Source: Orbaceae bacterium ESL0727 (GTDB lineage Bacteria > Pseudomonadota > Gammaproteobacteria > Enterobacterales > Orbaceae). Taken from it: a DNA stretch of 64,000 bases. This document shows, one piece after another, positions 1 through 64,000 of this stretch (positions are counted from its first letter, which is position 1; the number at the start of each line of letters is the position of its first letter). Both the position numbers and the translations under genes were made by a program. The stretch lies in assembly GCA_029433345.1 (NCBI GenBank), contig JAQTHY010000001.1, positions 1,860,001 to 1,924,000 of the forward strand, in the 5' to 3' direction. The notes beneath the pieces were generated by a model. The model saw nothing but the letters and a program-made list of their open reading frames with translations. It was not told where the DNA came from and did no database searches.

Positions 1-192
1 ATCCAATTTAGCTGGATCATTACTAATTGCATTTTTTAAGCGATTCGAAATAGTGCCTCGCACTGATTTTTCCCTTACCTGCACAGGGAAGAGAAGATTT
101 TCACTATTTTTTTGTGTGAAGACTGCATCGGAAACATCAAAATTACGTTCAAAAGCCAGTACGGTTGCCGTGATTAATTTATCTTTTGCCAT
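1..192 (-). CDS. csy3: Type I-F Cascade backbone protein Csy3 (Cas7f), N-terminal part, cut by window edge
   Basis: Minus-strand reading gives 64 uninterrupted codons running off the window start. The N-terminus contains ATVLAFERNFDVSDAVF, which matches the conserved beginning of Csy3/Cas7f, the subunit that forms the crRNA-binding backbone of the I-F surveillance complex. The ATG at 192-190 is preceded by AGGGGAAAT, a good ribosome binding site. It follows csy2 with a gap of 88 bases in the same direction, the normal csy1-csy2-csy3 order. The rest of csy3, and presumably cas6f/csy4, lies outside the window. Identification rests on the short N-terminus plus operon context. Confidence 0.88.
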   Translation of the reverse strand, partial: MAKDKLITATVLAFERNFDVSDAVFTQKNSENLLFPVQVREKSVRGTISNRLKNAISNDPAKLD

Positions 193-280
193 TATTATTT
201 CCCCTGTTGGATTCCATTTTTCGACGTATGAATACCTTTCATAAATATCATAACTTGCGATGAATTAATTATTAGACTAT

Positions 281-1264
281 TTACGCTTTATATTGATTAA
301 TAATATAAATATCAGAATTATTTGATTGTAATTGGCTGCATTGATAGCGCCAAAATGCTTTGTCAAAATGTTCTTTTATCCGTAATGGAAAGATCCATTT
401 GCCCAATCCATAAATACATTCGACAAATTGTGACGGATAAGCATTGCTGCGAGTTTCTGTAACTGTGCCAGCATCTAAAAGTGGTGATATCCCCTGATAA
501 CCCAACGGAATCGGCACCAGCCAACCCCGCCCTTGTTTGACTGAACTCGTTCTCCACTTAATCTGCTTAGACTCATGTTGTGTTAATGATGTATCCGATT
601 GCGCATCTATCTGCTCATACTTATCTTCTTTAGGCGAATGATGCAGTATGGCTGTTTCAATTAATGCATCTAATTCAGTTTTAGTTGGATCTTGTTGTTG
701 CAGCGCTTCCGTGATTGCATGCAACTCTTCATTCGCCTCAATCAAAATATACGCCGGCAATAGTTGATTAATTAAATCATCGTGCGAATTAGCTGCATGA
801 TATAATGCAACACGCTCAATCGAAACCACATTGCCGCCGGCAATTCTTTGTTGATAAAGTTTTTGTTTGATTTGATCGGCAAAGGCTTTTTGTTCATTCT
901 CGCCCCTCAACGTTTCCCGATGCTCGACATTGACTTCGACGACCAATGAAACGTCTAGATGTACACGTCCTTCCTCGATAATTGAGCGAGTATCACCATT
1001 TTTGCCAACCGGATTGCGTGTCAATTTAAACGTGTAATCGGCAAAACGGTTAGGGTGATACACTTGTACATCACAATCATGGCAAGCGATTAATACACCA
1101 TCGAGATAAATCGGATCGGTTGATTCAATTTTACGGCTAAGTGCATGAATAGCGCCTAAAAAACCCGAAATTGCCGGAAATCCATACGTTAGCGGGCTAG
1201 AAATTGCATTCGCATTTTGAATTTTTACATGATCAAGCAGTAAATAATAACCTAATGTTGCCAT
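281..1264 (-). CDS. csy2: Type I-F Cascade subunit Csy2 (Cas5f)
   Basis: The 327-residue product is the usual length for Csy2. It begins with MATLGYYLLLDHVKIQNANA and continues with SPLTYGFPAISGFLGAIHAL, the conserved Csy2 opening. With Csy1 it caps the 5' handle of the crRNA and helps recognise the PAM in the I-F complex. Its ATG overlaps the stop codon of csy1 by one base (TAATG), implying translational coupling in one operon. csy1 and csy2 are separate genes, which argues against a Tn7-associated I-F3 system, where the two are fused. No frameshift or missing segment is evident. Confidence 0.93.
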   Translation of the reverse strand: MATLGYYLLLDHVKIQNANAISSPLTYGFPAISGFLGAIHALSRKIESTDPIYLDGVLIACHDCDVQVYHPNRFADYTFKLTRNPVGKNGDTRSIIEEGRVHLDVSLVVEVNVEHRETLRGENEQKAFADQIKQKLYQQRIAGGNVVSIERVALYHAANSHDDLINQLLPAYILIEANEELHAITEALQQQDPTKTELDALIETAILHHSPKEDKYEQIDAQSDTSLTQHESKQIKWRTSSVKQGRGWLVPIPLGYQGISPLLDAGTVTETRSNAYPSQFVECIYGLGKWIFPLRIKEHFDKAFWRYQCSQLQSNNSDIYIINQYKA

Positions 1265-2637
1265 TAAAATATCCCCTCTTTTCTACGCTGGCTTGCTTTA
1301 ACAGCATGTTCAAATTCGCGGCACCATTCATTAAATTCAGGATCAGCGAACTGATCTTGTTTATCTTTAAACTTATTTTTCAAAATAGTGTTAACCCAAA
1401 AAGAAAACTCTTCTTTAAGTTCATCTACCCAATCACCTTGCAAATAGTGCGTTTTAAAATCTATCTCACCTTCGAGATCAGCGCGCCCAGGATCGAGCCA
1501 ATATTTTTGTGGCATGGCTAACTGATAATCGCGGCTCCAACCTGCTGGGAAAGTAGTTTGTATTCGTCTAGCAAAAATCAATAATGCTGCTAATATGTCA
1601 CCGAATCCCTCTTTACGATTATCCCGCTCAGCAACTACATTTTTGGTCGCTTCGACCGTTGCAAACACTTTCTTAAAGCCCAACCGGCAATAGTAACGCA
1701 ATGTCCCGTTGAAAATCGTGTTTTGTGATTTCGAAATGGATAACGGCCGCTTGGTATCAAATATTGGAGGAAGAGAAGGCAGTAAAAAATTGCGTCCCCC
1801 TTGATTACTAATCAATTGACTGACACCTTGTGGGTTACTTCCACCTAATTTAACTACCGCTAAATCTTGGAAAGAAAAATAGGATTGAGGTTGTTCACTC
1901 TTTTTATAGCGGCTATCACGAGCAGCTCTGTTTTCATCAGAGAAACGTGTCTGTATTTTTTGGTAGAGTAAGTGACATAGGGCGCTGGGATGGAGGGGCG
2001 TTAATACTCGATAATTTTTCTCTTTCCCTGATAAATAAGGCTCTTCACTGTTAGGCCAAAAAAGTTGTTTATTGAGTTCAGAGTTTTTGCAATTCGCAAA
2101 ATCATCCATAATCACTTTTTTAAAATTGGCTAAATAGCAAGTGGCTTTAGCTTTATCATCCGAAAGGGCACCTAATACGGCTGGATGATCGTCGATGATC
2201 AGTTGCAATAAAGTGACATTATCTTTAATAGGCTGTTTTAAAAGTGCAAAAATATCGAGTGCCGCAGCATTACCTGAGCAGTCAAATGGCAGTGAATCGG
2301 GTGTGGCAGAAGAGACATAATAGAGATTATCGGGTTTTGTTTGCGAAACATAATTGACATTACTTCCCAGTGATGAAGAGTGAATGCCTTTGCTAATACA
2401 AGTTGCAATGGTCATCCAGAGCACTCGCCGTATTGCCGCATCATCCATCCATGTTGTAAATTCAAATTTCTTCGTCAGTTCGGCAATTTTTTGTTCGGAC
2501 TCATTAATCGCTGCTAAATCACCCGATATTTGGGCTTGTTCTAATTTAGTAAGTTCACTTTTATAATTTTTATCATTCTCAAGCCGCTTTTTAAGAAATG
2601 TCAAAATAACTTTCCGAATATCCTGCTCAGAAATCAT
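1264..2637 (-). CDS. csy1: Type I-F Cascade large subunit Csy1 (Cas8f)
   Basis: The 457-residue protein lies first in the csy1-csy2-csy3 operon and overlaps csy2 by one base. It contains THPLHPSALCHLLYQ-like sequence (TPLHPSALCHLLYQKIQTRF), a GGSNPQGVSQL segment and a C-terminal RREFEHAVK-like helix typical of Csy1. The segment GGSNPQN/GVS is a hallmark of the family. Cas8f reads the GG/CC PAM and holds the 5' end of the crRNA. The length is slightly above the common 430-440 residues. The gene is directly downstream of the CRISPR array on the same strand. No cas1 or cas2-3 lies between array and csy1, unlike the usual I-F arrangement. Confidence 0.92.
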   Translation of the reverse strand: MISEQDIRKVILTFLKKRLENDKNYKSELTKLEQAQISGDLAAINESEQKIAELTKKFEFTTWMDDAAIRRVLWMTIATCISKGIHSSSLGSNVNYVSQTKPDNLYYVSSATPDSLPFDCSGNAAALDIFALLKQPIKDNVTLLQLIIDDHPAVLGALSDDKAKATCYLANFKKVIMDDFANCKNSELNKQLFWPNSEEPYLSGKEKNYRVLTPLHPSALCHLLYQKIQTRFSDENRAARDSRYKKSEQPQSYFSFQDLAVVKLGGSNPQGVSQLISNQGGRNFLLPSLPPIFDTKRPLSISKSQNTIFNGTLRYYCRLGFKKVFATVEATKNVVAERDNRKEGFGDILAALLIFARRIQTTFPAGWSRDYQLAMPQKYWLDPGRADLEGEIDFKTHYLQGDWVDELKEEFSFWVNTILKNKFKDKQDQFADPEFNEWCREFEHAVKASQRRKEGIF

Positions 2638-2880
2638 CCCCTACCTCTCTTATTTTTATTTTTGTTTAATCATAATCCTTACACTTAACATATCAACAAT
2701 AGTCTAAAGACTAAGTTTTTGTAATTAGCCGTTCCACATAATATAGATAAAAATCTATTCTCACAATTAAATATTTTTCCTAATAATCAATCTGTGATAT
2801 GTGTCTCATTAATTTATACGTTGTACTATTTTTTATGATTTAAAGAAATAAAAAGGTGTTAACTAATCGTCACGATCCGA

Positions 2881-3208
2881 TGATTTAACGGCCTGTGCGG
2901 CTATAAACCAGCTGCGCCAGCAACGGCGGCTCCGGCGGCGTTTCTAAACGGCCTGTGCGGCTATAAACATGATTCTCATTATCATCTAGGGGATTACCGA
3001 TTTCTAAACGGCCTGTGCGGCTATAAACAGTATATAGATTCGGCAAATATTATGCGCTAGTTTCTAAACGGCCTGTGCGGCTATAAACAAGATGCTCTTA
3101 GTGTATCGACATAATCGTCTTTTCTAAACGGCCTGTGCGGCTATAAACGATGTAGATTACATGGCGGAGCAAGTAAAAATTTTCTAAACGGCCTGTGCGG
3201 CTATAAAC
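2881..3208 (-). CRISPR. Type I-F CRISPR array, 6 repeats and 5 spacers
   Basis: Five identical 28-base repeats start at 2941, 3001, 3061, 3121 and 3181, and a sixth degenerate copy is at 2881. Spacing is exactly 60, so all five spacers are 32 bases, the I-F standard. Read on the minus strand the repeat starts GTTTATAGCC, has the GCC-GCACA-GGC hairpin core and ends TTTAGAAA, as in I-F repeats processed by Cas6f. The degenerate copy (four mismatches, all at its 3' end in the minus-strand reading) marks the leader-distal end. Transcription therefore runs from about 3208 toward csy1, with the newest spacer at 3149-3180. Confidence 0.97.
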
Positions 3209-3300
3209 TAGACTTTTTGGGGCAGAAAATTCAGATTGTTAAAAAGCGGGGAATGATTTTGATCATTTTACCCTTTTTTAGCGCAATTAAAAATATTACT
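3209..3300 (-). promoter_or_regulatory. Probable CRISPR leader
   Basis: This AT-rich stretch flanks the intact-repeat end of the array, opposite the degenerate terminal repeat, so it is the expected leader. It contains a small palindrome AATGATTTTGATCATT at 3251-3266. No exact promoter could be assigned. The boundary at 3300 is arbitrary. Confidence 0.6.
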
Positions 3301-3492
3301 AATAAATCAATATCGTAAATTCATTCTATAAAAAAGGGTATTTATAATAATTTATCTTATCCCATCTAGAACCATAATATCTCAAATGAGAGTAAGTTAG
3401 TATTATGCCTAACAAATTTTATTAATGAATAAAATAGCATTTTTTTAGATGATGATTTTTTTTCGAATAAATTCGCTGTTAATTATAATAAA

Positions 3493-3531
3493 AATAACTG
3501 ATTGAAATGGGTAGTAGTTCTGAAAGTTATT
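3493..3531 (+). repeat. Interspersed repeat, subfamily B copy 1
   Basis: 39 bases bounded by AATAACT and AGTTATT, with interior TGATTGAAATGGG followed by TAGTAGTTCTGAAA. The same 39 bases occur unchanged at 14239-14277. It is intergenic, between the CRISPR leader and the ABC operon. Confidence 0.85.
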
Positions 3532-3877
3532 AGCATGATTTTATTTTGGTTTTTACATTACTTATTATTTATCAATTAGTTGTTTGATTTTCTTAGAAAA
3601 CAGCAATGCCATTTTTATTCTTCTTAATTCTTCCCTATTCCTGCCTCATTGCGCTTTCGTGAATATCACAAAAAATCACAATTTCTGATGAATTCTGCAA
3701 CGATTATCAATCAATATTCTTTTATTTTTCATTAAATAACGCAAAAATCGTCTATATCTTATCTAAGGATTATTTTTCTATTTTATGTGATTGGCGGTTC
3801 ATTGTATTTATCAGGCAAGCAAGCTTTAATAAAAAGCACCGAATAACAGCAAAATCAATGATCAATACAATACCAGT
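3532..3877. other. AT-rich intergenic region upstream of the envelope operon
   Basis: No open frame or RNA gene was recognised in these 346 bases. The region must hold the promoter of the plus-strand operon starting at 3878. No convincing -35/-10 pair or operator could be picked by eye, and no strong ribosome binding site precedes the 3878 ATG. Confidence 0.5.
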
Positions 3878-4591
3878 ATGACCACAAACGCTTACAATAC
3901 GAGCAATACTATTGCGACATTCAATAATGTAGTCAAAAAATATGATATGGATGGTTATGCCTTTACCGCCATCAAAAACGCGACCTGCACTATTCCCAAA
4001 GGAGAAATCACCTTTGTTTACGGGCCGTCCGGGAGTGGTAAATCAACATTTCTTAATATGTTGGGCCTATTAGATAAACCCAGTGCAGGGGAAATTACGC
4101 TGCTTGGACAAAATGTCTTAGCCATGAATGACAACCAAGCAGCTGATTTCCGTTCCAAGCATATCGGTTTTATCTTTCAATCTTTTAATCTGATTCCGGT
4201 GTTATCGGTGCGGGAAAATGTCGAGTTTCCATTATTACGCCATCCACTTTCCCGTCGTGAACGTAAAGAAAAGGCGGAACACTATTTAGCGGCAGTCGGT
4301 CTTAAAGATTACCTTAATCGCCGTTTAAATGAAATCAGTGGTGGACAGCGGCAACGTGTCGCTATCGCACGCGCGCTAGTCACGACACCGACACTTATCA
4401 TTGCCGATGAGCCAACAGCCAATCTTGATTCCACCACATCTGATGAGATTATTCACCTTATGTTAGCTATGCAACACCAATTCGATACCAGTTTTGTTAT
4501 CTGTACTCATAATGAAAAATTGATTAATAAATCAAGTCGCTTAATCCATATTATGGACGGCATCTTAACCGATACAGGAGAACGACCATGA
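3878..4591 (+). CDS. ABC transporter ATP-binding protein, MacB/LolD type
   Basis: The 237-residue protein is a single nucleotide-binding domain. It shows Walker [10 protein letters not shown] near residue 50, Q-loop [17 protein letters not shown], signature [15 protein letters not shown] and Walker [14 protein letters not shown], followed by an H-loop THNEK. The length and the [15 protein letters not shown] region are typical of LolD/MacB-type ATPases that power FtsX-fold permeases working across the periplasm rather than importers. The stop overlaps the next gene by four bases (ATGA), so ATPase and permease are coupled. Energy provider of a four-gene envelope operon; the cargo is unknown. 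Confidence 0.9.
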
Positions 4592-5979
4592 TTGGATTGA
4601 TCGCATTACGTAATCTCCTTAAAAATAGCCATCGTTCCGTGATTACCATTATCTCCATCGGGATTGGTGGATTAGCCATGATGTTATTTGCCGGTTTTAT
4701 CACCTCCATCTATTTTGGCGTGCAAACCGGCCTTATCCAAGATCAAGGGCAATTGCAAATTTACAAACAGGGCTATTTGCAATATGGTGCGACCGATCCT
4801 GACAGCTACACAATCGATAATTATCAGCACGTCACCGATCTCTTATTGCGTGATCCAGAACTGCAACAACAAATTGCCGTGATAACCCCGCAGATATCAC
4901 TTTCAGGTATCGCTGGGGTCGCCGCAACGGATAACAGTAAAACATTTATTGGTCGTGGTGTTGATCCTGAATCTGCCGATAAAATGCGAACATGGGACGG
5001 ATGGCATGTGCAGGTCACAACGCCCCCTACTGGCCTGAATAAAACACAACCTGATAGCGCGGTGATTGGTGTAGGCATGGCTCGCCAACTGGGTCTTTGC
5101 CATGTGCTGCATATTGCTAACTGTGAAGATCCACCGCGATTGCAATCTAAAGCGATTTCTGATGAGCAGCTTAATGTCAACACATTGATATCAAGTGAAG
5201 ATAGTGCACAGCTTAATCAACAGCGAGATACAGAAAATGGTCCGCAGCTTAACTTACTTGCGGCCAGCAGCAATGGTGCACCCAATATTATCAGTGTCTA
5301 TGTGAATCAAGCACAATCACAAGCACAGCGATCACTCGACAACGCGTTTATCATGATGAATTTTGATCTTGCCCGGGAACTGTTATATGGTGAAGCGCCG
5401 CGTGCAACCGTTATGCTTATTCAGTTATATCATCCAGAGCGGGTTGCCTTAGTTAAGCAGCGTATTCAACAACTGTTAGACGCAAATGATTTGCCACTCG
5501 ATGTGTTCTATTTTAATGAGGTGGATCCGTCGTTTGATCGCATCTTTAACATGTTTAACTTTATTTTTGGTGTAGTTTCTCTTTTTCTTGGCATGGTGAT
5601 TATCTTTACGATTACCAATACGATTAACTTAACCATTATCGAACGTGTAAATGAAATCGGCACCATTCGTGCGATGGGATTTCGGCGTCGTTTTATCATG
5701 CAAATGTTTATGACTGAAAGTGCGTTAATGGGACTATTGGGTGCGATAACCGCGGTTATATTGACGTTGATTGCCAGTTATATCATTAATCATATTGGTA
5801 TAACTTGGACGCCACCTAGTAATGCCACGCCCATAAAAATTCACCTTATGATTTTTGAAAATTTCCGGTTGATTCTAGCTATTATGGGATTTTTAGCTGT
5901 TCTTTCTGTGATCGCAGCCATTTGGCCGACCTATAAAGCGTCACGAATGAATATTATTGCCGCCATTCATCATGTTTAA
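4588..5979 (+). CDS. FtsX-family ABC permease (MacB/LolCE type)
   Basis: The 463-residue protein has the MacB/LolE layout: one N-terminal membrane helix (about residues 18-42), a periplasmic domain of roughly 270 residues, then three C-terminal helices from about residue 320 (LFLGMVIIFTITNTINLTI, a helix near 375-395 and one near 430-450). The sequence ERVNEIGTIRAMGFRRRFIM is the coupling motif of FtsX-fold permeases. It overlaps the ATPase gene by four bases and is followed closely by a LolA-like gene. Such permeases extract lipoproteins or drive periplasmic transfer instead of moving substrate through a channel. The cargo cannot be told from sequence. Confidence 0.88.
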   Translation: MIGLIALRNLLKNSHRSVITIISIGIGGLAMMLFAGFITSIYFGVQTGLIQDQGQLQIYKQGYLQYGATDPDSYTIDNYQHVTDLLLRDPELQQQIAVITPQISLSGIAGVAATDNSKTFIGRGVDPESADKMRTWDGWHVQVTTPPTGLNKTQPDSAVIGVGMARQLGLCHVLHIANCEDPPRLQSKAISDEQLNVNTLISSEDSAQLNQQRDTENGPQLNLLAASSNGAPNIISVYVNQAQSQAQRSLDNAFIMMNFDLARELLYGEAPRATVMLIQLYHPERVALVKQRIQQLLDANDLPLDVFYFNEVDPSFDRIFNMFNFIFGVVSLFLGMVIIFTITNTINLTIIERVNEIGTIRAMGFRRRFIMQMFMTESALMGLLGAITAVILTLIASYIINHIGITWTPPSNATPIKIHLMIFENFRLILAIMGFLAVLSVIAAIWPTYKASRMNIIAAIHHV

Positions 5980-5995
5980 TAATCGAGAATTATTT

Positions 5996-6778
5996 ATGCG
6001 TACTATATTATTAAAATCTTTCACATTCATGAGTATCCTTACCGCAACCTTACCGGCCTATGCTGATCAGGCTTACGATATTCTTAAACGTTCCGATCAG
6101 ATCCGCAATCCACAGACCTCTTTTGTGGTAAACGTCTTACTCAAGCAGTTTGAGAATAATAAGCTTATCGATCAAACCCGCGTGACGACTCACTCACGAC
6201 AAAATGATGAAGGGCAATTTTTAACAATTGTCTCTATCGAAGAACCAAGTGCCGATCGGGGCAAATTATTACTTCGTAATAATAATATCCTTTGGTTTTA
6301 TGATCCTAAATCAAAAGCATCGGTACGTATGTCGCCTCGCCAACGTTTGCTTGGTAATGCATCTAATGGCGATGTGATAACCTCTAACTTTACCCTCGAC
6401 TATACAGCAACACTTACAGGGGATGAGATGATCACCGATGGCGATCGCAATAATCGCTTAGCGTGGAAATTACAATTAAAAGCGAGCAATACTTTTGCCC
6501 CCTATCCACAAGTCGAATTGTGGATAGACAAAGAGAACGATCGACCTTTAAAAGGCAAATTTTATGGTCAGAGTGGTAAATTGCTCAAAATTGCTTGGTA
6601 TCGTAATTGGCAATCGGTTTTTGAGCGTATCCGACCAACCGAAGTCGTTATCGCAGATGGTTTTAATCCAAACAAAATTACTTTAATGCAACTCAGCCAA
6701 TATCAAGAAAAAACATTACCGTTATCTTGGTTTAATAAAGAGTGGCTGGCGCATTTTACATCGCAAGGTCATCAATGA
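5996..6778 (+). CDS. LolA-like periplasmic protein (outer-membrane lipoprotein-sorting family)
   Basis: I choose the ATG at 5996, which gives a clean signal peptide (MRTILLKSFTFMSILTATLP, cleavage after AYA); an upstream in-frame ATG at 5957 only adds residues encoded inside the permease gene. The mature part resembles the LolA-like family, with LLLRNNNILWFYDPKSKA, RMSPRQRLLGNASNGDV and ELWIDKENDRPLKGKFYG. Members have a half-barrel fold that carries lipid or lipoprotein through the periplasm. Placement behind an FtsX permease and before a predicted outer-membrane protein suggests the shuttle of a Lol-like relay. The stop overlaps the next start (ATGA). The function is inferred. Confidence 0.8.
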   Translation: MRTILLKSFTFMSILTATLPAYADQAYDILKRSDQIRNPQTSFVVNVLLKQFENNKLIDQTRVTTHSRQNDEGQFLTIVSIEEPSADRGKLLLRNNNILWFYDPKSKASVRMSPRQRLLGNASNGDVITSNFTLDYTATLTGDEMITDGDRNNRLAWKLQLKASNTFAPYPQVELWIDKENDRPLKGKFYGQSGKLLKIAWYRNWQSVFERIRPTEVVIADGFNPNKITLMQLSQYQEKTLPLSWFNKEWLAHFTSQGHQ

Positions 6779-8067
6779 AACAGATAAAAATCATTCTTAT
6801 CCTTTCAGTTATCACATTTTGTGCGCAGGCGAATGATGATGTTCCCTTGTTAACCGATTCCGAATTGACCCAAAATTTGCCTGCGCGATCATTGGGTTCG
6901 TTAAGCTTAGATTTGAAAAATCAGTCAATCTGGCAACAAAATGATAATGTCACCACCAGTGACCGTATCAGTGCGCGTCTTTACGGTAATAGTCATATTA
7001 ATCAATATATCGGTTTAGATCTAAATGCACGCCTGCGTAGCCAAGTTAATAGTCGCGGGCATTATCAAGTCGAGAAAAATAGTCGATTAGATCTGCAATC
7101 CTTTGCATTAAATTATACACCCAATAGCGATTGGCGTTTCATCGCGGGGCGAACGAATATCCGTAATGGCGTCGCCAGTGGCTTTAATCCAACCGATTGG
7201 TTTAAAGAGAACAGCCAAGTGATTTTCGATACACTTGATACCGCAGATAGACGCGAGGATCGCCTTGGTGTTGTGACGTTAATGGGCGTCTGGCTAAATC
7301 GCGATAGCATTGTCAACTTTGGTTATCGACCTAACTTGCATGCACGCCCCAATACGGTTGCCAGTAATCGTGATGTGATTGGTTTAGGGGTTGATCGTAC
7401 CAATCCGCAAGATTCGATTTTTATCAAATATTCACAATCATCATGGGATAATCTTTCGCTGACCTTAAGTTCCCTTTATCAGCGCGATCAGCCCAGTTTA
7501 GGGACAGAGCTAAGTTTTGCCGTGCAAGATAATCTGGTACTTTATAGCGAATGGTTTGGTCAGCGACGACAAAGTCTAACCGATAGCGCACAAAAAATGC
7601 ATGGTCAGCAACAGTTTTATCATCAATTTGCGAATGGACTCACTTGGTCGCTACAAGAGAGTTGGGTAGGTAATGAAGATATTTCGCTCAGCTTTGAACA
7701 TCATTTTAACGAAACAGGGCTAACGCAGCATCAACTTAGGGGTTGGCGCCGTGCTATCGCACAAAATAATCGGCCTGCCTATCGCATTGCTTCATTGGCT
7801 AACGTTAAGCAAGAACCGTTAGCTAAGCAACAACTTTTTAGTCGTTTCGTTTGGAATAATTTTTGGGGCGATAATGATCTTACTGCCATTACGACAATCA
7901 CACCCATGGATGGCAGTGGCTTTAATCAAGTCACCTTAAGTGCACCGATCATCCCCGCTTTACGGATCGATCTACAAGGTTATCACTATTTTGGTAAAGC
8001 CAATACTATTTATGGCAGTTCGGGACGCAAAAATGGCCTTATATTGTCATTTATTTATACGATTTAA
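6775..8067 (+). CDS. Predicted outer-membrane beta-barrel protein of the ABC/LolA-like operon
   Basis: The ATG at 6775 overlaps the preceding stop (ATGA) and begins a signal peptide, MKQIKIILILSVITFCAQA, giving 431 residues. The rest is rich in alternating polar and aromatic short strands (for example RLYGNSHINQYIGLDLNARL, DWRFIAGRTNIRNGVASGF, LVLYSEWFGQRRQ) and ends with hydrophobic LILSFIYTI, consistent with a beta-barrel whose last residues alternate toward a terminal hydrophobic residue. It has no hydrophobic helices after the leader. I recognise no specific named family. It is probably the outer-membrane end of the relay formed with the three upstream genes. A soluble beta-rich protein is possible. 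Confidence 0.65.
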   Translation: MKQIKIILILSVITFCAQANDDVPLLTDSELTQNLPARSLGSLSLDLKNQSIWQQNDNVTTSDRISARLYGNSHINQYIGLDLNARLRSQVNSRGHYQVEKNSRLDLQSFALNYTPNSDWRFIAGRTNIRNGVASGFNPTDWFKENSQVIFDTLDTADRREDRLGVVTLMGVWLNRDSIVNFGYRPNLHARPNTVASNRDVIGLGVDRTNPQDSIFIKYSQSSWDNLSLTLSSLYQRDQPSLGTELSFAVQDNLVLYSEWFGQRRQSLTDSAQKMHGQQQFYHQFANGLTWSLQESWVGNEDISLSFEHHFNETGLTQHQLRGWRRAIAQNNRPAYRIASLANVKQEPLAKQQLFSRFVWNNFWGDNDLTAITTITPMDGSGFNQVTLSAPIIPALRIDLQGYHYFGKANTIYGSSGRKNGLILSFIYTI

Positions 8068-8245
8068 TCATGATTAATCGTTAAATTCTCCCATATTAAA
8101 AAGCACGTGTTATCATCTAGCCAGTTTGGCTGCACCGTATATTAGCTATTGGTTATTGGTACAATAGTATGGCGATACGATTGCCTTGCTTTAAAATAGC
8201 GTATTTTTATGGCGACTGTAATACCGCAAATGGAGTAATAATTTT

Positions 8246-9535
8246 ATGGCTAAATGGTTTTCTTCACGTACAGTATTTTCTATGTTATTGCTCAATACCA
8301 TTATATCGAGCGGTATACTTGTCTTTGTATTGGTCTTTTCATTGCAACGGATTGCCGATGAACATCCTCGCCGATATCTATCAAAAGTATTATTTGCCAA
8401 TTTAGTGATGGATAAAACGCCCGAACAGTTAGCGCAAATTGCCATTAATGGTGTTTCGCTTATTGTGGTGCCACAAGATAAAATAGAGGATCCCAAATAC
8501 GCTTCTTACGCCCAATTATTTAAGATTGCGTTAAACGATCCCGATGGGATCGCGATAATCACGAATAATGACAGTTATATGGCCAGTGCTTACATAAAAA
8601 ATAACCACAGCTTTGTGATCTTACCGCTATTTGGACGAACCTTATCTTCTCAAGCTTTTGGCATAATTGGCATGATTATTGTTGTCATTGTGCTGATTTT
8701 ATTGGCTAACTTTTACTCGATCCATCTCTTAACCAAACCGTTTATTGAGTTACGACGAGGGGTAAAACATGCCGATGATGGTGATCTCAATTACCGGATT
8801 CCCCTTAATCGTACCTATGGCGAATACCGATTGCTCGCCGAAAGTTTTAACTCGATGTTGCAACAACTCCATCACATTCATGAAGCACGTCGTCACATGT
8901 TATTAGCGATTCCGCATGAATTACGTACTCCATTGACCCGATTAAAAGTCCGCAAGGATTTAGTCACGGATGAACCATTACGTCTAGCAATACTAGATGA
9001 TATCAATAATATTGAGCGCATTTTGGATGCAATCTTATATACCGAAAAAACGCAATCCGGTACCGGTGAGCTGCGTTTGAGCAAAATCGAGCTACGCGAC
9101 TTTTTTTATGCGCTCATAATCGAACACCAAAACAATACGCATAACATCGAACTCAACATTATCTGTAAGCAGCCCTTTTTCTATGGTCATCCAGAGATGT
9201 TAACGGTGTTGATGCGTAATCTGATCAGCAATGCGCTATTTTATGGTCAATCACAACCAGTTACGGTTACGATTGATGAGCAAAACGAGGCGTTACTGAT
9301 CACAGTGACGGATCAGGGTATGGGTATTGCCGCCGATCAACTTCCTTTCTTAACGGAACCTTTCTGGCGAGCCGATAAGTCGCGTCAACGTGAGTCGGGC
9401 GGTTATGGGCTGGGGCTTTATATCTGCAAAACGATTCTGGATGGTTTAGGTGGAGAGATAAAAATTAACAGTATTGAAGGTCAAGGAACAACCGTGCAAG
9501 TGATTTTTCCGCATGCTTTTATATCTATGACATAA
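8246..9535 (+). CDS. Membrane sensor histidine kinase
   Basis: The 429-residue protein has a membrane helix at about residues 11-33, a periplasmic domain of roughly 100 residues, a second helix at about 137-157, a HAMP linker, and a HisKA box IPHELRTPLTRLKVR with phospho-accepting His224. The ATP-binding domain follows with N-box RNLISNALFYG, DQGMGIA and GYGLGLYICK. A GGAG upstream of the 8246 ATG supports the start. It follows the outer-membrane gene on the same strand after a 178-base gap and faces a convergent response regulator. It probably senses an envelope or cation/peptide signal; the ligand is unknown. Confidence 0.92.
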   Translation: MAKWFSSRTVFSMLLLNTIISSGILVFVLVFSLQRIADEHPRRYLSKVLFANLVMDKTPEQLAQIAINGVSLIVVPQDKIEDPKYASYAQLFKIALNDPDGIAIITNNDSYMASAYIKNNHSFVILPLFGRTLSSQAFGIIGMIIVVIVLILLANFYSIHLLTKPFIELRRGVKHADDGDLNYRIPLNRTYGEYRLLAESFNSMLQQLHHIHEARRHMLLAIPHELRTPLTRLKVRKDLVTDEPLRLAILDDINNIERILDAILYTEKTQSGTGELRLSKIELRDFFYALIIEHQNNTHNIELNIICKQPFFYGHPEMLTVLMRNLISNALFYGQSQPVTVTIDEQNEALLITVTDQGMGIAADQLPFLTEPFWRADKSRQRESGGYGLGLYICKTILDGLGGEIKINSIEGQGTTVQVIFPHAFISMT

Positions 9536-9584
9536 AAACATAAAACATAAAAATCAGACGTCGACAAAATGGCAAGCGCGCGAT

Positions 9585-10331
9585 TTATATCGCCGTTTTG
9601 CCCGCATAGCCCACCATAGAATAGCCACGATTACGAATAGTCCGAATAAAATCAGCATTAGCCCCAGCATCGCGTATTTTATTCCGTAATCGATAAATTA
9701 ACGCCACAATACTACGTGAATAGATCAGATTATGATGACCACTACATTGTTGCAATAAATCGTCTTGACTTAACACCTGATTGGGGGCTTGACTGAGCGC
9801 AAAGAGGAGATCAAATTCCATGGCAGTAATAGCTAATAACTGTTCATTCACCCACACTTGCGCAGCGGCAACATCAATACGCAGCGTATCATCATTCAGT
9901 TGGAATAAAATCGCATCCAAACTTTTCGTCACAACGTCGGTTTGATTCCCCTTTTTTGCATCCTGGAAACGGCGACATACCGCATTAATCCGCGCAATCA
10001 GTTCGCGTGGCTCAAAGGGTTTGGCAACATAATCATCAGCACCCGTTTCTAAACCGACCACACGATCAACTAACTCAGATCTTGCCGATAGCATAATAAT
10101 GGGAATATCACAAACAGGTGCCGGTAAATGACGGATAGTTCGACACAGTTCTAGGCCCGTAATACGTGGCAACATCACATCTAATAAAACCAAATCATAC
10201 TGTTGCGCTTGTATCTGGACTAATCCTTCTTCTGCTGAATGGACAACATCAAGATCAATCGCAAACATCTGTAAAACAGGCTGCATGGTTTGACCTAATC
10301 CCACATCGTCATCGATCATCAGAACATTCAT
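9585..10331 (-). CDS. OmpR/PhoB-family response regulator
   Basis: The 248-residue protein has an N-terminal receiver domain with acidic pocket DDD (residues 7-9), phospho-acceptor Asp51 in LLLDVMLP, the Thr/Ser position in IIMLSARSE and the conserved Lys in VAKPFEPRELIARI. The C-terminal half is a winged-helix DNA-binding domain (ITAMEFDLLFALSQAPNQVL, VALIYRLRNKIRDAG, IRTIRNRGYSMVG). It is convergent with the histidine kinase gene, with stops 49 bases apart. This is the obvious partner, though kinase and regulator normally share an operon. Likely target promoters are its own and that of the envelope operon. Confidence 0.92.
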   Translation of the reverse strand: MNVLMIDDDVGLGQTMQPVLQMFAIDLDVVHSAEEGLVQIQAQQYDLVLLDVMLPRITGLELCRTIRHLPAPVCDIPIIMLSARSELVDRVVGLETGADDYVAKPFEPRELIARINAVCRRFQDAKKGNQTDVVTKSLDAILFQLNDDTLRIDVAAAQVWVNEQLLAITAMEFDLLFALSQAPNQVLSQDDLLQQCSGHHNLIYSRSIVALIYRLRNKIRDAGANADFIRTIRNRGYSMVGYAGKTAI

Positions 10332-10479
10332 TGTTTATGCTATCTCCACTTAGTGATCATCCGAAAATATTGTTATGAATAGCAACATTGTCATGTTTTC
10401 CGATCATACCGATAAATGATGAAATAATCTATATGAATAAACGATACCAAAACAGCACTATTTTCTATGTCAATCTAGC

Positions 10480-11214
10480 TTAGATGGACATAAAACCACC
10501 TGCCTGCAAATAGCCTTGCCCGGCTTGACTCAATAAAAAATCAATAAATAACTGTGCATAAGGATGGGGATGATGCAGTAATGCAATACTGTAATAGATA
10601 GGATCATAAAACTCAGTCGGAATGTTAATCACGGCCAATTGATTATCCTGCTTGATTTTATTGGCATTATGCGCATAACCAATAAAGGCATCTATCTCTT
10701 CCTTCAATAAATAGGCTATTGACGGATGTATTTTTGTTGACGTTGTCACAATCTGCCCCCCTACCAATTGTTTGGCGCGACGTTTTAACCGTTCGCCCTG
10801 CCCTTGCGCGTTTTTTTCGATCGTATCAAACAGTGAAAACGCATAATCACCAGAAGGATCTTTTTTCGGGGTAGACATACCAATAGCTGTTTTTTCATCC
10901 AATAAGATAGCTAACCAATCTCGCGCTGTCCATTGGGGTTGATTGCGGACAATAAGGCAGAGTTGGTTGCGCGCAAAAATATGTTGTGATTTTGCTAATC
11001 CTAAATCGATTAACCGTTGCGGGTGTGCCGTATTGGCCGACGCAAACAGGTGAGCAATAGGATGTCGACTTTCTGCCTGAATTTTTTCGCATAACAAGCC
11101 TGCCGGTGAAAAATCTATCCTCATTGCAGTAGCCTGTTGCTGTTGGAATTTTTCGATTATTTTTGGGAAAACAGTTCGTAAACTGCCCGCTGCGTAAAGA
11201 TGAAGCGCATCCAT
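10480..11214 (-). CDS. ModA-like substrate-binding protein without signal peptide
   Basis: The 244-residue protein begins at once with MDALHLYAAGSLRTVFPKII, the mature ModA pattern (a short strand then AAGSL). It also has LFASANTAHPQRL, FARNQLCLIVRN and GMSTPKKDPSGDYAFSLFD, all typical of molybdate/tungstate-type binding proteins. The leader peptide expected of a periplasmic protein is absent, and no upstream in-frame start supplies one. It is the last gene of the MolABC-like operon, 27 bases after the ATPase gene. A cytoplasmic oxyanion-binding role is possible, or a missing leader may have inactivated export. In the absence of biochemical data the ligand is inferred. Confidence 0.72.
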   Translation of the reverse strand: MDALHLYAAGSLRTVFPKIIEKFQQQQATAMRIDFSPAGLLCEKIQAESRHPIAHLFASANTAHPQRLIDLGLAKSQHIFARNQLCLIVRNQPQWTARDWLAILLDEKTAIGMSTPKKDPSGDYAFSLFDTIEKNAQGQGERLKRRAKQLVGGQIVTTSTKIHPSIAYLLKEEIDAFIGYAHNANKIKQDNQLAVINIPTEFYDPIYYSIALLHHPHPYAQLFIDFLLSQAGQGYLQAGGFMSI

Positions 11215-11241
11215 CTAGGCATCTCCTCTCTAAGTCGATAG

Positions 11242-12036
11242 TTATTCCTCTCTATAAAGAGGCACAATTGTATGTAATGGTTGATTTGATGATGATTGAT
11301 CACAGTTATCAGTCTTTGCGTGTCTCGCTAAGGTAATTTTTCGCATCGTAATTTGATATAACTGGCTAAGGTGCTGCTCAGTAAGTAATTCATCTGCTTG
11401 CCCAAATAGATAATCCTGACCATCCAGTAACAATACTTTATTGGCAATCGCCATGGCTTGTGCAGGGTCATGCGTTGAAAATAGAATCGTTAAATGACGT
11501 TCTTTAGCCAGATCATTTAAGATATTCAATACCTGTTTTTGATTATGTAAATCAAGCGCGCTGGTCGGTTCGTCGAGTAACAAAATTTGGCAATCACTGG
11601 TTAATGCTCTGGCCATCAGCACTAACTGTTTTTGACCACCCGATAAGTGCGAAAATGCTTTTTCGGCATACTGTTGCATACCTAATAAGGCGAGATTATC
11701 TAAGGCTTGCGCGATAGCTTTTTTATCTGGTCGACCAAATAAGCCAAGCTGTTTGGCTTTACCCATCAAAACTAAATCCAGCACACTATAATGGAAAGGG
11801 GAAGAGAAAAATTGTGGCACAAAGCTCAACGCACATTCGGTCATAACCGTACCCGATAAAGGTGGTTGAATACCCAGCAGTGTCTGCAGTAAAGTACTTT
11901 TCCCTCGACCATTTACGCCTAAAATCGCCACAATATCATTCGGCTCAATATCAAAGCTGAGTGCCGGCGTTAACGGTTTATCCATTTGATAACCACACAC
12001 CAGTTGTGACACGCTCATAACAGGGAGTAAATGCAT
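11242..12036 (-). CDS. molC: ABC importer ATP-binding protein, FecE/MolC-like
   Basis: I start at ATG 12036, one base after the permease stop and behind AGAAAGGAA; a 14-codon upstream extension would overlap the permease gene. The product is about 264 residues with Walker A LGVNGRGKST, Q-loop FVPQFF, signature LSGGQKQLVLMARAL, Walker B ILLLDEPTSALD and switch His in FSTHDP. This is the type II importer class used with FecCD permeases. Operon context with a ModA-like protein suggests molybdate or tungstate uptake like Haemophilus MolC, but iron-siderophore or cobalamin import uses the same architecture, so the gene symbol is tentative. Confidence 0.7.
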   Translation of the reverse strand: MHLLPVMSVSQLVCGYQMDKPLTPALSFDIEPNDIVAILGVNGRGKSTLLQTLLGIQPPLSGTVMTECALSFVPQFFSSPFHYSVLDLVLMGKAKQLGLFGRPDKKAIAQALDNLALLGMQQYAEKAFSHLSGGQKQLVLMARALTSDCQILLLDEPTSALDLHNQKQVLNILNDLAKERHLTILFSTHDPAQAMAIANKVLLLDGQDYLFGQADELLTEQHLSQLYQITMRKITLARHAKTDNCDQSSSNQPLHTIVPLYREE

Positions 12037-12037
12037 A

Positions 12038-13066
12038 TTATTCCTTTCTAAGCGCTTGTTGCTTAAGTAATAACACAAAACAAGGCGCGCCGAGTAAGGC
12101 GGTGATAATCCCTAAAGGCACTTCGACCGTCGCGATTAAGCGGGCTATATCATCGACGAGAATCATATACAGCCCACCTAGCCAAAAGGCAATCGGCAAT
12201 AAGCGTTGATGATTGGCCCCAACCAGCATTCTTGCTGCATGAGGAATAATCAAACCCACCCAACCGATACTTCCACAGATCGCCACCTGCACAGCAACAA
12301 TAATTGCGCATAAAATCAAAACCAAAGAGCGGGTCCAGATCACTGAAATACCGAGCGATTTAGCTTCATTATCCGCTAAGGATAACACATTAATTCGAAA
12401 GCTCAGCCGGATTAGAATAAAGCTAGCTATACTGACAGGAATAACGAGAATTAAAAATTTTTGCCAATTGGCCGTCGCAAAGCTACCTAATAACCAGAAG
12501 ATAATATTAGGCAAAGTCTCTTCACTATCCGCAAAGTACTGAACTAAACTGACTAACGCACTGAAAAAACCGCTGAGAATAACGCCAACTAACACTAATA
12601 TCAGGATATTTTGTTGTTTAAGCGTTGCGGTAATCACAAAAATAAGAATCAGCGCAAGCAAACCAAAACAGAAAGCGGATGTTAATAATCCAAATGTTGA
12701 AAATCCTAATAAAATAGCTAAGGTCCCGCCAAATGCGGAACCCGAAGTAACACCAATAACATGGGGATCAACTAGTGGATTATAAAAAACACCTTGTAAG
12801 ACAGCGCCGCTCAGTGCAAGTCCGCCACCGACAAAAAAAGCACTTAATATTCTAGGAAGACGTATTTGCCAAATCACTTGCATATCGATATCAGAAATCG
12901 CGCCATTGAGCTGATAAACAGGCGAGACTAAAATCGCTATAATTTGCTGCAGTGATAAAAAATAGTGACCCAATCCTAATGAAAAAAGCATTAATAAAAT
13001 GGTCAATCCTATCACGCTAGAACAAATCACACGATAAGCATTTGGCGAATACATATGACTAATCAC
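12038..13066 (-). CDS. molB: FecCD-family ABC importer permease, MolB-like
   Basis: The 342-residue protein is a multi-helix membrane protein with the FecCD/BtuC hallmarks: QIRLPRILSAFFVGGGLALS, GAVLQGVFYNPLVDPHVIGV, SGSAFGGTLAILLG and the cytoplasmic coupling region GWVGLIIPHAARMLVG. About ten transmembrane segments are visible. The GTG start at 13066 overlaps the stop of the binding-protein gene by four bases (GTGA); ATG 13054 is an alternative. It pairs with the downstream ATPase. The family moves metal chelates and, for MolB, molybdate or tungstate; substrate here is inferred from the neighbouring ModA-like gene. Confidence 0.72.
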   Translation of the reverse strand: MISHMYSPNAYRVICSSVIGLTILLMLFSLGLGHYFLSLQQIIAILVSPVYQLNGAISDIDMQVIWQIRLPRILSAFFVGGGLALSGAVLQGVFYNPLVDPHVIGVTSGSAFGGTLAILLGFSTFGLLTSAFCFGLLALILIFVITATLKQQNILILVLVGVILSGFFSALVSLVQYFADSEETLPNIIFWLLGSFATANWQKFLILVIPVSIASFILIRLSFRINVLSLADNEAKSLGISVIWTRSLVLILCAIIVAVQVAICGSIGWVGLIIPHAARMLVGANHQRLLPIAFWLGGLYMILVDDIARLIATVEVPLGIITALLGAPCFVLLLKQQALRKE

Positions 13067-14103
13067 TCACCTTGATAATGAGTACGGTAAAAACGGAGAT
13101 AATAATCATCGGCTTCTTTCTGCATATCGATATCAGCAAATTTTTCAGGGTAGAGTTTTTTCGCCATCCATAATTCACCAATAGCTAAAGCTTCTGGCAT
13201 TGGATATCCCCATGCTTTGGCATATTCAGGCATTAAGTAAACTTTTTTATTTTTTACGGCGTCAATATTCTGCCAAGCACTATCGTTAACTATTTCACTC
13301 ACCACTTGCGGATAACGTTCTTGAACAAAAATCACTTGTGGATTCCATTTTAGTACACTTTCGATAGAAACTTGTTTAAAGCCTTTGATGGTATCAGCCG
13401 CAACATTATAAGCGCCGGCATGCTGCATCATAAGCCCAGTATATTTACCTGATCCATAGGTATTGAGATTTGGATTAGCCATATAAACGCGAATACGATC
13501 AGCTGGCTTAATCTTAGCTAATCTATCGGTTACCAACTGACGTTTTGCAAAGGTATAGTTCACTAACGCTTGTGCTTGCTGATCGGCATTCATCACTTGT
13601 CCAATCAATAAAATCGCTTCTTTCAAACCTTCATTATAGGTGGTCTCTTCATCTTCCATGGTCGGATTGATTTTATTTGCTTCTGCCGCTAAATCTTTAC
13701 GTAATGAAATAGCCACAACGGGTATTCCCATTTTTTCGATTTGCTGAATCATTTCAGTAGGCGCGTAATTCGTCACAAACACAACTTGTGGTTTTAGCGC
13801 GATGAGACTTTCAATATTAACCGATGAGAGATCGCCTGGCATTGGCATATTTTTAAGTGTTGGCATCAGCCGAACATAATTATCACCCAGCTGTTTTTTC
13901 CAGGTTGATAGCACACCCACAATTTTATCTTGCTGATTGAGTTGTACTAATAAATTCAATGTTTGATGTTGTAATACCACAACCCGCTGAATATCATCAG
14001 GAACGGTCACAACACGATTTAGTTGGTCGGTAATCTGCTTGGCATAAGCTGTTGATGAGAATGTTAAAAATAGTATTAAAAACAGCGATATGATTTTTTT
14101 CAT
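13063..14103 (-). CDS. molA: Periplasmic substrate-binding protein, type II importer (MolA/FhuD-like)
   Basis: ATG 14103 gives a standard signal peptide (MKKIISLFLILFLTFSSTAYA), with GGAGG upstream at a rather long spacing. The mature protein opens with ITDQLNRVVTVPDDIQRVVV and has VESLIALKPQVVFVTNY-like and VESVLKWNPQVIFVQERYP segments, characteristic of the helical-backbone (FhuD/BtuF) class. It is first in the operon and overlaps the permease start. Haemophilus MolA of this class binds molybdate and tungstate, and the operon also carries a ModA-like gene, so an oxyanion is likely. A siderophore or cobalamin ligand cannot be ruled out. Confidence 0.7.
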   Translation of the reverse strand: MKKIISLFLILFLTFSSTAYAKQITDQLNRVVTVPDDIQRVVVLQHQTLNLLVQLNQQDKIVGVLSTWKKQLGDNYVRLMPTLKNMPMPGDLSSVNIESLIALKPQVVFVTNYAPTEMIQQIEKMGIPVVAISLRKDLAAEANKINPTMEDEETTYNEGLKEAILLIGQVMNADQQAQALVNYTFAKRQLVTDRLAKIKPADRIRVYMANPNLNTYGSGKYTGLMMQHAGAYNVAADTIKGFKQVSIESVLKWNPQVIFVQERYPQVVSEIVNDSAWQNIDAVKNKKVYLMPEYAKAWGYPMPEALAIGELWMAKKLYPEKFADIDMQKEADDYYLRFYRTHYQGE

Positions 14104-14238
14104 AATGAAACATTGCCTCCAGTTCTTATTTATTAAGAAGTCAGTGTGCAATCATAGAAGTACCTATTTACAGTTGTCAAATAATTTCCAAAAGAAATTT
14201 ATTCACAGAAATTCCCATATTGACCTTTAATACAACAA

Positions 14239-14277
14239 AATAACTGATTGAAATGGGTAGTAGTTCTGAAAGTTATT
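14239..14277 (+). repeat. Interspersed repeat, subfamily B copy 2
   Basis: The 39 bases are identical to 3493-3531, including the terminal inverted AATAACT/AGTTATT. It lies upstream of the MolA-like gene in non-coding DNA. Confidence 0.85.
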
Positions 14278-14521
14278 AACAAACGGATAGTTGATTTTGC
14301 TTATCCTGAAACTCAAACTCATCAAAAATTTCATTAAGTTATTTAGCTTACCAAACCCTGATTTTGATCATTTTCGTAAATAGTTTTTTGATGATTTTCT
14401 TTAATGATAGATTTGTAATAAGAAGATGTTTTCATAGAAAGATAAATAGTTTTTAGTGATGGTTAGTCGTTAAAGTTGCTTTTTACCCCTTGGTTGCTTA
14501 GACTAGATGTAGTCTTTTTTT

Positions 14522-14800
14522 AGACTTTATATTGCTGAGCACGACTGTTTTGACAATGCAGACTATGTACTGGACGAACTACTAAAAACCACCGATACGT
14601 TAAGCTATTTCCCAGAAAAGGACTGTATGCCCAAAGAACTATAAAGTTTAGGCAACCGAGATTATCGACAAGTCTTTTTTAAGCCCTATCGCCTGATTTA
14701 CCGTATTATTAACAAACAGGTTGTTATTTTCTTGATTACTGATGGTCGACGGGATATGCAAGCACTACTTACTCGTCGCTTATTGACCGATATTAGATAA
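14522..14800 (+). pseudogene. Broken ParE/RelE-family toxin gene
   Basis: Plus-strand reading gives RLYIAEHDCFDNADYVLDEL, then PKEL, a stop (TAA at 14642-14644), then SLGNRDYRQVFFKPYRLIYR, VVIFLITDGRRDMQ and LLTRRLL before a final TAA at 14798. This is the ParE toxin pattern (IAEHD, DYRQVFFKPYRLIYR, DGRRDMQ). The premature stop sits where relatives have Leu, so one TTA to TAA change would explain it. The N-terminal strand is also missing; an upstream stop lies at 14510-14512. No antitoxin gene was recognised beside it. The gene is inactive unless the stop is a sequencing error. Confidence 0.85.
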
Positions 14801-14993
14801 AAATAACCTTATCTTTAAATCTTCTTACTTTATCTCATTAAACTATATTTTGACAAAGTGCTGTCCTTAATACAGTACTTATTAAGTATAGCAATAGTAA
14901 GAATTCATAGGAACACTTAAGACTAAGAAAACGTTAAAGGCTTTGATTTTTCAAGATGTTTAGGACTTTATTGGAACTACCTAAACTAAGAAT

Positions 14994-15069
14994 TGGAGCG
15001 GGAAACGAGGTTCGAACTCGCGACCTCAACCTTGGCAAGGTTGCGCTCTACCAACTGAGCTATTCCCGC
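14994..15069 (-). tRNA. glyT-like: tRNA-Gly (anticodon GCC)
   Basis: The minus strand gives a 76-base cloverleaf: acceptor GCGGGAA paired with TTCCCGC, D-loop AGCTCAGTTGGTAGAGC, anticodon loop CTTGCCAAG with GCC, T-arm GGTTCGAAC-type sequence and encoded TCCA end. It lies 45 bases from tRNA-Leu on the same strand. Confidence 0.96.
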
Positions 15070-15114
15070 ATTAGGAGGTTTTACATCATCGTAGCTAAAC
15101 TACGTAGACATAAG

Positions 15115-15202
15115 TGGTGCCCGGGGCGAGACTTGAACTCGCACGGCCAAAAAGGCCGAGGGATTTTAAATCCCTTGTGTCTACCGATTTCACCACCCGG
15201 GC
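15115..15202 (-). tRNA. leu tRNA: tRNA-Leu (anticodon TAA)
   Basis: The minus strand gives an 88-base class II tRNA: acceptor GCCCGGG/CCCGGGC, anticodon stem-loop AGGGATTTAAAATCCCT with TAA, a long variable arm CGGCCTTTTTGGCCG, T-arm GAGTTCAAGTCTC and encoded ACCA end. It is probably co-transcribed with tRNA-Gly downstream. Confidence 0.96.
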
Positions 15203-15451
15203 TCAAAACAGTTATTAATGATTAAGGTATCAAGTAACTCCGTTTTGAATGCAGTGCATTTTACCGATCTTAACTAAGCAGTCAATAAAAATTTAAAAAT
15301 ATTTTATCAACTGGTTAATCTTTATCACTTCTAGTCGAAAATTAATCAATTATTCTCGTTTATGGCCAATAATATGGATTGCAAAATAGTAATACTGGTC
15401 ATCGATGGTGATCAGTTATCGAAAGATACTCGTGGTTAGTATTATCACACA

Positions 15452-15790
15452 TTAGATACTAAATGATGAGCCACAACCACAGGTTGTCTTGGCATTAGGA
15501 TTATCGACGACAAAACGTGATCCTTGTAAACCTTCGACATAATCAATCGTACCACCAATAAGATATTGTAAACTCATCGGATCGATAACAAGCGATACTC
15601 CATTTTTTTCAATCGCTAAATCATCTTCATTCATTTTTTCGTCGAAGGTAAATCCATACTGGAATCCACTACAGCCACCACCAGTAATATAAACACGTAA
15701 TTTTAAATTTGGATTTTCTTCTTCAGTTACTAATGCTTTTACTTTATTTGCTGCAGCATCCGTAAAATTAAGTGGCATCGCATTACTCAT
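15452..15790 (-). CDS. erpA: Iron-sulfur cluster insertion protein ErpA
   Basis: The 112-residue A-type carrier delivers Fe-S clusters to apo-proteins such as IspG/IspH. It has the cluster cysteines in [11 protein letters not shown] and CGCGSSFSI, plus [13 protein letters not shown] and [15 protein letters not shown], nearly the E. coli sequence. The start is ATG 15790, behind AGGAG; an in-frame TTG six bases upstream is less likely. It is divergent from hemL, a neighbour relationship also seen around E. coli erpA. No irregularity is visible. Confidence 0.97.
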
Positions 15791-15971
15791 ATTCAACTCC
15801 TACTTCTATTTTTTAATAATATCTTTTTTCTATTATATCTCTTCCATCCTTGAACATGCAAAATGAAAACGACTATTACACAAATTTCTAATCAGTAACT
15901 TGAATTTATCACTGTTTTATGAATAATTAGCTTAATCTGTAAATGCTGATATGCTTTCTAATTGGAATAAT

Positions 15972-17270
15972 ATGACTATGCATCACGATGAAATTAATTC
16001 AGAAAAATTATTTAAACAAGCGATAACCGTTATGCCAGGTGGTGTGAATTCACCTGTCCGCGCTTTTAATGGCGTAGGGGGGGTTCCCCTTTTTATAAAA
16101 CGGGCTGACGGCGCGTATATCTATGATGTTGATGATAATCGTTATATCGATTATGTCGGTTCTTGGGGACCTATGATTTTAGGCCATAATGATCCGGATG
16201 TCGCCGATGCGGTTATCGCAGCTGTGAAAAATGGCTTAAGTTATGGCGCACCCACCGCTATCGAAGTTGAAATGGCGAATAAAGTAACACAATTAATGCC
16301 ATCTATCGAGATGCTACGTATGGTCAATTCGGGTACCGAAGCAACCATGAGTGCCATCCGCGTCGCCCGTGGCTTTACGGGGCGTGATAAAATTATTAAA
16401 TTCGAAGGGTGTTATCATGGACATGCCGATTATTTACTGGTCAAAGCAGGCTCAGGTGCACTAACCTTTGGGCACCCTACTTCGCCCGGTGTGCCTGATG
16501 ATTTTGTCAAACATACTTTAGTGTGTGACTATAACAATTTAGCTTCCGTCAAACAGCAATTTGAACGATATCCCGATGAAATTGCCGCCATTATTGTCGA
16601 ACCCGTCGCTGGCAATATGAACTGTATACCCGCTAAACCGGAATTTTTGCAGGGATTACGATCATTTTGTGATGATTACGGTGCATTATTAATTATTGAT
16701 GAAGTGATGACCGGTTTTCGTATCGCCTTAGGTGGTGCACAAGATTACTACCATGTCGTGCCCGATCTGACTTGCCTAGGGAAAATCATTGGCGGGGGAA
16801 TGCCGGTAGGCGCTTTTGGTGGCCGCGCTGAAATTATGCAACAACTGGCACCGACTGGACCTATTTACCAAGCAGGCACTTTATCGGGTAATCCTGTTGC
16901 GATGGCCGCTGGTTATACTATGTTAACTAAATTAACCAAACCGGGCTGTTATTCACGATTAAATGATCTTACCACATCGCTTGCCGATGGACTGTTGCAT
17001 GTTGCAAAGAAACATCATGTTCCCCTGGTGGTGAATCATCTTGGTGGTATGTTTGGCCTATTTTTTACCACAGCCGATGCCGTAACCTCTTATCATGATG
17101 TGATGCAGTGTAATATTGAATTATTCAAAAAATTCTATCATCATATGCTGGACAATGGTGTATACTTCGCACCTTCAGCATTTGAGGCCGGTTTTATGTC
17201 ACTTGCGCATACCGATAAAGAGATTAATCACACCATCGATATAGCAGAACGTTTCTTTAGCAAGTTATAA
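15972..17270 (+). CDS. hemL: Glutamate-1-semialdehyde 2,1-aminomutase
   Basis: HemL makes 5-aminolevulinate from glutamate-1-semialdehyde in tetrapyrrole synthesis, using PLP. The sequence shows [49 protein letters not shown] and [17 protein letters not shown], where the Lys is the PLP Schiff-base residue. At 432 residues from ATG 15972 it has the family length; GGA precedes this ATG at a good distance, while the in-frame ATG at 15951 has no visible ribosome binding site. It is divergent from erpA. Confidence 0.97.
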
Positions 17271-17495
17271 AAACCATTTACGTCATAAAAACTGTTTAAG
17301 TTTTAACTAATTAATCTTTTTAAAGATACAATCAAAAAATAGATAAGTGGATTATAGAGTAACTAACTCTATCACCCCTTTTCCTACTATTCCAATAATG
17401 ATAATTAGCGGAATAATAGAGTTAACGAAATGCATGAGCTATTTTGCACGGTTAATGTAGTGCACAATTTTTAATTAACAACAGGTAATAAACAT

Positions 17496-17972
17496 ATGGT
17501 TAATCCACTTAAAGTCGGTGACATAGCACCACAATTTTCGTTACTTGATCAAGACGGCGAATCAGTCAGTTTGAAAGACTATAAAGGTCAACGTGTCTTG
17601 ATCTATTTTTATCCTAAAGCGATGACACCGGGTTGTACAATACAAGCTTGTAATTTACGAGATAGCTTTGCTGATTTTAAAAAATATGATGTGGCTATTA
17701 TTGGCATAAGTACGGATAAACCGGAAAAACTTTCACGTTTTGCTGAAAAAGAGTTACTTAATTTCACGCTACTGTCTGACGAAAATCATGAAGTCTCTGA
17801 AGCATTTGGTGTCTGGGGCGAAAAAACATTTATGGGCAAAACCTATGATGGCATTCATCGCATCAGCTTTTTAATTGGTAAAAATGGTAAAATCGAAAAA
17901 GTCTTTGATGATTTTAAAACCAACGATCACCATGAAGTTGTATTAAATTATTTACAAGAACATATCAAATAA
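17496..17972 (+). CDS. bcp: Thioredoxin-dependent thiol peroxidase (bacterioferritin comigratory protein)
   Basis: The 158-residue peroxiredoxin reduces hydroperoxides with thioredoxin as donor. The motif YPKAMTPGCTIQACNLRD carries the peroxidatic Cys and the nearby resolving Cys of atypical two-Cys Bcp. ISTDKPEKLSRFAEKELLNF and GVWGEKTFMGKTYDGIHRIS match the enterobacterial protein closely. It stands alone, convergent with perM, and the two share an inverted repeat between or across their ends. Confidence 0.97.
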   Translation: MVNPLKVGDIAPQFSLLDQDGESVSLKDYKGQRVLIYFYPKAMTPGCTIQACNLRDSFADFKKYDVAIIGISTDKPEKLSRFAEKELLNFTLLSDENHEVSEAFGVWGEKTFMGKTYDGIHRISFLIGKNGKIEKVFDDFKTNDHHEVVLNYLQEHIK

Positions 17973-18021
17973 CCATTTCCCTACTAAGACAATACCAAAA
18001 TAGTCATCCTGCCGATATACT

Positions 18022-18060
18022 AACCGTAACTAACCAAGATACTTTTACTTAGTTACGGTT
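18022..18060. terminator. 12-bp inverted repeat between convergent bcp and perM
   Basis: AACCGTAACTAA (18022-18033) pairs with TTAGTTACGGTT (18049-18060) around a 15-base loop that contains the perM stop codon. On the plus strand it is followed by TATTTCT, a poor T-run. It probably serves as a bidirectional terminator. Confidence 0.55.
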
Positions 18061-19136
18061 ATTTCTACATTTATTTTATCATTGATTTCATCATTCTTTG
18101 GCCACGCATTAATAATCGCTTTGACCAAGGTCGCTAGCGGAATAGCAAAAAACACGCCCCAAAATCCCCACAATCCCCCAAAAACAATGACGGCAAGGAT
18201 AATGACTAAGGGATGTAAATTCAGTTTTTCAGAATAAAGATAAGGCACTAATAAATTACTATCTATGACCTGAACAATTGCATATACACATAATAAATAA
18301 CCAAACTGAGCATGTAATCCCCATTGGAACAGCGCAATTAAGACGACAGGGATCGTTGAGATAATAATCCCGATATACGGAATCAATACCGACATACCAA
18401 CCAGTACCGCGAGTAATAAACCATAATCCAAGCCAAAATACCAAAACGGCAAATAGATCGCGATAGTCAAAATAATAATATGTAGCACATTACCGACAAT
18501 ATAATTGGCAATTTGCGCATCCATTTCGAGCGCCACTTTATTTAAAACAGTTCGATTCTTAGGGAGGATCACTGAACAATAGTTCCAAATTTCTGTTTTA
18601 TCTTTTAATAAAAAGAACATCATGATCGGCACTAATACTGCATTGACCGTAATCGAAATAAAATTGAGCACAGAAACAATTGAGAACTGTAACAACGAAT
18701 TGCCGGTTTCAATCATTTTATTGTTGACGCTTTGGATCATAGAATCAAACAAGCCGACATTAATTAATTCGGGATAACGTTTGGGTAGTGTTAATAACAT
18801 ATTGTTAATAAAATTTAACATATTAGGAATATTATTAATCAAACTTACCCCTTGTTGCCAAACAATAGGTAAGAGAATCATGATCCCCACTAATACAATC
18901 ATCACGAACACCAGCAATACCAATATGACGGCCAGCGTACGTGGAATCCCTTTTTTATTTAAAAAATTAACCGGTGTATCCAATAAATAAGAGAGTACGA
19001 TAGCAATAAGAACCGGTAATAATATTTTATTAAAAAAATAGATCATCAAAAACAGTAATATGATGACCAACATTAACGATGCCACATGCGGATCGCTAAA
19101 GCGTCTTCGATACCACTCAATAAATAGCTTATACAT
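18045..19136 (-). CDS. perM: AI-2E family transporter PerM
   Basis: The 363-residue polytopic membrane protein has about eight hydrophobic segments (for example LMLVIILLFLMIYFFNKIL, ILLPIVWQQGVSLINNIPN, LVILAVIVFGGLWGFWGVFF). The phrases VLIPYIGIIISTIPV and SNLLVPYLYSEKLNLHPLVI are typical of PerM (YfgO) in the AI-2 exporter superfamily. It is opposite bcp, which sits near perM in Enterobacterales too. The substrate of PerM is not established. The product is complete. Confidence 0.88.
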   Translation of the reverse strand: MYKLFIEWYRRRFSDPHVASLMLVIILLFLMIYFFNKILLPVLIAIVLSYLLDTPVNFLNKKGIPRTLAVILVLLVFVMIVLVGIMILLPIVWQQGVSLINNIPNMLNFINNMLLTLPKRYPELINVGLFDSMIQSVNNKMIETGNSLLQFSIVSVLNFISITVNAVLVPIMMFFLLKDKTEIWNYCSVILPKNRTVLNKVALEMDAQIANYIVGNVLHIIILTIAIYLPFWYFGLDYGLLLAVLVGMSVLIPYIGIIISTIPVVLIALFQWGLHAQFGYLLCVYAIVQVIDSNLLVPYLYSEKLNLHPLVIILAVIVFGGLWGFWGVFFAIPLATLVKAIINAWPKNDEINDKINVEITVTK

Positions 19137-19281
19137 GTCAATACCTTACTTTGGGATTACGCTATATGTATTACGCATAACAATGTGCGTTTGGTTCTGC
19201 TAATCATACCCAAATAACCGTATAGGATAATCAACCTAATCGTGCTAACAGCTCGTGTTATTTGTTTGGTCTTTGATTAGT

Positions 19282-20358
19282 CTAATCTGTTTTAGCATCA
19301 GCATATAATCGATTTTTAATATCAATCGCTAAATTAGGATTCCACATCGCCCCTGTTGCACTCATCACGGCATCGGCACCTACTGCTCGCAATTGCTGAT
19401 AATGGTCAAATGTGCTTACGCCACCCACCCCAATAATCAAAAATTTCAATTCCATATTGTCACGTAATTTGGCCAGACGGCTCACCATGTCGATACTGGC
19501 CCAACGAATCGCATCACCACAAACGCCCCCTTCAGGACGATTTTTGCCTAGAGCAGGCTGACCTTGTGCATTAACAGGTCTAGCCGACAACGTATTGATT
19601 GTGCTAATTCCATCGATAATATGACCAATCTTTTGCAATAATCGTTTTAACGCCGCATCATCAGTAAAATAAGCTAATTTCAAGAACAGAGGTCGATCAG
19701 GCACGGCATTTTTAATTTCGTTGGCAATACGTTCTACTTGATCCACGTCAAAACAGAGTAATTTATGGACACCTTCATTAGGGCAACTCAGATTTGCCTC
19801 CAGAATTGGCGCCTTAGTTTCAGCGACTAAACATGCAGCTAAGGCATAATCCTTGGCAATTTCACCTTGCCCTTGCGTGCCTTGAAAACTGCCAATAACA
19901 CATTGCCCTTTCCCAGCAGCACTCACCGCATCGGCCATATCTTCTTGCCAAATATCCGGTGTAAATGAAGGCACACCAAAAGAGTTGGTAATCGAAACGG
20001 GTTGAGTGTAATGGGTATCCGCTAAGACGGTATCGATATTGGCGGATAACCTACCTTGTGGATGAATAGCCAATACATTAGGTAAAGGGTGACTTTTATG
20101 TAACGTGGTGCGAACTGTTTTGTAGACACATAAATCAAAACCATGCGCAAATGCTGCTTTAACATAATTAGCATTTAAAAGAGGGCCGGCGGGAATCCCA
20201 AAGGGTAAATTCACCGCTAAACCTGCAAAATAATTTATGACTGGAGGCATTGGAATTGTAAGATGATCATTATGAGAAAATTGCCCAAAAGGGCCTTGAT
20301 GATAATTATCTTCATAGCTTAGCAGGGGATCATAAAAAGGCGGCAAATTGTTCATCAC
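19282..20358 (-). CDS. Dihydroorotate dehydrogenase family protein, class 1-like
   Basis: The 358-residue TIM-barrel flavoprotein has LPFGIPAGPLLNANYVKAAF, KTVRTTLHKSHPLPN, the catalytic-loop ANLSCPNEG with the Cys used by class 1 enzymes (class 2 has Ser), RPLFLKLAYF, STINTLSARPVN and FLIIGVGGVSTFDHYQQLRA. These cover the FMN-binding and active-site regions. The class 2 N-terminal membrane helix is absent. It could be a soluble dihydroorotate dehydrogenase or a related enzyme of pyrimidine metabolism. No partner electron-transfer subunit (PyrK) is adjacent. It stands as a single gene with an AT-rich upstream gap. Confidence 0.78.
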   Translation of the reverse strand: MMNNLPPFYDPLLSYEDNYHQGPFGQFSHNDHLTIPMPPVINYFAGLAVNLPFGIPAGPLLNANYVKAAFAHGFDLCVYKTVRTTLHKSHPLPNVLAIHPQGRLSANIDTVLADTHYTQPVSITNSFGVPSFTPDIWQEDMADAVSAAGKGQCVIGSFQGTQGQGEIAKDYALAACLVAETKAPILEANLSCPNEGVHKLLCFDVDQVERIANEIKNAVPDRPLFLKLAYFTDDAALKRLLQKIGHIIDGISTINTLSARPVNAQGQPALGKNRPEGGVCGDAIRWASIDMVSRLAKLRDNMELKFLIIGVGGVSTFDHYQQLRAVGADAVMSATGAMWNPNLAIDIKNRLYADAKTD

Positions 20359-20741
20359 ATATCCTAAATTGAAAATTTTCTAAACTGGCCTATCACTATA
20401 CTCGTTATCCTTAAAGATCAATCCAATAACTGATCGGTTATCCTGTAAAACCGTACTTTGTTATGGCTTTATTTAATGCTAAGGATAATAAATACTACCA
20501 TCAATAATGACGTCTAATTATCTTTTAAATTTACCTAAAATACTATAGATAATACCAAGAAGGCGAAAATTTATCACACCTTGATTTAAGCTGACTGGAT
20601 TTAGGCTGATTGCCTATCAATAGGATGATATTTTAATATTCTATTAATAATAGTCGGTTAGGCAAAATAAACTACCCAAATTGCAGAGAATATTGTAAGC
20701 TGAAAGAGCCGTAACCACTTATCAACTCATAAGGAGGATCT
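20359..20741. other. Intergenic region between the DHODH-like gene and ydcH-like gene
   Basis: The 383 bases are AT-rich with no open frame or RNA gene recognised. Only a GGAGGA ribosome binding site is clear, just before the 20742 ATG. It presumably carries divergent promoters. Confidence 0.5.
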
Positions 20742-20972
20742 ATGTTTCCCGAATACCGCGAATTAATCTCTAAATTGAAAAATAGCGATCCACATTTCCA
20801 AAAACTATTTGATCAACATAATGAACTTGATCAAAAAATTAAAAATATCATTACTGGTATCGCCGTGGACACGTCTGAATCAATTGATCTTCTAAAAAAG
20901 AAAAAATTGAAATTAAAAGATGAAATGCACGAAATCTTGAAAAGTGCGGCTGCCAAACAGATTCCTAGTTAA
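20742..20972 (+). CDS. DUF465 family small protein, YdcH-like
   Basis: The 76-residue protein starts MFPEYRELISKLKNSDPHFQ and continues as a charged helical hairpin rich in Lys (LLKKKKLKLKDEMHEIL), the DUF465/YdcH pattern. The AAGGAGG ribosome binding site lies just upstream and an intrinsic terminator follows, so it is an independent transcription unit. Members are often annotated YdcH or SlyX-like; the function is unknown. Confidence 0.85.
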   Translation: MFPEYRELISKLKNSDPHFQKLFDQHNELDQKIKNIITGIAVDTSESIDLLKKKKLKLKDEMHEILKSAAAKQIPS

Positions 20973-21035
20973 TTTTTGCTTATAACTAAACATGCTTAAT
21001 GGCATGCTTAGACTTAAGTCAAGATAGCCATAAAA

Positions 21036-21064
21036 TAAAACCCACTATCTACCGTGGGTTTTTT
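21036..21064 (+). terminator. Intrinsic terminator after the YdcH-like gene
   Basis: CCCAC (21041-21045) pairs with GTGGG (21054-21058), extended by flanking A and T bases to AAAACCCAC/GTGGGTTTT, followed by TTTTTT. Confidence 0.9.
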
Positions 21065-21098
21065 ACATAAACGTATAGTAGTTCTGAAACATTCAAAT
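21065..21098 (+). repeat. Interspersed repeat, subfamily A copy 1
   Basis: ACATAAACGTA followed by TAGTAGTTCTGAAACATTCAAA, directly after the YdcH-like terminator. It matches the copies at 30695, 31044, 34691, 43054 and 49186. Confidence 0.85.
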
Positions 21099-21125
21099 AA
21101 GCTATCACTAACGCTACTCTTTATA

Positions 21126-21234
21126 TTCTTAACTAAATTCCCAACTAAATTATCAATGAGATTCTTAGCTAAGTTCCCAATTAAGTTTATCAATTAAGTT
21201 CTCAACTAAGATTTCAACTCATATTCCAGTTAAT
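21126..21234. repeat. Degenerate 12-base tandem repeat, about nine units
   Basis: Units such as TTCTTAACTAAA, TTCCCAACTAAA, TTATCAATGAGA, TTCTTAGCTAAG, TTCCCAATTAAG, TTCTCAACTAAG and ATTTCAACTCAT follow one another, one of them with an extra base. The array abuts the cptA stop codon. It contains no terminator. Confidence 0.75.
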
Positions 21235-21245
21235 ACGCGACAAAA

Positions 21246-22985
21246 TCATTTTTGGAGTTTATCAAAATCGATTAACCCTTTTTTATCATAAGGATCGCCA
21301 ATCCAACGTGTCATCACTTTATAATTGGGACTAACAAGGCTTTTTGCTGGATCATATTGATCATAAGTCAGGCCTGCTAAATCTGACCAGGTATGAATAA
21401 AATGTTGGGTGCTATATTTGCGATCCGGTAATGTCGCATCACGATAAAACGCGGTATTACTCGGGTGTGAAGCTAGCCATTGTGGTGATTGCCACAAAAT
21501 AAACGGTATGGTATACATCGGTTTAGTCGGCGCTTTTTCATTACGACCTAACATATCGTGTGGCGCTGTTTCGTACACATCTTCACCGTGATCAGAAAAA
21601 TAGAGCATAAAACCATTAGGTTGGCTGGTTTTAAACATCTGGAATAAATTTGTTGTCACATAATCATTAAACGCAATCGCATTATCATAACTATTATAGG
21701 TTTCTAGCTTATTTTCATTTAAGTTAGCGGTGATGCCGGCAGGAATACCGTTACTGTCAGTAAAGCGCAGATATTGCTCTTCATCAGGATAACGGAATTC
21801 ATACTTCATATGCGCGCCAAGTAGATGGATGACGATAAATTTCTTTTCTGCCGGATCCGACAACACTTTGGCAAACGGTTTAAAGACATTGGTATCATAC
21901 TGCCGTGCACTCTGGTTGCGATCGTTGTTCATATAAAACTGTTCATCCGTCTGCTGAGAAAACATCGTCAGCATCGTATTACGTCGAGTCATTGTCTGCT
22001 GATTAGTAATCCAAAATGTCTTATAGCCAGCCTGCTTCATCAAATGTATTAATGAAGGTTGCTGTAAATAGAGATCAGGATGTTTTTCGTCAGCAAAAGT
22101 CAAGGCTTGTTGCAAAATCTCAATCGTATAAGGACGGGAAGAGACAACATCATTAAACACCAATAAATTATCTGGATTATCTTGCTTAAATTTCGTCATG
22201 TCTGGCGTAGTATCACGGCCATACTCATATAATCCCATCCGACTACGCGTAGTGGACTCACCAATCACCAATACCAAAGTACGCGGCGTTTCGCCATTGC
22301 TGTCTTTTAAATTAGCTAAAGGTGGTAAGGTATCATAACGAGCTAAAATTCCTTTCATAACCGATAACTGTTTGCGATATTCCGTATAATTATGGATTAA
22401 TTGCCAAGGTACGGTGGTTTCCATGCGCGACGCAAGATGTCTAATGGTTTTATCCCAATTATCATGTTTGATAAACTGACTAATCCCGAGTGGCGCTAAG
22501 GCATACAACAAAATCAACAGTGAAGATAGCCATTTGGTTGCTGTCGTCACATAAACCGGTCTCACTCGTATCCAAAGGAGAATCCCTATCGCAACATAAA
22601 TCACTAAGACGATTAACACTTTTAGACTCATGTATTGCAAAATATATTCTTTACTTTCGGCAAAGTTCGATTCTGCCATCACAAAAAAGACACTTTGCGA
22701 AAATTCTTGTCCATATACAGCAAAATAGAGCACAGGAATAAGTGATAATCCCCCAACGACAAGACCAAAAACAGTCGCAATTTTCCGGGTATACCGTGGA
22801 AAGATAAAAATGGGGATGAGCCAAATTAAGCTATAAATAATGGAATCTCTTAATCCATTAATATTTGTGTGCCCCGTACAAGCCAGCACAAGCTGTAATG
22901 CAGCCGAAAAATAAGAAAAGAACAGAATAGCAAAAATAAGCGCTGACCAACTAAACTGACGATTTTTTACCTGAGTTGACACCAT
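21246..22985 (-). CDS. cptA: Lipooligosaccharide core phosphoethanolamine transferase CptA
   Basis: The 579-residue protein has five N-terminal membrane helices, then a periplasmic sulfatase-like catalytic domain. Catalytic Thr lies in LVIGESTTRSRMGLYEYGRD; metal-site motifs include LYFSDHGEDVYETAPHDML and VIHLLGAHMKYEFRYP. It transfers phosphoethanolamine from phosphatidylethanolamine to core heptose, altering envelope charge. The close match across SSRPYTIEILQQALTFADEK and FWITNQQTMTRRNTML places it with CptA rather than EptA. I choose ATG 22985 because the E. coli protein begins at the equivalent residue; 14 further upstream codons are open. Confidence 0.92.
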   Translation of the reverse strand: MVSTQVKNRQFSWSALIFAILFFSYFSAALQLVLACTGHTNINGLRDSIIYSLIWLIPIFIFPRYTRKIATVFGLVVGGLSLIPVLYFAVYGQEFSQSVFFVMAESNFAESKEYILQYMSLKVLIVLVIYVAIGILLWIRVRPVYVTTATKWLSSLLILLYALAPLGISQFIKHDNWDKTIRHLASRMETTVPWQLIHNYTEYRKQLSVMKGILARYDTLPPLANLKDSNGETPRTLVLVIGESTTRSRMGLYEYGRDTTPDMTKFKQDNPDNLLVFNDVVSSRPYTIEILQQALTFADEKHPDLYLQQPSLIHLMKQAGYKTFWITNQQTMTRRNTMLTMFSQQTDEQFYMNNDRNQSARQYDTNVFKPFAKVLSDPAEKKFIVIHLLGAHMKYEFRYPDEEQYLRFTDSNGIPAGITANLNENKLETYNSYDNAIAFNDYVTTNLFQMFKTSQPNGFMLYFSDHGEDVYETAPHDMLGRNEKAPTKPMYTIPFILWQSPQWLASHPSNTAFYRDATLPDRKYSTQHFIHTWSDLAGLTYDQYDPAKSLVSPNYKVMTRWIGDPYDKKGLIDFDKLQK

Positions 22986-23079
22986 ATGCCTAAGCCATAT
23001 AAAAGTAAAGTATCGTAACAATATCAAAATTAGCTTAATAAAACCTTAAGATTAAATAAATTATTTTCATTTATCTAAT

Positions 23080-23847
23080 TCAATCTTTACAATTAATTCC
23101 CAATAATGTTGCGATATTGCTGTACTTGGGTTGATACAATTCGGCCGGTTTATCGTTAAAAACAATTTCGCCCTTATTCACAACGAGACAACGCGTAAAT
23201 TGTGCAAGAGAGGCATCTAAATAGTGGGACACCATCATTAATGTTAAGTCAAATTCATCACAAACATGGTTAACTAAGGATAACATTTCGAATCGAAGCG
23301 CCTGATCTAATGCCGAAAAAGGCTCATCCAATAATAAAATAGGTCGATGCTGAACAAGGCAACGCGCTAAGGCAATACGCTGTTTTTGCCCCCCCGACAG
23401 CTGATTTGGGTAGCGGTTTTTCTGATCTGCTAAACCAACTTTAGCCAATATAGTTGCAATACTTTGTTGCTGTGCTGGTGTCAATTTTAATGAAGGTTTG
23501 AGGCCTAACGCGACATTTTGCGCAACCGTTAAATGTTCGAATAAATTATTATCCTGAAATAACATAGATACGGGCCTTTTACCGGGAATGATTTGGGTCA
23601 TATCTTGCTGATCAAGAATAATTTCACCCGCTTTAGGCTGCACAAACCCGGCAATTAAATTCAGTAGTGTACTTTTCCCTGCCCCACTCGGACCAATCAC
23701 CACTACACGTTCCCCCTTGCCGATTTGCAGATCGAAATGCATCTTTATGCATGTTGGCATAGGTTGTTTTATTGCATGGTGTTTCAGCTCAGCCCTATAC
23801 TGGTAATAAACATTATTGAGGGCGATCATTGTGGGTGTGATCATCAT
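23080..23847 (-). CDS. thiQ: Thiamine ABC transporter ATP-binding protein ThiQ
   Basis: This 255-residue ATPase energises import of thiamine and its phosphates. It shows Walker A GPSGAGKSTLLN, Q-loop MLFQDNNLFEHLTVAQN, signature LSGGQKQRIALARCL, Walker B ILLLDEPFSALD and VSH at the switch. KRPVSMLFQDNNLFEH is strongly ThiQ-like. It is last in the thiBPQ operon. The 128-base gap from thiP is unusually large for this operon and contains a tandem repeat. An ATG six codons in is an alternative start. Confidence 0.93.
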   Translation of the reverse strand: MMITPTMIALNNVYYQYRAELKHHAIKQPMPTCIKMHFDLQIGKGERVVVIGPSGAGKSTLLNLIAGFVQPKAGEIILDQQDMTQIIPGKRPVSMLFQDNNLFEHLTVAQNVALGLKPSLKLTPAQQQSIATILAKVGLADQKNRYPNQLSGGQKQRIALARCLVQHRPILLLDEPFSALDQALRFEMLSLVNHVCDEFDLTLMMVSHYLDASLAQFTRCLVVNKGEIVFNDKPAELYQPKYSNIATLLGINCKD

Positions 23848-23883
23848 TTATCTGATCCTAATTAGTTGTCTAATAGTAGCAAT

Positions 23884-23960
23884 TTATCTAAGTGTAGTAC
23901 GTTATCTAAATATAATAAATTATCTAAATATAATAGGTTATCTGAATATAGTTAGTTATC
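23884..23960. repeat. 18-base tandem repeat inside the thiBPQ operon
   Basis: Units TTATCTAAATATAATAAA, TTATCTAAATATAATAGG and TTATCTGAATATAGTTAG follow each other, with degraded copies on both sides. The array fills most of the thiP-thiQ gap. Confidence 0.8.
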
Positions 23961-23974
23961 TCATCTAAATGAGT

Positions 23975-25594
23975 CTAATGATCACACGTCGACTGAGCAT
24001 CGGCGCTATCATAATCAATCAGGCTCATCACACTGAATGATACAATCAATAAAATCAATGCCGTCACTGCACCATCTTCGTATCGGTAATGCACTATTTG
24101 TTCATATAAATAGTAAGGCAATGTGAGTACACTGTATTCTGAGCCAGCTTGTCCAGCCAATTTTTGTCCGCCAAATAAGGCAATAATGCCAAAATCACCT
24201 AACGACAGTAAAAAAGCAAAGCTAAAACTCATCGCAATTAACCGTTTTAAGGCTTTATATTCAATTAAATAAAAGTGTCGCCATCCTTGAATATTGAGTG
24301 ATTGACTTAATAACGCATAGGTTGACGTAATATCGTACATGGGCGTTTCTAAATTTTTTAATACAAAAGGTAACGCAGTAAGACCGTTACAAATCATCAT
24401 CAATATACAGACAAAAAACGGATTATCTGCATAGGGAAAAAACAACAAAAAGAACCCTGCGGCTAACACCATACTTGGTACCATTAAAACTAAACTACCG
24501 ATTAGCATTAAACGATGGCTCCAGCCAATAAGTTGCTGTAAAAGCAGACGACTATTTGTCCATAATAGGAGTAGTGCTAAGCAAACCGCTATGGTGGCTG
24601 CGCCAATGGCAATAATGGTCGAATAAAGAATCGCTAAACCCAATGTCGGCGATAAAAGTGACCAGCTAAAATAATAAAATCCATCTACCACAATGGCAAA
24701 TAGTGGTGACAAGATGAACAGCCCGCCTATTAGCACAATAAATATACTCACGAGATAACTACTCCGCGATGAAGGAAATGCAAAATAATTGGCTGAAAAC
24801 TGCACTTTTAGTCGCCTATTTTGCGCAATTTGCTTGGTCAACAACATAAGGAGTAAACAGCAAAAAAGCTGTAAACCAGCCAACACAACGGCTTGCAGCA
24901 GATCAAAATCACGAATAGCTTGATAGATTGCGACTTCAAGCGTGGTATATTTAGGGCCGCCACCTAATGCCAACACAATCGAAAAACTCGAAAAGCAGAG
25001 CATAAAAATCAGTGCCGCCATCGGGAATAATTGCCGCTTGAGTGATGGCCATTCAACCAATTTGAAAAAGATAAATGGTGAAAAATTAAGCTGCATCGCC
25101 AACTGTTTTTGCTCAATCGGCACGCTTAATAATGTCTGGTAAAATAGCCGACAAGCATAAGGAAAGTTGAGAAAAACATGTGCTAATAAGATACCTTGTA
25201 AGCCATATAGTGAAAAAGAAAAATCAATATTTAGCCATCTACACACTATCGCCAATAGGCCGTTTTGCCCATAAACACTAATCACGCCAGTGACGACAAC
25301 TAATGAAGGCAAAATAAAGGTCAATGACATAATTTTTAATAACAGCGACTTGCCCCAAAAATCAACCATCGTCAATGCTTTGGCCATCAAAATCGCCGCT
25401 AATATCGCCAACAAGGTCGATAACAACGCTTGCCAAAAGGTAATCAGCACAATATGCCATAAATAGGCATCGAAATAGAGGTTTAGATTACCAGTGTGGA
25501 TAACAAAGCTAATTAGCGCGGACAATGACGTACCCACGACCAGTAAAATAAAACTGGCCGCACTTATGCCGGGTAGCATGTTCTTCAAATACAT
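23975..25594 (-). CDS. thiP: Thiamine ABC transporter permease ThiP
   Basis: The 539-residue protein carries two fused permease halves, about twelve membrane segments in all, each with an EAA-type loop (QKQLAMQLNFSPFIFFKLVEWP in the first; a second near SQSLNIQGWRHFYLIEYKAL). Segments LALGGGPKYTTLEVAIYQAI and GDFGIIALFGGQKLAGQAGSE are characteristic of ThiP. It is second in the operon after the binding protein and before the ATPase. The sequence is intact and of typical length. Confidence 0.93.
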   Translation of the reverse strand: MYLKNMLPGISAASFILLVVGTSLSALISFVIHTGNLNLYFDAYLWHIVLITFWQALLSTLLAILAAILMAKALTMVDFWGKSLLLKIMSLTFILPSLVVVTGVISVYGQNGLLAIVCRWLNIDFSFSLYGLQGILLAHVFLNFPYACRLFYQTLLSVPIEQKQLAMQLNFSPFIFFKLVEWPSLKRQLFPMAALIFMLCFSSFSIVLALGGGPKYTTLEVAIYQAIRDFDLLQAVVLAGLQLFCCLLLMLLTKQIAQNRRLKVQFSANYFAFPSSRSSYLVSIFIVLIGGLFILSPLFAIVVDGFYYFSWSLLSPTLGLAILYSTIIAIGAATIAVCLALLLLWTNSRLLLQQLIGWSHRLMLIGSLVLMVPSMVLAAGFFLLFFPYADNPFFVCILMMICNGLTALPFVLKNLETPMYDITSTYALLSQSLNIQGWRHFYLIEYKALKRLIAMSFSFAFLLSLGDFGIIALFGGQKLAGQAGSEYSVLTLPYYLYEQIVHYRYEDGAVTALILLIVSFSVMSLIDYDSADAQSTCDH

Positions 25595-25622
25595 AGTAAT
25601 CGGGTGATGTGATGAGTTTTGA

Positions 25623-26666
25623 TTATTGGCTTACCGCCATTTGCCATTCACGAATCCACGTTTTTTGATAATCATCAATTTGTTGGGCATCAAATTCTAA
25701 CGCTTTATTGACTGGCTTGATTTGCTGATAAACATCGGGTAAAGCGATATTAATAATGGGATACATCACATTTTTGTTGGCAAACTCACGCTGCGCATCG
25801 GCGGTAAGCAAATAGTGTAAAAACTGTTGTGCCAGCGCTTTTTGCTTGCTCTGTTTCACCAATGCAGCAACTTCAACTTGACGATAATGCCCTTCGTCAA
25901 ATATCGCGGCAACATAACGATGATCATTATTATTTAAAATATGCACGATTGGTGAGGTACTATAACTTAGGACAAAATCAGCTTCACCTTTTAAAAAAAG
26001 ACTATAGGCATCACTCCACCCTTTTGTAACCGTCACCGTATGTTTAGCCAATTTCTGCCACATCTTGCTGGTTTGATCGCCATAGACTTTTTGCATCCAA
26101 AACAGTAAACCTAGCCCTGGGGTGCTGGTACGCGGATCTTCATAAACAATTTTCCAATTAGGTTGATTATCAATGAATTCGTGTAAACTTTTAGGCGGAT
26201 TTTGGATCTTGTCTTGATTATAAATAAAGGCAAAATAACCATAATCATAAGGTAAAAAATCACTACTCCACCAATCAATGTTAAGATTATCCGGTTTAGC
26301 GATCCCATGCGGAGCAATCATACCTGTTTTGAGTGCTTGTCCTAATAAATTGTTATCTAACCCCAAGATAACATCTGCTTTTGTCTTATCACCTTCTAAA
26401 CGGATACGATTTAAAATCGTCCCCGCATCACCTGTTCCTACCACATTTAATTGACAATGACATTGTGCTTCAAAGCCTTTCTTAATTGCCTCGCCAGCGC
26501 CCCATTCAGACATAAACGAGCTATAGGTATAAACGGTTAACGTCGGTAACGGTTCGGCAAAAACCGGTGATAAAATGGTACTCAACAGTAAAGTTGATAA
26601 AATAGAGAAGATTCGCTTAAAACATCGATTTAATGATTGATAACATGATAAGTAAGAACGCAACAT
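25623..26666 (-). CDS. thiB: Thiamine-binding periplasmic protein ThiB
   Basis: The 347-residue protein has an N-terminal leader with a hydrophobic core (FSILSTLLLSTILSPVFA), then LTVYTYSSFMSEWGAGEAIK, VVGTGDAGTILNRIRLEGD, DVILGLDNNLLGQA and FLPYDYGYFAFIYN, the thiamine-binding TbpA pattern. ATG 26666 gives a longer leader than usual, with a positively charged start. It is preceded by a TPP riboswitch, so thiBPQ expression should fall when thiamine pyrophosphate is plentiful. Confidence 0.95.
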   Translation of the reverse strand: MLRSYLSCYQSLNRCFKRIFSILSTLLLSTILSPVFAEPLPTLTVYTYSSFMSEWGAGEAIKKGFEAQCHCQLNVVGTGDAGTILNRIRLEGDKTKADVILGLDNNLLGQALKTGMIAPHGIAKPDNLNIDWWSSDFLPYDYGYFAFIYNQDKIQNPPKSLHEFIDNQPNWKIVYEDPRTSTPGLGLLFWMQKVYGDQTSKMWQKLAKHTVTVTKGWSDAYSLFLKGEADFVLSYSTSPIVHILNNNDHRYVAAIFDEGHYRQVEVAALVKQSKQKALAQQFLHYLLTADAQREFANKNVMYPIINIALPDVYQQIKPVNKALEFDAQQIDDYQKTWIREWQMAVSQ

Positions 26667-26717
26667 TTTGCCTCCAATAACAGAAAAAAGAAAGACAAAA
26701 GGTTTGAGCAGTCAACT

Positions 26718-26806
26718 CAAATCCCTCCGCTGGTATTATCCAGTTCAGGTTCGACGGGTTATATCAATTCCTTTGATATTCTCAGCCCTAAAGACACCCC
26801 GTTGAG
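26718..26806 (-). promoter_or_regulatory. TPP riboswitch (THI element) upstream of thiBPQ
   Basis: On the minus strand the conserved blocks appear in order: CAACGGGGTG, GGGCTGAGA, AACCCGT, CGAACCTGAACTGGATAAT and ACCAGCGGAGGGA. These are the invariant TPP aptamer segments, including CUGAGA and ACCUGA. It ends about 50 bases before the thiB ATG, so control is probably at ribosome access or early termination. Confidence 0.97.
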
Positions 26807-26949
26807 AACACAAGTATTCTAATAGTTGCTCTAATCTTTGTAAACCATCGCCGCATATTTGATTCTGGCAAAAATAGATATAATGAATATTGCTGATATA
26901 ACCACACGAATCCTACTCATACCAACAAAACCAAGTGGAAAATATCTAG

Positions 26950-27066
<117 letters not shown>

Positions 27067-27073
27067 TGAAAAA

Positions 27074-27137
27074 GGTGGATCAGTTTTGGATGATCATTTT
27101 TAGTTAAAAAGTGGATCAATTTTTAATGATCGTTGAC
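27074..27137. mobile_element. Probable terminal remnant of an IS21-like element
   Basis: Two near copies of GTGGATCA plus a T-run and ATGATC (27075-27096 and 27111-27131) are followed by GTTGACA, whose complement TGTCAAC could be an element tip. Multiple internal terminal repeats of this kind are known for IS21-family ends. The remnant abuts and truncates the CdiA-like fragment on its right. No transposase is present. Confidence 0.4.
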
Positions 27138-27525
27138 ACGGTCAAGTTGGTGTTATTGCCAACCGTAACGTGATAACCCTCTTTACCCGCCGAACCACTC
27201 ACTTGCGCCGCGATTTTGTCATAGTCGTAATCATCACTATCTTGGAGTGAGGTAAGATTGAGGTTATGACCCACAGTTAGGTTAACATAATTGCCACTAA
27301 TCTGCCCGCCAAGTAAGGTAGTGTCGTGACCGCTGCTTGCAGTGACCGTATTGCCCGCTTGGATAATTCCCTCGCTCCACGCACTACCATCTTGCTTTTC
27401 TCGCTCGTTACTAAAGTTCGCATTCCCTTTAAAGCGGAAACCACTCTCATCCCCGCCTGCCGAGATACCGATACCCACACTGCTACCACGACTTTTCTCG
27501 TGCCGGTCACTGTATTGCTAGAAGT
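27138..27525 (-). pseudogene. Fragment of a CdiA/FhaB-type filamentous hemagglutinin
   Basis: The minus strand encodes a run of hemagglutinin-repeat sequence: GIGISAGGDESGFRFKG, GSAWSEGIIQAGNTVTASSG, HDTTLLGGQISGNYVNLTVG and HNLNLTSLQDSDDYDYD. These belong to the long exoprotein arm of two-partner secreted CdiA proteins. Just upstream, SNTVTGT continues the repeat in another frame, so a frameshift lies near 27490. The 3' end stops at an IS-like end at 27137, and the final residues of the open frame come from that end. No start, secretion domain or toxin is attached; it is a relic. Confidence 0.8.
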
Positions 27526-27628
27526 TATTAAAGAACAAAATTACTTTGCAATCAACAAGAAAATTTATAATTATTAGATTAAGTCTGAACTAATGCAACT
27601 CATATCATTTATGATTCTATTCCAAACT

Positions 27629-27973
27629 TTATTTTTTAACTAAATAATCATTGTAAATTTCGGGTAGTTTGTAGTCTTCTGGTATCGATTTCCATGATTT
27701 ATCCTGATTTACCAAAATCACATCATCTATAATATCTTGATAATCATTTGATAAATTTAAAGCTGCTAGCCGTACTCTTGTCAATGCACACTGAATAGCA
27801 ATTTCATCATTATTTTCTATAGTCTTATCTAGCAATAGTATTGCTTGCTTAAACTCATTAATATACTTTTCATGAGTTTCAATTAAATCAAATATATTTA
27901 GATCAATTTGTTTTTCTTTATTAGGAAGAATATTGATCAGATCACATTTAAGTCTATCCAGAATTTTAATCAT
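27629..27973 (-). CDS. Candidate immunity protein for the adjacent CdiA-CT-like toxin
   Basis: The 114-residue, mostly helical, acidic protein (FDLIETHEKYINEFKQAILL, DYQDIIDDVILVNQDKSWKS) starts four bases inside the toxin gene end (ATGA-type overlap at 27970-27973). A small acidic protein translationally coupled to a toxin C-terminal domain is the usual sign of an immunity gene. I do not recognise a named family, and it does not look like the beta-rich colicin E3 immunity protein. The role is inferred from position only. Confidence 0.6.
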   Translation of the reverse strand: MIKILDRLKCDLINILPNKEKQIDLNIFDLIETHEKYINEFKQAILLLDKTIENNDEIAIQCALTRVRLAALNLSNDYQDIIDDVILVNQDKSWKSIPEDYKLPEIYNDYLVKK

Positions 27974-28401
27974 TTTAGTTTTCTTCCCTCTGCAGCTTTT
28001 GTTTTTGCTTCATTAATTGTCCCATCTAAGTTTAATACTGCTCTAAAATTTCCTCTTTTATCAAAAACCTCAATATGATCTTTATGCTGTCCATCTAGGT
28101 AAAATTGATCACCTTTCTTGATAATGTCTCTTATCGGTTTATTTGCTGTATAGATACTTTGCCCTTGATATTGTTGACTTGTTTTTCTTGAATTATCTTT
28201 TACATCAGAACCGAAACCGCTTTGACCCAAAAATTCCCCCATATTCCCTACTGCTCCTTTATTTGGCTCGTAAGGATTGGATGCCGTCATAATATTATCA
28301 CGCCAATCCCTATCAGGGATCTGATCACCACCTGTATTATTTGGGATGTCGATATTACCTAGACCACACATCATGTCCAGTGTGTGTCGGTAATGCATCA
28401 T
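27970..28401 (-). CDS. CdiA-type toxin C-terminal domain, possible E3-like rRNase
   Basis: The 143-residue frame covers a linker (GNIDIPNNTGGDQIPDRDW) and a C-terminal domain KKGDQFYLDGQHKDHIEVFD followed by KRGNFRAVLNLDGT and EGRKLK. The Y-x-D-x-QH...E pattern and the DG-T loop recall the catalytic Asp, His and Glu of the colicin E3-type cytotoxic ribonuclease, which cuts 16S rRNA; spacing differs by one residue, so this is a moderate assignment. The first residues are out of frame with the upstream VENN segment, suggesting an indel near 28365. The next gene is a coupled immunity candidate. In its present state it lacks any delivery part. Confidence 0.62.
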   Translation of the reverse strand: MMHYRHTLDMMCGLGNIDIPNNTGGDQIPDRDWRDNIMTASNPYEPNKGAVGNMGEFLGQSGFGSDVKDNSRKTSQQYQGQSIYTANKPIRDIIKKGDQFYLDGQHKDHIEVFDKRGNFRAVLNLDGTINEAKTKAAEGRKLK

Positions 28402-28870
28402 CAGGGTTTGGAGTTGGGTTGATTAATTTACCTGAATCTTTATCTTGTTCAGGTATTGGGATACCTTCTAATTTAGGGCGATCGTTAGGATCGACAGCAA
28501 TGGTTGTATTTGCTTTGTAATCAGCATAATATGCATCATAGGTTTTTGATACTGCATCTTTTAAGTTTTCATCACCTGTCGGGTCACATAATGCTAATTT
28601 GATTAACTGTAGTTGCGATATGGTTAAGTTGTCAAGAAAAGCCTGAGCTTCAACTTCACTTAGTCCTTTTTCAGCTAAAACTTGCGTAACAGAAAGTGTT
28701 GTTTCTTCACCAATTGTACTTGGCGATAGTGCATCTCTTATTATGCTCCATGGGCTTAATGGCAATTTTAAGCCATTATTCTCAACCGCATTCTTCCCAG
28801 CCGATACCACTGCGCCAGTATCACCCATATCCCCACCAGTGGCAGTTGCGGTGGCTAGGCCGAGTTGGGT
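28355..28870 (-). pseudogene. Pretoxin-VENN segment of an orphan CdiA-CT module
   Basis: The minus-strand frame is open from 28870 (LGLATATATGGDMGDTGAVV) through SAGKNAVENNGLKLPL, the VENN signature that marks the boundary between the CdiA filament and its variable toxin, to LSEVEAQAFLDNLTISQLQ and PNPDDALPTHTGHDVWSR, where it stops. Stop codon TAA directly upstream shows that the 5' part is lost. The toxin domain resumes in another frame, so one base gain or a two-base loss near 28365 separates the two. It is one of at least two stacked toxin modules. Confidence 0.75.
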
Positions 28871-29007
28871 TAGTTAAATATGATTTTATTTTAAATATTG
28901 AATTTCCATATCAATAATCAAAAATGAAAAGTAATTAATATATAAGAAAAATATCATCGTTAGTATTGTAGTACACAAATAATCTAGAACTAAATATCTT
29001 CTATTTT

Positions 29008-29259
29008 TCATTTCCGATTTTTGCTTTTTTTCTGAAAAACATTTATCCACCAAGATAATATACCTAAAATTGCACCTCCAACCACAATTTTATATATACA
29101 TTCATAACTAAAGAAAAAATCCCAATCAATAGTATTTCCAATTTTTTCTATTATAAAAAAATAGATTACCATAGCAATAAAAAAAATAATTATTCCGCGT
29201 AATATACTGAATATTAAAAAAATCAAATAATAAAAAAATTTATTTATATTATTTTTCAT
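29008..29259 (-). CDS. Small membrane protein, candidate immunity gene
   Basis: The 83-residue protein has two strongly hydrophobic segments (FFYYLIFLIFSILRGIIIFF with IAMVIYFF, and YKIVVGGAILGILSWWI) and a basic tail KKSKNRK. Its start overlaps the end of a toxin remnant by eleven bases, the coupling expected between a toxin and its immunity gene. Membrane immunity proteins usually guard against pore-forming or membrane-entering toxins. No named family was recognised. The matching toxin has been destroyed upstream by an IS. Confidence 0.55.
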   Translation of the reverse strand: MKNNINKFFYYLIFLIFSILRGIIIFFIAMVIYFFIIEKIGNTIDWDFFFSYECIYKIVVGGAILGILSWWINVFQKKSKNRK

Positions 29260-29351
29260 TTTGTTTTGAACCTTTATTTGTTGAGTTTTTATTAATTAAA
29301 TTTTGCGATACATCATTAATCGCTTCTCCAAATAAAGAGCTCCCTACAGGG
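29249..29351 (-). pseudogene. C-terminal remnant of a second CdiA-type toxin, cut by the IS3 element
   Basis: Reading out of the IS boundary, the minus strand is open for about 34 codons: HPVGSSLFGEAINDVSQNLI then NKNSTNKGSKQNEK and a stop at 29249-29251. The stop lies within the first codons of the membrane-protein gene, as in toxin-immunity pairs. Everything upstream is replaced by the IS3-family element, so the toxin is dead. Assignment as toxin rests on overlap and neighbourhood; HPVG-SSLFGEAIND-like tails occur in CdiA-type proteins. Confidence 0.5.
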
Positions 29352-29404
29352 TGATCTGCCCCTAGTTTAGTGGAGACTTTTTAGCAACAAAAACGGAGTC
29401 TCAT

Positions 29405-29698
29405 ATGTGTAAAAAATACGATCCTCAATTTAAACAAGAAGCTATCAATTTAGCACTAAATAGCAAACAAAGTTATCGACAAACAGCCAGTGATTTAGGT
29501 ATAAATTATAAAACATTTTGTAATTGGATGTACCAAACGATGAATAAACCCACTCACCACGCGATAAAATCAAATAAAAAACCAGACTATCAAGAACTTG
29601 AGCGTCAAAATAAAGCGATGAAAAGAGAACTTGAATTACGTAAAAAGGAGATCGACATCCTAAAAAAGGCTGCTCAGTACTTTGCGAGCCTGAAATAG
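29405..29698 (+). CDS. IS3-family transposase OrfA
   Basis: The 97-residue protein has an N-terminal helix-turn-helix (YDPQFKQEAINLALNSKQ, YRQTASDLGINYKTFCNWM) that binds the IS ends, then a leucine-zipper-like helix (LERQNKAMKRELELRKKEID, ILKKAAQYF). It ends a little after an A-AAA-AAG slippery heptamer used to fuse it with OrfB. Its own product usually limits transposition. It looks intact. Confidence 0.93.
   Translation: MCKKYDPQFKQEAINLALNSKQSYRQTASDLGINYKTFCNWMYQTMNKPTHHAIKSNKKPDYQELERQNKAMKRELELRKKEIDILKKAAQYFASLK
29662..29668 (+). promoter_or_regulatory. Programmed -1 frameshift site of the IS3 element
   Basis: The heptamer A AAA AAG is in the OrfA reading frame (CTA AAA AAG). Slipping back one base continues without stop into LCEPEIARYEFIKKQNTVSK, joined to OrfB, giving the OrfAB transposase. 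Confidence 0.85.
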
Positions 29699-29745
29699 CA
29701 AGGTACGAGTTTATCAAAAAGCAAAACACGGTATCTAAGCATCGT

Positions 29746-30552
29746 TTGTTTCATCTATTTGACGTGTCAAGTGGTGGTTACTATGCCTATTTAAAGCGAT
29801 TGCCTTCTCAACGAGCGCTGTTTAATGAGCAGCTTGACAAAAAAATTGAAACACTCTTTGAAGCGCATCGACATCTTTATGGTTATAGACGTTTACATGT
29901 CGAACTTTTGGAGGAAGGTTATTGTTTATCACGTGAACGAGTGCGTCGACGAATGCATAAACTTCATCTCAAGGCAAAACAACGCAAGAAGTATAAGCAA
30001 ACAACGGACAGTAACCACGATAAACCGATCGCTAAAAATATTTTAGATAGGCATTTTTCAATGAATAAACCGAATCAAGCTTGGGTATGTGATATAACAT
30101 ATATTAAAGTGAATGAGCAGTGGTTATATCTTGCTATTGTACTCGACCTATACTCTCGTAAAATCATAGGTTGGGCGATGGATACGCATATGGAAAGCAT
30201 ACTCGTCTGCCAAGCCTTAACCATGGCTTTGCGTCATCGGGGGTATCCGAGTAAAGTGATTGTTCATAGTGATCGCGGTAGTCAGTATTGTTCAGAGGAT
30301 TATCAAGCTATATTAACGGCTTATGGATTAAAGTGTAGTATGAGTCGCAAAAATAATTGTTGGGATAATGCGGTAGCTGAAAGTTTTTTCCATACTTTAA
30401 AAACAGAATGGATTTACCGATACAAACTAGAAAATATGGCACAAGCAAAATCGATGCTCTTGTGGTACATTGAGGTTTACTATAACCGGGTAAGAAAACA
30501 CTCTTATTTAAACTATTTATCCCCCGTTCAATTTGAAGAAAAAGTGATTTAA
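29746..30552 (+). CDS. IS3-family transposase OrfB (DDE integrase domain)
   Basis: The 268-residue frame carries the full DDE catalytic core: Asp in WVCDITYIKV, Asp in VIVHSDRGSQYCS and Glu in NAVAESFFHTLKTE, with an HTH_21-type region HRHLYGYRRLHVELLEEGY before it. It opens with TTG at 29746, but in life it is probably made as OrfAB by the -1 slip at 29662-29668; the frame is open upstream to that site. No stop or frameshift interrupts it, so the element may still be mobile. Confidence 0.93.
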   Translation: MFHLFDVSSGGYYAYLKRLPSQRALFNEQLDKKIETLFEAHRHLYGYRRLHVELLEEGYCLSRERVRRRMHKLHLKAKQRKKYKQTTDSNHDKPIAKNILDRHFSMNKPNQAWVCDITYIKVNEQWLYLAIVLDLYSRKIIGWAMDTHMESILVCQALTMALRHRGYPSKVIVHSDRGSQYCSEDYQAILTAYGLKCSMSRKNNCWDNAVAESFFHTLKTEWIYRYKLENMAQAKSMLLWYIEVYYNRVRKHSYLNYLSPVQFEEKVI

Positions 30553-30694
30553 TAATTTAAAAATAACTCTCCACTAAAATGTGGGCAGATCACAATAACC
30601 TGCTAACTATTATTGATTTATCTAATGATTATTTTGTTACTTAGCTAATTAATTGTTTTTTTAGCTATATTTATAAAGTAAATTCACCTAAAAA

Positions 30695-30730
30695 TTTGAC
30701 ATAAACGTATAGTAGTTCTGAAACATCCAA
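30695..30730 (+). repeat. Interspersed repeat, subfamily A copy 2
   Basis: TTTGACATAAACGTA followed by TAGTAGTTCTGAAACATCCAA. Upstream CACCTAAAAA is also shared with copy 3, 340 bases away. Confidence 0.88.
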
Positions 30731-31043
30731 CAAAACAGTCACGCGTTTTAGTCAGTTAGACTCACATTCAGCTGTAATTTTGGCATCCTAAAAACCCAAA
30801 TCACCCTAAATGATTAACGTTTACGTTTAGCGCAAAAGCTTAAAATAATAAATAATCACACCCGTAAGATCAATGACTAATTTCATCATTTAATCAAGAA
30901 ATTGATAAAATCCCCCAAGTAAAATATACGTTTTTATTGGCCTGAAAAGGGATAAGCGACATTGAAGTCAAAAAGCGAAAAATCAAATTAGAGAAAACAA
31001 AATAGGAAAGATTAGAGAGAAAAAATAAATCCACCCCTAAAAA
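30731..31043. other. Non-coding gap between two interspersed repeats
   Basis: These 313 bases are AT-rich with no supported gene. The flanking repeats 30695-30730 and 31044-31079 are direct copies sharing extra upstream bases, so the segment could have arisen by local duplication. Confidence 0.45.
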
Positions 31044-31079
31044 TTTGACATAAACGTAGTATAGTTCTGAAACATCCAA
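31044..31079 (+). repeat. Interspersed repeat, subfamily A copy 3
   Basis: TTTGACATAAACGTAGTATA followed by GTTCTGAAACATCCAAA; a small rearrangement of the usual TATAGTAG middle. Confidence 0.82.
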
Positions 31080-31182
31080 ATAAATAGCTAATCACTGCTA
31101 GTCGAAATGCGGGAAAAATGGCATAATAGCGGCCTCTTTTTGAAAAAATTTTAACCGCTGAAAAGTTAAATAAGAAGTTATT

Positions 31183-31869
31183 GTGACTGATACTCATTCT
31201 TGCCAAACACCCGTTATACTCCATAGCTCTAAGTTATGTGATCGCTTTCGTGGTTTTTATCCTGTTGTGATTGATATTGAAACATCAGGTTTTGATCCAA
31301 AAACCAATGCGTTATTAGAAATCGCTGCGATTACTGTTAAAATGGACGATGAAGGCGATTTGTGCGTTGATAAAACCTTACATTTTCATGTTAATCCTTT
31401 TGAAAATGCTATTTTAGATCCGGCTGCGCTTGCCTTTAATGGTATTGATCCGAACAATCCATTACGGGGAGCGGTAGATGAGAAAGTCGCGATTGAACAG
31501 ATTTTCAAGTTAGTGCGTGATGGTATGAAAATTAACAACTGCAATCGGGCGGTGATGGTTGCACATAATGCGCATTTTGATCACAGTTTTTTAATGACGG
31601 CAGCTGACAGAACCAATATTAAACGCAATCCTTTTCATCCTTTCGCGACCTTTGATACAGCCACATTGTCGGGATTGGTATTTGGACAGACGGTTTTGGC
31701 GAAAGCGTGTGTCGCCGCGCAAATTCCATTTGATTTAAAAGAGGCACATTCAGCACTTTATGATACTGAACGTACCGCTACGCTTTTTTGTGAGATTGTT
31801 AATCGATATAAACGACTAGGCGGTTGGCCACTGGTCGGCGCAACAGAAAAATCTCACCAACCGCAATAA
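31183..31869 (+). CDS. rnt: Ribonuclease T
   Basis: The 228-residue DEDDh 3'-5' exoribonuclease trims tRNA CCA ends and other stable RNA 3' ends. Catalytic residues are visible in [21 protein letters not shown]..., [13 protein letters not shown] and [13 protein letters not shown]. It uses a GTG start at 31183; no ATG further in restores the [10 protein letters not shown] opening. It is followed by a terminator shared with the convergent grxD, as in Enterobacterales. Confidence 0.96.
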
Positions 31870-31870
31870 G

Positions 31871-31899
31871 AAATCGGCTAACTGGCCGATTTATTTTTT
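31871..31899 (+). terminator. Intrinsic terminator after rnt, overlapping the grxD end
   Basis: AAATCGGC (31871-31878) pairs with GCCGATTT (31885-31892) and is followed by ATTTTTT on the plus strand. The grxD stop codon lies at its right arm. Confidence 0.85.
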
Positions 31900-32229
31900 A
31901 TATTTGGCCGCTGTTTTTTCAAGTAGCGGTTTTAATTCACCGGCTTGGAACATTTCTAACATAATATCGCAACCACCGATCAATTCACCATCCACCCATA
32001 ATTGTGGAAATGTTGGCCAATTAGCATATTCCGGTAATTCTTCGCGAATATCAGGATGTTGTAATATATCCACATAGGCGAAAGGAACACCACAGTGAGA
32101 AAGCGCTTGCACCGCTTGTGCTGAAAAGCCACAACTTGGAAATTTAGGTGAACCTTTCATATATAAAATGATGGGATTATCAGCGATTTGCTGTTTTATT
32201 TTGTCAATTGTTGTCATTGCTTCAGTCAT
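31891..32229 (-). CDS. grxD: Monothiol glutaredoxin Grx4 (GrxD)
   Basis: The 112-residue protein has the single-Cys active site SCGFS in LYMKGSPKFPSCGFSAQAVQ and the TFPQLWVDGELIGGCDIM region of class II glutaredoxins. These bind a bridging [2Fe-2S] cluster and serve Fe-S delivery and iron sensing rather than disulfide reduction. It is convergent with rnt, the same neighbour as in E. coli. The start at 32229 is clear. Confidence 0.97.
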   Translation of the reverse strand: MTEAMTTIDKIKQQIADNPIILYMKGSPKFPSCGFSAQAVQALSHCGVPFAYVDILQHPDIREELPEYANWPTFPQLWVDGELIGGCDIMLEMFQAGELKPLLEKTAAKYKK

Positions 32230-32438
32230 TTTTTGTTCCTGCTTGTGCGTAGTTAATCACTAAGTGCTCTGTTCGTCGATGCGTGATATTGGAAATATTG
32301 CAAAAGAAAAAGTTATTATCGTTACCTATTTCGCCATATCGTTTTGTTCATCTATCTGTGTAACAATAAGCGTCGACTTATCGGCGACTATTGTAACGTA
32401 GAATGCGATGACATCCTACTGTTTCTCGCTTTGAGAAA

Positions 32439-34637
32439 ATGCCACAATGTAGTATGCTGGTAAGTAATTTCATCACCCTCACCGAACTACTTTATATTGT
32501 GCAAACAGTTATCTTAACGTTACGTAAAGTTTTTTACCACAGTAACTTACTTTATAGTATTCGTATTTTAATTAGTCTTACCGGTACAACGCTAGTGCCT
32601 TGGTATTATGGTCAGACCATGCTTGTTATTCCATTAACATTAGGCGTTGTCGCGGCAGCATTGACCGAAATCGATACTCGATTGTTAAGCCGTTGTGTGA
32701 ATTTATTATTTACACTGATCTGTTTTGCCATTGCCTCCTTTTCGGTACAGTTATTGTTTGATTATCCTTATATTTTTATTATTGGTTTAGTCACATCAAC
32801 CTTTATCTTTACCATGCTCGGCGCACTTGGTCAGCGCTATGCGGTGATCGCTTTTGGTTCACTGCTTATTGCTGCCTATACTATGCTTGGACATGATATG
32901 TATTCCGATAACTATACATTGCCTATCTTTCTATTAATTGGGGCATTTTGGTATAATATCGTCGCTTTTGTTGAAACATTAATTCAACCCATCCGCACGA
33001 CTCAGCAAAGTTTATCCAACTGTTTTATCCAATTAGCGCTCTATTTAGATGCAAAAGCTGCTATGTTTGATCCCGATGAAACGAATGGCTTTCAAAAACA
33101 GACGTTGCAATTAACCCAAAGTAATACGCAATTGATTAACACCTTTAATCAAACCAAACGATCACTGTTTAATCGAATCAAAAGCTATCGTGGGCAAACC
33201 TATGTGCGCAAAATGCTTAACTACTATTTTGTCGCGCAAGATATCCATGAACGCGCCAGTTCTGCGCATGGGCATTATCAAGAGTTAAGTCAACATTTTA
33301 AACATAGTGATATTCTGTTTCGCTTTGCCCGTATTTTGAATTTGCAAGCGAAAGCGTGTGCTAAACTTGCTATCGCGATTAAATTAAATCAAACCTATCA
33401 ACATGATCCGATGTTTGCGCGCTATTTTGCCTATTTAGAAGAGTCTATCCAACAATATCGCGGTGAAGATAAAACCACACAATTACTGTTAAAATCATTG
33501 CAGAATTTATATACCAATTTAGTGTCGATCGATCTGTTGCTTGCCAATATTGATACTGAACAACATCTATCGAAGGAACAAGAACAGAATCAATTGATTG
33601 ATGATGAACTGACCGGTTTTAGCGATATTTTTATCAAAATCAAAAAAAATCTGACTCTCAAATCTGCCCTATTCCGCCATGCAATCCGCATGAGTTTGGT
33701 CTTTTTTGTCGGTTATACGATCATCCATCTTACTCATCTTTCGCATGGTTATTGGATCATTTTGACCAGTTTATTTGTCTGCCAACCGAACTATTCGACC
33801 ACCAAACATCGCTTACAGTTAAGGGTTTTAGGGACTATTTTGGGGATTATTATTGGCGTGCCATTAACCTATATTTTCCCGAGTGTGGAAGCGCAATTAG
33901 TGTTGATTATTATTAGTGGCTGGTTATTCTTTTTATTTAAAAATTCACAATATGCGTATGCCACCGCATTTATCACACTATTAGTCTTCTTCAGTTTTAG
34001 TTTAGCGGGCGAAAGCAGTATTCCCGTCGCCATTTCACGCATTGTTGCGACTATCATCGGTTGTGCGATTGCGTGGTTTGCTGTCAGTTTTATTTGGCCA
34101 GATTGGCGCTTTAGAAATCTATCGACTTTAGTTGAACGCGCTTGTCACGATGATTGCCATTATTTAGCGCTAATTGGTAGCCAATATGTTTCTGGTAAGA
34201 CAAATGACGTCCATTATCGCATTGCGCGACGAACCGCTCATGATAGTAATGCCGATTTATCATCCCAAATTAGTATTATGACCAAAGAACCGCATATGAA
34301 TCCGCAATTGATTGATGATGGTTTTCGGTTATTAACCTTAAATCATACCTTAATTAGTTATCTGTCTACACTTGGCGCCCATCGCGATCAAAAAATTTCG
34401 CCACAAACATTGGAATTTTTTGATGATCTCGCCGTTTATATTATCAACACACTCAGTGATGCTAAAATAAGTAAAGATTATCAGCAGATCAAACAGAGCA
34501 TCAATAACCATATTGATACTCTACCGGATAATCTGCACAATAATGATCTTTTAGTGATGCAGCAGCTCGCGCTTATTTTAGATATCCTCCCTGAAATGAT
34601 TGAGATTATGACCTTTATCAAAAAAGAAGCAGGATAA
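32439..34637 (+). CDS. yccS: FUSC-family membrane protein YccS
   Basis: The 732-residue protein has two clusters of membrane helices (about residues 35-190 and 410-560) each followed by a cytoplasmic part, the YccS/YhfK layout. Diagnostic stretches are MLVIPLTLGVVAAALTEIDT, LGALGQRYAVIAFGSLLIA, HERASSAHGHYQELSQHFKH and GYWIILTSLFVCQPNYSTTK. It probably exports aromatic acids or other small molecules, but the substrate is not known. The E. coli protein begins nearer the NLLYSIRI segment, so the first 20-25 residues may not be translated; no clear ribosome binding site decides this. Confidence 0.9.
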   Translation: MPQCSMLVSNFITLTELLYIVQTVILTLRKVFYHSNLLYSIRILISLTGTTLVPWYYGQTMLVIPLTLGVVAAALTEIDTRLLSRCVNLLFTLICFAIASFSVQLLFDYPYIFIIGLVTSTFIFTMLGALGQRYAVIAFGSLLIAAYTMLGHDMYSDNYTLPIFLLIGAFWYNIVAFVETLIQPIRTTQQSLSNCFIQLALYLDAKAAMFDPDETNGFQKQTLQLTQSNTQLINTFNQTKRSLFNRIKSYRGQTYVRKMLNYYFVAQDIHERASSAHGHYQELSQHFKHSDILFRFARILNLQAKACAKLAIAIKLNQTYQHDPMFARYFAYLEESIQQYRGEDKTTQLLLKSLQNLYTNLVSIDLLLANIDTEQHLSKEQEQNQLIDDELTGFSDIFIKIKKNLTLKSALFRHAIRMSLVFFVGYTIIHLTHLSHGYWIILTSLFVCQPNYSTTKHRLQLRVLGTILGIIIGVPLTYIFPSVEAQLVLIIISGWLFFLFKNSQYAYATAFITLLVFFSFSLAGESSIPVAISRIVATIIGCAIAWFAVSFIWPDWRFRNLSTLVERACHDDCHYLALIGSQYVSGKTNDVHYRIARRTAHDSNADLSSQISIMTKEPHMNPQLIDDGFRLLTLNHTLISYLSTLGAHRDQKISPQTLEFFDDLAVYIINTLSDAKISKDYQQIKQSINNHIDTLPDNLHNNDLLVMQQLALILDILPEMIEIMTFIKKEAG

Positions 34638-34690
34638 CGTGATTATGCTGATTAGAAAGCAGGATTGATAGAAAATTTCAAGATAGATGA

Positions 34691-34725
34691 GGATGTTTCA
34701 GAGTTACTATACGTTTATGTCAAAT
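34691..34725 (-). repeat. Interspersed repeat, subfamily A copy 4
   Basis: The minus strand reads TTTGACATAAACGTA then TAGTAACTCTGAAACATCC. It sits after yccS. Confidence 0.83.
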
Positions 34726-34745
34726 ATTTTGCCTTTTAGGGTCAT

Positions 34746-34800
34746 AAACTGCATTGTCATTGACTGTATTACCATCGATTGTATTGCCGTCGATTGTATA
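34746..34800. repeat. Short 15-base tandem repeat
   Basis: Units ATTACCATCGATTGT and ATTGCCGTCGATTGT are adjacent, with a degraded unit (ATTGTCATTGACTGT) before them. It is in the yccS-nfo gap. Confidence 0.6.
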
Positions 34801-34853
34801 GTGAGCGCTTTATTCCGCCGACAACCATCGACGGAATAGACAAGCGCGAAGAA

Positions 34854-35702
34854 CTATTTTTTCTTTTCTTGTTCTTTTAGCCAGATAATTTCCTGTGGCC
34901 ATAGTTCTGGTTCTGGAGTTTCAAGAATCAACGGAATATTATCAATACGCGGATCGCGCATAACACATTCAAAGGCTACTTTACCAATATTGCCTTTTCC
35001 TATTGGCGCATGGCGGTCAACATGGCTAGCAAATTCGCTCTTTGAATCATTTAAATGCATGCCGCGTAAATAGTTAAAACCGACCACTTTTTCAAATTCC
35101 GTAAAGGTTTCGTGATAGGCTTTTTCGGTACGGAGATCATATCCCGCCGCAAACGCATGACAAGTATCGATACAGACTCCAACACGGTGTTTATCTTCTA
35201 CTTGATCAATAATTGTCGCCAATTGCTCAAATGTATAGCCAAGATTCGATCCTTGCCCAGCGGTATTTTCAATCACGGCAACCACATTTTTCGTTTTATC
35301 TAATGTAATATTGATTGATTCAGCAATACGCGTTAAACATTTATCGAGAGAGATTTCTTTAAGATCACTACCAGGATGGAAATTCAGTAGCGTTAACCCT
35401 AATAATTCACAACGTTTAAATTCATCAAGGAAAGCAGCTCGTGATTTTGCCAGCAGTTCATCATCAGGGCTACCTAAATTAATCAGATAACTATCATGCG
35501 GTAAAATCTGTTTGCTGGTAAAGCCATATTGTTCACACCTTTTTTTAAAACGATCAATCACCGCTGTTTCTAATGGCTTTGCATGCCATTGGCGCTGATT
35601 TTTAGTAAAAAGCGCAAATGCCGTTGCGCCAATCTGGTAAGCGTTAATGGGGGAATTATCAACTCCACCTGCAGCACTGACATGCGCACCAATATATTTC
35701 AT
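34854..35702 (-). CDS. nfo: Endonuclease IV (AP endonuclease)
   Basis: The 282-residue TIM-barrel enzyme cuts DNA at abasic sites. Metal-ligand motifs are all present: [54 protein letters not shown] and [19 protein letters not shown], ending with LILETPEP. The length is that of the E. coli enzyme. It stands alone. Confidence 0.97.
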
Positions 35703-35766
35703 GTGAGCTCCTTTGTAAGTGATTCCGTCGATCGGTTTCGACGGAAAAATAGAGAAATAGTTCGGG

Positions 35767-35846
35767 ATAGCGCTATCTATTTGATAAAAATATCTATTTT
35801 ATAAAACTATCTTTTTATAAAACTGCCTATTTTATAGAGCCATCTA
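35767..35846. repeat. Degenerate 16-17-base tandem repeat upstream of nfo
   Basis: About four AT-rich units of the form ATCTATTTTATAAAACT (for example ATCTTTTTATAAAACT and GCCTATTTTATAGAGCC) follow each other between nfo and yejK. Confidence 0.7.
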
Positions 35847-35946
35847 GTTAAGATAGCGTTACCATCCGACGCCCCGCTGATTGATGATATGTTGATTCTT
35901 TCCATTATTGTTAAAAAAATCACATACATAATCAGTATAGAGGATA

Positions 35947-36951
35947 TTAGCTTGTTTGACTATTACGTTGTAGTTGATCACGTAAATTAGGGGGAATACC
36001 TTTGATCATCAACGAGTCGGTTTGCGGATCCCATTTGATTCGATCACCTAAGAGATCAGAATTAAAACTGAGTGTTAATCCCCCACCACTGCCAGAAAAT
36101 TTTTTCAATTGGCGTAACGCTGCGCGATCAACAGGGAAGTTATCTTCTAGATCGTACCCATTTTCGCTGATAAATTGCATAAAATCGCAATCATCTTTCG
36201 CCGGTAATTCGTTAGCAAGGTTTTTGAGTTCGATCTCTTCCCCCACTTCCTGTTGCGATTTACAGTAATTATAGACATTTTCGCGCGAGCTGATTTTGTC
36301 TTGTTTATCAAACTGCATCTCTTGGCAATAGTCATCTATCGCTTTCACTAATGTTTTATTCTGTTGTTTGGTATCTAATCCTTCGGTCGCACCCAGATAA
36401 TCCATAAAAAAGTCAGATACCTTACGCCCTACCCGACCTTTTAAAAAGGTGAGATAGCGGTTAGAATTGGCTTCGGTTTCCCATTCAGTGATATCAATAC
36501 GCGCAATAATATCGGCATGATCGATATCTAAATAGTGGGTTTCGCTAATATTGAGCTCATCGTTAACGTGCATGCTCGTACAGCTGTTAAGCACAGCAAT
36601 AATCAGATATTCGACGGCGAGATAACGATAGTGACAAAAAATCACGGTTCCCCCTTCGGCAAACGGATATTTAGCAATTTCGTTACGTAACTGTTTGGTC
36701 GATTCTTGGCTAAAATGTAAAAAGTCTTGATTGCCTAAGCGTAATTCTTTAAGCGACTCAGCAAACAAACTCTGCCCATTAAATAGGCCATAAGCTTTAC
36801 TTTTATTGTTATAAGTGCGGTTAATTTCTTCAATTAAACTCACCACCGTTTGCTGATTATCTAACGTAGATTCGCGCAAATGCAGTTCGATTTCACTCTC
36901 ACTTTTACGAATTAGTTGATGTAAAACGATATTTTCTATCTGCACACTCAT
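35947..36951 (-). CDS. yejK: Nucleoid-associated protein YejK (NdpA)
   Basis: The 334-residue protein starts IENIVLHQLIRKSESEIELH and has FLTFLKGRVGRKVSDFFMDY-like sequence (YLTFLKGRVGRKVSDFFMDY), DCQEMQFDK-type helices and a C-terminal KKFSGSGGGLTLSFNSDLLG with IKWDPQTDSLMIKGIPPNL. This is the 37-kDa nucleoid protein family; YejK associates with the nucleoid and topoisomerase IV. It is a single gene. Confidence 0.95.
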   Translation of the reverse strand: MSVQIENIVLHQLIRKSESEIELHLRESTLDNQQTVVSLIEEINRTYNNKSKAYGLFNGQSLFAESLKELRLGNQDFLHFSQESTKQLRNEIAKYPFAEGGTVIFCHYRYLAVEYLIIAVLNSCTSMHVNDELNISETHYLDIDHADIIARIDITEWETEANSNRYLTFLKGRVGRKVSDFFMDYLGATEGLDTKQQNKTLVKAIDDYCQEMQFDKQDKISSRENVYNYCKSQQEVGEEIELKNLANELPAKDDCDFMQFISENGYDLEDNFPVDRAALRQLKKFSGSGGGLTLSFNSDLLGDRIKWDPQTDSLMIKGIPPNLRDQLQRNSQTS

Positions 36952-37173
36952 AAAAAATTCCTAATAATAAAAATTACGACTATTTTAACAAAGCGCTCAA
37001 AAAGTGCTATCAACAATTTATGACTCTGTTACACTAGCGAACAATTTTACAGGCAATAGTTTTTAAAAAATTCATGTTATACGGTAGCAATTTGGTTTGC
37101 TCAACTATCATCAGCAACGGTGACCAATAGCTATCATCACTAAATTTATATTAATCAATTTAATCCAATACTT

Positions 37174-38580
37174 ATGACGCAATCAACTGACATTTATAAC
37201 GATTTTAAACATAAAAAAATTAGCACGCTTTTTTGGCAATATGCTTTACCAGCGATTATTGGTACTATCGTCAATACGCTTTATAACATTATCGATGGCG
37301 TATTTATTGGTCATTGGATTGGCCGTGAAGCGCTCAGTGCCGCAGGGCTGATTTTACCGGTAATGAATCTGGCTGCTGCCATCGGGATGTTGGTTGGGAT
37401 TGGTTCAGCCAGCCGGATTTCGATTTTTTTAGGGCGTAATCAGACGGATGAGGCCGAAAAAGTGGCGGGCACGTCATTTATGTTAACCACACTCTTAAGT
37501 GGCTCGGTGTTATTTTTATTGCTTTATTTTATCGATCCAGTCTTACATTTTGTAGGATCAAGTCCTGAAAATCATGTTTATGCTAAAGAGTTTTTAGAGA
37601 TTTTTTTACCCGGCAGTATCTTTCTAACCTTAACCTTTAACTACAATAATATGATGCGCGCCAGTGGTTATCCGTTTAAAGCGATGGTCACCATGTTTAT
37701 TAGCGTTATCGCCAACATTATTTTAGCGCCTATTTTTATTATTGGTTTGGGGTGGGGTATGCATGGTGCCGCTTTTGCAACAACGCTATCGATGTTTATC
37801 AGTTTTTTATTTGTGATGCAGCACTTCTTAAATAAAAACAGTACCATTAAATTACGTACCCACAATTTAACACTTAATCCCCAAATGGTGAAAGCGATTC
37901 TGTCGATTGGGATGTCCCCTTTTGCGATGCAAATAGCCGCCTCTATTGTGGTGGTGTTTATTAACTGGCAGCTTAATACTTATTCACCATTAGCCGGAAT
38001 TTCGGGTGATGATACGATTGCTGCGTATTCCAATGCTAACCGTTTAGTGACGTTAATCATTATGATCGTGATTGGTATTAATCAGGGTATGCAACCTATT
38101 ATTGGTTATAACTATGGTGCCAAAAACTATTCTCGTGTCAAAAATACCTTTTTTTACGCGGTGAAAGTCGCAACGGTGATTACGTCTTTAGGCTTTTTAC
38201 TTGGCTTTTTTATGCCCGAAACGTTGGTTAAGGCCTTTAGTGCTGATGAGGATCTGATTCGTTTTTCAGCGATTGCTTTGCGTTATATGACATTGGCCTT
38301 TGTTTTTGTCGGATTCCAGATGGTCACCACCAGCTTTTTCCAATGTATTGGGATGGCAAAAATATCGATTATTTTGAGTTTATCGCGTCAAATTCTGATT
38401 CTCTTACCCACTCTTTATATTGCGCCACACTTTTTGGGATTACATGGTGTTTGGTATTCAATGCCAATTGCCGATATTTTATCAACTGGCGCAGCTTACT
38501 TGGCGCTGTATTGGTATTTCCAATCAATCAAGACTCGACATTTCCCAAAAGCCCAAATCAGTAACAAAAGTAAGCCCTAA
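37174..38580 (+). CDS. MATE-family multidrug efflux transporter
   Basis: The 468-residue protein has twelve predicted membrane helices in two MATE domains. Typical sequence is ALPAIIGTIVNTLYNIIDGV with FIGHWIGREALSAAG, GIGSASRISIFLGRNQ and, in the second half, VIGINQGMQPIIGYNYGAKN. It resembles the DinF/MepA branch rather than NorM. Such pumps use Na+ or H+ to export cationic drugs or metabolites; the specific substrate is unknown. It stands as a single gene divergent from yejK. Confidence 0.92.
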   Translation: MTQSTDIYNDFKHKKISTLFWQYALPAIIGTIVNTLYNIIDGVFIGHWIGREALSAAGLILPVMNLAAAIGMLVGIGSASRISIFLGRNQTDEAEKVAGTSFMLTTLLSGSVLFLLLYFIDPVLHFVGSSPENHVYAKEFLEIFLPGSIFLTLTFNYNNMMRASGYPFKAMVTMFISVIANIILAPIFIIGLGWGMHGAAFATTLSMFISFLFVMQHFLNKNSTIKLRTHNLTLNPQMVKAILSIGMSPFAMQIAASIVVVFINWQLNTYSPLAGISGDDTIAAYSNANRLVTLIIMIVIGINQGMQPIIGYNYGAKNYSRVKNTFFYAVKVATVITSLGFLLGFFMPETLVKAFSADEDLIRFSAIALRYMTLAFVFVGFQMVTTSFFQCIGMAKISIILSLSRQILILLPTLYIAPHFLGLHGVWYSMPIADILSTGAAYLALYWYFQSIKTRHFPKAQISNKSKP

Positions 38581-38676
38581 ACTTGGCAGCGATGATCTAT
38601 GCAAGGTAAGCCGTGCAAGATCACCAGCCCAGATCGAACATCTATTGATTTGATTGTAAATGCGTAAGTTTTTTGC

Positions 38677-39543
38677 TTACTCAATATTTTGTACTTGCTC
38701 ACGAATTTGTTCAATTAATACTTTTAGTTCAATGGCACTCGCCGTCACATCAGCATTAATTGATTTAGACGCAATGGTATTGGATTCACGATTAAATTCT
38801 TGCATCATAAAATCAAGCCTACGCCCTACCGCTTCATTTTTCTTCAAGATAACGTAGGTCTCTTTTACATGTGTCATTAGGCGATCGAGCTCTTCGGCAA
38901 CATCAATACGTTGTGCTAACATGACAATTTCTTGTTCAAGACGTGCGCTATCCAATTCGATATTGCACTCTTCGAGTTTAGCAAGCAGACGTTCTTTTTG
39001 CCAATTAAGAATTTGTGGCATCCATGTGCGGATTTTAGTGACTTCGTTGGTAATCGCCTCTAAGCGTTGGGTAATTAATTGTTCCAATGCTTGCCCTTCC
39101 CGTTCACGCACTACGATAAATTCATCAATCGCGTCATCTAATAAGGTCAGTAGCTGTGTTGAAATTTCATCCAGATTCTGTTCTTTCGCCGACATCACAC
39201 CTGGCCAACGCAATACATCGATAGGATTGATTTCACCAGCTTGATATTCAGTTCGAATCCAATCCGCTGCATATAAAACTTGGTTAGCCAAATCTTTATT
39301 GAGCGAAAGTTCTTGATGCTGTGCAGTAGGATCAAGCTCAAATCGCAACGAACATTCGATTTTGCCACGTGTTAAACGGTTGCGCAATTTTTCTCGAATA
39401 ATCGGTTCCAGTACCCGAAACTGTTCGGGTAAACGAATATAGGTTTCTAAATAACGTTGATTAACGGAGCGAATCTCCCATGCCGCTCGCCCCCATGATT
39501 GACTCAACTCTTTGCGTGCATACGCGGTCATACTTCGAATCAT
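38677..39543 (-). CDS. yicC: YicC-family endoribonuclease
   Basis: From ATG 39543 the product has 288 residues and starts MIRSMTAYARKELSQSWG, the conserved YicC opening; nine open upstream codons are ignored. WEIRSVNQRYLETYIRLPEQ and RRLDFMMQEFNRESNTIASK (the DUF1732 C-terminal motif) confirm it. YicC cleaves structured RNAs and promotes RyhB decay in E. coli. It is divergent from rph, the standard enterobacterial arrangement. Confidence 0.95.
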   Translation of the reverse strand: MIRSMTAYARKELSQSWGRAAWEIRSVNQRYLETYIRLPEQFRVLEPIIREKLRNRLTRGKIECSLRFELDPTAQHQELSLNKDLANQVLYAADWIRTEYQAGEINPIDVLRWPGVMSAKEQNLDEISTQLLTLLDDAIDEFIVVREREGQALEQLITQRLEAITNEVTKIRTWMPQILNWQKERLLAKLEECNIELDSARLEQEIVMLAQRIDVAEELDRLMTHVKETYVILKKNEAVGRRLDFMMQEFNRESNTIASKSINADVTASAIELKVLIEQIREQVQNIE

Positions 39544-39951
39544 GCTTTTGTCCTTAATAAAATATCCCAAATAAAATTGCCACGTTTAATGCTGATTATT
39601 CTGCAAAATGGTGATTTTATCTGCCATTAAAACAGCTTATCAGTGATGGTTTGCTGAGCAAATCAGCCATCATGACAAGTCACAAATAGTCTAAGATCAA
39701 TCAAAAAATCGATAAAAAACCTACTGGGCATTGTATCACAAATTCTGTATAATATTCTCTTAGCTTAGGCTAAGCATCCACGTATTTTGTCGATGCCCTC
39801 CTAATAAGTGATATCGTATAGTCAGCAAATAAAATAGTCACTATCAAATTATAATCATAGAACGAAATAGATGCGACGACTAGACGAGTCATAAAGTCAG
39901 AAAATGATACAACCGTACAATTATATATAGAATGAAATGCTGGAGATAGCG

Positions 39952-40701
39952 ATGCGCCCTTCTGGTCGAACTGCGGAACAAGTCCGCCCAATAAAAATCA
40001 CCCGTCATTATACCAAACATGCAGAAGGCTCTGTCTTAGTTGAATTTGGCGAAACCAAAGTGTTATGTAACGCTTCGATTGAAGCCAGTGTGCCACGCTT
40101 TTTAAAGGGGCAAAACCAAGGTTGGATCACCGCCGAATATGGCATGTTACCGCGAGCAACACATGTTCGTACACAACGTGAATCAGCCAAAGGCAAACAA
40201 ACGGGCCGGACAATGGAAATTCAGCGTCTGATTGGCCGTTCTTTACGCGCAATGGTGGATCTCAACGTCCTAGGCGAATATACCATTACGCTAGATTGCG
40301 ATGTCATCCAAGCTGATGGTGGGACGCGAACAGCGTCAATTACAGGTGCATCAATTGCATTAAATGATGCCATTACGAAAATGTTAGCTACCGGTCAATT
40401 AACAACAAATCCCATTAAATCATTAGTCGCAGCTGTGTCGGTAGGCATCGTCAATGGTGAAGCGCTATGTGATTTAGAATATGTTGAAGATTCTATTGCA
40501 GAAACCGATATGAATGTTGTGATGACCGATGATGGCCGTTTAATCGAAATCCAAGGCACAGCGGAAGGTGAACCGTTTAGTCATGATGAACTGTTAAAAC
40601 TTCTTGATTTGGCGAAAAAAGGCATTAAAACCATTATTGAAAAACAACAATTGGCATTAACGCAATCGTCATCAGACAGTGCTGCCATCAAAAATAGTTA
40701 A
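39952..40701 (+). CDS. rph: Ribonuclease PH
   Basis: The phosphorolytic 3'-5' exoribonuclease trims tRNA precursors. From ATG 39952 (GGAG six bases upstream) it has 249 residues and begins [39 protein letters not shown] carries phosphate-binding Arg residues, and [20 protein letters not shown] is the catalytic signature. Unlike E. coli K-12 rph, the frame is complete. pyrE follows after a terminator. Confidence 0.97.
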
Positions 40702-40704
40702 TTC

Positions 40705-40739
40705 ACTAAAGCGACGCTTGTTAGTCGCTTTAGTTTTAA
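40705..40739 (+). terminator. Intrinsic terminator between rph and pyrE
   Basis: ACTAAAGCGAC (40705-40715) pairs with GTCGCTTTAGT (40724-40734), followed by TTTAAT. It may be the counterpart of the enterobacterial rph-pyrE attenuator, though it lies 240 bases before pyrE. Confidence 0.85.
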
Positions 40740-40980
40740 TTAAGAGTTGTCATGAATCATTCTAATAAATAGTTTTAATTAAAAATTTTAGTGATGAGTT
40801 TTAGTGAATAGTTTAAATACACGATTTTGGCCAATGATAGAACCGTAATCCCTATTTTTAAGGGCAATGATTTTGGTTGATTAAAACGTGATAGATCTCG
40901 AGTTCCTTGCTGGTTGGTATTGGCAATGATAGCGCTAGAACACAAGAACGTTTACATATTGCAAGGTGGAGAAGTTTCAA

Positions 40981-41634
40981 ATGAAATCATACAAAAGTGA
41001 ATTTATTGAATTCGCCTTAAACAGGCAAGCATTGAAATTTGGTGAATTTACATTAAAATCAGGCCGAAAAAGCCCCTATTTTTTTAATGCTGGACTTTTT
41101 AATACAGGGAAAGATTTAGCGCTATTGGGTCGTTTCTATGCAGCAGCATTGATGGATGCCAATTTAGATTATGATGTTATTTTTGGCCCAGCCTATAAAG
41201 GTATCCCGATTGTTTCGTCAACGGTGGTCGCATTATCTGAACATCATAATGTCGATATTCCTTACTGTTTTAACCGTAAAGAAGCGAAAGATCATGGCGA
41301 AGGGGGTAATTTGGTTGGCACCTCTATCTATAAACAACGCGTCATGTTAGTCGACGATGTGATTACTGCCGGTACAGCTATTCGTGAATCCATGAAGATT
41401 TTAGAAGCTAACCAATCCAAATTGGCGGGCGTGTTAATTTGCCTTGATCGTCAAGAAAAAGGACATGGGGAACTGTCTGCGATTCAAGAGATAAAACAGA
41501 CTTATCATTGTGATGTAATATCAATTATTACGTTAGATGATTTGATTCAATATCTTTATCAAGATCCTGCACGTCAAGATCAAATGAAGCAGGTCGAAGC
41601 TTATCGTCAACAATACGGCGTGACACAAGATTAA
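40981..41634 (+). CDS. pyrE: Orotate phosphoribosyltransferase
   Basis: PyrE makes OMP from orotate and PRPP in pyrimidine synthesis. ATG 40981 follows AAGGTGGAG and gives 217 residues. [43 protein letters not shown] and the PRPP loop [13 protein letters not shown] are all present. The stop codon overlaps that of convergent dinB by three bases. The gene follows rph as in Enterobacterales. Confidence 0.97.
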
Positions 41635-42716
41635 TAGATATTGGCAGAATTATGCGGATAATTAAAATCCAACAATAACTGCTTATCCAGTTGTGGATCG
41701 ATTAAGGTCACATGTAAACCGATTAATCGTACACCGCGATCATGGCGCCGTTCTTGCCAAACTTGATAAGCTTGTTGGATTAAATCCCCTTTATCCAACT
41801 TTGCCCAAACATGTTCTTGTGTCGTTAACTGGAAATCATCAAACTTAAACTTTACCCCTTGTCTTGCAATTGATAGATCAGCACGGACTTTTGTTAATCG
41901 CTTCTCTAACTCATCAAACAACGGATCGATCAATGATAAGCAGTCATCCCATTGGGTAATGTCCGTCACCAATGTTTGCTCAACACCGACAGATTTACGT
42001 TGTCGATCACTGCAGACATCACGTTCATCAATGCCTTGGCAACGTTCATATAATACCCGGCCAAATTTACCAAATTGGTTGAGCAATTTTACCAAATCAT
42101 AATTCACAACATCATGACACTGAAATAATCCTAATTCTGCTAATTTTTTTTCGGTCACTTTACCAACGCCTGGAATTTTTTTCAGCGGTAAAGTATGAAT
42201 AAACGGAATTACCTCTTTAGGTGTAATAACAAACTGTCCATTGGGTTTATTCATATCTGATGCAATTTTGGCCAAAAACTTCAATGGCGCCACACCAGCC
42301 GAAGCAGTCAGAGCAAGTTCCTGAAAAATGGTTTTACGGATATCTTGCGCAATCAATGTCGCTGAACCATGACATAATGGGCAATCAGTGACGTCCAAAT
42401 AGGCTTCATCGAGTGATACAGTTTCGATCAATTTGGTATAACGGCTAAAAATTTGCTGAATTTGCGCCGAAACTTCTCGATAAACGGTGTGCCGACCCGG
42501 GATAATTTTCAGATTCGGGCACAATTTCACCGCTTGTGCCATCGACATAGCACTATGAATACCAAATTGTCGTGCAATATAATTGGCCGTCGCAACTACC
42601 CCCCGTTTGCGAGGATCACCCCCTACCGCAATCGGAATATTACGATAGCGTGGGTTATCCCGCATCTCAACGGCGGCATAAAAACAATCCATATCAACAT
42701 GAATGATTTTGCGCAT
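41631..42716 (-). CDS. dinB: DNA polymerase IV
   Basis: The 361-residue Y-family translesion polymerase has the catalytic acids in [18 protein letters not shown] and [10 protein letters not shown], fingers and palm sequence [20 protein letters not shown], an HhH region [15 protein letters not shown], and a little-finger domain starting near SVGVEQTL. The C-terminus ends in [16 protein letters not shown] with no obvious QxxLxL clamp motif other than QLLLDF near the end. It overlaps the pyrE stop convergently. Confidence 0.95.
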
Positions 42717-43053
42717 ATTAGTTTGAATGATAATAATTAAAAATCATTAAGGCAATTACGTAGCCACATTACTGTATGAATAAACACTATCATAACGTAA
42801 ATTGATTGCATTTAAAATGCTTTTTTGCGGATTTTGTTGATCTTAACAACGTTAAACTAACGACTTTACTTCATGTGTAAAATTTGGTGTGTAAAGATAG
42901 CTAAAAGATCATGTGGTTATCGGATGATATTCTCTCAATATCTCTTTCTGTAATGATTTTGTAAGTCATCAAGCACGGCTAAATCAGCTTTATGAAAGTA
43001 GGAAGAATAGCAATTTGACTCTATGTAAATCAAATCTACCCTAACAAAATTAT
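42717..43053. other. Non-coding region upstream of dinB
   Basis: 337 AT-rich bases with no supported gene. It should contain the dinB promoter; no LexA box (CTG-N10-CAG) was recognised by eye. Confidence 0.45.
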
Positions 43054-43086
43054 ACACAAACGTAGGGTAGTTCTGAAACATTCAAT
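43054..43086 (+). repeat. Interspersed repeat, subfamily A copy 5
   Basis: ACACAAACGTAGGGTAG followed by TTCTGAAACATTCAA, a diverged copy after ribB. Confidence 0.75.
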
Positions 43087-43189
43087 TTAACAAGCTGACA
43101 ATGATAAAACGGCTCTTACAAAACGTTTTTTATAAAATGGCCGTCATAAAAACAATTTTGCGAAAACTATTTTTATCTTGCTGATGATC

Positions 43190-43834
43190 TTATTGCTGCA
43201 CTGTATTACGGTATTCAACAATGTCTTCAATCGTGACAACTGGCATATCATGTTGTTTAGCAAATTTAACCACTTCTGGTGCTCTTGCCATGGTACCATC
43301 GTCATTAGTGAGCTCGCATAATACTGCTGCCGGTTGCAAACCTGCTAATTTGACCAAATCGACTGACGCTTCAGTATGTCCCCGACGCACTAACACGCCG
43401 CCTTCTTTAGCCACTAACGGGAAAACATGGCCAGGGTGATGTAAATCACTCGCTTTAGCATGATCAGCTACAGCTGCTTTAATCGTAGTCACGCGATCGG
43501 CTGCCGACACACCTGTTGTCACGCCAACGGCTGCTTCGATTGAAATAGTAAATGCAGTATGATTTTTACTGGTATTATGACTAACCATCATGGGCAATGC
43601 CAATGTATCGCAGCGTTCTTGTGGTAGACATAAACAGACAATGCCACTACCATGACGAATAGTCAGCGCCATCTGTTCTGTGGTAATAGTTTGTGCTGCC
43701 CAGATCATATCACCTTCGTTTTCACGATCTTCATCATCTAATACTAAAACGCCTTTTCCGGCTTGAATGGATGCAATCGCTTTTTTTACTCGCTCAATCG
43801 GAGTACCAAATTCTTTTAAATTAAATTGATTCAT
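43190..43834 (-). CDS. ribB: 3,4-dihydroxy-2-butanone 4-phosphate synthase
   Basis: RibB converts ribulose 5-phosphate to the four-carbon precursor of riboflavin. From ATG 43834 it has 214 residues. [19 protein letters not shown] carries the metal-binding acids; [46 protein letters not shown] and [11 protein letters not shown] complete the active site. It is a stand-alone RibB without the GTP cyclohydrolase II domain. No FMN riboswitch was found upstream. Confidence 0.96.
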
Positions 43835-43849
43835 GGTAAATGCCTTCAT

Positions 43850-44190
43850 CCTTTTTTAAAAATTTACATTGCTCATCGCAGGGAATAGTTAATTATACCT
43901 GTTCTCTCACAAAATTGTGGTTTATTCTATCGATTATTACTTGCGGGGAAATGAAAAGTGCCATGCTTTACTGATGGTTGCTCTGTTTATGCTACGATCC
44001 GGATATGTTTTTAGTGATCGCTGTGCATAAAAATAATGACTTTTTTGTTGTTGCCGGCAAAATTAGGATTCATTCCACCGGACATCATTGATAACGAGGT
44101 GAAATGAACCATAATTGATAGAGTTTTCGCCCATCGGTTTGATTATTTTTCCCATCTTTTTTTAAGCGCCGGGGGAAAATAGTCATCCGC
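43850..44190. other. Non-coding region between ribB and potI
   Basis: 341 bases without a supported gene. None of the conserved FMN-aptamer blocks expected before an enterobacterial ribB is visible on the minus strand. No convincing terminator for the pot operon was picked. Confidence 0.5.
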
Positions 44191-45192
44191 TTAACGCATT
44201 CTCATTTCTTTCGTGCGTCTACGTTCTGCTCTGCGCATCATTAACCACGAGATAAAGCCAATAATACCCACAATTAATAAAATAATGGTCGCTAAAGCAT
44301 TAATTTGTGGATCAACACCTAATCGGACTTTGGAAAAGATTAACATCGGTAATGTTGTCGCACCCGGCCCAGCAACAAAGCTGGCAATCACTAAATCATC
44401 AAGTGATAAAGTAAAGGCAAGTAACCAGCCAGATACCAATGCCGGAATAATCATCGGTAAGGTGATCACAAAAAAGACTTTGAGCGGATTAGCCCCTAAA
44501 TCTAATGCGGCTTCTTCGATTGATTTATCCAATTCGCGTAGTCGTGCACTTATAACAACCGTGACATAAGCCGTACAGAAAGTCACATGCGCCATCCAGA
44601 TAGTAATCGCGCCACGATCTTGCGGATAACCGAGTGTCTGTCCCATCGCAACAAATAGTAATAATAGCGCTAAACCGGTAATAACATCAGGCATAACCAG
44701 TGGTGCAGTTGTCATAAATGAGAACAAATTAGAGCCACGGAAACGACGAAAACGAATAACCGCATACGAGGCTAATGTTCCTAATATCGTCGCCAATGTT
44801 GCCGCCGCCGAAGCGATGAATAAACTCAGCCCAACCGCTTTTAATAATGCTTCGTTATTGACTAATTCAAAATACCATTTGACCGAAAAATCTGCCCATA
44901 CTGTCACTAGCCGTGAACTATTAAATGAGTAGATCACCAGCATGATCATCGGAATATACAAAAATGAAAAAATAATCACTAAAATCAATGCTTTTAAACT
45001 TTTACATAATAAAGCTAGCGTGATAATTACCGTCATAACAACGCTAAATAGCAAACAACCCATATAAAGTTGGCTATTACCGATTAGTTCCCATCCCGAT
45101 GAAGAAATCAGTAAAGTCAATAAATAAGAACCTAATAATGCCGAAACAAAAACAATCAATGCAGATCGTAATACAATCTTAAAATCTCGCAT
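44191..45192 (-). CDS. potI: Putrescine ABC transporter permease PotI, N-terminally extended
   Basis: The 333-residue permease has the PotI core (VIYSFNSSRLVTVWADFSVK, TTAPLVMPDVITGLALLLLF, RELDKSIEEAALDLGANPLK with the EAA loop, LSLDDLVIASFVAGPGATTL). It is last in potFGHI. Compared with the 281-residue E. coli protein about 54 residues are added at the N-terminus, containing two hydrophobic segments (SALIVFVSALLGSYLLTLLI and LYMGCLLFSVVMTVIITLAL). Its ATG is next to the potH stop (one-base overlap). The extension is real sequence in frame; whether it is translated is not proven. Confidence 0.93.
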   Translation of the reverse strand: MRDFKIVLRSALIVFVSALLGSYLLTLLISSSGWELIGNSQLYMGCLLFSVVMTVIITLALLCKSLKALILVIIFSFLYIPMIMLVIYSFNSSRLVTVWADFSVKWYFELVNNEALLKAVGLSLFIASAAATLATILGTLASYAVIRFRRFRGSNLFSFMTTAPLVMPDVITGLALLLLFVAMGQTLGYPQDRGAITIWMAHVTFCTAYVTVVISARLRELDKSIEEAALDLGANPLKVFFVITLPMIIPALVSGWLLAFTLSLDDLVIASFVAGPGATTLPMLIFSKVRLGVDPQINALATIILLIVGIIGFISWLMMRRAERRRTKEMRMR

Positions 45193-46364
45193 TACTTGCC
45201 TCCCATTTGTCGATTCTGGAATTTATTAAAATAGAAGATCGGCACAATTAAAATTAATAACATCACCGATGCAACCGCCGATGCCGCTGGCCAGTCACGA
45301 TTATTAAAGAATTCTTGCCAAAGTACTTTACCTATCATTAGGGTTTCCGATCCACCTAATAGTTCAGGAATAACATACTCACCAACAGCAGGAATAAAGA
45401 CCAACATTCCCCCCGCAATCACACCACCTTTGGTTAATGGCACGATAATTTTAAAAAAGGTTTTGAGTGGTTTACAACCGAGATCTAACGCCGCTTCGAT
45501 TAACGTGGTATCAACTTTACTCAATGAGGTATAGATAGGTAATACCACGAAAGGTAAATACGAATAGACGATACCGATATAAACCGCCACATTCGTATTG
45601 AGAATAATTAAAGGTTGATCAATCAAGCCTAACCACTCAAGGAAATTATTTAATAATCCATTATTTTTCAAGATTCCCATCCAAGCATAAACGCGAATCA
45701 AAAATGATGTCCAAGAAGGTAAGATTACTAATAATAAGAGAATATTTCGCGTTGCCGGTTTACATTGACTAATAGCCCACGCCAATGGATACCCCAATAA
45801 AATACATAAAAAAGTCGAAATAGCTGCAATTTTTAATGATTGCAAATACGCGTTAATGTATAACGTATCATCGATCAGATTTTGATAATTACCAAAATTC
45901 AAAATAATGTTTAAAATGCCATCTTCATAACTTAATAGATCTGTATATGGCGGAATCGCTCTTACCATTTCGGAAAAGCTAATTTTAAAAACAATTAAAA
46001 ATGGTAATAAAAAGAGTAGCAACATCCATAAATAAGGGATAGCAATGACGACTAAACGACCATATAGTGTCATTAAGTCAGATTCATCACGTTGTTTGCG
46101 CAGCGTTTTGACTGCATAATAGATCGCAACGCCACCCAATGGAATAAACAGAATACTACCAGCAATAATCAGCCGATAAGCAAATTTAGATGGCTTATAT
46201 TGTGCTAAAGAGAGCCCAACACATGATAAGATGAAGCTGAGTATCATTGCCGTAAATAGTGCATCTAAAAAAGGATTGGCAAATGCCTCAGCGCTAATAA
46301 AATGTAAATAAACGCTGAGTAAGACCAACGCATTTAGAAAAACGCCCAATACGATTGTTCGCAT
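45192..46364 (-). CDS. potH: Putrescine ABC transporter permease PotH, N-terminally extended
   Basis: The 390-residue protein has the PotH core (FLIVFKISFSEMVRAIPPYT, WTSFLIRVYAWMGILKNNGL, EAALDLGCKPLKTFFKIIVP, VFIPAVGEYVIPELLGGSET). E. coli PotH has 317 residues; here about 70 extra N-terminal residues with roughly three hydrophobic segments precede it. A GAGGAC ribosome binding site before ATG 46364 supports the long start. It overlaps potI and follows potG by 18 bases. Confidence 0.93.
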   Translation of the reverse strand: MRTIVLGVFLNALVLLSVYLHFISAEAFANPFLDALFTAMILSFILSCVGLSLAQYKPSKFAYRLIIAGSILFIPLGGVAIYYAVKTLRKQRDESDLMTLYGRLVVIAIPYLWMLLLFLLPFLIVFKISFSEMVRAIPPYTDLLSYEDGILNIILNFGNYQNLIDDTLYINAYLQSLKIAAISTFLCILLGYPLAWAISQCKPATRNILLLLVILPSWTSFLIRVYAWMGILKNNGLLNNFLEWLGLIDQPLIILNTNVAVYIGIVYSYLPFVVLPIYTSLSKVDTTLIEAALDLGCKPLKTFFKIIVPLTKGGVIAGGMLVFIPAVGEYVIPELLGGSETLMIGKVLWQEFFNNRDWPAASAVASVMLLILIVPIFYFNKFQNRQMGGK

Positions 46365-46382
46365 TACTATGTCCTCGTACGT

Positions 46383-47534
46383 CTATTCAGTTAAAACAAC
46401 ACAACTATCAACATCCCAACTGAGATACATATCATCGCCCCAAGTTGGCATACCTTTACGATAACGATGTTCGTTCTGCAATTGCGCAATGATAATTTGC
46501 CCGCTGTGTAATTTAACGTGATAGATAGACAGATCGCCTAAATAAGCAATTTCAACGACTTCACCCACCGCAAAATTATAGCCTATATCAGGAATTTCAT
46601 CGCAAAGTTTAATCTTTTCTGGGCGGAGTGCCACTTGAATAGGTACACCTTCAACTGCTGGCGAATCATAATCGACTTTCAATGGATGTTTGATCATTGG
46701 GCAGTTAATAATCAATCCATCTTCGAGTGTCTCTTCTAAAATACCTTCAAAAATATTCACTGAGCCAATAAATTCTGCACTATAACGGCAATTCGGATGT
46801 TCATAGATCTCTTCCGGCTCACCAATTTGTACAAATTGGCCTTTATTCATAATGGCGATACGCCCAGCCATCGTCATCGCTTCTTCTTGGTCATGGGTCA
46901 CCATAACACATGTCGCACCAACTTTTTCTAAAATACCGACAACCTCAAGTTGCATGCGATCACGTAGCTGTTTGTCAAGCGCGCCCATAGGCTCATCAAG
47001 TAACAGTAATTTTGGTCTTTTCGCTAAACTCCGTGCTAACGCGACGCGCTGACGCTGGCCACCAGAAAGCTGATGCGGTTTACGTTTACCATATTGCTCC
47101 ATATGCACCAATGCCAGCATCTCTTTCACGCGCGTATCAATTTCACTGCGTTTAAGATTATCCTGCTTGAGACCAAAAGCAATATTTTGCTCTACCGTCA
47201 TATGAGGAAAAAGTGCATATGATTGGAACATCATGTTAATTGGTCGATTATAAGGTGGCACAGTAGAAAGATCTTTACCATCAAGGATAATCTGCCCAGA
47301 AGTCGGTTGTTCAAAACCCGCTAACATACGTAATAATGTGGATTTTCCGCTCCCAGATGCACCTAATAAAGCAAAAATTTCACCTTCATAAATCGTCAAA
47401 CTGACATCATCAACCGCATAATATTCATCATTAAATACTTTGGTTAAATTTTTGATCTCCAATAATGGTGTGATCATCTTCTTTTTAGGCTGAACCTGAA
47501 TTGTTGTTTTATTGTTCACTTGCTTTTTCCTCAT
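46383..47534 (-). CDS. potG: Putrescine ABC transporter ATP-binding protein PotG
   Basis: The 383-residue ATPase has Walker A LGASGSGKSTLLRMLAGFEQ, Q-loop MMFQSYALFPHMTVEQN, signature [15 protein letters not shown], Walker B LLLLDEPMGALD and a C-terminal TOBE regulatory domain (VALRPEKIKLCDE, VGEVVEIAYLGDLSIYHVKL). The YSAEFIGSVNIFEGIL segment matches PotG rather than PotA. It is second in potFGHI. Confidence 0.95.
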   Translation of the reverse strand: MRKKQVNNKTTIQVQPKKKMITPLLEIKNLTKVFNDEYYAVDDVSLTIYEGEIFALLGASGSGKSTLLRMLAGFEQPTSGQIILDGKDLSTVPPYNRPINMMFQSYALFPHMTVEQNIAFGLKQDNLKRSEIDTRVKEMLALVHMEQYGKRKPHQLSGGQRQRVALARSLAKRPKLLLLDEPMGALDKQLRDRMQLEVVGILEKVGATCVMVTHDQEEAMTMAGRIAIMNKGQFVQIGEPEEIYEHPNCRYSAEFIGSVNIFEGILEETLEDGLIINCPMIKHPLKVDYDSPAVEGVPIQVALRPEKIKLCDEIPDIGYNFAVGEVVEIAYLGDLSIYHVKLHSGQIIIAQLQNEHRYRKGMPTWGDDMYLSWDVDSCVVLTE

Positions 47535-47629
47535 AACAACAAGTCAAAAAAACGAAACGGAAAGATCGAACAATCCTTCCGTCTATCATTATAACTTTCT
47601 GTCATAACTAAACTTATTGGTTTAGCTAG

Positions 47630-48739
47630 TTACTTACCTGTTTTCATTTTCGTCCAGGTACGCGTAATCACGCGTTCTAATTTCGAATCTTGTACCTTCA
47701 AGGTAAATAATTTTTCCATCACTTCTGGTTTTGGATAAATTGCCGGATCATTCTTGATTTCTGGTTTGACAAATTCATCATTCGCAACTTTATTCGCACT
47801 GGCAAAATTAACATCATTAGTCACTTGTGCGGCAATTTCAGGTTTCATGATAAAATTCAAAAAAGCTAATGCGGAATCCACATTTTCCGAATCTTTAGGA
47901 ATCGCTAATGTATCAAAGAAGACCAATGCCCCTTCTTTAGGGATCTGATAGCCAATATGTACGCCGTTATGCGACTCATTTGCTCTATCACGTGCTTGTA
48001 AAATATCCCCTGACCAACCTAAAATGACACAGATATCGCCATTCGCAAGATCATTAATATATTGTGATGAATGGAAATAACGGATATTTGGACGTACTTT
48101 AGCCAATACATCGTAAGCGGCACCGGTGTAATCTTTCACATCAGTACTGTTAGGATCTTTGCCTAAATATCGTAGCGCACTGGCAAAAATCTCTGTTGGT
48201 GCATCAAGAAATGCCACACCGCAATCTTTAAGTTTTTCCATATTTTCAGGCTTAAAGACTAAATCCCAGCTATCTACTGGTGCATTTTCACCTAAACGTT
48301 CTTTAACTTTGTCGATATTATAACCAATACCTGTGGTCATCCAGACATATGGAATCGCATATTTATTATCCGGATCATGGGTTGCCATCAATTTCATTAA
48401 ATTCGGATCAAGATTTTTCCAATTAGGTAATTTACTCTTATCTAATGGGAGATAAATACCAGATTGAATCTGTCTTGCTAAAAAGCTATCTGAAGGTGAT
48501 ACCACATCAAAGCCTGAATGGCCAGCCATTAGCTTGCCTTCGAGTACTTCATTGGAATCATACACATCATAAACCAATTTAATACCCGTTGATTTTTCAA
48601 AATCAGTGATCGTATCGGAACCAATTTGCCCTGCCCAATTATAAAAATGCACTACAGGCTCTTTGGCAATAGCAGATTGAGAAAGTGCTAGTGAAATACC
48701 AGCGATGATTGAAAGAATTGTTTTACGTTGAGTAAACAT
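47630..48739 (-). CDS. potF: Periplasmic putrescine-binding protein PotF
   Basis: From ATG 48739 (AGAGGAG upstream) a signal peptide precedes the mature protein VVHFYNWAGQIGSDTITDFE. YDVYDSNEVLEGKLMAGHSG, DPDNKYAIPYVWMTTGIGYN, RPNIRYFHSSQYINDLANGD and the C-terminal FTLKVQDSKLERVITRTWTK match E. coli PotF closely. First gene of potFGHI, which imports putrescine. ATG 48787 would add 16 residues before the leader and is unlikely. Confidence 0.96.
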   Translation of the reverse strand: MFTQRKTILSIIAGISLALSQSAIAKEPVVHFYNWAGQIGSDTITDFEKSTGIKLVYDVYDSNEVLEGKLMAGHSGFDVVSPSDSFLARQIQSGIYLPLDKSKLPNWKNLDPNLMKLMATHDPDNKYAIPYVWMTTGIGYNIDKVKERLGENAPVDSWDLVFKPENMEKLKDCGVAFLDAPTEIFASALRYLGKDPNSTDVKDYTGAAYDVLAKVRPNIRYFHSSQYINDLANGDICVILGWSGDILQARDRANESHNGVHIGYQIPKEGALVFFDTLAIPKDSENVDSALAFLNFIMKPEIAAQVTNDVNFASANKVANDEFVKPEIKNDPAIYPKPEVMEKLFTLKVQDSKLERVITRTWTKMKTGK

Positions 48740-49185
48740 GCTCACCACTTCTCCTCTAGGGATATTACATGTTAGACACAAGCCCACTGTTCATGACATA
48801 TCGCTTCATAGAGAAGAGATAAAAACAATGAGCCCCAAATTTTCCCGATTATTTATTGATTATATTAACTATTAATGACGATAACAATCAATAATATTGA
48901 ATAATTATTAATCACGGCATATAAACAATAGGATATATCACAAACATTACGGCGAAACCAAGGTAATCAGGCATTTATAAAAATATCAGCAAAAATAAAT
49001 ATGTAAACTGAGCCTTATGTTACGGAGGCATAAAATACCCTATTTTAGAGAGATGTCCATCTAAAATAGAAATTTTTTCTATTTTTAGCATTAACTGATT
49101 ATATTTTAGCCATTACGTATCCATAATTTTTCCGCTATTTGTTGATTCATACGCAAATTTATTATCACGCTTCTAAATAATCTTA
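48740..49185. other. Non-coding region upstream of potF
   Basis: 446 AT-rich bases with no supported gene on either strand. It presumably holds the potFGHI promoter. No operator was recognised. Confidence 0.5.
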
Positions 49186-49219
49186 TTTTGACATAAACGT
49201 ATAGTGATTCTGAAACATC
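49186..49219 (+). repeat. Interspersed repeat, subfamily A copy 6
   Basis: TTTTGACATAAACGTA followed by TAGTGATTCTGAAACATCG, just after ybjN. Confidence 0.83.
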
Positions 49220-49261
49220 GTTATAAAAAGATTGTGTGCTAACAAAATAGCACCCCTCATT

Positions 49262-49762
49262 TCAATGATACGTATGCCGTTTAGTATCTAATAAGACTGA
49301 TTCTAAATCCTCAAAATCATAATCAATATTCTCATCACGCGACAAGATGATATTATTTTTATTTAATTGATTAATCAGGCTAAGCGCTTCAGCTTGTGTC
49401 TGTGTGACAAATTGCGCAAACTGTTCTTGGTTGATACCTACCGAGCAATCAAGTACATGTCTAAAGGTTATTTTTGGATAAGCTTCATCGGGTACATCAA
49501 GATAAATTTTCACAAAGCGTGATGATGCATTGATTTGGCTCATTTCGGCTTGTAAGGAGAGCACGGTCGATGGCTTCACTTCGATAGCGATCGACAAGCA
49601 GAGTATATTATCAATGAGATCAATTTTGGCATCAAACACGCCATCCATCTCTTTTAAGGCAGTAAAATGCAGCGCATCGCAATAACCACATTGATAAACA
49701 TCAATGCCCAATTCATCTAACCACGATGTTATCATTGGTAAATCTGGAACAGTTAATTTCAT
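49262..49762 (-). CDS. ybjN: YbjN family protein
   Basis: The 166-residue cytoplasmic protein matches E. coli YbjN through the segment GVFDAKIDLIDNILCLSIAI and EVKPSTVLSLQAEMSQINAS, and has the CGYCDALH motif near the N-terminus. The fold resembles secretion chaperones; in E. coli it affects motility and stress survival, with mechanism unknown. It sits upstream of potFGHI as in Enterobacterales. Confidence 0.92.
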   Translation of the reverse strand: MKLTVPDLPMITSWLDELGIDVYQCGYCDALHFTALKEMDGVFDAKIDLIDNILCLSIAIEVKPSTVLSLQAEMSQINASSRFVKIYLDVPDEAYPKITFRHVLDCSVGINQEQFAQFVTQTQAEALSLINQLNKNNIILSRDENIDYDFEDLESVLLDTKRHTYH

Positions 49763-50269
49763 TTAGTTTGTACTATCATCATTTTAATCAATGGCCTTAT
49801 TAAGGATGGCGCCTACTGTTTTCGGACAGAGTAATCACCGCGCATCCAAACAATCGACCGTTTTATCGCTATTATCATCTTAGATGGTGATTATTGCATC
49901 TATTTATCTAATTTCGCTCACTCCCCGCGTGCACAAAACCTAGCGCGCAAAATAAAAGCGCTATGGTTTTCTAGGACAAGCCACCTTATGTATGGCGCAC
50001 GTATGCATGACGGTAGCGCGAAGTTAGATTACATTCACGCTACATGTGAGCTGATCATCAAAACTGATCATAAGGGCTATCATAAGCACCTATCACATGA
50101 ACTAATCATAATAACCCATTTATTACAACTAAGCTTAGGGACTAACTGCTTATCTGCCGCAAAAAGACCTAACACGTTTGTGCAAATCTAAGGTAGATCA
50201 TAAAAAATATGATTTCGACGATCAATCAGCAAATAAAATCACTATCTAATCAAACCACAACATAACGAA
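49763..50269. other. Gene-free gap between ybjN and eco
   Basis: 507 bases without a convincing gene. A 67-codon plus-strand frame (49988-50191) has no family resemblance and no clear ribosome binding site. The region is somewhat less AT-rich than other gaps. Confidence 0.45.
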
Positions 50270-50779
50270 TTATTCAATTGTGGCTGGTATACTTTTATCA
50301 CTTGTTGTCCAAAGACGATATTTTACCTGCAAATTGCTTGGTGCGTAAACAACAATAGGCAATTTACTATTATAATTGAACATAGCCAAATTATGATTCA
50401 ATTCAACAAATTCAGTTTTACGTTCTGCAGTTGGGCAAGCCATCATGGTGGAAATACCATCATTCACATCATCGACCACATAATAAGAATAACCCCAACC
50501 TTGTAATTCAACCGGTTTTACTAAGCCACCTAACTTATGTACATTGCAATCCACTTGCATATCTTTACCAATGACTAATTCAATACGTACATTATTTTCA
50601 TTACTACGCGGTGGAACATTAATAACAAAGCGAGAATAACCATCTTTCGCGACGGGGTAAGGGGCAATATCTTCCAGTTTTTGCACGCCTGGTTTAGCTG
50701 CCGTAACCTGTTTAGGAATAGTCGCACATGCCGACGACATCAGTACACCTAGACTAAGTGCAATAATTATTTTCCTCAT
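50270..50779 (-). CDS. eco: Ecotin, periplasmic serine protease inhibitor
   Basis: From ATG 50779 (GGAG upstream) a leader MRKIIIALSLGVLMSSACA precedes the mature inhibitor. KLEDIAPYPVAKDGYSRFVI, VDCNVHKLGGLVKPVELQGW and GYSYYVVDDVNDGISTMMAC match ecotin; the P1 Met in STMMACP and its two disulfide Cys are conserved, as is YNSKLPIVVYAPSNLQVKYR. Ecotin dimers block trypsin-like and elastase-like host proteases, useful in an animal gut. The leader contains a Cys near its end, but the typical ecotin is soluble. Confidence 0.96.
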   Translation of the reverse strand: MRKIIIALSLGVLMSSACATIPKQVTAAKPGVQKLEDIAPYPVAKDGYSRFVINVPPRSNENNVRIELVIGKDMQVDCNVHKLGGLVKPVELQGWGYSYYVVDDVNDGISTMMACPTAERKTEFVELNHNLAMFNYNSKLPIVVYAPSNLQVKYRLWTTSDKSIPATIE

Positions 50780-50900
50780 TAGTTTTCTCCTTCGTAGTAA
50801 CATTTATATAATTTTAAAAATATTATGCGTATAATAGCACTGTTTATCTTAAAAAACTGTTTATCTTCATTGATTTATTTAACACAAGTGTGGTTACATC

Positions 50901-51953
50901 ATGCCAGCAACAAAAAATAGTTACGATTTATTAAAATTAATTTTTAATGTATTAATTATCGGGCTGCTTATTATCTTTACTTATCGTGTCGCTGCAGCTT
51001 TTCTATTCGGTCTGTTTTGGGCTGTCATGGTGGTAATTGCCACATGGCCATTGATGATTAAAATCCAACATATTTTATTCAATAAACGGTTATTATCGGT
51101 TTGTGTGATGACGGTTATTTTATCACTATTTTTTATCATTCCGTTTATTTTGATCATTCTTAGCATTACTAAAAATGGACAATTTCTTATCGAATGGGCA
51201 AAAAACCTGCCTTTACAAAAATTACCTACTTTAGATTGGCTCGACCGTTTACCTTTATTTGGTACGGAACTGCATCAGAAATGGTTAGAAGTGAGCAAAA
51301 CCGATGGTTCTGATTTGATTAAAGAGATCCAACCCTATATAGGCACCATGGTTTCATGGACGTTAGAACAAGCAACCAATATCAGTATTTTTGCTTTTCA
51401 TGGCGGCGTAATGATTGTGTTTAGTGCGCTACTCTATTTGAAAGGTGAAGAGACTACTCATTATGTTTATCTCTTTGCCAACCGTTTATCTACACAATAT
51501 GGCGAAATTGCCGTCACGTTAGCAGGACAATCCATCCGTGCGGTTGCTTTGGGTGTCGTCGTCACGGCGATCACACTTGCCATCATGGGGGGATTAAGCT
51601 TTGTGATCACAAACATGCCTTACCCGGGTATTCTAACCTTAATTTTATTTATTTGCTGCGTTGCACAAATTGGTCCTGTCATTGTTATGCTTGGTGCCAT
51701 TATTTGGCAATTTTGGGATGGCAATACCTATTCAGCAATTATTTTAATTGTGGTTGCAGTTATATTAACCACGCTCGATAGTGTGATGCGGGCATTTTTA
51801 ATTAAACGTGGCGCCGATCTTCCTTTCCTATTAATTCTATTTGGTGTCATTGGCGGCTTACTCAGTTTCGGCGTAATGGGATTATTTATTGGCCCTGTCG
51901 TTCTGGCATTAAGTTATAAATTGATTCGCGCATGGATTAGCGAACAACAGTAA
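50901..51953 (+). CDS. ydiK: AI-2E family transporter YdiK
   Basis: The 350-residue polytopic protein has about eight membrane segments. VMVVIATWPLMIKIQHILFN, SIRAVALGVVVTAITLAIMG and the C-terminal LFGVIGGLLSFGVMGLFIGP with RGADLPFLLIL match YdiK. Substrate unknown. It is the second PerM/YdiK-superfamily protein in the window (the other at 18045-19136) but is clearly a different paralogue. pssA follows on the same strand. Confidence 0.9.
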   Translation: MPATKNSYDLLKLIFNVLIIGLLIIFTYRVAAAFLFGLFWAVMVVIATWPLMIKIQHILFNKRLLSVCVMTVILSLFFIIPFILIILSITKNGQFLIEWAKNLPLQKLPTLDWLDRLPLFGTELHQKWLEVSKTDGSDLIKEIQPYIGTMVSWTLEQATNISIFAFHGGVMIVFSALLYLKGEETTHYVYLFANRLSTQYGEIAVTLAGQSIRAVALGVVVTAITLAIMGGLSFVITNMPYPGILTLILFICCVAQIGPVIVMLGAIIWQFWDGNTYSAIILIVVAVILTTLDSVMRAFLIKRGADLPFLLILFGVIGGLLSFGVMGLFIGPVVLALSYKLIRAWISEQQ

Positions 51954-52020
51954 GGAATATTATTTTCTTACCTAAAATATGTTATTCTATAATCTATTTT
52001 TGTTAAGTGACAATATCATC

Positions 52021-53376
52021 ATGCGCATACCGTTTATAAAATATAATCACAAAAAACACCTTGATGAATTACCTAAAATTCAGCAACGTGCTGCGGATTA
52101 TCATATCTTATACCAACCCAAAGACTATCGTGTCGCCCTACTCGATAATATCCATAAAGCAGAACGCCGCATCTACATTATTGCGCTTTATTTAGAACGC
52201 GACGAAGCAGGTAGAGAACTTTTAGAAACACTTTATCAAATAAAAGCGCTCCGCCCACACTTAGATATCAAAATATTTGTCGATTGGCACCGAGCTCAGC
52301 GCGGCCGTATTGGCGAAGGCACAAGTGAAAGTAATGCCAATTATTATTACGCCATGCGCCAAAAATACCCTAATATTGATATTCCGATCTATGGTGTGCC
52401 TATTAATCGCCGAGAAGTACTCGGTGTCTTACATCTTAAAGGTTCCATTATCGACGATACTGTCATTTATACCGGCGCCAGTATTAATAATGTTTATCTA
52501 CATAAATTAGAAAATTATCGCTATGACCGTTATCATGTCATCGTTAATAAAAAGTTGGCGGATAGCATGATCAACTATGTTAATGATAATTTTTTACCTT
52601 TCACTGCGGTGCAGCGTCTTGATACACCGCAACATAAAACGCGTAAACAGCTCAAACCCGATATTAAAGTGCTCCGCCATCATCTGATGAATACCAATTA
52701 TCAATATGAAGCTAATGGCAATAATGAGTCGTTAACAGTTGCACCCATTGTCGGGGTAGGTAAAAATAATCCGCTCAATAAAATTATTCATCATTTGATT
52801 AATATTACTCAAGAAAAAGCCACTTTCTGCACCCCATATTTTAATCTACCCAATATTGTGATGCGCGATATTATTCGGTTATTACGCAAAGGTCGCCAAG
52901 TTGAGTTAATTATCGGCGATAAAATTGCCAACGATTTTTATATTCCCGAAAATGAACCATTTAATATTTCCGGGGGGCTACCCTATTTATATGAGATTAA
53001 TCTCCGTAATTTTATTGAACGTTTACAACATTTTGTTGATAAAGGACAGCTAATTATTCGATTATGGCAAGATGGTAATCAAACTTATCATTTAAAAGGT
53101 ATCTGGATCGATAATGAGTGGCTACTAATCACAGGGAATAATGTAAATCCACGTGCTTGGCGGCTCGATCTTGAAAATGGTATTTTAGTCCATGATCCAA
53201 AACAAGAACTACAATCACAAATTCAAACTGAACTGGCCACTATTCGCGAAAAGACGACATTAATTACTCACTTCCAACAAATTCAAGCTAGCCAATTTTA
53301 TCCCAAACAGGTCCATAAATTAATAAAACGATTAAGTCGCATCCGTGTTGATCGAATCATCAAACGATTACTGTAA
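52021..53376 (+). CDS. pssA: CDP-diacylglycerol-serine O-phosphatidyltransferase
   Basis: The enzyme makes phosphatidylserine, the precursor of phosphatidylethanolamine. From ATG 52021 (451 residues, matching E. coli) it starts MRIPFIKYNHKKHLDELPKI. Both phospholipase-D-type HKD motifs are present: HLKGSIIDDTVIYTGASINN and HLKGIWIDNEWLLITGNNVN. DWHRAQRGRIG and TPYFNLPNIVMRDIIRLLRK confirm the family. An in-frame start 14 codons upstream is unlikely. Confidence 0.96.
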   Translation: MRIPFIKYNHKKHLDELPKIQQRAADYHILYQPKDYRVALLDNIHKAERRIYIIALYLERDEAGRELLETLYQIKALRPHLDIKIFVDWHRAQRGRIGEGTSESNANYYYAMRQKYPNIDIPIYGVPINRREVLGVLHLKGSIIDDTVIYTGASINNVYLHKLENYRYDRYHVIVNKKLADSMINYVNDNFLPFTAVQRLDTPQHKTRKQLKPDIKVLRHHLMNTNYQYEANGNNESLTVAPIVGVGKNNPLNKIIHHLINITQEKATFCTPYFNLPNIVMRDIIRLLRKGRQVELIIGDKIANDFYIPENEPFNISGGLPYLYEINLRNFIERLQHFVDKGQLIIRLWQDGNQTYHLKGIWIDNEWLLITGNNVNPRAWRLDLENGILVHDPKQELQSQIQTELATIREKTTLITHFQQIQASQFYPKQVHKLIKRLSRIRVDRIIKRLL

Positions 53377-53466
53377 ATAAGCTTTTTACACATAAAAAGA
53401 TCATCACCTTTTAGCTATTCTATTATCCACCGATGTTTGTCGGTGGAATAGCAATGATAAAAGTTT

Positions 53467-53499
53467 GATTGAAATGGGTATCAACTCTGAAAGTAATTT
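53467..53499 (+). repeat. Interspersed repeat, subfamily B copy 3
   Basis: TGATTGAAATGGG followed by TATCAACTCTGAAAGTAATT, diverged in the middle. It lies between pssA and pilD. Confidence 0.8.
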
Positions 53500-53512
53500 A
53501 CAACATAATTTG

Positions 53513-54292
53513 CTATAAAAAATAGATTAACCCATAGCCTGCTATCAATAAAAATGGACCAAATGGAATCATTTTTAACGATGAATAATGCAACAGATAA
53601 CGTAATACAAGATAATAAATCATGCCAAGTAATGAGGCAATAATTAACAAAAGTGGCAATCTTGAATAAGGAATCCAAGCCCCTAATGCAGCTAAAAGTT
53701 TAATATCTCCGCCCCCTAAGCCAATTTTTTTAGTCACTAAATAGAAAATCAATGCAGGGATTTTAAGCAGTAGATAGCCAAAAAATATACCAATCAATGC
53801 CATCTCTAATGAAATAAAGGCGCAATTAAAATAAGCCAATATAACCCCTAACCACATGAGTGGCTGCGTTAAAAAATCGACTAGCAAACAATACCGAAAA
53901 TCAATCATCGCAAGTAGTAAAAACCAACAAGCAAGCAACAAGAATAATATTACCTGGAAATAAGGTGCGATCTTATGCGACAACATAAGATCATTCCCCT
54001 GTTTGTCAAGACCTATTAATATAAATGCGCAGCCACATAATAGTTCAAGCAGCAGATAATCATACGGTATTTTACATTGACAAAAATAACAACGACCTTT
54101 TAGATATAACCATGAAAATAAAGGTATCAGTTGCCAATAACGTAAGCGATGGTGACAGCAAGGGCAAATAGAACGATTAAACGTTATCGAAAAAAGATAA
54201 TTTGACAGACTAATATCAGGTGAAAAGCGAACATAAGCCACATAAATAAAACTCCCGAAACTAAGTCCGAATAAGAAAAATACTACAAGCAT
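53513..54292 (-). CDS. pilD: Type IV prepilin peptidase/N-methyltransferase
   Basis: The 259-residue membrane protein cleaves the prepilin leader and methylates the new N-terminus. It starts with LFGLSFGSFIYVAYVRF, has the zinc-type Cys pairs CPCCHHRLRYWQLIPLFSWL and CYFCQCKIPYDYLLLELLCG, and the catalytic Asp residues in AMIDFRYCLLVD and GLGGGDIKLLAALGAW. Last gene of the pilin cluster; its start touches the pilC stop. Confidence 0.94.
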   Translation of the reverse strand: MLVVFFLFGLSFGSFIYVAYVRFSPDISLSNYLFSITFNRSICPCCHHRLRYWQLIPLFSWLYLKGRCYFCQCKIPYDYLLLELLCGCAFILIGLDKQGNDLMLSHKIAPYFQVILFLLLACWFLLLAMIDFRYCLLVDFLTQPLMWLGVILAYFNCAFISLEMALIGIFFGYLLLKIPALIFYLVTKKIGLGGGDIKLLAALGAWIPYSRLPLLLIIASLLGMIYYLVLRYLLHYSSLKMIPFGPFLLIAGYGLIYFL

Positions 54293-55467
54293 CAGTGGAT
54301 CACATCCCCAAGTTGGAAGATAGGCAAATACATTGCCACAATTAATCCACCAATAATTAAAGCTAATACCATCATAAGGAGCGGCTCAAATTTTTGTGAT
54401 AGATTATCGGTTAACTCTTCATTCTGTTCTTGATAATAATTGGCCAGTTTATCTAACATAAGATCCAGAGCACCTGACTCTTCACCTGCGCGAATCAGCT
54501 GAAAACATAAACTCGGGAAAATCGCATGTTGATTAACTGCATAACTCAATGACTGACCTTGTTCAATCGTCGCGATTATCTGCTGTATTGTGTACTTATA
54601 GTGGCTATTGTATGCCGTATTTGCAGCGGCACTTAATCCAGCCAATAAGGGAATCCCCGATTTTTGCGTGATCATCAATGTTTGGAAAATCTGGGTTAAA
54701 CAGCTGGTTTGTATAATCTTACCTAACAACGGAAGCTTTATAAGTGCGCGATCAATCTTTGATTGATATTTCTGTTTTAAGTAACGTTTATACAAATAGA
54801 AAATTAGGATAGCCAGCAACAATATCACACCGCCATTCTGCTGCAAAAAAATGGAAAAATGGATAACCGCTTGTGTAAAAAAAGGGAGTTCGGTATCAAA
54901 GCTAGCATACACATCCGAAAATTTAGGTAATACAATCAATAACATCACCGCTGCAACGATTACCGCAACAGATAATAAAAATAGCGGATAACGCAAAGCT
55001 TTTTTTATTCGTTTTTGTAACTGTAACGATTTTTCAAGCTGCACAGCAAGTTGTTCAAAGCTCTGATCTAATTGCCCCGTTAACTCCCCTGTTGCAATAA
55101 TCTCACGATATAACGGTGGAAAAATGGATTCATATTCCCTTAACACACGGGATAAAGGATCACCTTTAATCAACTTATTTTTAATTTCCCCCAGCAGATA
55201 TTGCCAGTAAGATTTATTATGCTCTTTAGCAAGTAGCTGCAAACTCTCAACAATCGGCAAGCCCGCTTTTAACATCGTTGCTAACTGCTTAGTCACAACA
55301 GACAGTTCACCAAGATTAAAACTTTTCGACGTAATCCGTACATCTGGTTTGATCCGAATAGCAAATTGCCCTTGCAATAAGAGTTGCTTACGAACATCTT
55401 GTACAGATGAAGCAATAATTTTCTGTTGATTAAACTCGCTATCATACCAAAAATATAATCTTTTCAT
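54292..55467 (-). CDS. pilC: Type IV pilus inner-membrane platform protein PilC/HofC
   Basis: From ATG 55467 (a GTG three codons earlier is possible) about 391 residues with the duplicated T2SSF domain: LSVVTKQLATMLKAGLPIVE, LSRVLREYESIFPPLYREII and GELTGQLDQSFEQLA in the first, LTQIFQTLMITQKSGIPLLA and IRAGEESGALDLMLDKLANY in the second. Three hydrophobic segments anchor it. It anchors the PilB motor. It lies 101 bases after pilB. Confidence 0.92.
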   Translation of the reverse strand: MKRLYFWYDSEFNQQKIIASSVQDVRKQLLLQGQFAIRIKPDVRITSKSFNLGELSVVTKQLATMLKAGLPIVESLQLLAKEHNKSYWQYLLGEIKNKLIKGDPLSRVLREYESIFPPLYREIIATGELTGQLDQSFEQLAVQLEKSLQLQKRIKKALRYPLFLLSVAVIVAAVMLLIVLPKFSDVYASFDTELPFFTQAVIHFSIFLQQNGGVILLLAILIFYLYKRYLKQKYQSKIDRALIKLPLLGKIIQTSCLTQIFQTLMITQKSGIPLLAGLSAAANTAYNSHYKYTIQQIIATIEQGQSLSYAVNQHAIFPSLCFQLIRAGEESGALDLMLDKLANYYQEQNEELTDNLSQKFEPLLMMVLALIIGGLIVAMYLPIFQLGDVIH

Positions 55468-55568
55468 GGTGTGCACTCATCTGATCATTTTAATCTAAAT
55501 CATCCAGACATATTCAGCAGAAGTCACTAACACAACAAAATAATATGAAATAAAATAAAATTATTATG

Positions 55569-56678
55569 TTAGATATGACCACCTAATACGCGATGCAATT
55601 CGGCCAAGGTTGTTATCCCTTCTCGAACCAACTTTTCGCCTGCCGTTTTTAGCGATATCATCTTATTCGGAATAATCTTCGTTTTATTTAGGATCTGCTG
55701 TTGAATTTCAGGCGTGATAAGTAAAAATTCATATAGACCGATCCGGCCTCGATAACCACCAATACAGTGCTGGCACCCCACCGCTAAAAAATGTGGAGTT
55801 GCTTCTTCCTCAAATCTGACTAACTCACAGGCTACCACTTTACAATGTGGACAGAGTTTACGTACTAACCTTTGGGCGATGACAAGTTTCAAACTCGATG
55901 CCAGTAAATAATGTTCAATGCCCATCTGATTAAGGCGTGTCAATGCTTCAATACTAGAATTTGTATGTAAAGTTGATAAAACCAAATGACCTGTCTGTGC
56001 TGCTTGAATGGCGATTTCAGCCGTTTCACGATCACGTATCTCACCAATCATCATCACATCTGGATCTTGTCGCAAAAAAGATCGTAAAATCTGTGCAAAC
56101 GTCAGCCCTGCTTTCAGATTCACTTGTGTTTGATTAATACCTTCAATCGGAATTTCGATGGGATCTTCAACACTACAAATATTACGATCGGTTTTATTTA
56201 ATCGTTTCAGGCCACTGTAAAGTGTCACTGTTTTACCACTACCCGTTGGGCCTGTAACCAAAATCAATCCTTGTGGGTGCGTAAGTAGCTCACAGAAAAG
56301 AGACAACTCTTGTTCCGGTAAACCTAATTCGTTAAAGGATAACTGTTGTTCATGATTATCCATGACACGCAATACAATTTTTTCACCATTAAGAACCGGT
56401 AAAGTAGAGATACGCATCGTATATTGATCAATGATAAGTTGTCCATCTTGTGGTAAACGTTGCTCAGCGATATTTAATTTAGCCATAATTTTTAACCGTG
56501 CCGCAATCTGTTTTGCCAAATCCAATGGTGGCGATAACATGTTTTGTAATACACCATCGATTCGCATACGAATACGATAACTTTGCCGGTAAGGTTCAAA
56601 ATGGATATCTGAAACACGTTTATTTAACGCATCGAGTAACAATTCATCAATGCTTTCAACCAACTTTTCATTATGCAT
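55569..56678 (-). CDS. pilB: Type IV pilus assembly ATPase PilB/HofB, short form
   Basis: The 369-residue ATPase has RVSDIHFEPYRQSYRIRMRI, Walker A LVTGPTGSGKTVTLYSGLKR, Asp box SVEDPIEIPIEGINQTQVN, Walker B RSFLRQDPDVMMIGEIRD, the His box GHLVLSTLHTNSS, and a zinc-binding tetra-Cys region beginning CPHCK with a later CQHC. It powers pilin polymerisation. The usual N-terminal MshEN-type domain (about 90-200 residues) is absent, and upstream DNA has no matching frame. Confidence 0.92.
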   Translation of the reverse strand: MHNEKLVESIDELLLDALNKRVSDIHFEPYRQSYRIRMRIDGVLQNMLSPPLDLAKQIAARLKIMAKLNIAEQRLPQDGQLIIDQYTMRISTLPVLNGEKIVLRVMDNHEQQLSFNELGLPEQELSLFCELLTHPQGLILVTGPTGSGKTVTLYSGLKRLNKTDRNICSVEDPIEIPIEGINQTQVNLKAGLTFAQILRSFLRQDPDVMMIGEIRDRETAEIAIQAAQTGHLVLSTLHTNSSIEALTRLNQMGIEHYLLASSLKLVIAQRLVRKLCPHCKVVACELVRFEEEATPHFLAVGCQHCIGGYRGRIGLYEFLLITPEIQQQILNKTKIIPNKMISLKTAGEKLVREGITTLAELHRVLGGHI

Positions 56679-56709
56679 AACGACAGATCCTTTTTATGAG
56701 AAGATCAAT

Positions 56710-57159
56710 TTATTTAAATTTAAAAATATCTTCACACGCTGCTGTTAGGCTTGTATCCGCCGGCGTAACGGTACATGTTCGCGACCAATTTAGATGACCT
56801 TGCGTCGCATCAACTGTTGGTGTCAATGTTGTCACAAGACCCGCTAAAGCATTTTGCCCCGTTAAAGTAATAACACCCGCAGCAACATTAACCGAAGTCA
56901 CATATTGCGTTGTTCTTGATACAGGAACACCATTACTACCTGTATTACAGCTTGTTAAGCCCCCTTTTTCTAATACACAAAGTTCAATAGATGTTTTATA
57001 AGGTGTCATAGTCTGCAACATATCTGTCAGTGCCGCTTTTTTCACATAACCTTGATAGGCAGGTAAACCTATTGCCGTCAAAATTGCGATCACAACAATG
57101 GCAATCATTAATTCAAATAAAGTAAATCCAGCTTGAGTGTGCATTACATTTTTCATCAT
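56710..57159 (-). CDS. pilA: Type IV pilin (PpdD/PilA-like)
   Basis: From ATG 57159 (AAAGGAAACG upstream) about 149 residues. A short basic leader ends QAG|FTLFELMIAIVVIAIL, the class IVa prepilin cleavage site with Glu5 and the hydrophobic polymerisation helix. The body has one Cys pair in the middle (LCVLEKG.. and SCNTGS) and a C-terminal pair in CTVTPADTSLTAAC. It is the first gene of pilA-pilB-pilC-pilD, which can make a DNA-uptake or adhesion pilus; retraction, secretin and alignment genes are not here. Confidence 0.93.
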   Translation of the reverse strand: MMKNVMHTQAGFTLFELMIAIVVIAILTAIGLPAYQGYVKKAALTDMLQTMTPYKTSIELCVLEKGGLTSCNTGSNGVPVSRTTQYVTSVNVAAGVITLTGQNALAGLVTTLTPTVDATQGHLNWSRTCTVTPADTSLTAACEDIFKFK

Positions 57160-57400
57160 ATCGTTTCCTTTCATTTTTATAAGTGAATAAAATCAGGACT
57201 CCTTTATAACAGAAGGAAAAGATGAAAGAAGAAATCAACCCAAAATCTGGACAATATCATCAAAATTAACTATAGAAATAACCTAAATTGCCATAAATTT
57301 GTGAGCTATCTCGTATTTTTCGATGCTATACAGATTAGTATCCAAGATACGTAATATTTTTTCTTAACGGTAAGAATAATAAAATATTACCATGTTCATA

Positions 57401-57430
57401 AGTTTCAGAACTACTACCCATTTCAATCAA
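57401..57430 (-). repeat. Interspersed repeat, subfamily B copy 4
   Basis: Minus strand reads TTGATTGAAATGGG then TAGTAGTTCTGAAACTTA. It is in the pilA-guaA gap. Confidence 0.85.
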
Positions 57431-57885
57431 AATATTTAGGTGAATTTATGTTAGAAAGCTTATTCAGATAGGATCATTTTGTTTGGCTGATTATTGTGAG
57501 AGCATTAAGAATAGGATTTTATAAGGCCTCTCTCTATCGCTTTTTATGGCAATAAAAAACCCGCCGTAGAGGGTATTTATGACTAAAATTTGCCTTTCGA
57601 CTCTTTTTAATTGTGGGGTCGAATCATAAAAGTTAAATTTTAATAAATAAATCAATCAAATAATTTTGAATTTGTGGATTGTACACATAATATTATTATG
57701 CCAATACTTATTGTACAAACCGCTAGCTCACCAAAAAGATTTTATCCCATAGTCACCGTTATATTACTTTGACTCTGACTAAATTTTACTCAGCATATCA
57801 ATTTAGTAGCCTCATGTGCAATATTATTATATCTAACCCTTAATGCATGTTCATTCGCCATTAATCATACCCATTATTCATTAAC
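57431..57885. other. Non-coding region between repeat B4 and guaA terminator
   Basis: About 455 AT-rich bases with no gene on either strand. ACCC..GGGT near 57557-57572 is a weak hairpin with flanking A and T tracts but too short to call. The promoter of the pil operon lies between here and 57160. Confidence 0.45.
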
Positions 57886-57920
57886 AAAAAAGCCAATGAT
57901 ACTATTGATATCATTGGCTT
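57886..57920 (-). terminator. Intrinsic terminator after guaA
   Basis: On the minus strand AGCCAATGATA pairs with TATCATTGGCT (57891-57901 and 57909-57919), followed by TTTTTT. Confidence 0.93.
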
Positions 57921-57957
57921 TAAGGTAGATTAATGGATTATGTTGGAAGGGATGATT

Positions 57958-59541
57958 TTACTCCCACTCGATTGTTGCAGGGGGTTTGCCGCTGATGTCA
58001 TAGACAACGCGTGAGATGCCGTCAACTTCGTTGATAATACGGTTAGATACATGCCCTAAGAAGTCATAAGGTAAATGTGCCCAATGTGCGGTCATAAAAT
58101 CAATCGTTTCAACCGCGCGTAATGAAACAACCCAATCGTATTTACGTCCGTCACCCATTACGCCAACTGAGCGTACCGGTAAAAAGACAGTGAAGGCTTG
58201 GCTCACTTTATGATAAAGATCGGCTTTATACAATTCTTCAATAAAAATGGCATCGGCTTTACGTAATAAATCACAATATTCTTTTTTAACTTCACCCAAT
58301 ACGCGTACACCCAGCCCTGGTCCAGGGAATGGGTGGCGGTAGAGCATGTCGTAAGGTAGGCCTAATTCTAATCCCACTTTACGCACTTCATCTTTAAAGA
58401 GTTCACGCAAGGGTTCGACTAGCCCCATTTTCATATCATCCGGCAAGCCACCAACATTATGGTGAGACTTAATGACTTGTGCTTTTCCTGTATCTGCAGC
58501 CGCCGATTCAATAACATCGGGATAAATCGTACCTTGTGCCAACCATTTAACATCGTTTAATTTTGCTGCTTCTTCATCAAATACAGCAATGAATTCACGA
58601 CCAATGATCTTACGTTTTGCTTCAGGATCGGTCACACCTTTTAAGGCAGTTAAGAAGCGTTCTTCCGCATTAACAGCAATAATATTTAATCCAAATTTAT
58701 CACCAAACATGTCAATAACTTGGTCGGCTTCGTGTAGGCGCAATAAACCATGATCAACAAAAACGCAAGTTAGTTGATCACCAATCGCTTGATGTAGCAA
58801 TAATGCGGTCACCGATGAATCAACGCCACCCGATAAACCAAGTAATACTTTATCTTTACCTACTTTCGCTCTGATTTTTTCAATAGCATCCGTGATGATT
58901 GATGAAGGTGTCCACAGTTTTTCACAGTGGCAAATATCAATCACAAAGCGTTGTAATAATTCTAATCCTTTGACAGTGTGTGTTACTTCTGGGTGAAACT
59001 GCACACCATAAAATTGTCTGTTATCATCTGCCATAATCGCAAAAGGACATGTTGATGTACGGCCAATTACTTTGAAATTATCAGGGATTGAGATGACTTT
59101 ATCGCCATGGCTCATCCAAACGTCTAATTGATTTTCGCCTTGGTTATTTTGACTGTCAAAAATGCCATCTGTTAATTTAGATGATCCGACAATATCCACT
59201 TTGGCATAACCAAACTCACGCTGATCAGATCCTGTCACTTGACCATTTTTACCAGCCTGAATTGCCATTGTCTGCATACCATAGCAGATACCAAGCACAG
59301 GTACGCCAGCATTAAATACATATTCAGGTGCTCTCGGGCTATTGGCTTTCGTCGTGCTTTCATAACTACCAGATAAAATAATTCCTTTAGGATTAAACTG
59401 TTTAATCTTGTCAGCAGATACATCCCATGGCCAAAGTTCACAATATACGCCGATCTCACGAACGCGACGCGCGATAAGCTGCGTAACTTGCGAACCAAAA
59501 TCAAGAATCAATATGCGTTGCTGATGGATATCTTTTTTCAT
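57958..59541 (-). CDS. guaA: GMP synthase (glutamine-hydrolysing)
   Basis: GuaA aminates XMP to GMP. The 527-residue protein has the class I amidotransferase domain (nucleophile Cys in [12 protein letters not shown], His/Glu in [12 protein letters not shown]), the ATP-pyrophosphatase loop [20 protein letters not shown], and the dimerisation domain ending TIEWE. Its usual operon partner guaB is not adjacent: pta lies upstream on the same strand with its own terminator between. Confidence 0.98.
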
Positions 59542-59609
59542 GAATGGTGTTCCTAAATGATTATCCTAATTTGGATACCTAAAATGTAGATGTTTAAAAC
59601 AAAAAGGCT

Positions 59610-59646
59610 AATAAAAATAAGAGGTGGCATTATACCACCTCTTATT
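59610..59646 (-). terminator. Intrinsic terminator after pta
   Basis: AATAAGAGGTGG pairs with CCACCTCTTATT (59616-59627 and 59635-59646); minus-strand reading continues TTTTATTAG. Perfect 12-bp stem. Confidence 0.93.
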
Positions 59647-59687
59647 TAGAGAGAAAATAGACCCTATAACGAGAAAAATAGCGTCAT

Positions 59688-61829
59688 TTACTTCGCTGCT
59701 TGTGCTGATTGAATCGCGGTTAAGGCAATGGTATAAACAATATCATCCACTAATGCACCACGGGATAAATCATTGACAGGTTTACGCATACCTTGCAACA
59801 TTGGACCAATTGATACTAAATCAGCAGAACGTTGTACCGCTTTATAAGTGGTATTACCCGTATTTAAATCAGGGAAGATAAATACAGTTGCTTTACCAGC
59901 TACTTTAGAATTTGGTGCTTTTGATTTAGCCACATCTGGCATAACCGCAGCATCATATTGTAATGGGCCATCGATCATTAAATCAGGGCGTTTTTCTTGA
60001 GCAATACGCGTTGCTTCTTTCACTTTTTCCACATCGGCACCTTGACCAGATGTACCTGTTGAGTAAGAGATCATCGCAACACGTGGTTCGATACCAAACG
60101 CGATGGCGGTATCTGCAGATTGAATCGCAATTTCAGCAAGTTCATTAGCATTTGGATCAGGATTAATAGCACAGTCACCATAAATATAAACTTGATCGGG
60201 CATCAACATAAAGAAGACAGAAGAGACCAAAGAACTACCCGGTGCAGTTTTAATGAGTTGTAATGGTGGACGAATAGTATTCGCTGTGGTGTGCACCGCA
60301 CCTGATACTAAACCATCAACTTCATTTGCTTCAAGCATCATGGTACCTAGCACCACATTGTCAGTCAATTGTTCGCGGGCCATCACTTCGGTCATGCCTT
60401 TATTTTTACGTAATTCCACTAAACGTGGGACATATTTTTCGCGAATTTGTTCAGGATCAAGAATCTGAATACCTTGACCTAAAGTCACACCTTGGGTTGC
60501 TGCGACTTTACGAATTTCATCTGCATTACCTAATAAAACACAATCTGCAATCTTTCTTTCCGCACAAATAGCTGCGGCTTTGATTGTTCGTGGTTCATTA
60601 CCTTCTGGTAAGACAACTGTTTTCTTAGCATTACGGGCAAGTTCAGTTAATTGATAACGGAATGCTGGTGGTGATAAACGACGTGCAGAACTTATCACTT
60701 GAGTTAATGATTTAATCCATGCATTATCAATATGATCTGCCATAAAGTTCTGCGTGTTATCCATACGTTCTTTATCATCTACCGGAATTTCTAGATTAAA
60801 TTGTTGTAGATTAATCGAGGTTTGGAAAGTGTTGCTTTGTACGGTAAAGACTGGCAAACCTGCATCAAAGGCTTGTTGACATAAACGGTGCACTTTTTCA
60901 TCAATTTCATAACCACCTGTTAATAATACCCCACCAATCGATACGCCATTCATGACAGCTAAACAGATAGTGACAAGTACATCAGCACGATCAGCAGAAG
61001 TCACTAACAGTGCATCGGGTTGTAAATGTGTAATAATATTAGGTACGCTACGTGAACAAAATGAAATATGTTTGATACGGCGGGTTTTAATTTTGCCTTC
61101 ATTAATAATTTTAGCATCAAAATGATTAGCAATATCGAATGTACGGCAAGCACTTAAATCGATATTCCAAGGAATACAACCTAAAACAGGTAATGGACTG
61201 TTTTCATTTAAATCATGAATGGTGATTTTTTTGCCATCAAATTTAGGTGTATGGTAAATTTCGGCCACATCAGGGCGAACCAATGATTGTTCTTCGATCG
61301 GTGCATTCACTTTATTAACAATCACACCGATGATTTTATCATTTTTAATACCACCAAAATTAGCACGCGCAATTTCAATGCGATCTCTTAATTGTGCTGG
61401 TGTATCAGATCCCATATTCATGACCAGGATGATTTCTGCACCTAATGTTTTTGCGATATTATTATTTAATTCATTAGCAAACGGATAATCTGCTGTAGGC
61501 ACAATACCTTCCACTAACACAACATCTGCATGTTTAGTATTTTCGGCATATAACGCAATGATCTCTTCCATTAAAATATCTTGTTTATTAAGGCCTAATA
61601 GATTTTCTACATGGCTCATTTTTAATGGCTGAATAGTTGGAATCGACGTATTGTGACTAATTAATGTAGTTGTGTTATCAGGGGTATCACCACCGGTTCT
61701 TGGTTGTGCCACTGGCTTAAAAAAGCTCAATTTAACGCCTTGTCGTTCCATAGCACGAACAACACCTAAGCTAACGCCAGTTAATCCAACATTAGGACCA
61801 GTTGGTATCAACATAATTGTACGAGACAT
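59688..61829 (-). CDS. pta: Phosphate acetyltransferase
   Basis: Pta interconverts acetyl-CoA and acetyl phosphate. The 713-residue long form has an N-terminal P-loop-like region ([20 protein letters not shown]), a central DRTGG-type regulatory domain, and the catalytic C-terminal domain with [60 protein letters not shown] and [20 protein letters not shown]. With ackA upstream it forms the acetate fermentation pathway. Confidence 0.98.
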
Positions 61830-62010
61830 ATTTATTCCCTCTTAATTTACTTTTTATTAAATCACGATATATACTTATTATCCTTCAAGATAAGAATTGT
61901 TCCTATCGGTTATCACCAATTGCAATCTCACCCAAGAAGGCATTTTACAGGGCTATTTTTGATAAATCACTTACGCTTTATCTAATCTCAATATGATCAG
62001 TATATATCAC

Positions 62011-62040
62011 ATAAAACAAAACCGCCATTTGGCGGTTTAT
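62011..62040 (-). terminator. Intrinsic terminator after ackA
   Basis: AAACCGCC pairs with GGCGGTTT around AAAT (62019-62038); minus strand continues TGTTTTAT. It starts nine bases after the ackA stop, so pta probably has a second promoter. Confidence 0.88.
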
Positions 62041-62048
62041 AATCATAA

Positions 62049-63254
62049 TTACGCAGTTAAACGCGCTGCATCTCGGGCAATAACTAACTCTTCATTCGTT
62101 GGGATCACAAAGGCTTTAGGTGTACCTTCTTTATTAATTTCCCCTTCATTGCCAAAACGTGCCGCTAGGTTTTTATCTTGATCGATTGCAAAACCAAGAA
62201 TATTTAATTTTGCCATCACCATTCGGCGCACTTCTTCGGAATTTTCACCAATACCGCCCGTAAAGACGATTGCGTCTAAACGACCATCAAGCAACATGCT
62301 ATAAGCACCAATATATTTCACTAAACGGTGTACAAATACGTCTAATGCATTGGTTGCACGTTCGTCTTTACCATAATTTTCAGTGATATAACGGCAATCG
62401 CTGCTAACTTCACTCAAACCTAAAAGACCCGATTTTTTATTTAAAAGATCATTAACATCCGCCACTGACATATTTAAATTATCATGTAAAAAGAACATCA
62501 CTGCAGGATCGATATCACCACTACGTGTTCCCATGACTAATCCTTCTAATGGTGTTAATCCCATTGATGTTTCAACACATTTACCATTTTTAACAGCGGC
62601 AACAGATGAACCATTACCTAAGTGACACGTAATCACATTAGTTTGGTCAACAGGTTTATTTAATAACTCAGCCGCCTTACGACTCACGTAATAATGGCTA
62701 GTACCGTGTGCACCATAACGACGAATTGCATGTTTTGTATATAACTCATAAGGAATCGCATATAGGTAAGCTTCTTTCGGCATTGTGGTATGGAATGCTG
62801 TATCAAAAACAACGACGTTCTTATTTTTTAAATTCGGGAATGCAGCAAACGCTTCTTGAATACCGATTAAGTGAGCATGATTATGTAGCGGTGCGAAAGT
62901 AGCCGCGTCTTGGATTCCTTTAATAACACTATCATCAACGATAACAGAATGGGTATACTTTTCACCACCATGCACAATACGATGGCCAATCGCTTTAATG
63001 CTTGCTAATAATTCAGGTTTTTTAGGGAAGATATGACTAACGATAAATTGGATAGCTTCACGGTGTGCAGCACCGGCACCTAATGATGCTTCACCTTTAT
63101 CACCATCAAGTTTCCATTTAATTCGAGCATCAGGCAGATTAAAACATTCGGCTAAACCAGACAAAAATACTTCTGCTGTGTTAGGATCGATAATAGCAAA
63201 TTTTAAAGAGGAGCTTCCACAGTTAAGAACGAGGACATTATTACTTGATGACAT
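62049..63254 (-). CDS. ackA: Acetate kinase
   Basis: AckA converts acetyl phosphate and ADP to acetate and ATP. The 401-residue protein shows [16 protein letters not shown] at the N-terminus, [78 protein letters not shown] and the C-terminal [19 protein letters not shown]. All key residues are present. It is followed by pta. Confidence 0.98.
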
Positions 63255-63497
63255 AGTAATTCCTATATTGTGTTAATGTATATTGTTAATAAAAGAGATA
63301 TACCAATTATCGTTGGTTCTCAGCACATGATTTGACGATCGATGTGATTACGTACAGGTGGCTTTTGCTATCTCAACTTTTGCGATAAAATAGACGAAAC
63401 CCCTAGATTGAACGGCGTCATTTTATGACAATAAAACCAGAATGTCGAGGATATCGCCACTATTATCATATATAGAGAGATAATATAAATAACTAAA

Positions 63498-63974
63498 ATG
63501 AATATAGTCAAAATTTTCAAATCTGGGCAGCAATATATGCATCTTTGTCCGCCCGATAAAACTTTAGCGGCATCATTCCCCGAAATTAAAATTATCGCTT
63601 ATATTAAATTAGCCAGTAAATATTTACCACCCATCGTCGTCTCCTTATTCGTTTGGCAATATTATATGCATGCATCGATGGCAATTACACTGATTACAGC
63701 ACTATTTACATTAAGTTTACCAATACAGGGGCTTTTTTGGTTAGGTAAACGTGCATTATCCCCGTTGCCACTTAATTTAGTCGCTATGTATAACAAATTA
63801 ACGCAACAATTAACGCAAAAAAATATTTTGTCTAAGCAAAGTGTATCACCCGATAAATTAAATTTTATTGAATTTATCAAATTATTAAATTTGGCAAAAT
63901 TGCATTTAGGAAGTTATTTTGGTGCTAATGAGGACGATGAACATGACAATAATTCCTTTATTGACAAAACTTAA
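63498..63974 (+). CDS. yfbV: YfbV (UPF0208) membrane protein
   Basis: The 158-residue protein has two hydrophobic segments (about residues 45-65 and 68-85) separated by a short loop, with FALSLPMQG-like sequence LFTLSLPIQGLFWLGKRALS that identifies the UPF0208/YfbV family. It is divergent from ackA as in Enterobacterales. In E. coli it has been linked to insulation of the Ter macrodomain; the mechanism is unclear. Confidence 0.92.
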   Translation: MNIVKIFKSGQQYMHLCPPDKTLAASFPEIKIIAYIKLASKYLPPIVVSLFVWQYYMHASMAITLITALFTLSLPIQGLFWLGKRALSPLPLNLVAMYNKLTQQLTQKNILSKQSVSPDKLNFIEFIKLLNLAKLHLGSYFGANEDDEHDNNSFIDKT

Positions 63975-64000
63975 ACAGCAAATTGACGCACTTGAACAAC
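63943..64000 (+). CDS. Start of a helical protein overlapping the yfbV end, possibly PriC
   Basis: ATG at 63943, in another frame than yfbV, opens MTIIPLLTKLKQQIDALEQ to the window end. The overlap with yfbV is 32 bases. A leading Leu-rich coiled-coil start resembles primosomal protein N'' (PriC), but only nineteen residues are visible, so this is a guess. Confidence 0.4.
   Translation, partial: MTIIPLLTKLKQQIDALEQ

Follow-up and report, generated by a model that had tools for sequence, protein, structure and literature searches.

What is the short sequence that recurs between the genes of this stretch of DNA, and what keeps it there in two spellings? The window, the whole 64,000-nucleotide stretch analyzed here, is positions 1860001 to 1924000 of contig 1 (C1) of Orbaceae bacterium ESL0727, whose 2.15-Mb genome (G000) is in two contigs; one window protein has relatives of 75 to 79% identity in Gilliamella and of 68% in Orbus, and the organism is a Gilliamella. 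The initial annotation had described at least ten copies of a repeat with two subfamilies, A and B, in both orientations. We found 10 of 10 within a few bases of the positions that it gave, eight forward and two reverse. Profile models scored these copies at 42 to 59 bits and all other window sequence at 15 bits or less. The copies in the window are the following.

3494..3539 (located at 3499), plus strand: B copy, 55.2 bits, model R2
14240..14284 (located at 14245), plus strand: B copy, 58.2 bits, model R2
21057..21103 (located at 21063), plus strand: A copy, 53.7 bits, model R1
30689..30737 (located at 30697), plus strand: A copy, 58.3 bits, model R1
31037..31086 (located at 31046), plus strand: A copy, GTATAG variant, 59.2 bits, model R1
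34687..34730 (located at 34722), minus strand: A copy, TAGTAA variant, 47.4 bits, model R1
43042..43092 (located at 43052), plus strand: A copy, GGGTAG variant, left half most diverged, 47.2 bits, model R1
49182..49229 (located at 49189), plus strand: A copy, TAGTGA variant, 47.4 bits, model R1
53461..53507 (located at 53466), plus strand: B copy, TATCAA variant, 42.5 bits, model R2
57389..57434 (located at 57429), minus strand: B copy, 54 bits, model R2

The repeat is a bipartite, nonpalindromic site of about 41 to 46 bp, and A and B form a single family spelled in two ways. A is laid out as AAAAATT-TGACATAAACGTA-NNNNNN-TTCTGAAACATCCAAATAAA and B as AAC-TGATTGAAATGGG-TAGYAG-TTCTGAAAGTTATTAACAT; both have, in the same register, TGA, AAA, most of the middle, and CTGAAA. 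The tail TAGTAGTTCTGAAA, said to follow every copy, is exact in 5 of the 10 window copies, and bases 14 to 19 vary, mostly in A, with the variants TAGTAG, GTATAG, GGGTAG, TACTAG, TAGTGA, and others. The B copies at 3493 and 14239, described as identical over 39 bases, are so over at least 40, but the AATAACT/AGTTATT pair said to bound them occurs in few B copies and is no family-wide feature. Conservation spans about 46 bp in A (66 copies) and about 41 bp in B (32 copies), and the flanks beyond are unconserved. Each site carries 57.3 bits (A) or 60.4 bits (B) versus the 14.7 bits needed to mark 165 places, both being upper figures because the copies were chosen by motif similarity and include a few duplicates. 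An alignment of 38 sequences over several Gilliamella species gave the consensus TTTTATACTNAAACGTATANNNTTTCTGAAACTTCTTGACAA, with CTGAAAC-like words 18 bp apart.

Two further observations concern the window itself. The near flanks of the A copy at 30689..30737 recur identically at 890.9 kb of C1 (23 and 30 bp compared). This copy and the next A copy, at 30.7 to 31.1 kb, lie 349 bp apart, as does a pair at 890.5 to 890.9 kb of C1 (L053), where both near flanks of the first copy and the left flank only of the second are identical; because near flanks and spacing recur, the segment seems to be duplicated there. A 10-mer, CCGCACAGGC, which resembles a type I-F CRISPR repeat, occurs 12 times in the window and the sampled G000 loci L069 to L087.

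Copies are not few genome-wide. With at most one mismatch, 116 A and 58 B left halves were found in G000, against 7 and 2 for the reversed-pattern controls. A 14-mer of the repeat had 42 exact matches in this genome (control, 0) and a single occurrence in each of 3 of 59 related genomes. The profile models gave at least 114 A rows (R1, a lower bound, with 114 candidates scored per genome) and 51 B rows (R2, one being the end of an A copy). Mean density is one element per ~12 kb. The right half stood without an A or B left half in 2 of 90 cases in G000 DNA sampled largely around elements. The claim that copies never lie inside genes held for 94 of 95 sampled elements, with genes taken by a simple rule as open reading frames (ORFs) of at least 100 codons; the exception, L066:1047, lies inside a 343-codon ORF. 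This count leaves out two L053 elements from the duplicated segment and one locus-edge element that did not have both flanks. Convergent gaps hold 25 of the 94 intergenic elements and make up about 5% of the window's intergenic length (six gaps only). In the G000 sample, the median distance was 141 bp to facing gene ends and 263 bp to gene starts, and orientation relative to neighboring genes, which the initial annotation had proposed to record, was near random.

The elements are spread along the chromosome more evenly than uniform placement predicts. For 164 merged A and B positions, the coefficient of variation of spacing was 0.655 versus 0.950 under a null of uniform placement along the chromosome, not limited to intergenic gaps, and none of 5,000 simulations was as even; for the 145 model matches alone, the values were 0.680 and 0.953 (0 of 5,000). 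These lists cover contig 1 and hold 109 A and 47 B model matches plus 19 hand-picked places from pattern searches. Evenness of a single type was unclear (A alone, p 0.14; B alone, p 0.13) and that of the joint set was not; therefore, A and B behave as one set. Evenness was weak in other Gilliamella genomes, with G020 and G023 tending in the same direction as G000: p was 0.07 to 0.17 in G020, 0.03 with arrays merged and 0.66 before merging in G023, and 0.05 to 0.16 among the matches listed in G001. GC skew of sampled G000 stretches put the origin near 0.6 Mb and the terminus near 1.65 Mb (coarsely), and no replication strand bias was found in G000, where the leading strand holds 73 of 156 elements (A, 52 of 109; B, 21 of 47). 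An apparent bias in partial lists was gone in the fuller list and by variant. No orientation bias relative to replication was found in G001.

The initial annotation had left three options: a mobile miniature element, a protein-binding site, and an RNA element. The last finds no support in folding of the consensus, which was no better than that of shuffled sequences on either strand, or in the Rfam matches in the window, a TPP element and two tRNAs only, none at repeat copies. (The TPP riboswitch, RF00059, lies at 26704-26811 on the minus strand and scores 75.3 bits.) The palindromic hairpin typical of REP elements with their RAYT transposases was not found, folding again being no better than in shuffles; Y1 transposases gave no match in G000 in a search that was positive in 5 of 14 control genomes; and the conserved terminal inverted repeats of a MITE were absent from column profiles and folds. 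A sigma-70 promoter was also considered and rejected: some versions have, by eye, a -35/-10-like pair 17 bp apart on their reverse strand, but A and B do not preserve this pair, and the placement of the elements also speaks against a promoter.

Of the 35 Gilliamella genomes examined, 23 have diverged versions of the element, with at least 18 copies each by model R3, and the other 12 are nearly without it (7 copies or fewer each). R3, built from the 38-sequence alignment, was used with E up to 0.01 for G001 and up to 0.001 for the others, with 150 candidates scored per genome. Five of the 35 genomes are 59 to 86% complete; three of these are among the 12 near-empty ones, two of which are less than 70% complete. 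Model R1 likewise matched diverged relatives in other Gilliamella, and iterative profile searches over DNA stretches from five such genomes returned 97 rows, of which 86 fall in the larger stretches. Outside the genus, R3 had no match in one other member of the family or in three other members of the order, and in 20 genomes of other genera of the order R1 and R2 gave one weak match each in three and two genomes, respectively (E 0.003 to 0.01). Exact patterns matched viral contigs once, by chance as judged by eye, and then not at all; one pattern requiring TAGYAG had no match in a wider genome collection from which the organism's own and near records were possibly excluded; and one 58-base A query had none in phage and plasmid records. 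The part of the literature that we searched holds no description of such a repeat. Fifteen rows among the 86 relative elements, amounting to about eight locus pairs, have a flanking gene in common with the set of 98 G000 elements, and one locus pair between G000 and a distant species shares both flanking genes. By a rough estimate made without a control, such sharing of positions across distant species is no more than expected by chance.

Several local contexts of the relatives deserve description. G001 has many same-strand tandem arrays, mostly of 104- to 215-bp units, and among the matches listed 23 of 24 clusters are single-strand. Every unit of arrays L127, L130, L132, and L140 begins with the element, and in L140 a unit of 458 bp contains two elements plus GC-rich parts; five G001 stretches had no Rfam match. 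In G019, G028, and G009 (L141 to L158), the element sits in the middle of decayed transposase-like repeats of 400 to 750 bp, which we take to be IS481; because part of the copies lie inside this repeat, the totals for these genomes include hitchhikers. A related sequence lies between mfd- and lolC-like genes in five species (L127:4464-4505, L150:6636-6677, L160:7385-7426, L114, and L115); it departs from the species dialects and overlaps the lolC-like start in the three that were read. An element precedes a pdxS-like gene in three species, and the gap there is, by eye, about equally long in several species without the element.

The sister species G020 and G023, 89.8% identical over 102 kb, differ in how the element is spelled at sites that stay in place. 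The G020 sample (418 kb) has 23 elements (17 on the plus strand, 6 on the minus), and the G023 sample (406 kb) has 31 (29 on the plus strand, 2 on the minus). G020 elements were mapped to G023 by their 600-bp flanks, and 14 were used; nine were set aside because six lacked a flank match in the G023 sample, one matched only in part, and two lie in gene arrays whose matches are paralogous. At 12 of the 14 sites, the element is present in both species. All 10 plus-strand sites read CAGGAAA in G023 versus CCTGAAA or TTGGAAA in G020, and none of the four minus-strand sites does, two being unrecognizable and two scoring about 24 bits. Three of the 10 have one good flank, and the both-flank subset gives 7 of 7 plus against 0 of 4 minus. 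If orientation were irrelevant, the chance of this split would be 1 in 1,001 (1 in 330 for the stricter set), for a grouping chosen after the data were seen. GC skew is negative almost throughout the mapped pieces of both genomes; on G023 contig C13 it is positive, and there most CAGG elements occupy the minus strand. Over two G023 contigs, 25 of 28 CAGG loci are co-oriented relative to replication (p 2.7e-5), with same-strand neighbors within 3 kb merged by hand and L250, whose skew is ambiguous, excluded. Of the five G023 elements without CAGG, four are opposite to the replication-oriented set and one weak one is aligned with it. Loci L204 and L205 of G023 are arrays of paralogous proteins of about 420 to 460 amino acids with elements between the genes; three array genes in a similar place of G020 had no Pfam match.

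G004 carries a short form. In 300 kb its 12-mer AACCCTAAAACA has 43 occurrences, about 600 times the number that a dinucleotide model predicts, with 18 occurrences within ORFs, 25 between them, and 23 of 43 on the G-rich strand. The sample comprised 15 stretches, five chosen by model match, one by 14-mer match, and nine at spaced positions. The 12-mer is the right half of longer G004 elements (e.g., TTGATTGAAATGGGTAGTAACCCTAAAACAAATTTGCA) and is absent from the sampled DNA of G000, G001, G020, and G023. The 13-mer AACCCTAAAACAT has 31 exact occurrences in the same 300 kb and 47 with at most one mismatch (reversed control, 1), and on its own it looks like an uptake-type sequence. In other species, cores inside genes numbered 1 of 11 (G001), 2 of 16 (G020), and 4 of 28 (G023). 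One G004 locus, L264 (of L252 to L266), has three inverted pairs of AACCCTAAAACAT that could form hairpins.

Among the three options of the initial annotation, a protein-binding site is, we infer, the best supported. With less than even confidence, we propose that A and B are putative recognition sites of a DNA-binding protein whose role is most likely an uptake-type recognition of self DNA; we mean this likeness as an analogy and do not claim membership in the uptake-sequence class. Beyond the number, bipartite layout, intergenic placement, joint evenness, dialects, and kept positions of the sites, which are observed, we infer that a protein reads the sites and that they are maintained. A drifting repeat fits poorly with the excess information and with how few decayed copies there are; positions kept with altered spelling argue against simple jumping; and even spacing points to a function of the whole chromosome or to a process of equal effect. 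The gene-borne short form in G004 argues for origin by mutation and favoring, as insertion hardly explains sites within genes. The uptake analogy was adopted because uptake sequences are a known kind that combines these traits. Under such a mechanism, DNA with the favored spelling would be taken up and recombined preferentially, which would homogenize sites in place, favor even coverage, and create dialects, and where a lineage lost the preference, its sites would be free to disappear. Three features fit an uptake role poorly, and each favors a rival: confinement to intergenic gaps, sparseness, and, in G023, orientation with replication. A cognate DNA-binding protein was not found, and the literature passages searched show no sign of competence in Gilliamella.

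A possible, though in our view doubtful, alternative is a nonautonomous repeat resembling REPs or MITEs, mobile or selfish, that an unrecognized enzyme spreads, with single-stranded or recombinational copy conversion. High information per copy and few intermediates suggest copying (in models built from the same copies), amplification and absence are lineage specific, G001 arrays have breakpoints at the element by eye, and in G023 nearly all elements with the new spelling share one orientation relative to replication, the pattern expected of strand-biased spread. The initial mobile-element option is nonetheless weakened by the joint evenness, by positions kept while spelling differs, and by the short core within G004 genes; G000 offers neither a Y1 transposase nor a palindrome or conserved inverted ends, and the pdxS-like gap is no shorter, by eye, in species without the element. 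Even spacing, distance from gene starts, and the replication orientation in G023, where opposite-facing sites decay, would also suit binding sites of a protein that structures or segregates the chromosome or is linked to replication. We consider this unlikely, given the near absence from 12 of 35 Gilliamella genomes (two less than 70% complete, and G004 with its own dialect), the lack of an orientation rule in G000 or G001, and the homogenizing force that a change at about 100 sites requires. A promoter, operator, or RNA regulatory element of adjacent genes is very improbable: the mfd/lolC-like sequence and the copies ahead of the pdxS-like gene speak for it, but convergent gaps hold over a quarter of the intergenic elements, gene starts are farther away than gene ends, orientation to neighbors is near random, and RNA structure is missing.

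Returning to uptake-type recognition, a more specific and rather speculative form, which we hold improbable as a whole, is that the elements are long bipartite self-recognition tags. A changed specificity of the reader would rewrite correctly oriented tags in place, in step with replication direction, and misoriented tags would decay; G004 would hold a 12- to 13-bp tag that has spread into genes.

Known systems place these readings in context. Neisseriaceae uptake sequences, found as 10-mers, have dialects conserved within species according to PMC3630211, and a significantly even spacing of uptake sequences was at one time reported by Karlin et al. (cited in PMC1939737). The full-length Haemophilus USS is modeled as 31 bp, with a spacing of about 1,000 bp, in PMC7811141, so a long motif has a parallel among uptake sequences. 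Like the DUS of Neisseriaceae and the USS of Pasteurellaceae, the elements are many dispersed near-identical sites in both orientations with species dialects and even spacing, and the G004 short core lies both in and between genes. Unlike them, the Gilliamella element is about 40 bp long, bipartite, present once per ~12 kb rather than ~1 kb, intergenic in most species examined, and replication-oriented in G023. REP sequences and REPINs with TnpA-REP (RAYT) share the 20- to 40-bp class, intergenic location, many copies, and lineage specificity, whereas the Gilliamella repeat is nonpalindromic, hairpin-free, and evenly spaced, with no Y1 transposase in G000. The polar motifs Chi, KOPS, and Ter are dispersed, and the element is replication-oriented in G023 as they are, but no orientation was seen in G000, G001, or the G004 core. 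Chi, KOPS, and Ter each differ from the element in length and copy number.

Gilliamella is a bee symbiont, and its sister pair G020 and G023 captures a genome-wide difference in spelling at sites that stay in place. This pair allows a test of how dispersed bacterial motifs spread: through copying, through site-by-site selection, or through uptake and recombination that are biased. Because about one-third of the Gilliamella genomes examined are nearly without the sites, the cognate gene should be findable through a comparison of gene content.
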